From positions 1 to 28,649 of IMG/VR virus record IMGVR_UViG_3300044655_002223: DNA of 28,649 nt; one strand, written 5' to 3'. A program made the position numbers and the translations under genes. The stretch's first letter is position 1; each line of letters starts with the position of its first letter. The notes under the pieces were generated by a model. That model was not told where the DNA came from. It worked only from the letters and a program-made list of their open reading frames with translations, and searched no databases. Positions 1 to 28,649 of the stretch are shown in pieces. The stretch comes from a virus.

Positions 1-1
1 A

Positions 2-1873
2 ATTATATGCGAGCAATATCAGAATCTTATAGTAAATAAGAGAATACCTGAATTCGCATTAGTTCATAATTTTTTGAATGATATTCAACCTCTAAACTGG
101 GACGATACTGTTAAAGGAGTTTCCTCGGGTCTTATGGAAAAAGCAGAGACACTTTCAAGAGAGATCGAGGTTTCTAAAGTTATTGAATCAATAAAAAACA
201 CAGGAAGCTCCGCTTTCTATTCCGATCTTAATGATATTCTTAATGAGTGGTTAGTTTCCGAGAGTAAATCAAATGCCCTATTAGTTAAAAATATTTCTAA
301 GTGGTCATTTAATCCAGTTGTTAGAAACTTAATCAACTTTATAAATGTAAATGAGAACACAGATAATAGAAGATTGGAAATTCCTACTATAGCTCAAGGA
401 GAATCTAGTGTATCTAGAGTTTTCTCTCCTGTTATGTTAGGGAGTCATAAATCTATCTTCTATCTAGGAGGAAACGTTTTTGAATCTAATTCTGCTGACA
501 TTAAGAAGCTAACAAGAAAAGAAGTTGCTGGCTTATCTAGCGATTATATTCAATTGATAGAATCTTTCAACAGACAATACGTTAGAGTTAACGAGGAAGG
601 GATTTTCGTTCAGTTAGGTAAAAGCACTGTTAGAATAATAGAGGAAGGAGAGGAAGTATCAGTTTATTTAGGAAAGAGAAAACTTAAATTTGGCGATCCT
701 TCTGGATTAGCTAAAATATTAGGCTTAGAGTCAGCTACATATTTTGGAGTAAATGAAACTCAGGTCGTATCAGATATTATGAGACTTTACACTAACTACC
801 AAAATATAGTTGAACTTGATTTCGCCAAGAGCATAGAATCAAATGTATTTGAAGGACTTGCTATCAATCTAATTAAATGGAATAATCAAATTTATCTTCA
901 GAAGATTAACCAAGGAATGAATGAAAATTCAATCTATAAGGTTACTGGAAATCAGGCAGTATCAATGGTTAAGGAATTTATGAGATATGATATCTCTGAG
1001 GGATTAACAGAATTTTTAGTTGGAGAAAATAGGGTTAAATCTATTATGGTAAATGACAGAAACAAGGTTATTGAGAACATTTCCAAAGTAGAGGAACAAA
1101 TAAACAAGTTAGAAACATTAATGTCAACTAACCCTCTATATTCTGCTTCGCCTGAGATTATGTCAGCTAAAAAACTATTAGAGAATGAGCTTAACGTTCT
1201 TAGAGAGAAGTGGAACCAAATTAATATAGAGATATCTTCAGCTGAATCAACTATAGAATTGGAGAATTCTTTAGAAATCTTTGAAGATGAGAAATTTAAC
1301 ATTGGCGATTTTATTAAAGTTAAAGAATCGGGAGATACTGGTAAGATAATTTCTATAGATGCTACTTCGGGAAGATACACGGTTCTTCTAGATACCGGTA
1401 AAACTTCAGATTTTCTAATCAGTGAAATTACTGATTTAGAAGAGGCTCTTAGTCAAGCAGCTGAAGATAATGCTGATTCTTCGGATGAGGACGATTCAGA
1501 AGAGGAAGTAAAAGAGAACTTTGATATGTTAAGCGGTAACGGAAACAAACTTAACAAATCAGAAATGCCTCTATCAGATCAGAAGAAACTTTTGACTGAT
1601 TTTTCAAAAGGGCATGGATTTTCTAAAGCCCCTGGAGATCATAAAGGAACAATCGACATGAAGATGGATTCGCTACATGGGTACAATTCAACGATGAATG
1701 AAGATGAGGGCTCAAAAAAAAACCCCAGTCGTAACTTCTACTTCGCTCCAAAATCAGAAGATCAGAATAAAAAAGGAAACCCTTTCGTCCAATCCTCTAA
1801 AGGAAAACTAAGCAAGGCACCAACAGGAAAAAACATAGTAGAAGAAGAGGAAGAGGGAGGAGAAAAGGAATAA
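2..1873 (+). CDS. Large hypothetical protein, 5'-truncated by the window edge
   Basis: The reading frame is open from base 2, so the real start lies outside the window; the TTG at 74 is only the first possible start codon inside it. About 623 residues are visible. The N-terminal two thirds is mixed alpha/beta without a motif I recognise. It is followed by a Glu/Lys-rich, probably coiled-coil stretch coded around 1060-1290, then a small beta-rich segment coded around 1300-1430. That segment begins FNIGDFIKVKESGDTGKIIS and looks like an SH3/KOW-type barrel. The C-terminal 150 residues are acidic, then Lys/Ser/Asn-rich and probably disordered. The gene ends just before an intrinsic terminator, so it closes a transcription unit. 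No function is assigned. A structural or head-associated role is possible from the tail composition and neighbours, but not shown. Confidence 0.85.
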   Translation: MICEQYQNLIVNKRIPEFALVHNFLNDIQPLNWDDTVKGVSSGLMEKAETLSREIEVSKVIESIKNTGSSAFYSDLNDILNEWLVSESKSNALLVKNISKWSFNPVVRNLINFINVNENTDNRRLEIPTIAQGESSVSRVFSPVMLGSHKSIFYLGGNVFESNSADIKKLTRKEVAGLSSDYIQLIESFNRQYVRVNEEGIFVQLGKSTVRIIEEGEEVSVYLGKRKLKFGDPSGLAKILGLESATYFGVNETQVVSDIMRLYTNYQNIVELDFAKSIESNVFEGLAINLIKWNNQIYLQKINQGMNENSIYKVTGNQAVSMVKEFMRYDISEGLTEFLVGENRVKSIMVNDRNKVIENISKVEEQINKLETLMSTNPLYSASPEIMSAKKLLENELNVLREKWNQINIEISSAESTIELENSLEIFEDEKFNIGDFIKVKESGDTGKIISIDATSGRYTVLLDTGKTSDFLISEITDLEEALSQAAEDNADSSDEDDSEEEVKENFDMLSGNGNKLNKSEMPLSDQKKLLTDFSKGHGFSKAPGDHKGTIDMKMDSLHGYNSTMNEDEGSKKNPSRNFYFAPKSEDQNKKGNPFVQSSKGKLSKAPTGKNIVEEEEEGGEKE

Positions 1874-1895
1874 AAATCATAAAAAAATCATAAAG

Positions 1896-1928
1896 GAATG
1901 TAGCTCTAATGGGCTACATTCTTTTTTT
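1896..1928 (+). terminator. Intrinsic terminator after the first gene
   Basis: A perfect 9-bp stem (GAATGTAGC at 1896-1904 with GCTACATTC at 1913-1921) encloses an 8-base loop and is followed by seven T residues (1922-1928). It separates the first gene from the sigma-factor gene. The other two terminators in the window also end in a T7 run followed by G. Confidence 0.9.
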
Positions 1929-1942
1929 GAAATCTTTTTCTG

Positions 1943-1979
1943 TTCTATCAGTAGAATAGATAACAAACAAACAAACAAA
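1943..1979 (+). promoter_or_regulatory. Leader of the sigma-factor gene: small dyad plus CAAA repeats
   Basis: Between the terminator and the gp55-like gene there is a short inverted repeat, TTCTA-TCAG-TAGAA (1943-1956), followed by four tandem CAAA units (1964-1979) and an A/T-rich run up to the ATG. Neither promoter motif found elsewhere in the window is present. The dyad could be an operator and the CAAA run an unstructured translation leader; both ideas are inference. Confidence 0.3.
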
Positions 1980-1994
1980 AATAATTAAACCTTA

Positions 1995-2354
1995 ATGGCT
2001 AAAGATTATGTAAAAAATAGTGAATTGTTGGCCGCGGTAGTGGAATCCAAACAAAAGGGACATTTAACCCCAGATACTATAGAGATGTTTAATCTAATGA
2101 TACACGGGATATCCAAAAAAATGTCATATAAAGATCCGGAAGACAGGGAAGATTGTATGGCCTTTGCCATGGAAGATCTTTGCAAGTATTGGAATAGATT
2201 CAATCCCGATAAATCGAATAATCCATTTGCTTATTTCACACAAATAGCTAAGAATGGTTTTGCTAAAGGATGGAAGAAAATACATCCACCTAAGAGTCCA
2301 AGAACTATACCTTTTAGCTACATTACAGGAGAGGATAATACATATAACGTATAA
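1995..2354 (+). CDS. 55: gp55-like late transcription sigma factor
   Basis: A 119-residue protein resembling the sigma region 2-like core of T4 gp55, the phage sigma factor that directs host RNA polymerase to late promoters. Residues 47-96 carry the characteristic block: acidic DPEDREDC, then FAMEDLCKYWNRFNPDK, then NPFAYFTQIAKNGFAKGWKK. The last part matches the NPFAY helix and basic DNA-contact helix of gp55 and small sigma factors. T4 gp55 is about 185 residues, so this is a short version with little beyond the core. The ATG is preceded by an A-rich leader without a Shine-Dalgarno sequence. The gene leads into head-completion and portal genes. In T4, gp55 also needs the co-activator gp33 and the sliding clamp; neither gene is in this window. 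Confidence 0.8.
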   Translation: MAKDYVKNSELLAAVVESKQKGHLTPDTIEMFNLMIHGISKKMSYKDPEDREDCMAFAMEDLCKYWNRFNPDKSNNPFAYFTQIAKNGFAKGWKKIHPPKSPRTIPFSYITGEDNTYNV

Positions 2355-2365
2355 AATTCTTTTTA

Positions 2366-2851
2366 ATGGTTGATATTAAGAAAGTAAAACCTAACGGAGA
2401 ATATCGGTCAGGTAAATATGAACCCAGAAATCCGGAAAAGTACATAGGTGATATACACAATATCATATACAGATCCTCGTGGGAGTATAGATTCTGTACT
2501 TACTGTGATACAAACGAATCGATTTTAAAATGGAGTTCTGAACCAGTATCGATAGATTACTACAATCCATTAGACAAGAAGGATCATAAATATAATGTTG
2601 ATTTCTATATAAAGGTTCTAAAGGAAAGTGGGGAAGAGCAAGATTGGATCATTGAAATAAAACCAGAGAATCAGACAAAAAAACCTATTTATGAGGGTGT
2701 AAATACTCTGAGTAAGCTAAAATCTTATAATAGAAATATGCAGATTTGGATAACAAATCAGGCTAAGTTTAAGGCAGCTAAAGAATGGGCATCGAAGAGA
2801 GGATTTAAATTTGGTGTGATAGATGAAAATTTTCTTTTTAGAAGTAAATGA
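2366..2851 (+). CDS. 4: gp4-like head-completion protein
   Basis: A 161-residue protein matching T4 gp4 (gp50/4), the head-completion protein required after packaging so that tails can join filled heads. Shared landmarks, in order, are a basic N-terminus with a K/R-Y-x-G-D segment, IIYRSSWEYRF (T4 has ITYRSNWEKFF), the acidic IEIKPE motif after a short beta strand (T4 has IEIKPK), and a C-terminal W..N..K..AAKEWASKRGFKF block (T4 AAQSLAEKRGIKF). The IEIKP core resembles a nuclease-type fold, and catalytic acids could be E45, D81 and E98-like residues, though I have not assigned them. It overlaps the next gene by four bases (ATGA), suggesting translational coupling. Confidence 0.85.
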   Translation: MVDIKKVKPNGEYRSGKYEPRNPEKYIGDIHNIIYRSSWEYRFCTYCDTNESILKWSSEPVSIDYYNPLDKKDHKYNVDFYIKVLKESGEEQDWIIEIKPENQTKKPIYEGVNTLSKLKSYNRNMQIWITNQAKFKAAKEWASKRGFKFGVIDENFLFRSK

Positions 2852-3450
2852 GTTTCAAGGATCTAGTTTTAGAATACCGGGATAAGATAGGTACTAATAA
2901 AAACATCTTCAGGGAGACTGATGAGTATTTTCTAAAAGAGTATTTTAAAAACGATAAGAAATTTCTACCTCAACCGATTTCAATAATACCCGGAAAAATT
3001 TACTACTTTAATTATTCAACCGATTCTAAAATTACCAAAGAAAGGAAGTTTATAGATAGATTTCCTGTAATTTTATGTACAGATTTTTTTGAAACCGGAG
3101 GATTTAAAATAATGAAAGGTATAGATCTAGTAACTACCCCAATGAAATACAGAATGGAAATTATAAGCAGAATTTTTGATTCATTCGAGCAGACAATAAA
3201 AGATAACGGCATTTCCGAATCAGAAGGTGGAATAGCTTCTCCTTTAAATTTAAAGGATTCTGAATTAAATAAAATTTTAGGAGACACCGGATATAAGTCT
3301 TCTCTCTTTGGATTTAAAACGTCTTTCATAAAGAATGCTGGATCGATTATTTATAAGGATTGGTCTAAACTACCCTATCTAACCGTTAATCTGGTCGAGG
3401 GGTTAAATATATCAGGGATATATAGTGAATATGAATCGAAATTAAAATAG
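2848..3450 (+). CDS. Small phage protein of unassigned function, T4-like neighbourhood
   Basis: A 200-residue protein beginning inside the stop codon of the gp4-like gene. The middle shows G-K-I-Y-Y-F-N-Y (about residues 49-56) followed by DRFPVILC (about 71-78). This pattern recalls a small protein family common in T4-like phages, where a G-x-Y-x-F-x-Y strand is followed by DRFP and a hydrophobic strand. I cannot attach a proven function. T4 has baseplate-wedge gene 53 next to gene 4, but I see no convincing match to T4 gp53. The 3' end contains a GATATATA motif (3417-3424) that may act as promoter for the portal genes downstream. The coding call is secure; the role is open. Confidence 0.85.
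   Translation: MSFKDLVLEYRDKIGTNKNIFRETDEYFLKEYFKNDKKFLPQPISIIPGKIYYFNYSTDSKITKERKFIDRFPVILCTDFFETGGFKIMKGIDLVTTPMKYRMEIISRIFDSFEQTIKDNGISESEGGIASPLNLKDSELNKILGDTGYKSSLFGFKTSFIKNAGSIIYKDWSKLPYLTVNLVEGLNISGIYSEYESKLK
3417..3424 (+). promoter_or_regulatory. Candidate late promoter (GATATATA) ahead of the portal genes
   Basis: GATATATA in the context GGGATATATAG, inside the end of the preceding gene and 47 bases before the first portal ATG. It is one of seven plus-strand copies in the window, all upstream of head genes; the GGGATATATAG context recurs at 21429-21439. Confidence 0.4.
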
Positions 3451-3471
3451 TATTTCGATCTAGAATTAAAA

Positions 3472-5145
3472 ATGGCTGGATTCGTCGAAAATAATAATCC
3501 CGGACAAACCCCTGTTATTCAGAGGATCAGGGATTCAGTAAGAAAATTAAGTACCTTCGGTATGAAGTACGATGACATGGTCATTCGTAACTCCCAAGCT
3601 GTTGGTGTAACTGAGGCATCGTTCCTTAATAAGAATAAATCCAATGTAGAGGATGAGAGCATGCTTTGGACCCTTGCTAAGCAAGATATATCTTCTAAAC
3701 AATTTATCGGGTACTTTGATAAGGACTATAAGGGTAAAAGAGATTATTTAAGAAAGTTTTCTCTTAATCCTGAAATAGAGTGGGTTTTAGATACGATATG
3801 CGACGAGTCTATTTCTTATGATCCCTCTAATTTTTTCGCATATCCCGATTTTATAGATCTCAGTGATATTAACGAAAAGCTGAAGGATGATTTATATGAG
3901 ACATTCAAGAAGCTTTATGATATATGGGGATTCTCCGATGATATTACCGCATGGCAATATTTCAGACAATTCATAGTTGATGGGTTTTTAGCTTTTGAGA
4001 TTATCTATGATGATAAAGGAAAGGAGATAGTTGGATTTAAAGAATTAGATCCAATATCTTTAATACCCAGTGTAGAAAAACAAATAGACGGATCCTTTAT
4101 TAATACATGGACTCAGTATCCTCAAGATCCTAAGAAAAAAAGAGTCCTTTATGACCCTCAGATAATTTACATTTCATACGCTAAGGGTAATGCTGTATCA
4201 AGAGTAAGCTACATAGAGAGATTAATAAGACCTTATAATATTCTTCGAATTATAGAATATACGAGAGTAATTTGGTCTGTAATGAACGCTTCATTTAAGC
4301 TAAAAATGACGGTTCCTATTGGTAGTAAATCCCAACAAAAGGGTATGCAAACACTGGGAGAACTAATGAGCATTTATAAGGAGGATATTCAATTGAATGA
4401 CGATAGTGGAGAATTAAGTATAGACGGAAGGCCTAAGATACAATTTTATAAAAACTACCTAATGCCTTCTGGCGTTAACGGAACGCCTTCTATAGAACCT
4501 ATAACAACAGATGGACCTAACCTTAACGACCCAGCTCCTCTAGCGTATTTCTTTGATAAATTTATACTTGAATCTAAAGTCCCTCCTTCAAGATTTCATA
4601 ACCCAGACGGAGGTACAACTTCTCCATATTCTAACGGGGCTGAGGGGTTAGACAAAGAAGAAATAAGATTTGCTAAGTTTATTTCTAGATTGAGATCAAT
4701 ATTCCAGGAAATAGTAACAAAACCACTCTGGATACAAATGGTGAAGAAGTATCCTAAACTGGAGGATGATTTTATGTTTAAGAGTCAATTAGGACTTGAT
4801 TATTTCTCGGATAACCCATTTAAGTTAAATCAAGAAATTGATATAATAAACAAAAGAAAAGAGGCGGTAGCTGCTTTAGGTGGAATCATGGGAGATGAGG
4901 AAAAACCCTTTTTCTCTAATGCTTTCCTAATAGAAACATACCTAGGAATTTCTAAGCAAGATATTGATGCTAACAAGGAGGCATTAAAAAGGAAAGAGAA
5001 AGAGAAGAAGGAAAAAGAGAAAGAAGGAGAAGCTGGAGAAGAAGGAGGAGAAGCTGGAGCAGAATCCTCTACTGAAACAGCAGAGGAAACCCCTCCTGCA
5101 GAGGGAGAAGAAAAAACTACTGAAGAAACACCTCCTGCAACCTAA
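3472..5145 (+). CDS. 20: Portal vertex protein, first of two paralogs (gp20-like)
   Basis: A 557-residue homolog of T4 gp20 (524 residues), the dodecameric portal through which DNA is packaged and to which the neck attaches. T4-like landmarks are the long central helix region ending in SYIERLIRPYNILRIIEYTR (T4 [20 protein letters not shown]), SKVPPSRF near the crown (T4 LRVPLSRI), and EEIRFAKFISRLRSIFQEI (T4 DELTFAKFIRELQHKFEEV). A late segment, YLGISKQDIDANKEALKRK, matches the T4 region before its acidic tail. The C-terminal 60 residues are low-complexity Glu/Lys/Ala/Thr/Pro. There is no capsid-targeting-like N-terminus, unlike the genes downstream. A second portal gene begins 22 bases after this one. 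Confidence 0.93.
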   Translation: MAGFVENNNPGQTPVIQRIRDSVRKLSTFGMKYDDMVIRNSQAVGVTEASFLNKNKSNVEDESMLWTLAKQDISSKQFIGYFDKDYKGKRDYLRKFSLNPEIEWVLDTICDESISYDPSNFFAYPDFIDLSDINEKLKDDLYETFKKLYDIWGFSDDITAWQYFRQFIVDGFLAFEIIYDDKGKEIVGFKELDPISLIPSVEKQIDGSFINTWTQYPQDPKKKRVLYDPQIIYISYAKGNAVSRVSYIERLIRPYNILRIIEYTRVIWSVMNASFKLKMTVPIGSKSQQKGMQTLGELMSIYKEDIQLNDDSGELSIDGRPKIQFYKNYLMPSGVNGTPSIEPITTDGPNLNDPAPLAYFFDKFILESKVPPSRFHNPDGGTTSPYSNGAEGLDKEEIRFAKFISRLRSIFQEIVTKPLWIQMVKKYPKLEDDFMFKSQLGLDYFSDNPFKLNQEIDIINKRKEAVAALGGIMGDEEKPFFSNAFLIETYLGISKQDIDANKEALKRKEKEKKEKEKEGEAGEEGGEAGAESSTETAEETPPAEGEEKTTEETPPAT

Positions 5146-5167
5146 GGAGAATATAATATTATAACTA

Positions 5168-6778
5168 ATGGCAGGATTTTTAGATTTTTTAAAACCAAAT
5201 CAATCAGCTTTAGGAAATATCCTAAAGAACCTTTCCAATGTTGCAAAATTTGGAATGCAATATGATGATATGGTTGTTAGAAACTCTCAGGCTATTGGTA
5301 AAACTGAGGGATATTTTTTCAATCAAGAGAGCACTGGTTTTACTCAAAATGATGCCTTTCAGTGGACCGCTTCCTATCAAGATACCAAGGTAAGAAAATA
5401 TATTGCTTATTTTGACAAGGATTACATCGAGAAAAGAAATTATTTAAGAAAATTTTCTTTAAATGGTGAGATAGAGTTCATTCTAGATACCATAACGGAT
5501 GAATCGATCGTATACGACGATCGTAATTATTTCGCTCAGCCATCTTTTGTTAATCTTGACTTAAAGGACAAGATCAAAGATAAACTTGCTTCGCATTACA
5601 ATAGAATATACAATGTATTTGGATTTCAAAATACAATTCTTGCATGGCAATACTTTAAGCAATTTTTAATTGATGGATTTTTAGCATTTGAAATAATTTA
5701 CGATAACAAAGGAAGAGAGATAATAGGATTTAAGGAACTAGACCCAACCTCACTTCAGCCTGTGGTAGAGAAGGTAGCAGAAAATGAATATAGACAGTTT
5801 TGGATTCAGTACCCGAAGAATCCACAAATGACAAGAAAGCTAACCAATGAGCAGGTGATCTATATTTCTTATGCTAAGGGAAATACCATTTCAAGAGTTA
5901 GCTATATAGAAAGACTGGTTAGATCATACAATATTCTAAGAATAATGGAAAATTCCAGAGTTATCTGGAACGTAATGAATGCTTCCTATCGACTAAAATT
6001 CATCATACCTATAGGTAGTCAATCTCCGCAAAAAGCCATGCAAACATTAGGACAGTTGATGTCCAATTATAAGGAGGATATTTCTATTAACGATTCTTCT
6101 GGTGAATTAACAATAAACGGAAGACCAAAGGTACAATTTTATAAGAACTATCTCTTTCCTGAAAAAGATGGACAGAGCCCAGATATATCATCTCTTAATT
6201 CGGCAGGTCCAGATTTTAACGTAATGGAGAATGTCGTATATTTTTTCAATAAATTAAAAATGGATTCTAAGATTCCCTATGCTAGATTTGCTTCTAAAAA
6301 TACTACGCCGGGAAATTATCAGACTAGCATAGATCAGCTAGAGAGGGATGAGATAAGATTCGAGAAATTTTTAAGAAGATTAAGATCCATATTCCAGGAG
6401 ATTCTAGTAAAACCCCTCTATATTCAAATGTGTTTAGATTACCCTGAACTATCCAGGGATAAAGGATTCAAAGCAAATATAGGATTAAATTATAATAGAG
6501 ATAGTGAGTTCGAGGAAATGGTAGAACTTGCTGGGTTTACAAAAAGGACCGAGTTTATAAACGGGTTAAAAGAATTGAAAGTTAAAATAGGAGAGGAAGA
6601 AAAAGGATACTTCGATCCGGATTTCTTGATTCAAAGATTCCTAGGCATGAATCCAGACCAGATAAAAATGAATCAAAAGTACAAAGAGAAAGAGGAGAAG
6701 GAGGCAGAAAAAGCTAAAGAAGAAGGTGGAGGAGAAGGCGAAGAATCCGGAGGTGGGGGTCAAACCGTTACTCTATAA
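5168..6778 (+). CDS. 20: Portal vertex protein, second paralog (gp20-like)
   Basis: A 536-residue protein that aligns from end to end with the gene before it. By eye about half of the core residues are identical, including FGMQYDDMVVRNSQAIG, FDKDY..KR.YLRKFSLN, FLIDGFLAFEIIYDNKG, YISYAKGN.ISRVSYIERL and RDEIRFEKFLRRLRSIFQEI. All gp20 landmarks present in copy 1 are kept, and no frameshift or deletion is visible, so it does not look like a decaying duplicate. The acidic C-terminal tail differs, ending in Glu/Gly-rich sequence. The spacer before it contains AAGGAG, but that lies 18 bases from the ATG, too far to serve as a normal ribosome-binding site. The two copies may form one mixed portal or two alternative portals; the sequence cannot decide. 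Confidence 0.92.
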   Translation: MAGFLDFLKPNQSALGNILKNLSNVAKFGMQYDDMVVRNSQAIGKTEGYFFNQESTGFTQNDAFQWTASYQDTKVRKYIAYFDKDYIEKRNYLRKFSLNGEIEFILDTITDESIVYDDRNYFAQPSFVNLDLKDKIKDKLASHYNRIYNVFGFQNTILAWQYFKQFLIDGFLAFEIIYDNKGREIIGFKELDPTSLQPVVEKVAENEYRQFWIQYPKNPQMTRKLTNEQVIYISYAKGNTISRVSYIERLVRSYNILRIMENSRVIWNVMNASYRLKFIIPIGSQSPQKAMQTLGQLMSNYKEDISINDSSGELTINGRPKVQFYKNYLFPEKDGQSPDISSLNSAGPDFNVMENVVYFFNKLKMDSKIPYARFASKNTTPGNYQTSIDQLERDEIRFEKFLRRLRSIFQEILVKPLYIQMCLDYPELSRDKGFKANIGLNYNRDSEFEEMVELAGFTKRTEFINGLKELKVKIGEEEKGYFDPDFLIQRFLGMNPDQIKMNQKYKEKEEKEAEKAKEEGGGEGEESGGGGQTVTL

Positions 6779-6810
6779 TTTTTTATCCCCGTAAGTTTTT
6801 GGTATTTTTA
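6779..6810 (+). promoter_or_regulatory. Promoter of the CCC-N12-TAnnTTT class before DNA ligase
   Basis: Directly after the portal stop codon: TTTTTT (6779-6784), A, TCCCC, twelve bases from the last C, then TATTTTTA (6803-6810). The order and spacing match the elements at 13189 and 26297. TAnnTTT(G/A) with an upstream T-run resembles the Bacteroidota housekeeping promoter. The tiny reading frame MKKYQ (6810-6827) follows and ends on the ligase start codon. Confidence 0.6.
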
Positions 6811-6823
6811 TGAAAAAATATCA

Positions 6824-8155
6824 ATGAGAAAAGAACTTCAATTATTCAAAGATCTAGAATCGCTAACTGGCGAGGGATCTCAAAAGGCTAAACAAAAGAT
6901 AATTTCGGAAAATCAGAGCGAGAGATTTTTATATCTTTTGGACATCTGTTTTAATCCTTTTGTTACCACTAAACTTCATAAGATCTCTTTTAATGAGTCT
7001 TTATCTGAAATTAATCATAACCACTGGGATAATTTTAAAGATCTCGTAGAGGAGCTAAAAAGAGTGCCAGCTGCAAATGATTTACTTAGAAAAAGAGCAC
7101 AGGATATAGTTTCTTTCCGGATATCTGATGATGAACCAGAGGATCTTCAACTTAGAGAAGTTTTAATGAAGATTATCACAAAGAGGATGAATATAGGGAT
7201 AGGTGCTAAGCTTATCAATAAAGCAATCGGCAAGGAAATAATACCCGATCCCTCCCTCATGTTAGCTACCGACGATCACGAAACGATAGAAAAATGGGAT
7301 CGTATTTATTGCGAGGAAAAATATGACGGGGTAAGAGTTATTGCCCTTTGGAAGGATCGTAAATTTTCTTACTTTACAAGGGCTTTTAATGAGTTAGACT
7401 CCGCTTGCTTCCCCCAATTATCTAAATCTTTAGAAACAGCAATAGAATCTAGCGGTATGACTGGGGATTTTTTCTTCGATGGAGAGCTTACCGATTTAAA
7501 TAGAAAATCAGTTAGCGGAAAGGTAACGCAGATTCTTAAAGGTAAGGTTGATTCTAAGATAGAAGAGGGAATGATATTTAATGTTTTTGATTTAGAGTCT
7601 AGCGATGTACTAGTTAAGGGAAGGGGTTCTAAAAAATATAAAGAAAGAAGAGAAGCTTTAGAGAATGTTCTGAAAAACATCCCGGATGGATCCAATGTAA
7701 CGTTAGCTCAAATGTGGGAGATTGATAGTCCAGATCAAATAACTCCTATCTATAAAAATATAGTAGATCAAGGGGGAGAGGGTGTTATATGTAAGAATGA
7801 CGAGGTTTATGAGTGCAAGAGATCAAAATCTTGGGTAAAATTTAAGGAAGTTAATGAATGCGACTTAGTAATAACTGGATGGTATCCAGGAGAGGGTAAA
7901 AGAGAGGGACTGATAGGTGGATTTATCTTGACTGATTCCTCCGGGACTCTTCACGTAAGGGTGGGAGCAGGATTTACCGATCAGGATCTAAAAGATCTAA
8001 GTTCGGACCCAGATTCACATACTGGTAAGATAGTAGCAGTCCAATATAATGTCACAATTACTGATAAGCATGGAAACAGATCTCTTTTTCTTCCTAGATT
8101 TGTTGATATAAGAAATGACAAGAATTGTGCTGATGATCTTTCCAAATTATTTTAG
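6824..8155 (+). CDS. 30: ATP-dependent DNA ligase (gp30-like)
   Basis: A 443-residue nucleotidyltransferase ligase that seals nicks during replication and repair. An N-terminal helical domain (about residues 1-145) precedes the adenylation domain. Motif I is EEKYDGVR, with the AMP-accepting lysine at K166. DGEL at 219-222 is motif III, EGVICK at 319-324 is motif IV, and WVKFK at 337-341 is motif V. A C-terminal OB-fold follows. The overall length is close to T4 gp30 (487). It opens the replication block and is preceded by its own promoter motif. The internal FNES sequence near residue 56 looks like the head-protease signature but has no meaning in a cytoplasmic enzyme. Confidence 0.95.
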   Translation: MRKELQLFKDLESLTGEGSQKAKQKIISENQSERFLYLLDICFNPFVTTKLHKISFNESLSEINHNHWDNFKDLVEELKRVPAANDLLRKRAQDIVSFRISDDEPEDLQLREVLMKIITKRMNIGIGAKLINKAIGKEIIPDPSLMLATDDHETIEKWDRIYCEEKYDGVRVIALWKDRKFSYFTRAFNELDSACFPQLSKSLETAIESSGMTGDFFFDGELTDLNRKSVSGKVTQILKGKVDSKIEEGMIFNVFDLESSDVLVKGRGSKKYKERREALENVLKNIPDGSNVTLAQMWEIDSPDQITPIYKNIVDQGGEGVICKNDEVYECKRSKSWVKFKEVNECDLVITGWYPGEGKREGLIGGFILTDSSGTLHVRVGAGFTDQDLKDLSSDPDSHTGKIVAVQYNVTITDKHGNRSLFLPRFVDIRNDKNCADDLSKLF

Positions 8156-8187
8156 AAACACTTTCATATCCATCTGATAAAAAATAT

Positions 8188-9132
8188 ATGATACAAGAAT
8201 TGCTAACAGAGAAGCTTAGACCTAGAGAGCTAAGACATATGATACTCCCGTCTAGGATAACTAAGATATTCGAAAATGGATTAAATCACAATGTTCTTTT
8301 GAGCGGATCACCAGGGTGTGGAAAAACAACACTTGCTAAAATACTAGCTGCCCCCTTTCCACATTTATTTATAAATGTTTCTGACGAGAGCTCAGTAGAA
8401 ACCATAAGGGTTAAGATAAATGATTTCTGCTCGACTATATCAATAATGGACGGCAAATCTTCTAAGAAAGTAGTTATACTGGATGAGTTTGATGGCGCAT
8501 CCGATCAATTCTACAAGGCTTTAAGAGGAACAATAGAGAAGTTTGCTGGGAATGCAAGATTCATAGCCACTTGTAACTACATAAATAAGGTGCCTGAAGC
8601 TATCCAGAGCAGATTTGAAGTTATAGATTTTAATCCGGTTTCAAGTCAGGAGGAGGAATCTCTTAAACTAGAATGGAACAATAGAGTAAGACTTATCCTA
8701 AATAAGACGGGCATTGAAATAGATGATGACTCCTTAATGGAATTCCAGAAAAACTATTATCCCGATTTTAGATCGGCATTAAATCGAGTTCAGACATGGA
8801 TGATCGAAGGGGTTAAGGTAATTGACACCAACAAGATAAATGAATTTGGGTGGTCATATGAGGATATCTACAATCTAATTGTTTCTTCTAAGGATCCCGT
8901 TAAAAACTACCAGAATATATCTGGAGAATATCAGGGTAAGGTTGATGATATAATGTCAGCTTTAGGGACTGAGTTTATTGATTGGCTGATAAAAAATAAA
9001 CCCGATCTTTCTAATATCATCCCGGGTGTTGTGGTTCTTGTTGCTGATCATCAATCTCAAAGGACCCAGGTAATCGATCCGATGGTATCTCTTCTCTCAT
9101 TAGTTTTTAGCATACAAAAACTAATACCGTAA
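8188..9132 (+). CDS. 44: Clamp-loader large subunit, AAA+ ATPase (gp44-like)
   Basis: A 314-residue AAA+ ATPase, close to T4 gp44 (319 residues). The complex uses ATP to open the sliding clamp and load it on primed DNA for the phage polymerase. Visible motifs are Walker A SGSPGCGKTT (39-48), Walker B VVILDEFD (95-102), sensor 1 in FIATCNY, and the arginine-finger motif IQSRFEV (139-145), which is the SRC-type finger with F in place of C. The C-terminal collar domain follows. No Shine-Dalgarno is present, only an A/T-rich run before ATG. It is likely cotranscribed with the ligase (32-base gap) and with the kinase after it (11-base gap). The partner subunit may be the gene at 10784. Confidence 0.93.
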   Translation: MIQELLTEKLRPRELRHMILPSRITKIFENGLNHNVLLSGSPGCGKTTLAKILAAPFPHLFINVSDESSVETIRVKINDFCSTISIMDGKSSKKVVILDEFDGASDQFYKALRGTIEKFAGNARFIATCNYINKVPEAIQSRFEVIDFNPVSSQEEESLKLEWNNRVRLILNKTGIEIDDDSLMEFQKNYYPDFRSALNRVQTWMIEGVKVIDTNKINEFGWSYEDIYNLIVSSKDPVKNYQNISGEYQGKVDDIMSALGTEFIDWLIKNKPDLSNIIPGVVVLVADHQSQRTQVIDPMVSLLSLVFSIQKLIP

Positions 9133-9143
9133 TTTACCGTATA

Positions 9144-9653
9144 ATGAATTATAAAAGGGTTATCATAGCAGGAAAGGGTGGATCAGGTAAGGACTATTTG
9201 AGAAAGATGTTAGTACAGAATGGATTCGTGTATTGCGTTTCTCATACCTCCAGACCGATTAGGGAAGGGGAAACCGAAGGTGAGGATTATTATTTTGTTA
9301 CTGAAAAATATTTTCACACGGTCCCTTTTTATGAGACTGTAGTTTTTAATACATGGCACTATGGAACATCGATTGAGGAATTTAATAATTCCGATCTTTT
9401 TATAATGACTCCATCTGGTTTATCTAAAATGTCTCCAGAAGACAGGAAACAATCCTACGTTATTTACATAGATATAGACGAGAACACCCGGAGAGAAAGA
9501 CTATCTGGAAGAAGAGACGCAGATGACGTCGAAAGAAGATTAAGAGCTGATGAATCGGATTTTGAAAATTTTTATGATTTTGATCATATAATAACAAATC
9601 CCAATTTTGGGCTGGACGAATTAGAGGTAATAAAAAAAGGAACAGATGGTTAA
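9144..9653 (+). CDS. Guanylate-kinase-like (d)NMP kinase
   Basis: A 169-residue P-loop kinase of the guanylate-kinase type, expected to phosphorylate (d)GMP or a related nucleotide for phage DNA synthesis. The P-loop is AGKGGSGKD (9-17), with D-Y after the lysine instead of the usual S/T, reminiscent of phage deoxynucleotide kinases with GKD. The GMP-binding signature SHTSRPIREGETEGEDYYFV (33-52) closely matches guanylate kinase. A lid with clustered arginines follows (RRDADDVERRLRAD, from about 123). It is slightly shorter than bacterial Gmk (about 205). It overlaps the next gene by eight bases, so the two are probably translationally coupled. Substrate preference is inferred. Confidence 0.85.
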   Translation: MNYKRVIIAGKGGSGKDYLRKMLVQNGFVYCVSHTSRPIREGETEGEDYYFVTEKYFHTVPFYETVVFNTWHYGTSIEEFNNSDLFIMTPSGLSKMSPEDRKQSYVIYIDIDENTRRERLSGRRDADDVERRLRADESDFENFYDFDHIITNPNFGLDELEVIKKGTDG

Positions 9654-10782
9654 TATATTGATAGACGGGAATTACATCTTTCACAAGACCTTTGGGGTTT
9701 TTGGAGGATATGGAAATGTTGATCCGGGTAAAATACTTAAGGACAAGAAAGAGCAATCAGCTTTTATTAGAAAAATATCTACTGATCTTTGCGCTTCTTT
9801 AAAAATGTTACCACAGGGCGGAAGAATGATATTTACCTCTGACAGCAGAAGCTGGAGAAAGGATGTCGAAATAGAAGACGGCGGATATAAATCAGGCAGA
9901 GTTAAGGACGAGAATGTCGACTGGACAATCTTTTTTGATCTGATGAAATCTTTTGGAGATCACTTAGAAAAAACTGGTTTTATTTTTTCTAAGGTAGAAG
10001 GTGCAGAGGGGGATGACCTATTAATGTTCTGGTCTAATTATTTCAATCAAAGGAATGAAAATTGTCTGATCATAACAGGCGATAAGGATCTCCATCAGCT
10101 AGCAGGAATAACAGAAAACTCCTGGACTGTAGTATGGAATAATAATCAGAAGAAAAACACATTATTTGTTCCCGAAGGGTGGAAGGATCAATGGTTAGAT
10201 AGAGACGAATCAATAAGTATTTTCAATATGGCATCCGCAATTTCTCCGGAGAAGGAGAGATTTAAAACTTTCCTTAAAAAGGCAACTATAGAGGAAGTTG
10301 AAAGTAGATCTTTTATTTTTACCAAGATACTAATGGGAGATAAGGGAGATTCTGTACCCAGCGTATGGGAGCAGACTTCCGGGACAAGGATTATGGGATT
10401 CACCCAGAAAAAGGCTGATAGTGTATTTGAATCATTTTCTTCCTCCGAGTGGTCAGATATCGAGTTTTCTCAAATGCTCAACGACGAGGGTTACCTAAAC
10501 TGGGTTAGTGGTATGGTACTAAGAACAGCAAAATCGGTAGACAGTACAGAAAACAGAAATAAGGTAAAAGAAAATATAATCAGGAACTTTAAGCTAATGT
10601 GGCTTAATTCGGAGGTAATCCCCGATTTTGTAAAAGATTCTTGTCAAGAGGAGATAGAGAGAGGTATATCACTGGATAAAAAATCGGTTACCTTGGATAG
10701 AATTAAGATACTAGAAGGTACTGAATGGGTTACCGTAAACTACCAACCTAAGGGATTCGATCCATTTGAAAATTTTATTTAA
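9646..10782 (+). CDS. rnh: RNase H / flap 5'-3' exonuclease (T4 rnh-like)
   Basis: A 378-residue FEN/PIN-family nuclease that would remove RNA primers and flaps from lagging-strand fragments, working with the ligase encoded upstream. Metal-binding acids appear in the expected order: D7 (LIDGNY), D66 (FTSDSR), the EGAEGDD cluster at 118-124, D146 and D148 (ITGDKDL), and D232/D235 (MGDKGDSVPSV), the last within the helix-hairpin-helix region that grips the substrate. T4 RNase H is 305 residues, so this copy carries extra material, mainly in a middle insertion (about 155-225) and at the C-terminus. The start overlaps the kinase stop codon. Confidence 0.88.
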   Translation: MVNILIDGNYIFHKTFGVFGGYGNVDPGKILKDKKEQSAFIRKISTDLCASLKMLPQGGRMIFTSDSRSWRKDVEIEDGGYKSGRVKDENVDWTIFFDLMKSFGDHLEKTGFIFSKVEGAEGDDLLMFWSNYFNQRNENCLIITGDKDLHQLAGITENSWTVVWNNNQKKNTLFVPEGWKDQWLDRDESISIFNMASAISPEKERFKTFLKKATIEEVESRSFIFTKILMGDKGDSVPSVWEQTSGTRIMGFTQKKADSVFESFSSSEWSDIEFSQMLNDEGYLNWVSGMVLRTAKSVDSTENRNKVKENIIRNFKLMWLNSEVIPDFVKDSCQEEIERGISLDKKSVTLDRIKILEGTEWVTVNYQPKGFDPFENFI

Positions 10783-10783
10783 C

Positions 10784-11212
10784 ATGGAATTATTTGATAT
10801 AATTAAAAATATATTTTCTCAGGATCCTAAAAAATGGTCCCAGATATCTAAAAACGATAAGTCTAGGAATTTTTTCATGATTAATCGTATTATGGCTATA
10901 CAATTTCCACATATAGCTAACCAATTTAATAAAATAAAGATAAATCCAGATGCTACGGTTGACTGGTGGAGAAAAAACCTTTCTTCCAGATATGCTAAAA
11001 CACCCACGTGGATTTACACTAAAACTATTAAAAAGGAGAATAAAATCAAGAAGGATGCGTCAGCTTCTTGGGAAACTGTTGAACTTTTCGTTAGAGATAG
11101 ATATAATGTATCCAAGAGGGATCTTTCAGATTTAAAGAGATTTTATCCCATGAAATATGATTTATGGATGAAGGATATATCTGATCAAATAGGGATAAAA
11201 AATAATTCTTGA
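10784..11212 (+). CDS. Candidate clamp-loader small subunit (gp62-like)
   Basis: A 142-residue protein starting at an ATG one base after the RNase H stop; a TTG at 10766 in the same frame is a less likely start. The protein has FFMINRIMAIQFPHIANQ (about residues 30-47), then a tryptophan/basic region (DWWRKNL; TPTWIYTK), and ends with ELFVRDRYNVSKRDLSDLKR. Phage gp62 proteins have an N-terminal FxxNRxxS/A segment, a basic WxK middle, and a C-terminal Y-x-V-S/N-x-x-D/E-A helix pattern, so this is a reasonable candidate. Its place in the clamp-loader operon supports this. Similarity to T4 gp62 itself (187 residues) is weak, so the coding call is firm and the function tentative. Confidence 0.5.
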   Translation: MELFDIIKNIFSQDPKKWSQISKNDKSRNFFMINRIMAIQFPHIANQFNKIKINPDATVDWWRKNLSSRYAKTPTWIYTKTIKKENKIKKDASASWETVELFVRDRYNVSKRDLSDLKRFYPMKYDLWMKDISDQIGIKNNS

Positions 11213-11213
11213 C

Positions 11214-11786
11214 ATGAAGAACAAACATTCTAAAATTATAGATAAAGTCATTGCAAGCCTAGATTGGGATTCCATCTTCGAAGTAAATAAATGCTTTAAA
11301 CATGGTGTAGGAGAGGGAACCTCTGCTATACCCGGAGTAAAGAGAAAACCATTCTCCGACGGAATAACTAAGAATGACATTAAAAGTGAACTTAGAGGAC
11401 TTCTTAAATATGTGGTTGAGAACGACTATGCTGAGTTAATCTATGGGTATTGGATGATATTCTGGAATAATTCGGAGTGGGCGGAAGAGGATCTTAAGAA
11501 GATTAAAGAAGAAATGGGAGACGAAGAAGATGCCGTAGATCTAAGCGAAATATCTATAGATAACAGTCTCGAGGTTATTTATTCCCCTCAGAGGACATTT
11601 ATAGTAGAGGCCAGGAGATCTGATGGATCTTCTGATATTGAGGATAAGGATGTGATTAATCTAGAACTTATGCTAAAAAAAGCTTTGGAGTCGGAACAGT
11701 ACGAGCTAGCTTCTAAAATAAGAGATGTTATAAAGCTCCAAAAAAATCAGACAGATTCGGATACATATTCTGATGAAGTACATTAG
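11214..11786 (+). CDS. Hypothetical protein with C-terminal UVR-like motif
   Basis: A 190-residue acidic protein beginning one base after the previous stop. The N-terminal half contains FEVNKCFKHGVGEGT and an aromatic-rich helix (YGYWMIFWNN, about 77-86), which I do not recognise. Residues 150-174, LELMLKKALESEQYELASKIRDV and onward, fit the UVR motif (L...M..A...E.YE.A..IRD.I), a helical hairpin found in UvrB and UvrC that mediates protein contact. It also occurs in some unrelated Bacteroidota proteins. The nearby UVDE-like gene gives a loose repair context. The end overlaps the next gene by 14 bases. Function is not assigned. Confidence 0.75.
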   Translation: MKNKHSKIIDKVIASLDWDSIFEVNKCFKHGVGEGTSAIPGVKRKPFSDGITKNDIKSELRGLLKYVVENDYAELIYGYWMIFWNNSEWAEEDLKKIKEEMGDEEDAVDLSEISIDNSLEVIYSPQRTFIVEARRSDGSSDIEDKDVINLELMLKKALESEQYELASKIRDVIKLQKNQTDSDTYSDEVH

Positions 11787-12252
11787 ATCCATAAACGAAT
11801 TTGACGCGGGAGCGTTCGGAGACACGTACGGGTACGGAGGAGCGAACGGGGTTCTTAAGATAAACTATAAGCCATTTAACGACCTTTCTGTTTCTGTTGG
11901 CCCAGATCCTAATATTGAAAGAACAGTAAAAGGATCAGAATTTCAGATCGGCGATGTTGTTATAGCTCAACCTCTAAAATCCAAAGATAAAGTAATAGGT
12001 GTTATCGTTAGATCTTTTAGAAACCCAGATAATCAAGAATATAGATACTTTATACAGGTTTACAATAAAGGTAAAGAGACTGAGAGAGTTATAGAAGTTA
12101 AATCAGATTCCATCCAATTTGCAGAAGGAGGAGATCACGGTAATATTGAATCTAAGTCTAAGTATAAAAACAACGATATTCCTAGCTCAGCATTTAATTC
12201 TAAGACAGTTTACAATTCTAGCGAGCTTGGATTGGAAACAACAGGAGGATAG
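11773..12252 (+). CDS. Hypothetical protein with SH3-like core and capsid-tag-like N-terminus
   Basis: A 159-residue protein. The first residues, MKYIRSINEF, resemble the short N-terminal peptides of T4 internal head proteins (MKTYQEFIAE), with a possible cleavage after INE at residue 9. A Gly/Tyr-rich stretch follows. A beta-rich segment (about 55-115) beginning FQIGDVVIAQPLKSKDKVIG may be a small SH3/KOW-type barrel, similar in plan to one in the first gene of the window. The C-terminal third is Ser/Asn-rich and probably disordered. It lies in the replication block, away from the other tagged genes, so packaging into the head is only a possibility. Confidence 0.75.
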   Translation: MKYIRSINEFDAGAFGDTYGYGGANGVLKINYKPFNDLSVSVGPDPNIERTVKGSEFQIGDVVIAQPLKSKDKVIGVIVRSFRNPDNQEYRYFIQVYNKGKETERVIEVKSDSIQFAEGGDHGNIESKSKYKNNDIPSSAFNSKTVYNSSELGLETTGG

Positions 12253-12288
12253 AAACCTAAATGCTGCAATCGGGTATAATAAGTAAAA

Positions 12289-13188
12289 ATGATATCCGAT
12301 AATAACCCATTAATTTCTTATTTAGGCATACCTAAAACATGGGCAAGCGAGGGATTTAGAATATCCTCGCATAAGGATCTTTTAAATCTAGTTACCGATC
12401 TTTGTAAGTTCAATTCATCAATTAAGTGCAAATCCGTTTGTATAGATTCGGGGGAGATTGATTTTGATCCATCGGTGTTTAATTCTGTAATAGACGAGAC
12501 GGACAGCGAAACTTCATCTATGCTCTTAGAAATCCAGGAAATAACACGAAGGGAAAATCTTAAGATATATTTTCTAGTTACCAAGGATTATTTTTTAGGA
12601 AGCCAGATCGACAACATTTTCACATCGACAAATAGATTTTTAAGCTTTATTGGAGGATTTCTTGAATCTATTGGTGTTACATATCCTTCCATAATAGTAA
12701 GGGTGGGATCTGCTTACGGGAACAGAAAGGATTCCATGAAGATTTTTTGCGAGAGAGTAAGAAGTCTCGATACTGTAGTTTCTTCCAAGTTGTGCGTTAT
12801 GAATGACGACAAGCCTAGCCTTTTTTCTGTTACTGATCTACTAACTGGAATATACTACGATGCAGGACTTCCTATATGTTTTAGAACATTAGCTCATCAT
12901 TTTAATGACGGCGGATTAACCATAAGGGAAGCTCTATATTTGGCTTCAACTACTTGGACTGAAGGTAATTCACCACTAATGATCCATTCGGAATCCAGGG
13001 ATATTAACAGCGACGGGATTTTTCTTAGTCCTCTTCCCTCTGATGAATTAACTATGAGGATTCCAACATTCGGTCTCCGCTGTGAAATTATCTTAGACTC
13101 TCTGGGAAAGGAACTATCATACATTAATTATTTAAAAAACCATAAGGCTTTACCCCCTATTGTTATTAACAGAATATCCGGGAAATAA
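12289..13188 (+). CDS. UV-damage-endonuclease-like TIM barrel with altered active site
   Basis: A 299-residue protein resembling UVDE/UvsE, the metal-dependent endonuclease that nicks DNA beside UV photoproducts. Family landmarks in order: SIIVRVGSAYGNRKDSMKIF (134-153; family I-H-x-G-G-x-x-x-x-K), MNDDKPSLFSVTDLL (171-185; family LENDD...S..DLL), GLPICFRTLAHHFN (193-206; family IP.V.D.HHH.N) and TWTEGNSPLMIHSES (222-236; family TW......HYSES). Several positions that bind metal or do catalysis in known UVDE proteins look replaced: His by R138, the Glu of ENDD by M171, and the Asp before the His pair by R199. The His pair and H233 remain. The family call comes from the motif series; loss of normal activity is inferred from the substitutions. 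Confidence 0.7.
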   Translation: MISDNNPLISYLGIPKTWASEGFRISSHKDLLNLVTDLCKFNSSIKCKSVCIDSGEIDFDPSVFNSVIDETDSETSSMLLEIQEITRRENLKIYFLVTKDYFLGSQIDNIFTSTNRFLSFIGGFLESIGVTYPSIIVRVGSAYGNRKDSMKIFCERVRSLDTVVSSKLCVMNDDKPSLFSVTDLLTGIYYDAGLPICFRTLAHHFNDGGLTIREALYLASTTWTEGNSPLMIHSESRDINSDGIFLSPLPSDELTMRIPTFGLRCEIILDSLGKELSYINYLKNHKALPPIVINRISGK

Positions 13189-13219
13189 TTTTTTATCCCG
13201 GTGATTTTAATTATCTTTA
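13189..13219 (+). promoter_or_regulatory. Promoter of the CCC-N12-TAnnTTT class before the 3'-5' exonuclease
   Basis: Starts immediately after the preceding stop codon: TTTTTT (13189-13194), AT, CCC (13197-13199), twelve bases, TATCTTTA (13212-13219). The ATG follows after four bases, so the message would be nearly or wholly leaderless. Same arrangement as at 6779 and 26297. Confidence 0.6.
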
Positions 13220-13223
13220 CAGC

Positions 13224-13925
13224 ATGTTTAAAGAGGAACTAATTAAGAAATATCTTTACTTTGATGTAGAGACTGCTAGTGGATATGAATCATATGATGA
13301 TCTTTTGTATCGAAACGAAAGACTAGCTCTATTGTGGGATAAAAGGTGTAAGTACTATAGATCCTCCTTTCCGGAGCTAGCCGAAGCAGATGAATCTAAA
13401 ATATATGATGAAAAATCTCCGTTAGAGCCAGAATTTGCAAAGATCGTTTGCGTATCGTTTGGATCTTTTGATGAGGATGGCTTAGAGAGGTTCATTTCAT
13501 TTAACGGTGAGGATGAGATTGATATATTATCTAAAGCAAATAAGGTTTTCAATAACGCACATGCTAAGGGATGGAAACTTTGTGGGCATAACATTAAAGC
13601 TTTTGATGTTCCTTGTCTAGGAAAAAGAATGCTATACCAATCAATAAATCCTTCCCCTAATATACAGATATGGGACAAAAAACCATGGGAAATACCCTAT
13701 ATAGATACTTCTGAAGTTTTTTCTTTCGGAAGCTGGGTACAACAAAAATATCTAAGCTTAGATTTAGTTTCATGTATGTTTGGTGTAGAATCACCTAAAG
13801 TATCTATGGATGGATCCCAGGTAAGTAATGTTTTTTGGAAAGATGGGGACCACGATAAGATAAAGGGGTACTGTGAAAATGATGTTCGTACGGTTATGGA
13901 GATTATGAAAAAATCTTGCTTTTAG
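13224..13925 (+). CDS. DEDDy-type 3'-5' exonuclease
   Basis: A 233-residue RNase-H-fold exonuclease resembling the stand-alone PolB-type proofreading domain (DNA_pol_B_exo2-like proteins, common in Bacteroidota). Exo I is FDVETA with D14 and E16, Exo II is GHNIKAFDVP with N123 and D128, and Exo III is YCENDV with Y216 and D220, so all four acids plus the tyrosine of the DEDDy class are present. Likely roles are degrading or proofreading DNA 3' ends. There is no polymerase domain attached. It has its own promoter upstream and a terminator downstream, making it a single-gene unit. Confidence 0.85.
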   Translation: MFKEELIKKYLYFDVETASGYESYDDLLYRNERLALLWDKRCKYYRSSFPELAEADESKIYDEKSPLEPEFAKIVCVSFGSFDEDGLERFISFNGEDEIDILSKANKVFNNAHAKGWKLCGHNIKAFDVPCLGKRMLYQSINPSPNIQIWDKKPWEIPYIDTSEVFSFGSWVQQKYLSLDLVSCMFGVESPKVSMDGSQVSNVFWKDGDHDKIKGYCENDVRTVMEIMKKSCF

Positions 13926-13950
13926 AAAAAAATAAAATAAGCTAACATAT

Positions 13951-13987
13951 AAAGCTTTTCTTTGATATATAGAGAAAAGCTTTTTTT
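13951..13987 (+). terminator. Intrinsic terminator with a GATATATA box in its loop
   Basis: A perfect 11-bp stem (AAAGCTTTTCT at 13951-13961, AGAAAAGCTTT at 13973-13983) encloses an 11-base loop, and the T-run continues to 13987. It ends the exonuclease unit. The next gene's GTG start follows the last T directly. The loop contains GATATATA (13964-13971). Confidence 0.85.
13964..13971 (+). promoter_or_regulatory. Candidate late promoter (GATATATA) inside the terminator loop
   Basis: GATATATA followed by GAGA, 16 bases before the GTG of the nucleotidyltransferase. If it acts as a -10-type box, the transcript would start within a few bases of the coding region, escaping the terminator because only its second arm would be transcribed. 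Confidence 0.45.
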
Positions 13988-14785
13988 GTGGCCAGAGTTT
14001 TAGATTACATATCATTCAATAATAATGTTAATGAGGCAGAAACTCCTTATTACCACGAGTCTCTTAATCCTGTATTCTGGGAAAAAAAGAAGGATCGTAA
14101 AGGTGATATAAAATGGGTTTTCGATCAGAGGGTGAGAAGAAAGCTAGTAAGGATAGCCAAGGAATTCTACACTAAATATGAGGACATATTAGGAGAAAGA
14201 GCAATTAAAGATATCGTATTAACAGGATCTCTTGCTAATTTCAACTACACTAAATACTCTGATCTTGATGTTCATATTCTAGTAAATCTAGATGGCATCG
14301 ACGATGAAAATCCCAAGATATTAAAATCAGCTATAGATGGGGTTAGATTCATATGGAACCTCAGACATGATATAAAGATTAGAAATTATGATATGGAGGT
14401 ATACCTTCAGGATGATGACGAGGAGCATAACTCTTCCGCTGTATTTTCACTATTAGATAATGAATGGATTAAGAAACCTGTTTATGATCTTCCTGAGATT
14501 GATGACCAGCAGGTAAATAAAAAATACGAATCCATAGTTTCAGATATAGAAAACATGCACACAAGGCTCATGATATCAGGAAACATGCCAAGCAATGCAA
14601 GACAGCTCCATAAAAGATGTGAGAAAATAAAGAAAAAAATATTTAAGATGAGAAGAGAATCTCTAACTAAAGGAGGAGAGATGTCAGTGGGCAATCTTGT
14701 CTTTAAAAAACTGAGGAACGAGGGATATATAAAGCAGTTAATAGATATTATTTCTAAATCCTACGACAAAATTTACACGGAATAA
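13988..14785 (+). CDS. Nucleotidyltransferase with capsid-targeting-like N-terminus
   Basis: A 265-residue protein of the polymerase-beta-like nucleotidyltransferase fold. LTGSLANFNYTKYSDLDVHI (78-97) supplies the G-S signature and the D92-x-D94 metal ligands, and E137 in DMEVYL is a suitable third acid. A conserved-looking SLLDNEWIKKP follows, and the C-terminal third is basic and helical. Such enzymes transfer nucleotides to RNA, proteins or small molecules; the substrate is unknown. The start is GTG because no in-frame ATG occurs before residue 136. The first 16 residues end in NNNVNE before AET, resembling the peptide that T4 gp21 removes from internal head proteins. It opens the head gene block. 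If the tag is real, this enzyme is carried in the virion, as T4 Alt is. Confidence 0.78.
   Translation: MARVLDYISFNNNVNEAETPYYHESLNPVFWEKKKDRKGDIKWVFDQRVRRKLVRIAKEFYTKYEDILGERAIKDIVLTGSLANFNYTKYSDLDVHILVNLDGIDDENPKILKSAIDGVRFIWNLRHDIKIRNYDMEVYLQDDDEEHNSSAVFSLLDNEWIKKPVYDLPEIDDQQVNKKYESIVSDIENMHTRLMISGNMPSNARQLHKRCEKIKKKIFKMRRESLTKGGEMSVGNLVFKKLRNEGYIKQLIDIISKSYDKIYTE
14724..14731 (+). promoter_or_regulatory. Candidate late promoter (GATATATA) before the 905-residue gene
   Basis: GATATATA in context GGGATATATAAAG, inside the 3' end of the nucleotidyltransferase gene and 61 bases before the next ATG. It lies in coding sequence, so it is weaker than the intergenic copies. Confidence 0.3.
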
Positions 14786-14792
14786 TTTAATT

Positions 14793-17510
14793 ATGATAAT
14801 TATTTTACCAAAGAACACAGAATATAATCTAGGGAACGATTTTCCCTTGATTACCATACCTATGACCATGGAGAATGCTGAATCAGCATCGTTTGAAGAT
14901 TTCCAGTGGTGGTCGTATTCTAAGGATTTTAGAAATTGGTTGAAAGCAAATCCAAGACAATGGGTAGCAGACTCCGAGGATCTCTCTAAATATTCAGGTA
15001 GCTTAACTGAATACCTAAGAGAGTGTATGGAAAGATATGATGAGGAGTCCTTACTATCAGAATCTAGCGTTATATCTTTTGAAGATTTTGAAAGGATGCT
15101 CTCAGAAAATGAAAATCTTTTCGAGGATGATGGGGATTCGGGAGCAGCTAGTGTGGACGACCAAGCTACTGTAAAAGAAGCGGTAAAATTTCACTTTGCA
15201 TACAATAAATTAAAAAGTGATGGAACTTTAAAAGAATCTGCTACTGCTGATCAAATAGCTACAGGCGACGATAAAGCGGTATTTTTAGTTTTAGAAGATC
15301 CTGAGAGTAAGGAAAATCTTTTAGAGACTTTAAAAGCATTTAGAATGAAAGGATTCACCGATACCGCAGCTGAATCTAAATTTACATTAATAAATGTTAC
15401 TGAGATGGTTCCTGGTGGACCGGTTGCAGAAGATGACTCCCCTGAAAATGTCGTGGGTAAGATAGTTCAGGATGCTACAATTTTAGCAACAACTGCTGGT
15501 GCGGGGGTTCTTATCTTTGGTGCTCTTAAAGTAGCTGGTGGAGCTTTAGGAACACAGGCTTTGTTAAAAACAATCAGGGGATTCTCCCCTAGTGCAGCTG
15601 CTAAAGCGGCTTCCACCGCAGCTAAACCTGGCCTTTGGAGTAAAGCAGGAAAATTTACAGCAGGTAAACTCAAGAGTATCTGGGGTATAGCCAAAGAAAT
15701 GGCTACACTTAAAAATACAAGGATAGCAGCTCAGGGTGCAGCAAGAGGTTTCAGAGGAGCTAAAGCCGCTTTCATGCTAGGAAAACAGGGAGTAGGTGGA
15801 GCGATTAAAGCTTTCGGTAAAGGATTCGCTAGAGGATTTTCTAAAGCAGGAGGTAAAGCAATACCTTTCGTAGGTGAGGTACTTATGGTTATCGATGCTG
15901 TGGGTTCTACTTGGAACTGGTTTAGTTCCAATCAGGCACCTAGATATGGCGAGGTTGATAGTTTTGCGCACAACTCATTAGATCCTGCATCAATACCGGT
16001 TGGAGTTCCTATCACTATATGCTGGTCACAGCCTGCAGGTGGATGGGGTGGAGCTGCAGTAAGCTTTTTCTTCAGTAATGAAACTAGAACTACATGCGAG
16101 CTTGTAAAGATTGGAGTTAGAGATAACTATTCAATATTCATATTAACTCAGGTTAACTCTGCAGAGGTTCAGAAACAGCTAGCATCTCACGATCTAGTTT
16201 TGATTGCTTTGGATAACAGCGATAAAGTTAATGAGCAACCAGAGGATGCGGGAAATATACTTACAAAAGCTGCTAAATACGTTCAGAGAACATTTGACAA
16301 CGAGGATATGGACTTTAAAATGTCTTTTGTTGATGGAATCGATAAGATTGCAGCATTATTCAATTTCCAGGGTATGTGCGATTGGAACACATTCATATCG
16401 GAATACAATAACGCATCAGACCAGTTAATAATAGCTGACGAAAACGCTCCTGCAACATATCAGTTTTATTATACAGATTCAGAGGATAATATTATTAACG
16501 TAGCGGGAAGACTATTAACCAGCGAAGAATTAGCTACTACTTCAGATACGGATATAGAAAAGATATTTTACCCTATAGAAGGAGGTGAGGATGTCTTCGG
16601 TAAAGTTAAGAAAAGAGGGGAAGGTGAAGTAGCAGAAGAATCCGAGGGATTTGATTCTTATGGACTAAACATATTGATGGAATCATCCGGAGTTATAACT
16701 AGCTTTTCTGATTTCAATTCATCTTTAACAAAGGCTAATTTGGGAATTTTTGAGGCTGGAGGATCTTCTGGAAATCCCGATGAGGGATCAGGAGACCCAG
16801 ATTCACAGGGAGTAGGCGCAAGTACTGCTGATCTTAGCCCAGATGATAAAATGGAGCCTGCAAAGGTAGCAATCTATAAGGTAACCGATAGAGAATATGC
16901 AAATCCAGAGCTTAGAAAATATAAAGCAGGAGTATTTACCCAATTTATTCTTACGGAGGAATCTTTTGATGCTAAAGCTAATGAATCGATTGGTGTAGAC
17001 GTTAATACTACAGGGGAGGACCTAGAAGATCCTAGAAGAGGGGTTTATGCTTATAAGAGAAAAGAAGATACACCGAAACCTCCGGTTGATCCTGATAAGG
17101 ATAAGGATAAAGATAAAGATAAGGAAGAAGACGTAAAAAGGGACCAACAGCCTGACGTCGAAAAAACGGAGGATGACTACTTCTTAAAAGTTAATCCTAA
17201 GGATGTAGAGATTAAAGATAAAAGAAATTCTACAGTTATTAGAGATAAGAGCGTAGAAGGTGGTATAAACATCTTAGACGAGTTCTTAGATGCTAAGAAA
17301 AAAGAGATATTAGGTATCTCAGATTGGAAAGCAATTACTTTCGCTAAATCGATGTTAGATGCTAAAGGAGAAGTTACTGAAGTTAAATTAAAGAACAGAT
17401 TTGCTCCGTTTGGTGATAAGATAAGAAAATATAGAGTTACTGATGGCGAATCATTCGAGATAGCTAAGAAATTTGCTGAAGATGTTGAAGCCAGAATAAA
17501 ATATGAATAA
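14793..17510 (+). CDS. Large head-block protein with Gly/Ala-rich membrane-like core
   Basis: A 905-residue protein not recognised as a known family. The N-terminal 220 residues are acidic, with several hydrophobic-x-E motifs (LLSESS near 88-92, MLSENE near 102-107). Residues 222-378 are rich in Gly and Ala, and partly cationic. They contain two hydrophobic stretches (about 229-255 and 354-377) joined by repeated small-residue helices such as GAARGFRGAKAAF and GVGGAIKAFGKGFARGF. Such glycine-zipper segments can insert into membranes. A beta-rich middle follows, then an acidic linker with a Asp-Lys repeat coded at 17094-17125, then a helical basic C-terminus. It sits directly before the prohead protease, where T4 keeps its small core genes 67 and 68. 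A packaged or ejected protein is plausible; the function is unproven. Confidence 0.8.
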   Translation: MIIILPKNTEYNLGNDFPLITIPMTMENAESASFEDFQWWSYSKDFRNWLKANPRQWVADSEDLSKYSGSLTEYLRECMERYDEESLLSESSVISFEDFERMLSENENLFEDDGDSGAASVDDQATVKEAVKFHFAYNKLKSDGTLKESATADQIATGDDKAVFLVLEDPESKENLLETLKAFRMKGFTDTAAESKFTLINVTEMVPGGPVAEDDSPENVVGKIVQDATILATTAGAGVLIFGALKVAGGALGTQALLKTIRGFSPSAAAKAASTAAKPGLWSKAGKFTAGKLKSIWGIAKEMATLKNTRIAAQGAARGFRGAKAAFMLGKQGVGGAIKAFGKGFARGFSKAGGKAIPFVGEVLMVIDAVGSTWNWFSSNQAPRYGEVDSFAHNSLDPASIPVGVPITICWSQPAGGWGGAAVSFFFSNETRTTCELVKIGVRDNYSIFILTQVNSAEVQKQLASHDLVLIALDNSDKVNEQPEDAGNILTKAAKYVQRTFDNEDMDFKMSFVDGIDKIAALFNFQGMCDWNTFISEYNNASDQLIIADENAPATYQFYYTDSEDNIINVAGRLLTSEELATTSDTDIEKIFYPIEGGEDVFGKVKKRGEGEVAEESEGFDSYGLNILMESSGVITSFSDFNSSLTKANLGIFEAGGSSGNPDEGSGDPDSQGVGASTADLSPDDKMEPAKVAIYKVTDREYANPELRKYKAGVFTQFILTEESFDAKANESIGVDVNTTGEDLEDPRRGVYAYKRKEDTPKPPVDPDKDKDKDKDKEEDVKRDQQPDVEKTEDDYFLKVNPKDVEIKDKRNSTVIRDKSVEGGINILDEFLDAKKKEILGISDWKAITFAKSMLDAKGEVTEVKLKNRFAPFGDKIRKYRVTDGESFEIAKKFAEDVEARIKYE

Positions 17511-17545
17511 TCGCAGAAATGATAAAAAATATCTGAACGATTGTT

Positions 17546-17553
17546 GATATATA
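17546..17553 (+). promoter_or_regulatory. Candidate late promoter (GATATATA) before the prohead protease
   Basis: Intergenic GATATATA, 25 bases before the ATG and followed by an A-rich leader (AAAAAAGAAAAAATAAA). The overlapping TATAAATG (17550-17557) is also one base away from the T4 late box TATAAATA. Of the seven copies this is the best placed. Confidence 0.55.
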
Positions 17554-17578
17554 AATGACATAAAAAAGAAAAAATAAA

Positions 17579-19609
17579 ATGCCAACAACTCAAAGACTTA
17601 ATGAAGAATTGGTTTTCATTCTTGAAAGACAAGAACTTTTCCTTGAATCCAAAAAGGAGGGATCTAGCGATTATGTTCTAGAGGGTATTGCTGCTGTTTT
17701 CGGTAAAGAAAATAACAATAATCGAATCTACGAGGAAAAAGAATATCTACCTCACTTGGATTACCTTAGAGATAAGATCAAGCAGAGAAGATTAGTTGGT
17801 GAATTAGACCACCCTGAAAAATTCGACGTTTCACTTAAGAACATTTCTCATATCATAGAGAAGCTAGATTACGATAAGGGAAATAGACAACTTAAAATTA
17901 AAGTTAGATTATTGGACACCCCTGCTGGAAAAATAGCTAAGAATTTAGTTGATGCTGGAGTTCCTTTATCTATATCTTCTAGAGCTGCTGGATCAGTTGG
18001 TGGAGATAAGAAAGTACAGATTAAAAAGATATTCACTTACGATCTAGTTGCAGATCCTGGTTTTCAAGACGCACAGTTAGAAAGAGTATATGAGAGTGCA
18101 GGTTTCACTTATGAAGAATTCTTCGCAAAGAGAAATAACACTATCCTAAACACACTAACTTGCTTAAATGAATCTCTAGGTCTGGAAAACGAATCCCCAG
18201 TGAAGATATATAGAGTTGAAAACAACGAAGAATTTAATAAACTCGTGAAAACAGACAAAAATAAAACATCCCTTATGGAGAATAATGAATTTGTTACCGC
18301 TGATGAATTGAATCAATATTCCATCTTTCTTAAGAAGGAAATGGATTCGATGAAAAATGAGCTGACAACTATTAGACAACAAAGAAATTCTATTACTGAA
18401 TCTAATAGCGATTATTCTAAATCTTTGGTTAGCCAACTTGAGAATAGAGTAGCTAAGTTAGAGAAATATTCAGAATATCTTGCTGAGAATTTAGATAACG
18501 CAATTAAATACGGAGAATATCTTGCTGAGAATTTAGATCAGAGCATTAATTACAGTAAGTATTTAGCTGAGAACTTAGATAAGAATATTTCTTATTCTAA
18601 ATATCTTTCTGAAAACGTAGATAAAAACATTTCTTATTCTAAATATCTTGCTGAGAACGTAGATAAGTCAATCAGCTATACTGAGTATGTAGCAGAGAAC
18701 GTAGATAGAAATATCGAATACTCTAAATACTTAGCTGAAAAATTAGACCACTCTATCCAATATTCTGAATATTTAGCTGAAAACGTTGATAACAACATCG
18801 CATACAGCGAGCATATTGCAGAAAATGTTAATAGCGGAATTGCTTATACCGAGTATGTAGCTGAAAAACTAAACGACGGTATTGAATACAGTGAGTATCT
18901 TGCTGAGAATTTGAGTAAAACTATTTCTTATACTGACTATTTAGCAGAAAATCTAAATAGAGGTTTAGATTACTCGGAGTACTTAGCTGAAAAAGTTAAA
19001 AGAGGTATTGATTACACAGAATACATCGCAGAAAGCATTAATGGCTCAGCATCTGGATTAGATATGGGTACATCTTCTGTTCCTCACGTAGGCAACTTAA
19101 GAGAAAATGTTGATGTTAGCTATCATGCAGGACTAAACGAGTCTGGATTTGCTGGAAGCTACGACAATCTTACTTCAAGAATAGATAATTTGATTGAATC
19201 GGTTAAAACACAAAAAACCGAGTCAAATATAAACGAGGCTGCTTCTAGATTTCAGTCTCAAGCCAATACACAAAAGGCTCAAACAGGTGTTCTAAATGAA
19301 TCAATTAACGAAGGAGCAACAGGTCTTAAATTTATTGATGAAATGCCAGAGGAATACACTTCAATTTGGGAGTCTCTAAACGAAGGGCATAAGCAATCAA
19401 TCATTGCTCAAAGCCACTTCTACAGATTAGATACTGCATACCAAATTAAGAATTTCTGGTCTACTCGTCAATTAGGAGCTAAAACTTTCGGAGTTCAAAA
19501 ATTGGACGAGAACGAGAATCTAAATGAAAATAACGCTACGCAAGGCTACTCAAGTGATTATATGAATTACATAGCTTCAGCGTTAGAACAAAAATTTCAA
19601 AAAAGGTAA
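17579..19609 (+). CDS. 21: Prohead protease fused to a repeat-rich scaffold-like half (gp21-gp22-like)
   Basis: A 676-residue protein. Residues 1-185 are a T4 gp21-type serine protease: VLEGIAAVFG, NNNRIYEEKEYL (T4 NRNKRLYPKRIL), VGELDHPE with catalytic H78 (T4 GELNHP), and LSISSRAAGSV with nucleophile S134 (T4 VSSRGLGS). Residues 190-295 are helical. Residues 296-491 are fourteen repeats of 14 residues. The C-terminal part (492-676) carries many hydrophobic-N-E sites (GLNESG, NINEAA, VLNESINEGA, SLNEGH) and ends with a helical region, including HFYRLDTAYQIKNFWSTRQL. T4 encodes protease and scaffold separately (gp21 about 212, gp22 about 269 residues), so this looks like a fusion. An internal ATG at 18275 could also produce the scaffold part alone. 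MPTTQRLNE at the N-terminus may itself be a cleavage tag. Confidence 0.9.
   Translation: MPTTQRLNEELVFILERQELFLESKKEGSSDYVLEGIAAVFGKENNNNRIYEEKEYLPHLDYLRDKIKQRRLVGELDHPEKFDVSLKNISHIIEKLDYDKGNRQLKIKVRLLDTPAGKIAKNLVDAGVPLSISSRAAGSVGGDKKVQIKKIFTYDLVADPGFQDAQLERVYESAGFTYEEFFAKRNNTILNTLTCLNESLGLENESPVKIYRVENNEEFNKLVKTDKNKTSLMENNEFVTADELNQYSIFLKKEMDSMKNELTTIRQQRNSITESNSDYSKSLVSQLENRVAKLEKYSEYLAENLDNAIKYGEYLAENLDQSINYSKYLAENLDKNISYSKYLSENVDKNISYSKYLAENVDKSISYTEYVAENVDRNIEYSKYLAEKLDHSIQYSEYLAENVDNNIAYSEHIAENVNSGIAYTEYVAEKLNDGIEYSEYLAENLSKTISYTDYLAENLNRGLDYSEYLAEKVKRGIDYTEYIAESINGSASGLDMGTSSVPHVGNLRENVDVSYHAGLNESGFAGSYDNLTSRIDNLIESVKTQKTESNINEAASRFQSQANTQKAQTGVLNESINEGATGLKFIDEMPEEYTSIWESLNEGHKQSIIAQSHFYRLDTAYQIKNFWSTRQLGAKTFGVQKLDENENLNENNATQGYSSDYMNYIASALEQKFQKR
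18205..18212 (+). promoter_or_regulatory. Possible internal GATATATA promoter in the protease-scaffold gene
   Basis: GATATATAGAG within the protease-scaffold coding region, 62 bases before the in-frame ATG at 18275. The sequence and distance resemble the copies before the 905-residue gene and the portal. It could be coincidence, because the codons for K-I-Y-R produce it naturally. Confidence 0.3.
18275..19609 (+). CDS. 22: Possible nested scaffold product from an internal start
   Basis: Methionine 233 of the protease-scaffold protein is encoded by an ATG preceded by ACAAAAATAAAACATCCCTT, an A-rich context very like the leader of the gp55-like gene. It lies beyond the protease domain and before the repeats, so a separate 444-residue scaffold protein (gp22-like) could be made without the protease, as lambda does with C and Nu3. 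This start is a hypothesis; the full-length frame is uninterrupted. Confidence 0.35.
   Translation: MENNEFVTADELNQYSIFLKKEMDSMKNELTTIRQQRNSITESNSDYSKSLVSQLENRVAKLEKYSEYLAENLDNAIKYGEYLAENLDQSINYSKYLAENLDKNISYSKYLSENVDKNISYSKYLAENVDKSISYTEYVAENVDRNIEYSKYLAEKLDHSIQYSEYLAENVDNNIAYSEHIAENVNSGIAYTEYVAEKLNDGIEYSEYLAENLSKTISYTDYLAENLNRGLDYSEYLAEKVKRGIDYTEYIAESINGSASGLDMGTSSVPHVGNLRENVDVSYHAGLNESGFAGSYDNLTSRIDNLIESVKTQKTESNINEAASRFQSQANTQKAQTGVLNESINEGATGLKFIDEMPEEYTSIWESLNEGHKQSIIAQSHFYRLDTAYQIKNFWSTRQLGAKTFGVQKLDENENLNENNATQGYSSDYMNYIASALEQKFQKR
18464..19051 (+). repeat. Fourteen tandem 42-base coding repeats (14-residue units)
   Basis: Fourteen in-register units of 42 bases encode residues 296-491. 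The consensus is x-Y-S-E-Y-L-A-E-N-L/V-D-x-x-I. Tyr at position 2 and the Glu at position 8 are kept in all fourteen units; the motif at positions 6-8 reads LAE in nine, VAE in two, IAE in two and LSE in one. Synonymous codons vary between units, so this is not a fresh DNA duplication. At 14 residues a unit makes about four helical turns, so the units can stack along one long helix. Confidence 0.95.
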
Positions 19610-19627
19610 AAAAAATAGAAAACAATC

Positions 19628-21367
19628 ATGAAACTGATTAACGAACAAGAAATCTATGATACCTGGTCTCCGATTATCGAGAGCAAAGCTGGTATCACAG
19701 AAGAAAGCAAAAAAGGTTGGTTGACTAAATACTGTCACTACCATTCATTAAACGAATCTGCTGGAGCTTATAACACTCTTGGTGTTGTAAACGGTATGGG
19801 TAACGTTGCCCCACCAGCATTCCCTGGTGCTACTATTGGTGGTACTTCATTCTCAACAGGCGCTAACGCTGGTTTCTACAACACAGCTTGGCAAGGATCT
19901 GGAGATAAATTCCCTTCACTTCTTCCATTGGCTATTCAGGTAGCTGCGAAGACTGTAGGTTTTGATATCGTTCCAGTTATTCCTATGTCTGGTCCTACTG
20001 GTATCTTGTCTTACTTAGACTACGTATACGCAGGTGGTAAAACTAACGCTGCTACTGCTGCTACATCTGGAGACAGTTTAGCAAAAGCTCCAGCTATGAT
20101 TAAATTCCCAGTTTATCAAACTGCTTTAGGTACTGGTGTTACTGGTGCTACTGCAGGTACATTTACTGTTGGACAAAATTACGCTCTTACTAACGGTGGT
20201 ACAATAAACTTATTGTTTGTTGGTCTATCAAGAATTGACGGTTTCCCTATATTCGAGATCAATCCTTCTACAGTTGGTGGTGTAACTGGTATAACTGATG
20301 GCTATAACGTAGCTGGTATCATCAACGGTACTCCTGCTCAAGTAGGTTCTAGCGGATTCTATACTGGTGCTACTTCAGTTAACTACTTAGCTCAGTTAGT
20401 TAAAGGTCTAGAAGATCACATCCAAGGTTTCTCCGGTGCTGGTTTCAATAACACCGACGCTTGGCAAGGTCCTTACGTAGATGGTACTAAGACTTACAAC
20501 CCGATGTTAAGAGGTGTTGGTGAGTCTACTTACTACAACTCAATGGGTCTATCGACTTTCACTAAGTTCGTAGAAGCTGAAACTTTCCAAGTAGCTGCTT
20601 CTGTTACAACTGAGCAAATCCAAGACCTTAACAAACAATTCGGTATCGACGTTATCTCAATGATCGAGAACGCATTGGTTAATGAGGTATCTCAGTCTAT
20701 TAACAAGCACATCCTTTCTAGAGCATTCGCTTTAGGTTGGTCTAACCACATCCAGTTCAACAATGTTGAAAACCAAAACTTGAACTTGAACTTGGTAATC
20801 GGTGGTGGTTCTGGTACTACATCAGCTTACGTTAAGAAAGACGATACTACTGGAACTATGGTTATCCCTGGTGGTCCTGCTTCAGGAGGTTACGAGAACT
20901 TGTCAACTTTACAAAGAAGACTATTCTCAAGAATCCTTGCAGCTGCAAACGTAGTAGCTAACAGAGGTCGTAGAGGTCCTGCTAACTTCATCGTTACTAA
21001 CGCTGCAGTAGCAAGTGCACTTCAAGATATCTCTCAGTTCACTTTCGCTCCATTCTCTAACACGTTAACTCAAAATAACGGTACTTTATACCCTGTAGGT
21101 TCACTTGCTGGTATGACCGTTTACGTAGATCAGAACATGAGATACGACGATACACGTGTATGTATTGGTAGAAAAGGTGGTGACGATGAGCCAGGATTGA
21201 AATTCATGCCTTACATGATGGCTGAGTCAATTCAGACTATCTCTGAAGGTACAATGTCACCTAAAATCGCGGTTAAATCAAGATACGCTCTAGTTGAAGC
21301 TGGTTTCTTACCAGAGACTATGTACTTGACATTCTATGTTAACGTACCTGCTGGAGGTTTAGCTTAA
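19628..21367 (+). CDS. 23: Major capsid protein (gp23-like)
   Basis: A 579-residue HK97-fold capsid protein of the T4 type. Shared regions include TTEQIQDLNKQFGIDVISMI (T4 TAELAQDLKAVHGMDADAEL), RGRRGPANFIVTN (T4 RGRGNFIIAS), and VGSLAGMTVYVDQN (T4 VLGGKYRVYIDQ). The C-terminal part is MSPKIAVKSRYALVEAGF. The N-terminus (INEQEIYDTWSPIIE) parallels T4 KAELLNKWKPLLE, and the sequence SLNE-SAGAYN places the likely maturation cut after E43, where T4 cuts after E65 in FLTE-AEIGG. The middle is Gly/Thr-rich and may hold a surface insertion. Codons are distinctive: Gly is mostly GGT, and AAC, TAC and TTC are frequent, unlike its neighbours. The gene follows the protease-scaffold gene by 18 bases and is closed by a strong terminator. 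Confidence 0.95.
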   Translation: MKLINEQEIYDTWSPIIESKAGITEESKKGWLTKYCHYHSLNESAGAYNTLGVVNGMGNVAPPAFPGATIGGTSFSTGANAGFYNTAWQGSGDKFPSLLPLAIQVAAKTVGFDIVPVIPMSGPTGILSYLDYVYAGGKTNAATAATSGDSLAKAPAMIKFPVYQTALGTGVTGATAGTFTVGQNYALTNGGTINLLFVGLSRIDGFPIFEINPSTVGGVTGITDGYNVAGIINGTPAQVGSSGFYTGATSVNYLAQLVKGLEDHIQGFSGAGFNNTDAWQGPYVDGTKTYNPMLRGVGESTYYNSMGLSTFTKFVEAETFQVAASVTTEQIQDLNKQFGIDVISMIENALVNEVSQSINKHILSRAFALGWSNHIQFNNVENQNLNLNLVIGGGSGTTSAYVKKDDTTGTMVIPGGPASGGYENLSTLQRRLFSRILAAANVVANRGRRGPANFIVTNAAVASALQDISQFTFAPFSNTLTQNNGTLYPVGSLAGMTVYVDQNMRYDDTRVCIGRKGGDDEPGLKFMPYMMAESIQTISEGTMSPKIAVKSRYALVEAGFLPETMYLTFYVNVPAGGLA

Positions 21368-21390
21368 TCTTAACCACATAAGCACATATT

Positions 21391-21420
21391 AAAACCCTAG
21401 GCTCAGCCTAGGGTTTTTTT
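21391..21420 (+). terminator. Strong intrinsic terminator after the capsid gene
   Basis: An 11-bp stem (21391-21401 with 21407-21417) includes a GC-rich CCCTAGG/CCTAGGG core and a CTCAG loop. The T-run is 21414-21420. It would limit read-through from the very highly expressed capsid gene. Confidence 0.95.
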
Positions 21421-21430
21421 GTGTAGATGG

Positions 21431-21438
21431 GATATATA
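21431..21438 (+). promoter_or_regulatory. Candidate late promoter (GATATATA) restarting transcription after the capsid terminator
   Basis: GATATATA in context GGGATATATAGAGAG, eleven bases after the terminator and 24 bases before the ATG at 21463. It lies downstream of the other possible start at 21427, which argues for 21463 as the real start. Confidence 0.5.
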
Positions 21439-21462
21439 GAGAGTAGAAAAGTATTACACCAT

Positions 21463-22626
21463 ATGAAAAATATACCATCATTTAAAGAATTTAATCAGTA
21501 TTCGGACTATATCGAAACAACTAACGAAAGCACGTTAAACGAGCTTAGAAATATAGAAGGTGCAGATCCTATACATTCGGTTAACGAGGGCCACGTAATG
21601 AACGCAGCCAAAAATTTTCTTTCCAAGTTTTTTCTAGGTCCTCTTTCTAGAGTAGGAGCTATAGATCAGGCTAGAAAAATAATTCTTGAATTGGAATTAG
21701 ATCTTATAGAAAAAAGAAACGATTTTGAGCTTGAGATGGAAGAGATAGAGAATAAAATCGATGAGTTAATAAAGATAAACGATAAAGAAAAAATAGTTTC
21801 TTTAGAAAGAGAAAGAGAGCTAAAAGCTAAACAAATGGATGCTTATGTTAAAGCACAAAAACTTAAGCTTGAAAAATCAAAAGATGTTGCAAGAAAAATA
21901 GTAGACGGTAATGCTAGAAGAAAAGAATACTTAGAAGCTGGGTATGCTGAGGATGAAATAGCTATAGCTGAACTTGAATATAAGTTAGCTTCCCAGAGAA
22001 TCGAAGATAAATCCGAACTTGGCGAATACGAAGCAAAAGTTAAGAAGGCTAAAGAAGAAGCAGATGCTAAGGCAGCTCAAATGAAAGATAATGCAGAAAA
22101 GGATGCAGGGAAGAATGCAGGAAAAACTGGATCTTCCGAAGATGAACCAGAGGACCTATCTTTAGATCCTCAGGAAGAGAAGAAAAAAGTTGCTGGTAGA
22201 AAATATAAGGATATTATAACCAGAAAAAATGAGCTAACAAAGGAGATTGCCGATCTTAGATCTGATTTGGAGAGGAAATTAAGTAAATTCAAATCGAGAG
22301 TTTCTGGAAATGCTGCTGCGGGTAAGAAGGAATCTAAATATGCTGAATCGATTAAGATTGAGTTATTAGAGATTTGTTCAGCTCTTGATTCGAAAATAAA
22401 TCTTCTTACGACCCTTAGAAATCTAGGTAAAACCGAGAGGGAAATAGATAGAAAATTAGGTAAAGAATCAGAATTTACCCAACTAGCAGATAAGATCAAT
22501 CAGAGTATCTTGGATGGTGAAGATGCAAATTCAGGGACAAAGAAAATTATTTCTGATTTATTTGGATCGTCCCAAGTTACCCCTCAATCTATAGAAGAGG
22601 CTATGAGAAAAATAACCGAAAATTAA
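21463..22626 (+). CDS. Candidate internal head/core protein, coiled coil, tagged N-terminus
   Basis: A 387-residue protein from the ATG at 21463; a frame-extending ATG at 21427 would give 399 residues but lies before the GATATATA box. The N-terminus MKNIPSFKEFNQYSDY strongly resembles T4 capsid-targeting peptides such as MKTYQEFIAE. Hydrophobic-x-E sites follow in TNESTLNE and SVNEGH. After a short hydrophobic AAKNFLSKFFLGPLSRV, most of the protein is a Lys/Glu-rich coiled coil (about residues 60-330) with a Gly/Lys/Asp linker in the middle. This composition fits a prohead core or internal head protein that is cut on maturation. No enzyme motif is visible. It leads a run of four similar genes with gaps of about ten bases or overlaps. 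Confidence 0.8.
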   Translation: MKNIPSFKEFNQYSDYIETTNESTLNELRNIEGADPIHSVNEGHVMNAAKNFLSKFFLGPLSRVGAIDQARKIILELELDLIEKRNDFELEMEEIENKIDELIKINDKEKIVSLERERELKAKQMDAYVKAQKLKLEKSKDVARKIVDGNARRKEYLEAGYAEDEIAIAELEYKLASQRIEDKSELGEYEAKVKKAKEEADAKAAQMKDNAEKDAGKNAGKTGSSEDEPEDLSLDPQEEKKKVAGRKYKDIITRKNELTKEIADLRSDLERKLSKFKSRVSGNAAAGKKESKYAESIKIELLEICSALDSKINLLTTLRNLGKTEREIDRKLGKESEFTQLADKINQSILDGEDANSGTKKIISDLFGSSQVTPQSIEEAMRKITEN

Positions 22627-22636
22627 TTCTCTTAAT

Positions 22637-23527
22637 ATGACATTACTTAAATTTAAAGATTGGGATAACCTGAACGAAGCTAATGTTTTTGATAAAATCA
22701 AAACATGGTTTAGCACTAATTTTGGTGGAGTTCTTTCAAGGATCGAGGATCTTTTAAGCGAATATAGATCGGCAGAAACTGATTACGTAGATGAATGGGG
22801 GAAGATTGTCGAAGAAATTGACAAACTGGAACTTCAGAGAGCTCAAACTAAATCCGATCCTGCGGAGGTTAAAAAAATAGACCGATACATTCAAAGAAAT
22901 CGTCAGTTAATTGAGGATATGAAAAAAGCTCATGTTAAAAAGATAGATCACTTGATGGTGAAGGTCAAAAAAGAAATAGCAGATAGCAGAAAGCTTCAAA
23001 GCTATTGGGAAGTTAATAAAACAAGGATTGACGCCGAGGTTGCTGATGATATGCTAAAAAGATCTAAACAGCTGGCTAATGTCGATCTTTCTGGATCTCT
23101 TTATTCTAAATACAAAGAAGCTGTTATGAAAGCTAGAGAGAAGGATCTCGAATTTAAAGAAAAATACGGGGATCTTTTGGCTGGACAGAAAAAACCACAA
23201 GCTACTCCGTCTTCTAAGACGAGCAAGAGTGGTTTCAGTGAAGCTGCATTGGATCTTTACATTTCAATGTCTCTAAGTGATTTTACTAAGGAAGTGGAGG
23301 ATTTAGATTCAAAGGAAAAGAAAGAGGTAACTTCATACCTTCTTAAACAAAGGAATGATCTGTATGTCCAGATGGAAATGGAGAAAGAATCAGCTAATTT
23401 AATGTTTACCAATGATGAGATCAAAAGAGATGAACTAGGTAAAATGCTTAAGGAAATCAGAGAAAAATATATGGATCAAATTAGAGATCTTAGATCAAAA
23501 ATAACTATATCTAGGAAAAATGCTTAG
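22637..23527 (+). CDS. Candidate internal head/core protein, coiled coil, tagged N-terminus
   Basis: A 296-residue protein, mostly Lys/Glu-rich helix. The start MTLLKFKDWDNLNEANVF has the aromatic/basic lead and an LNE-A junction after residue 14. Next comes KIKTWFSTNFGGVLSRI, which shares the plan F..K.F.G.LSR with the previous gene just after its tag, so the two may be distant paralogs. A Pro/Ser/Lys linker (about 185-200) splits the coiled coil. A second helical part begins SGFSEAALDLYISMSL. No enzyme motif is visible. The final codons overlap the next gene by eight bases. Confidence 0.8.
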   Translation: MTLLKFKDWDNLNEANVFDKIKTWFSTNFGGVLSRIEDLLSEYRSAETDYVDEWGKIVEEIDKLELQRAQTKSDPAEVKKIDRYIQRNRQLIEDMKKAHVKKIDHLMVKVKKEIADSRKLQSYWEVNKTRIDAEVADDMLKRSKQLANVDLSGSLYSKYKEAVMKAREKDLEFKEKYGDLLAGQKKPQATPSSKTSKSGFSEAALDLYISMSLSDFTKEVEDLDSKEKKEVTSYLLKQRNDLYVQMEMEKESANLMFTNDEIKRDELGKMLKEIREKYMDQIRDLRSKITISRKNA

Positions 23528-23777
23528 TTTTTATGATTTCATGAACGAGGACGATAGCGAAAAAACTAAAGTTCAACAGATAAAGTTAGATCTTGCTAAA
23601 AAGTTTGATGCAATAGGGATTGCTAAAAATGAAAAAAAGCCAGACGATATCAATTCAGAGATTAAGAGTATAGATAAGCAAGCAGCTCTTTATTTGGAGA
23701 TTTCCAACATGATGAAATTATTATCTGCGGAAATTAAGAAAGCTGGTACCACTAAAAAATCAACCAATATATACTAA
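23520..23777 (+). CDS. Small tagged coiled-coil protein, possible core protein
   Basis: An 85-residue protein starting inside the stop region of the previous gene. The first residues, MLSFYDFMNEDDSEK, form the most compact tag in the set, with a likely cut after MNE at residue 10. The remainder is one Lys/Asp/Glu-rich helix. Size, charge and place resemble the small T4 core proteins gp67 and gp68, but I see no direct sequence match. Confidence 0.75.
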   Translation: MLSFYDFMNEDDSEKTKVQQIKLDLAKKFDAIGIAKNEKKPDDINSEIKSIDKQAALYLEISNMMKLLSAEIKKAGTTKKSTNIY

Positions 23778-23785
23778 AAGAATAT

Positions 23786-26296
23786 ATGAAAAATCCTTAT
23801 TTAAATAATCTAGTAGCTAGCAGAATATTCGAAGGTCACTATACAAAACTATTCGAAAATGAGAAAGTTGATTCTCTAGCAAGCAAGCTAGCTGACAATG
23901 CTCTTAATGTTTTTAAGGTATTAACTTTCGATCTTGCTCCTAAAAGGGATAGAAACCCTGATGTTATTAGGGTTAAGTTATCAGATATTGCTAATTCGGA
24001 TAGCGTTAAACAAATGACTGCTAAGCTACTTGATTATGCCGACGATAATGAATTGGTTAATGCTAAATACGCTGAATCTAAAAGACTCTATCTTGAGTGT
24101 TTAAAAAAGCTATGTGATGCTTTAGAAAGAATAGCGGAGATAAGCAAGGAAAAAGGAGAGACGATTATTAAAGGATTTAAGCTATCCCCTACCAAATTAC
24201 AGAACATCATAGATAATATAGCAAAACAAGCAGAGGAAGAAACTAAGCTTAAAGCTGCTAATGAATCTGATCTATATGATTACTATGAGGATATTAACGA
24301 ATCTATTTTAGTTGGGTACAGAGGCAGAATAGAAAAAATCAAGAAGCTATTAACCAACCTTATTACTTCCGCTGAAGGAAAGGACCAGAAAAATGGATAC
24401 GGAAGGGACTGGAAAAGAACTTTTATAGACCTTGACGAGAAAAGAAAAGTATTAGATATAACTAGATCGGGATTCGGTGAAAAGGACAAGAAAACTCTAG
24501 ATGACCTAGAAAAGCAGGTAACTAAATACCAAACGGAATTTAATGATGCCCTTTTGCAGGCTGCTAATAGATCTCTACAATCACTAGAAGACGACGAGGA
24601 GGTTTATAAACTCTATTCCGATGTAACTGAGCTTGCAACCGAGGCTTTGGATCTACTTACTAGAGCAAAATCCCAGTATGAAATAGCATACAAAGAAATC
24701 TTAGATCAGCACGAAGTTGAGGAGAGCACATTCCTTAAATCTCTATTCCCACTAAAAAGAGGAGACAAAGATACTAATCCTAAAATAAAAGGAAGCAATT
24801 TGATATATTCCATTCAACTTGCTTTATGTCACGGTATCCCATCTGCTGATAAGCTTATTAAATCTAAAAAAGGACCTAATGGTATTTATGGACCGGCAAC
24901 TACTGCTGTGGTAGCCAGTCTTCAAAAATTATCGGGGAATAAAAATACAAACGGTCAGCTTGACAAGGCTCTTCTAGATTCAATTTTAGCCTCTGATTGG
25001 GTTCAAGTAAAAGACAAGAAAGCGATCGAGAGTGCTTTAGAAATAATTAGATCAAAGACCAACGAGTCCGAATTCTATGGGTATCAGGATAACGTGATGA
25101 GCATGGATTATTTTCTATCGATTAATGAAAGCAAGATCGTTATAAACAATTCAGAATTTGAGAAGGAGCTTACTTCTCAATATAAAACGGCTTCCGCTGC
25201 TCCTAGCACGGAGGGATCTTCTAAAGGGTCTTCATCTTCTAAAAAAAATGCTGGCTCTAGTGTTAAGGAATTAGCTAAAAAACTTAGAACCGTTTATGGT
25301 ATGAAAATAGAATCTGACGATTTTGTTAAGACCGACGGGACACTGAAATCATCATATACCCCCGGGTTTGTAAGTGCATGGACAAAAGCAATAGATAAAG
25401 TAGGGGAATCTGCTAAAGAATACGGATACTTCTTTTATGATGGCGGACTATATCCTATTAAAAGTAAATACTCTTCTCTGAAAAGACCAAGCAATTGGGA
25501 AAAATGGTCTGTTGTCAGACAAGCAAAATCATTTAATTCTGAGGATGCCTCGGACTTTCTATCTGATTATATGAAATCATGGAAAAGTTTTGGTAAGGTT
25601 AAAGGGGAGGAAAGATACCAGGCAATCAAATCTATTATCAAAAAGAGAGGGGATTCCGATTTAGCAACAGCATATGAATTGATGGACTCTTCAATTCTAA
25701 ATAAAAGCATACCCTATATTGACTTTGATGATCTAAAAGGAAATATCACCAAGGCATTTAATATAGCCCTACAGAAGGGAGAAAAATCCCCAGATCTAGG
25801 AGCTGAAGATTTTTGTGCAGTCAACGATTTCCTTATTATGATTTCTAGTGCAGTTTCTTTCGATGGCAAGAAATTTATAAGCTGTGTTAAATGGATACAT
25901 GACCATGTTCTGGGAGAGGTTACAGCTAAGAGAATAGCTAATGATTCTATTATATTCCTTAAGACTGGAGGTTTCTCCGGTGTAGACGAGATTCTTTCCT
26001 ATAATAGTACAGGTATAATTCTTAGAGACGTAACCACCAAATCTGGAATAAAATCTTTAATCGACAGAGTAAGAAAATTAATTCTAAAGGATCCTACTAA
26101 GGACTTACCCGGATTTAAGTATCTTATAGACATGGATGATGACGACGATCTAGGAAAAAGTACTCTTTCTTTGAATTGTAAATACATTGCGTGTGAGATT
26201 TATCCAATAGTAAATTCTCACGTAAAAAGGATGAATGCAAATTCCTTCGAAAAAGTTCCGCAGTCTAAATTCGGCAAGTGCGTAGATATTAGCTAA
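23786..26296 (+). CDS. Multidomain candidate head polyprotein with PG-binding-like domain
   Basis: An 836-residue protein. The N-terminus (MKNPYLNNLVASRIFEGHYTKLFENEK) has two hydrophobic-x-E sites. Residues 30-320 are mainly coiled coil, interrupted by ANE-S (160) and INE-S (172). Residues 336-401 resemble a peptidoglycan-binding type 1 domain: GPNGIYGPATTAVVASLQK followed by NGQLDKALLDSIL, the same order as DGxxGPxT..A...FQ then DG.....T...L. TNE-S (427) and INE-S (448) follow, the second preceded by MSMDYFLSINE, which reads like another targeting tag inside the protein. A Ser/Lys linker (475-490) leads to a folded-looking C-terminal part of about 340 residues without a known motif. The pattern suggests a polyprotein cut by the prohead protease into separate packaged domains. 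Confidence 0.8.
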   Translation: MKNPYLNNLVASRIFEGHYTKLFENEKVDSLASKLADNALNVFKVLTFDLAPKRDRNPDVIRVKLSDIANSDSVKQMTAKLLDYADDNELVNAKYAESKRLYLECLKKLCDALERIAEISKEKGETIIKGFKLSPTKLQNIIDNIAKQAEEETKLKAANESDLYDYYEDINESILVGYRGRIEKIKKLLTNLITSAEGKDQKNGYGRDWKRTFIDLDEKRKVLDITRSGFGEKDKKTLDDLEKQVTKYQTEFNDALLQAANRSLQSLEDDEEVYKLYSDVTELATEALDLLTRAKSQYEIAYKEILDQHEVEESTFLKSLFPLKRGDKDTNPKIKGSNLIYSIQLALCHGIPSADKLIKSKKGPNGIYGPATTAVVASLQKLSGNKNTNGQLDKALLDSILASDWVQVKDKKAIESALEIIRSKTNESEFYGYQDNVMSMDYFLSINESKIVINNSEFEKELTSQYKTASAAPSTEGSSKGSSSSKKNAGSSVKELAKKLRTVYGMKIESDDFVKTDGTLKSSYTPGFVSAWTKAIDKVGESAKEYGYFFYDGGLYPIKSKYSSLKRPSNWEKWSVVRQAKSFNSEDASDFLSDYMKSWKSFGKVKGEERYQAIKSIIKKRGDSDLATAYELMDSSILNKSIPYIDFDDLKGNITKAFNIALQKGEKSPDLGAEDFCAVNDFLIMISSAVSFDGKKFISCVKWIHDHVLGEVTAKRIANDSIIFLKTGGFSGVDEILSYNSTGIILRDVTTKSGIKSLIDRVRKLILKDPTKDLPGFKYLIDMDDDDDLGKSTLSLNCKYIACEIYPIVNSHVKRMNANSFEKVPQSKFGKCVDIS

Positions 26297-26328
26297 TTTT
26301 TTAGTCCCGTTTATCTTTATTATATTTG
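26297..26328 (+). promoter_or_regulatory. Promoter of the CCC-N12-TAnnTTT class before the P-loop kinase
   Basis: Directly after the preceding stop codon: TTTTTT (26297-26302), AGT, CCC (26306-26308), twelve bases, TATATTTG (26321-26328), a perfect TAnnTTTG box. A nine-codon reading frame follows before the kinase gene. Confidence 0.65.
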
Positions 26329-26332
26329 CTGT

Positions 26333-26362
26333 ATGAAATCTATAGTGGTTTCTGCAATATAA
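26333..26362 (+). other. Nine-codon leader reading frame
   Basis: ATG AAA TCT ATA GTG GTT TCT GCA ATA TAA begins five bases after the TATATTTG box and ends five bases before the kinase ATG. It may be chance, or a leader peptide that affects translation of the kinase. Confidence 0.25.
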
Positions 26363-26367
26363 TTTTT

Positions 26368-26937
26368 ATGATTTATGTATTTGAGGGTGCTAGAAATAGT
26401 GGTAAAACCTATTTAAGCAATTACGTATCTAAAAAATATAACATCCAGCGTTTTCAATTTAACTTTGGGGGTTACTTTAATCTTCTTGGATTAAAAAGTA
26501 GTGACAATAGGGAAGCTCATTCGTTTTCTATGGGAAAGGAATTAATGCTTCTTCAATTAGCTAGAGAGTTTTCTTTTGAATTTCCCGACTTTATTCACGA
26601 TAGAGGGATAGTCACAGTGTTAGCCTGGGGATTATATGAGAATAGGATCACTAAGGACGATCTCATAAACCAGATTGACTACATCGAAAAAAATAATCTT
26701 CTGGACGGAATTTATATAATTAGGATTAAGGGTAAAAACCCGAATCGTGCAGATAGAGATAAAGATCAATGGGACTTTGCCGATTCAGATAACGGCGAAT
26801 CTGAATGCTTTGAAATGGTTTTTAGTGAATTAGAAAAAAGAAAGATATTCAAGGTTTTTACCGTCAATAACACATTTGATTCGGATGGACTAAGAGAGAT
26901 TGATAACCTATTTAATTTTATAAATACAACAGAATAA
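26368..26937 (+). CDS. P-loop kinase, probably a nucleotide or nucleoside kinase
   Basis: A 189-residue protein starting at MIYVFEGARNSGKTYL; a TTG at 26326 in frame would overlap the promoter and is rejected. Walker A is GARNSGKT (7-14). FIHDRGIVTVLAW (about 88-100) carries the D-R pair typical of thymidylate and deoxynucleoside kinases, where it contacts the nucleotide. A lid-like KGKNPNRADRDKDQW follows, rich in Arg and Lys. The fold and length fit the dTMP kinase/deoxynucleoside kinase group, but the exact substrate cannot be read. Its own promoter suggests a separate unit; the next gene begins two bases after its stop. Confidence 0.75.
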   Translation: MIYVFEGARNSGKTYLSNYVSKKYNIQRFQFNFGGYFNLLGLKSSDNREAHSFSMGKELMLLQLAREFSFEFPDFIHDRGIVTVLAWGLYENRITKDDLINQIDYIEKNNLLDGIYIIRIKGKNPNRADRDKDQWDFADSDNGESECFEMVFSELEKRKIFKVFTVNNTFDSDGLREIDNLFNFINTTE

Positions 26938-26938
26938 A

Positions 26939-28348
26939 ATGTGTGGAATAATTTTAACTACAGGGGCAAGTAAAACCCCAGAAATACTTGACTCGATAAA
27001 GCACAGAGGAATAGAAAGAAGTGAAGTAGATTTTAACGGGGTAACCCTTTGTCATCATCGATTACCAATACAGACTTCAGATGGTGATGAATGGAGTCAA
27101 CCAATTGAGATATCCGATGGAATATACCTCATGTTCAATGGTGAGATATTTAATTATGATCGGGATAGATTTGGATCAGACACTGAGTACTTAATAAATC
27201 TATTCTCTCCATATAAAGGTGCATCCAATCTGGAATTTTTCTGTGCAATGTACATTCCACATATAGTTAAATGGGATGGATTTTGGGCCATAGTAATATA
27301 TGACGTTAAAACCGGAGATGTTATTTACTTCACGGATCCTCTGGGTAAAAAGTCTCTATATCGTAACGAGTTAGGAGAGATCTGCTCGGAGATAAAGGGA
27401 TTGTACACACAAAATTCTAATATAGATGAATCGTATATTAGCTCAGTAAGAAAATGGGGATATAATAAGGACGAAAGAACACCCTATACTAATATCAAAA
27501 GGGTTCTTCCTAATAACATTTATATGCACAATATAAGCTCACCTTTATTCAGTAAAGTTTATAACGGGTACTATAGAATATGGGAAACCCCAATTCCGGA
27601 GCTAAAAGAAGCCTCATACGAGGATCACATGGAATGGCTATGGGACAAAATGGTCGAGAGTGTAGAGAACAGATTGGTTTCTAAAGATTACCCGATATCT
27701 TTACTTGTATCGGGTGGACTGGATTCTGCAATAATAGCTGGACTTCTCAAAGGAATGGATGCTGATGTTAAATGGTTTAGTATAGAGAATGGAGAAACCC
27801 AGTTTGTTAGTGATTTAGAAGCTCATTTAGACGTTAAAACTAATTTTCTAGACTATTCTATGGATAGCGAAAAAAACGCTCTTATATACGCTAAATGGAA
27901 CGAAAGCCCAATCGATCTGGGATCTGTAATACCCCAGTATCATCTTTTCGAGGCTATTAGAAAAAATAGCGACTATAGGATAGTTCTTAGCGGGGATGGA
28001 TCAGATGAACTATTTGGCGGATATTCAAGAATTCATGAATACGACTCACAGAAATCTGACATATTCGAGGAACTTACTTTCTACCACCTTCCTAGACTCG
28101 ACAAGATGTCAATGGCCCACACACTGGAGCTTAGAAACCCTTTTCTTAATCTGGATATAGTTAGATTCGCCATGCACCTTCCTTTAGAATGGAGAACCGA
28201 TAAAAAAATCCTAAAAGACACGTTTGGTCCTATGCTTCCTGATAGTATAGTCAACAGAAAAAAAGAGGCTCTTAAAAATCCAGAGATAAAACAGGATAGA
28301 ATAGCATATAGATATAAAGCGATAGAATTATTTCTCTCAATAGCTTAG
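26939..28348 (+). CDS. asnB: Asparagine-synthetase-like glutamine amidotransferase (AsnB family)
   Basis: A 469-residue protein with the two-domain AsnB plan. The N-terminal class II glutaminase has the nucleophile C2 (MCGI), HRG at 22-24, RLPI at 41-44, and NGEIFN at 67-72. The synthetase domain has the PP-loop SGGLDSA (258-264), SGDGSDELFGGY (351-362), and DKMSMAHTLELRNPFL. It would use glutamine and ATP to amidate a carboxylate, aspartate in the best-known enzymes. It is shorter than E. coli AsnB (554 residues), mainly at the C-terminus, though the motifs are intact. It is unusual cargo for a phage. The role might be amino-acid supply late in infection, or amidation of another molecule such as a cell-surface sugar or nucleobase precursor. 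Confidence 0.9.
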   Translation: MCGIILTTGASKTPEILDSIKHRGIERSEVDFNGVTLCHHRLPIQTSDGDEWSQPIEISDGIYLMFNGEIFNYDRDRFGSDTEYLINLFSPYKGASNLEFFCAMYIPHIVKWDGFWAIVIYDVKTGDVIYFTDPLGKKSLYRNELGEICSEIKGLYTQNSNIDESYISSVRKWGYNKDERTPYTNIKRVLPNNIYMHNISSPLFSKVYNGYYRIWETPIPELKEASYEDHMEWLWDKMVESVENRLVSKDYPISLLVSGGLDSAIIAGLLKGMDADVKWFSIENGETQFVSDLEAHLDVKTNFLDYSMDSEKNALIYAKWNESPIDLGSVIPQYHLFEAIRKNSDYRIVLSGDGSDELFGGYSRIHEYDSQKSDIFEELTFYHLPRLDKMSMAHTLELRNPFLNLDIVRFAMHLPLEWRTDKKILKDTFGPMLPDSIVNRKKEALKNPEIKQDRIAYRYKAIELFLSIA

Positions 28349-28370
28349 ATTAAAATAGAAATCTTAGTTG

Positions 28371-28378
28371 GATATATA
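28371..28378 (+). promoter_or_regulatory. Candidate late promoter (GATATATA) before the last gene
   Basis: Intergenic GATATATA in context TTGGATATATACTAGAAA, 19 bases before the ATG. A near copy (AATATATACTAAAAG, 23766-23780) lies before the gene at 23786. Confidence 0.5.
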
Positions 28379-28397
28379 CTAGAAATAAAATTCCGAA

Positions 28398-28649
28398 ATG
28401 ACTAAAATAGTTAAGCTAGATGAATTTGAACACGTAAACGAGGAGTTATCGATGAGTGAAATACTATTCGGTAAAGTTCTTCCTTTTATGGGTGAGGGAT
28501 TTATTAAAACACTAAAGCAGAAGATAGCTGCTATCCTAATGGAGAAAATAGGGATTTTGGAAGATTCTAAATTTTCTATTATCATACAGGAGCTTGTTGA
28601 TGCAATTCCAGTAAAAGATATACCTGGATTAATGACAGGGGAAAAGGCT
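28398..28649 (+). CDS. Candidate tagged internal head protein, 3'-truncated by the window edge
   Basis: An ATG at 28398 opens a frame that stays open for 84 codons to the window end. The N-terminus MTKIVKLDEFEHVNEELSMS fits the tag seen across the head block (basic/aromatic lead ending in VNE at residue 15). The remaining visible part is amphipathic helix, with FGKVLPFMGEGFIKTLKQKI recalling the short hydrophobic stretch after the tags of the genes at 21463 and 22637. A GATATATA box precedes it. The protein beyond the edge is unknown. Confidence 0.7.
   Translation, partial: MTKIVKLDEFEHVNEELSMSEILFGKVLPFMGEGFIKTLKQKIAAILMEKIGILEDSKFSIIIQELVDAIPVKDIPGLMTGEKA

Follow-up and report, generated by a model that had tools for sequence, protein, structure and literature searches.

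A shared N-terminal peptide resembling T4 capsid targeting sequences in the head-assembly cluster of a large environmental phage and in the genomes of its relatives

RESULTS

The window (the whole stretch of DNA analyzed, 28,649 nt, from IMGVR_UViG_3300044655_002223) is occupied by a cluster of T4-type head-assembly genes from a large environmental phage, and all of the features described here lie on its + strand. Both a gp21-type protease and a gp23-type capsid protein are encoded within it, the former as a predicted prohead protease fused to a scaffold (17579..19609; N-terminal LNE9 at 17579-17605) and the latter as a major capsid protein of the Gp23 family (19628..21367; PF07068, 143 bits). 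The capsid gene is adjoined by the gene for a core-like protein (21427..22626) whose tag is weak here and whose start is possibly 21463, the longest ATG ORF at this locus beginning at 21427. Beyond it lie a core-like protein with the tag MTLLKFKDWDNLNE|A (22637..23527; tag at 22637-22678), a small protein with the tag MLSFYDFMNE|D (23520..23777; tag at 23520-23549), and a large protein (23786..26296) with no N-terminal tag and two internal tag-like INE|S sites, at residues 170-173 (24293-24304) and 446-449 (25121-25132). A nucleotidyltransferase-fold protein (13988..14785), the ORF of which starts with GTG, has the tag MARVLDYISFNNNVNE|A at 13988-14035, and a gene truncated by the end of the record (28398..28649), its ORF extending past that end, has the tag MTKIVKLDEFEHVNE|E at 28398-28442. 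The product of 11773..12252, which begins with MKYIRSINE|F, is a doubtful member. The 905-residue product of 14793 was considered as a member and rejected, as it lacks a tag that could be used and conservation is absent at its candidate sites.

An earlier note on this DNA had named seven products (11773, 13988, 17579, 21463, 22637, 23520, and 28398) whose short N-terminal stretches end in hydrophobic-N-E, and all seven N-termini are present in the sequence as read. Using a regex, hydrophobic-N-E was found within the first ~30 residues of 5/24 complete window ORFs, compared with a control rate of 3.6% among 4102 internal-Met pseudo-N-termini (window enrichment, p=0.0014). Residue composition around the N-terminal Glu was noisy, and a profile trained on the relatives was used instead. 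Five of the seven named tags held up, with scores of 4.9 to 12.2 (13988, 8.5; 17579, 7.8; 22637, 4.9; 23520, 12.2; 28398, 7.7), and the other two, 21463 (-0.2) and 11773 (-1.1), received no support; all eight untagged products (6824, 8188, 9144, 9646, 12289, 13224, 26326, and 26939) scored below -2. When every window family was removed from profile training, 13988 scored 6.4, 23520 scored 9.4, 22637 scored 3.6, and the IIE|S site of the major capsid protein scored 7.1; 17579 was absent among the scores >2 in this left-out scoring.

Among orthologs, the N-terminal hydrophobic-N-E was retained in 54/62 for 22637, 53/61 for 17579, 42/54 for 11773, 25/57 for 13988, 17/39 for 28398, 13/31 for 23520, and 10/64 for 21463, compared with 0/28 for 9646 and 0/56 for 13224, which served as controls; orthologs of five other control genes were absent from the compared loci. 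The start MKNxPSFxxF is often kept in 21463 orthologs, but LIE or YIE stands in place of the named LNE; at 11773, the Glu is followed by F, Y, or D, and some orthologs have IYE at the site. The P1 Glu is invariant in the aligned 13988 orthologs (30/30), as is E9 in those of 17579 (31/31). At the internal sites of the 23786 product, hydrophobic-x-E is retained in 54/57 orthologs for the first and 46/57 for the second.

The 17579 product matches Peptidase_S77 (PF03420) at 32 bits against a cut-off of 27, and phrog_207 with an E value of 9.5e-39. Its scaffold part holds an array (18467..19036, residues 297-486) of 14 tandem repeats of 14 residues, mostly YSxYLAE|N, with the same geometry as the tag and with DNA tandem repeats of period 42 across part of it, and, toward its C-terminus, clustered candidate cut sites of the form [LI]NE|[SAG] (19133..19387, residues 519-603). 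The protease-scaffold shows the strongest enrichment in [LIVM]NE[ASGN] of any protein in 8/11 ORF sets. Structure modeling of the scaffold gave low confidence (mean pLDDT, 47.5), and the match per lineage between tags and scaffold repeats in P3 Leu versus Ile is only suggestive (p=0.068). The capsid protein has a candidate maturation site, LNE|S (19748..19759, residues 41-44), in which SLNESA is invariant in 75/75 sequences, and the capsid N-terminus of PAU lies at most one residue from the predicted LME|N cut. The 13988 product matches NTP_transf_2 (24.1 bits; cut-off, 21), and a fold search with its model gave weak aminoglycoside-nucleotidyltransferase matches (E value, 4.5e-4; TM, 0.24). 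The earlier reader had overlooked the site in the capsid protein, the repeats of the scaffold, and how far the tag extends across genomes.

Scanning start regions for the pattern, as the earlier note had proposed, revealed an excess both in the window and in the whole genomes of relatives. Relatives of 250-430 kb each encode 19-29 proteins with IKxFxxF[LIV]NE|[SA], and a 735 kb phage encodes 51 among 1010, where 1-3 are expected. At a score of 5, nine ORF sets gave 148 tagged proteins in 108 families, chance matches among them; the same short N-terminal peptide, mostly 9-20 residues long and of the [LIV]NE type, thus sits on otherwise unrelated proteins. An excess of profile matches over pseudo-N-termini was observed in the training genomes, also with test families left out, and in the held-out LR756500, LR756501, and PAU, the tagged products of PAU including gp142, gp143, gp153, and gp154. 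Lak-B5 and PTm1 showed no excess by this profile; N-terminal [LIVMF]NE was nonetheless in excess in Lak-B5 (44 versus 21.9). In the 50 kb of the 229 kb S-SCSM1 genome that was scored, NMNAT alone stands out, and the test was not significant.

The tagged enzymes in relatives include adenylate kinase, in which the tag is an extension absent from solved kinases, PPK2, poly(A) polymerase, and RimK, and several tagged proteins match the wall-active families CHAP, SLT, OmpA, and PG_binding_1. Alignment of 72 tagged proteins gave the consensus MKxIxxFxxFLNE and nothing further in common; since these proteins were picked by the profile itself, the consensus illustrates the motif but does not test it. 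PADLOC analysis of the 72 returned four families, each represented once, without any pattern. The tag of one Pfam-positive radical SAM carrier (L196) looks poor by eye, and this carrier is likely to be a false positive. Either gp23 or gp21 is present in 18/21 other tag-bearing records, compared with 1/8, and both are missing in 3/21.

The profile was trained on neither T4 nor S-CREM2, and both served as external tests. Among 258 T4 ORFs, IPII and IPIII rank 1 and 2, and with P2 masked, 6/10 known substrates fall within the best 14, a depth that is an arbitrary list length and not a chosen threshold; IPI and Alt lie outside the best 14. Profile columns -6, -3, -2, and 0 correspond to T4 IPIII residues 4, 7, 8, and 10, and mutational mapping of the IPIII tag (Mullaney and Black 1996, as given in section 2.6 of PMC9026906) assigns targeting to residues 4 and 7 and processing to residues 8 and 10. 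For S-CREM2 (222 ORFs), 8 of the top 10 with P2 masked, and 7 of the top 10 unmasked, are virion proteins in the published proteome. Tagged nonstructural proteins occur among them, and gp156, a homolog of the 13988 product, is in the published virion list; many S-CREM2 virion proteins are without a tag, and the authors of that study cautioned that such virion proteins might copurify.

DISCUSSION

We interpret the shared N-termini as T4-type capsid targeting sequences, which the prohead protease would cut while the cargo is retained inside the head together with the DNA, and we place the probability of this reading at about 85%. Strong support for the T4-like reading, put forward in the earlier note, comes from the T4 test, the mapped T4 residues, the S-CREM2 virion proteome, the site in the capsid protein, and the co-occurrence with gp23 and gp21. 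The large complement that the note had suggested for the window is seen, as tagged proteins, in the whole genomes of relatives, with a small part of it carried by the window. The tagged protease-scaffold and the genes adjacent to it are prohead-core-like, and because most tagged window products adjoin the capsid gene and resemble prohead core, only some of them are plausible delivered cargo. For the window's phage, we infer a T4-type capsid targeting system, comprising packaging, cutting, and delivery, with an unusually large predicted cargo.

In such a system, the aromatics at -6 and -3 would dock the tagged protein onto the prohead scaffold, and the shell would then close around a core of scaffold and docked proteins. 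The gp21-type protease, fused to the scaffold (17579), would cleave after [LIV]-x-E, freeing the cargo, processing the capsid protein to its mature form at LNE|S, and breaking up the scaffold, and the freed cargo would remain in the head alongside the DNA. Its ejection into the host is a further predicted step, less certain than packaging and cutting. We suggest, tentatively and with the odds somewhat against it, that the tag is a detached single scaffold repeat, so that cargo is recruited by imitation of a single unit and freed through an identical cut, and that the delivered payload in giant phages amounts to some 20 to 50+ different proteins, comprising nucleotide and energy enzymes (adenylate kinase, polyphosphate kinase 2, and nucleotidyltransferases) and wall-cutting enzymes.

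It is unlikely that these are instead cleavage sites of head core or scaffold proteins that are digested and lost, with little or no delivered cargo; although the tagged 17579, 22637, and 23520 lie around the capsid gene and such sites abound in the scaffold, relatives tag recognizable enzymes (adenylate kinase, PPK2, poly(A) polymerase, and RimK) and tagged nonstructural proteins are present in S-CREM2 virions. It is far less likely that the motif has nothing to do with the head and is another sorting or localization signal (for the tail, the membrane, or a site of replication) or a feature of translation start. The wall-active matches could suit a role in the tail or in lysis, but the T4 and S-CREM2 tests, the site common to the capsid protein, and the varied codons and upstream DNA argue against this. 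A shared DNA element, such as a promoter or ribosome site, was rejected, since the upstream DNA and codons differ, by eye, among 17 LR756500 tags; as tag codons and upstream DNA vary, selection appears to act on the protein. That hydrophobic-N-E N-termini are common and were merely selected by the reader is the least probable explanation: although 3.6% of control N-termini match the regex and two of the seven named members do not hold up, an excess was observed in every clade genome tested and in held-out genomes, the external tests agree, and chance for the whole set is rejected by the internal-Met pseudo-N-termini, the left-out families, and the swapped-residue DNA pattern used as a control, whereas 11773 and 21463 individually may be chance matches.

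If these are capsid targeting sequences, one label on dozens of unrelated proteins could let a single virus carry a large ready-made protein set. Most giant-phage proteins are without a known role, and a label for travel in the head would make hypothetical genes testable as early-infection factors; the natural tags and cargo could also be of use for loading proteins into phage heads. The resemblance of tag to scaffold suggests a structural reason for why the tag works. The invariance of E9 (31/31) lends evolutionary support to the proposal, an open one in PMC9026906, that the N-terminus of gp21 serves as a targeting peptide in its own right.

Several known systems share parts of this arrangement. 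According to PMC10052503 and PMC5694885, the prohead protease of SPN3US and phiKZ cleaves after Glu and there are internal ejection proteins; the SPN3US propeptides are mostly 111-254 residues long with the motif A-x-E, whereas the tags here are short and [LIV]-N-E, being neither long propeptides nor of the A-x-E type. In P1, an N-terminal signal likewise directs DarB into the head, but this concerns one protein, with the signal within 30 residues, in a phage apparently without a separate scaffold (PMC9024508). The "prohead core scaffolding protein and protease" of PTm1 is also one polypeptide (AP019524 annotation) and rich in [LIV]NE, but the regex that picks out the scaffold repeats here finds no tag-like tandem repeats in it. 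NMNAT-like, kinase, and SAM hydrolase proteins have been detected in cyanophage virions; the term "capsid targeting" does not occur in those reports (PMC10665884, PMC9602691), and their passages on cargo, including section 18 of the former, do not name the tag, which several of these cargo enzymes bear. There is likewise a resemblance to IPI-IPIII of T4, which, in the account of the tag in section 2.6 of PMC9026906, share the short N-terminal peptide with aromatics at -6 and -3, an aliphatic residue at -2, and Glu at the cut followed by a small residue, in a genome that also encodes a gp21-type protease and a gp23-type capsid protein. Compared with T4, P2 here is usually Asn and not Ala, the tags are 9 to about 20 residues long, each genome has about 20 to 50 predicted carriers as opposed to three IPs and Alt, and protease and scaffold form a single fusion in which the scaffold bears tag-like repeats.

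N-terminal tags in large relatives of the window phage

The earlier note read hydrophobic-N-E starts on window products as T4-like capsid targeting and proposed a scan of start regions. The 28,649-base window is an entire IMG/VR virus record, and its gene set is T4-type: two portal genes, head closure, a DNA-end-protector match, clamp loader, exonuclease, prohead protease, and a Gp23-type capsid protein. The portal-protein genes are adjacent (3472-5145 and 5168-6778), each with a phrog_213 match, and a 469-residue product within the head cluster (26939-28348; phrog_16728 match) is by eye a candidate asparagine-synthase-type amidotransferase. Capsid proteins sharing 80-90% identity with that of the window occur in IMG/VR records as long as 434 kb, and more distant capsid-protein relatives occur in the huge phages LR756500 and LR756501, Prevotella Lak phages, Tenacibaculum PTm1, and Sphingomonas PAU. 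Because these relatives lie in large genomes, they were taken as whole records, both close (G001, 250 kb; G002, 271 kb; G006, 373 kb; G007, 430 kb) and distant (LR756500, 462 kb; LR756501, 735 kb; Lak-B5, 544 kb; PTm1, 225 kb; PAU, 219 kb), with T4 and cyanophage S-CREM2 as outside test genomes. A simple script called genes by taking the longest ORFs that do not overlap, which leaves some starts wrong.

Among predicted proteins of all four close genomes, hydrophobic-N-E was about 3 to 4 times commoner at residues 10-19 than past residue 60, and one tag recurs at the N-termini of many differing proteins, for example as MENLKSFGEFINE/A, METLKYFNQFLNE/R, and MKNLKKFEGFINE/W (slash, predicted cut). 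A position profile centred on the Glu was trained on 62 families (consensus IKxFxxF[LIV]NE/[SA]), and expected counts were taken from internal-Met pseudo-N-termini. In the training genomes G001, G002, G006, and G007, respectively, 22, 17, 22, and 28 proteins reached score 7 versus 1.1, 0.4, 1.9, and 0.5 expected, and 24, 19, 23, and 29 reached score 6 versus 1.0 to 2.8; when all families of the test genome were left out of training, score-7 counts were 11 versus 2.2, 10 versus 0.9, 14 versus 0.5, and 14 versus 1.5. At score 7 an excess also appeared in the held-out LR756500 (18/667 versus 0.0), PAU (6/289 versus 0.7), and LR756501 (43/1010 versus 2.0; 51 versus 2.0 at score 6); no profile excess appeared at score 7 in Lak-B5 (1 versus 0.3) or PTm1 (1 versus 0.8). 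N-terminal [LIVMF]NE was nonetheless in excess in Lak-B5 (44 versus 21.9). Tagged genes clustered beyond shuffled labels in five of the six genomes tested.

A degenerate DNA tag pattern matched at least 120 IMG/VR loci, and of the 148 matches within the loci listed, 125 fell at the first ATG of an ORF; when Asn and Glu changed places in the pattern as a control, a complete IMG/VR scan found 31 matches, 3 of them at an ORF's first ATG. Matches to the gp23 or gp21 family were present in 18 of 21 tag-bearing records (those of at least 100 kb among the 80 matches listed) versus 1 of 8 control-scan records (p=5e-4); as three or four of the 21 resemble near copies of one phage and 4/8 control records are under 100 kb, this co-occurrence is supporting evidence only.

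Correspondence with T4 targeting and predicted prohead cleavage

In the ten-residue tag of the T4 internal protein IPIII, residues 4 and 7 set targeting and residues 8 and 10 set cutting (PMC9026906). Counted back from the cut, these residues occupy -6, -3, -2, and 0; together with -1 (Asn) and +1, those columns rank among the strongest of the profile. Built without any T4 sequence, the profile ranked IPII and IPIII first and second among 258 ORFs, with the cut at MKTYQEFIAE/A. With P2, the residue before the Glu, masked, the 14 best-ranked of the 258 ORFs included 6 of 10 known substrates of the gp21 protease (IPII, IPIII, gp23, gp68, gp22, and gp24; hypergeometric p=1.5e-6). The gp23 site chosen lies early and may not be the maturation cut, and neither IPI nor Alt was among these 14.

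SLNE/SA was found in 75/75 capsid-protein sequences of the clade. Mature PAU capsid protein comprises 520 of 585 residues (56.2 kDa) in a table based on N-terminal sequencing (PMC5646251); our predicted cut after LME64 would leave 521 residues (56.1 kDa), differing from the published form by one residue. The protein with the greatest [LIVM]NE[ASGN] excess is the protease-scaffold polypeptide in 8 of 11 ORF sets, the window among them; it ranks fifth in LR756500, PAU's top protein is gp155, adjoining the capsid gene, and no T4 protein has two such sites. The Glu of the protease's own N-terminal LNE9 is invariant (31/31 sequences), and T4 gp21 has LIE-9, suggested as possibly targeting the enzyme (PMC9026906). 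The prohead protease region recurs as a short second copy, in frames of 132-181 residues, in LR756500 (154840-155238), LR756501 (11437-11784), and the records behind loci L317, L335, L347, and L353. A separate 836-residue window protein (23786-26296) has two conserved tag-like internal sites; cleavage there could yield three fragments in the prohead.

Residues 297-486 of the protease-scaffold product starting at 17579 hold 14 repeats, mostly YSxYLAE/N, at an exact 14-residue spacing and with the geometry of the tag (aromatic -6, aromatic -3, aliphatic -2, Glu 0). This polypeptide was top for [FYW]..[FYWH][LIVM].E in the ORF sets of the window, G001, G002, G006, G007, and LR756501 (p 2e-10 to 7e-18), as it was in that of LR756500, where it has only three sites (p=0.003); no such array was found in the PTm1, PAU, Lak-B5, T4, or S-CREM2 sets. 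Across lineages, the match in preferred residues of tags and repeats is only suggestive (p=0.068). We infer that the tag acts as a mimic of the scaffold repeat. In LR756501, seven FVKYLIE-like units spaced 58-61 residues apart also occur in a protein of 1691 residues (21458-26533), and another of 207 residues carries three scaffold-type repeats (619760-620383).

Tagged proteins and virion proteomes

Pfam was scanned in detail for tagged proteins only, 60 from outside the window (40 of 72 family representatives and 20 from LR756501), and 12 matched a family over the cut-off: DUF2201, RimK ATP-grasp, PG_binding_1, PolyA_pol, Radical_SAM, CHAP, SLT, LRR, adenylate kinase, OmpA, PPK2, and zinc ribbon. 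Four further wall-related matches fell below it (CHAP, Tlde1/YkuD, Hydrolase_2, and Glucosaminidase). PHROGs, run on all 72 representatives, matched 39 families; among the 25 matches listed, eight are annotated endolysin and two tRNA nucleotidyltransferase. Solved enzymes align with the phage adenylate kinase only from residue 17-25 on (best 60 of 95 matches), and the tag is therefore an added extension. Residues 1-19 of an ortholog (relative's locus L002) of the nucleotidyltransferase-fold product starting at 13988 are modelled at pLDDT <50, and across 30/30 aligned orthologs the P1 Glu is invariant and P2 variable. In LR756501 (735 kb; L274, 511-2145), the homolog of this product makes up the C-terminal portion of a 544-residue protein, which opens with a tag-like stretch of its own, MLKYNSFIKE. 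Within the profile set, a family of eight includes four tagged proteins of LR756500 (13446, 180972, 313382, and 331856); of these, 180972 was scanned and is a leucine-rich-repeat protein.

Mass spectrometry of S-CREM2 virions listed 52 proteins (PMC10665884), which we ranked with 170 others (222 ORFs, after leaving out three called ORFs that overlap virion genes). Virion proteins took 7 of the top 10 places with the unmasked profile (p=1.8e-3) and 8 with P2 masked (p=1.8e-4), seven of these eight being non-structural (p=2.3e-5). They include a cytidylyltransferase (MKNFSSFLTE/A), a Cas9-like protein (...LRFASFMAE/A), an APH-like kinase (MKRFDAFLTE/E), and a SAM hydrolase (MKDFDSFLEE/F); the S-CREM2 capsid protein has LLTE/A, whose P2 Thr recurs in three of the phage's tags. 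Many of the 52 show no tag, and the authors warn that purification might fail to separate highly expressed proteins from virions (PMC10665884). The 13988 product is homologous to S-CREM2 gp156 (32% identical across 230 aligned positions; E 9e-35), which is on the virion list with six unique peptides (PMC10665884) and itself has no clear tag. For S-SCSM1 the test covered 50 kb with 71 genes, 15 of them marked virion; NMNAT (MKSFLQFLKE/A) alone stood out, and the result was not significant. Tagged PAU gp142 and gp154 are annotated "internal capsid proteins" in the GenBank record. Small proteins repeating the capsid-protein arm (NAGFY...GSGDKF) are encoded in G001 (118565-119035), G002 (127690-128139), and G006 (238008-238457); their cyanophage counterparts, S-CREM2 gp160 and S-SCSM1 gp97, in which the arm reads GFTGxxAxxGPxAGYDPLM, are both on virion lists.

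Relation to known tags

Within the open-access papers searched, by title, abstract, or passages (subscription papers lay outside this scope), we found no report of the tag in huge phages, of its scale, or of tag-like scaffold repeats. The tag is of a known kind: T4 tags were described in 1996, and T4-like phages have been suggested to add proteins by such tags (PMC9026906).
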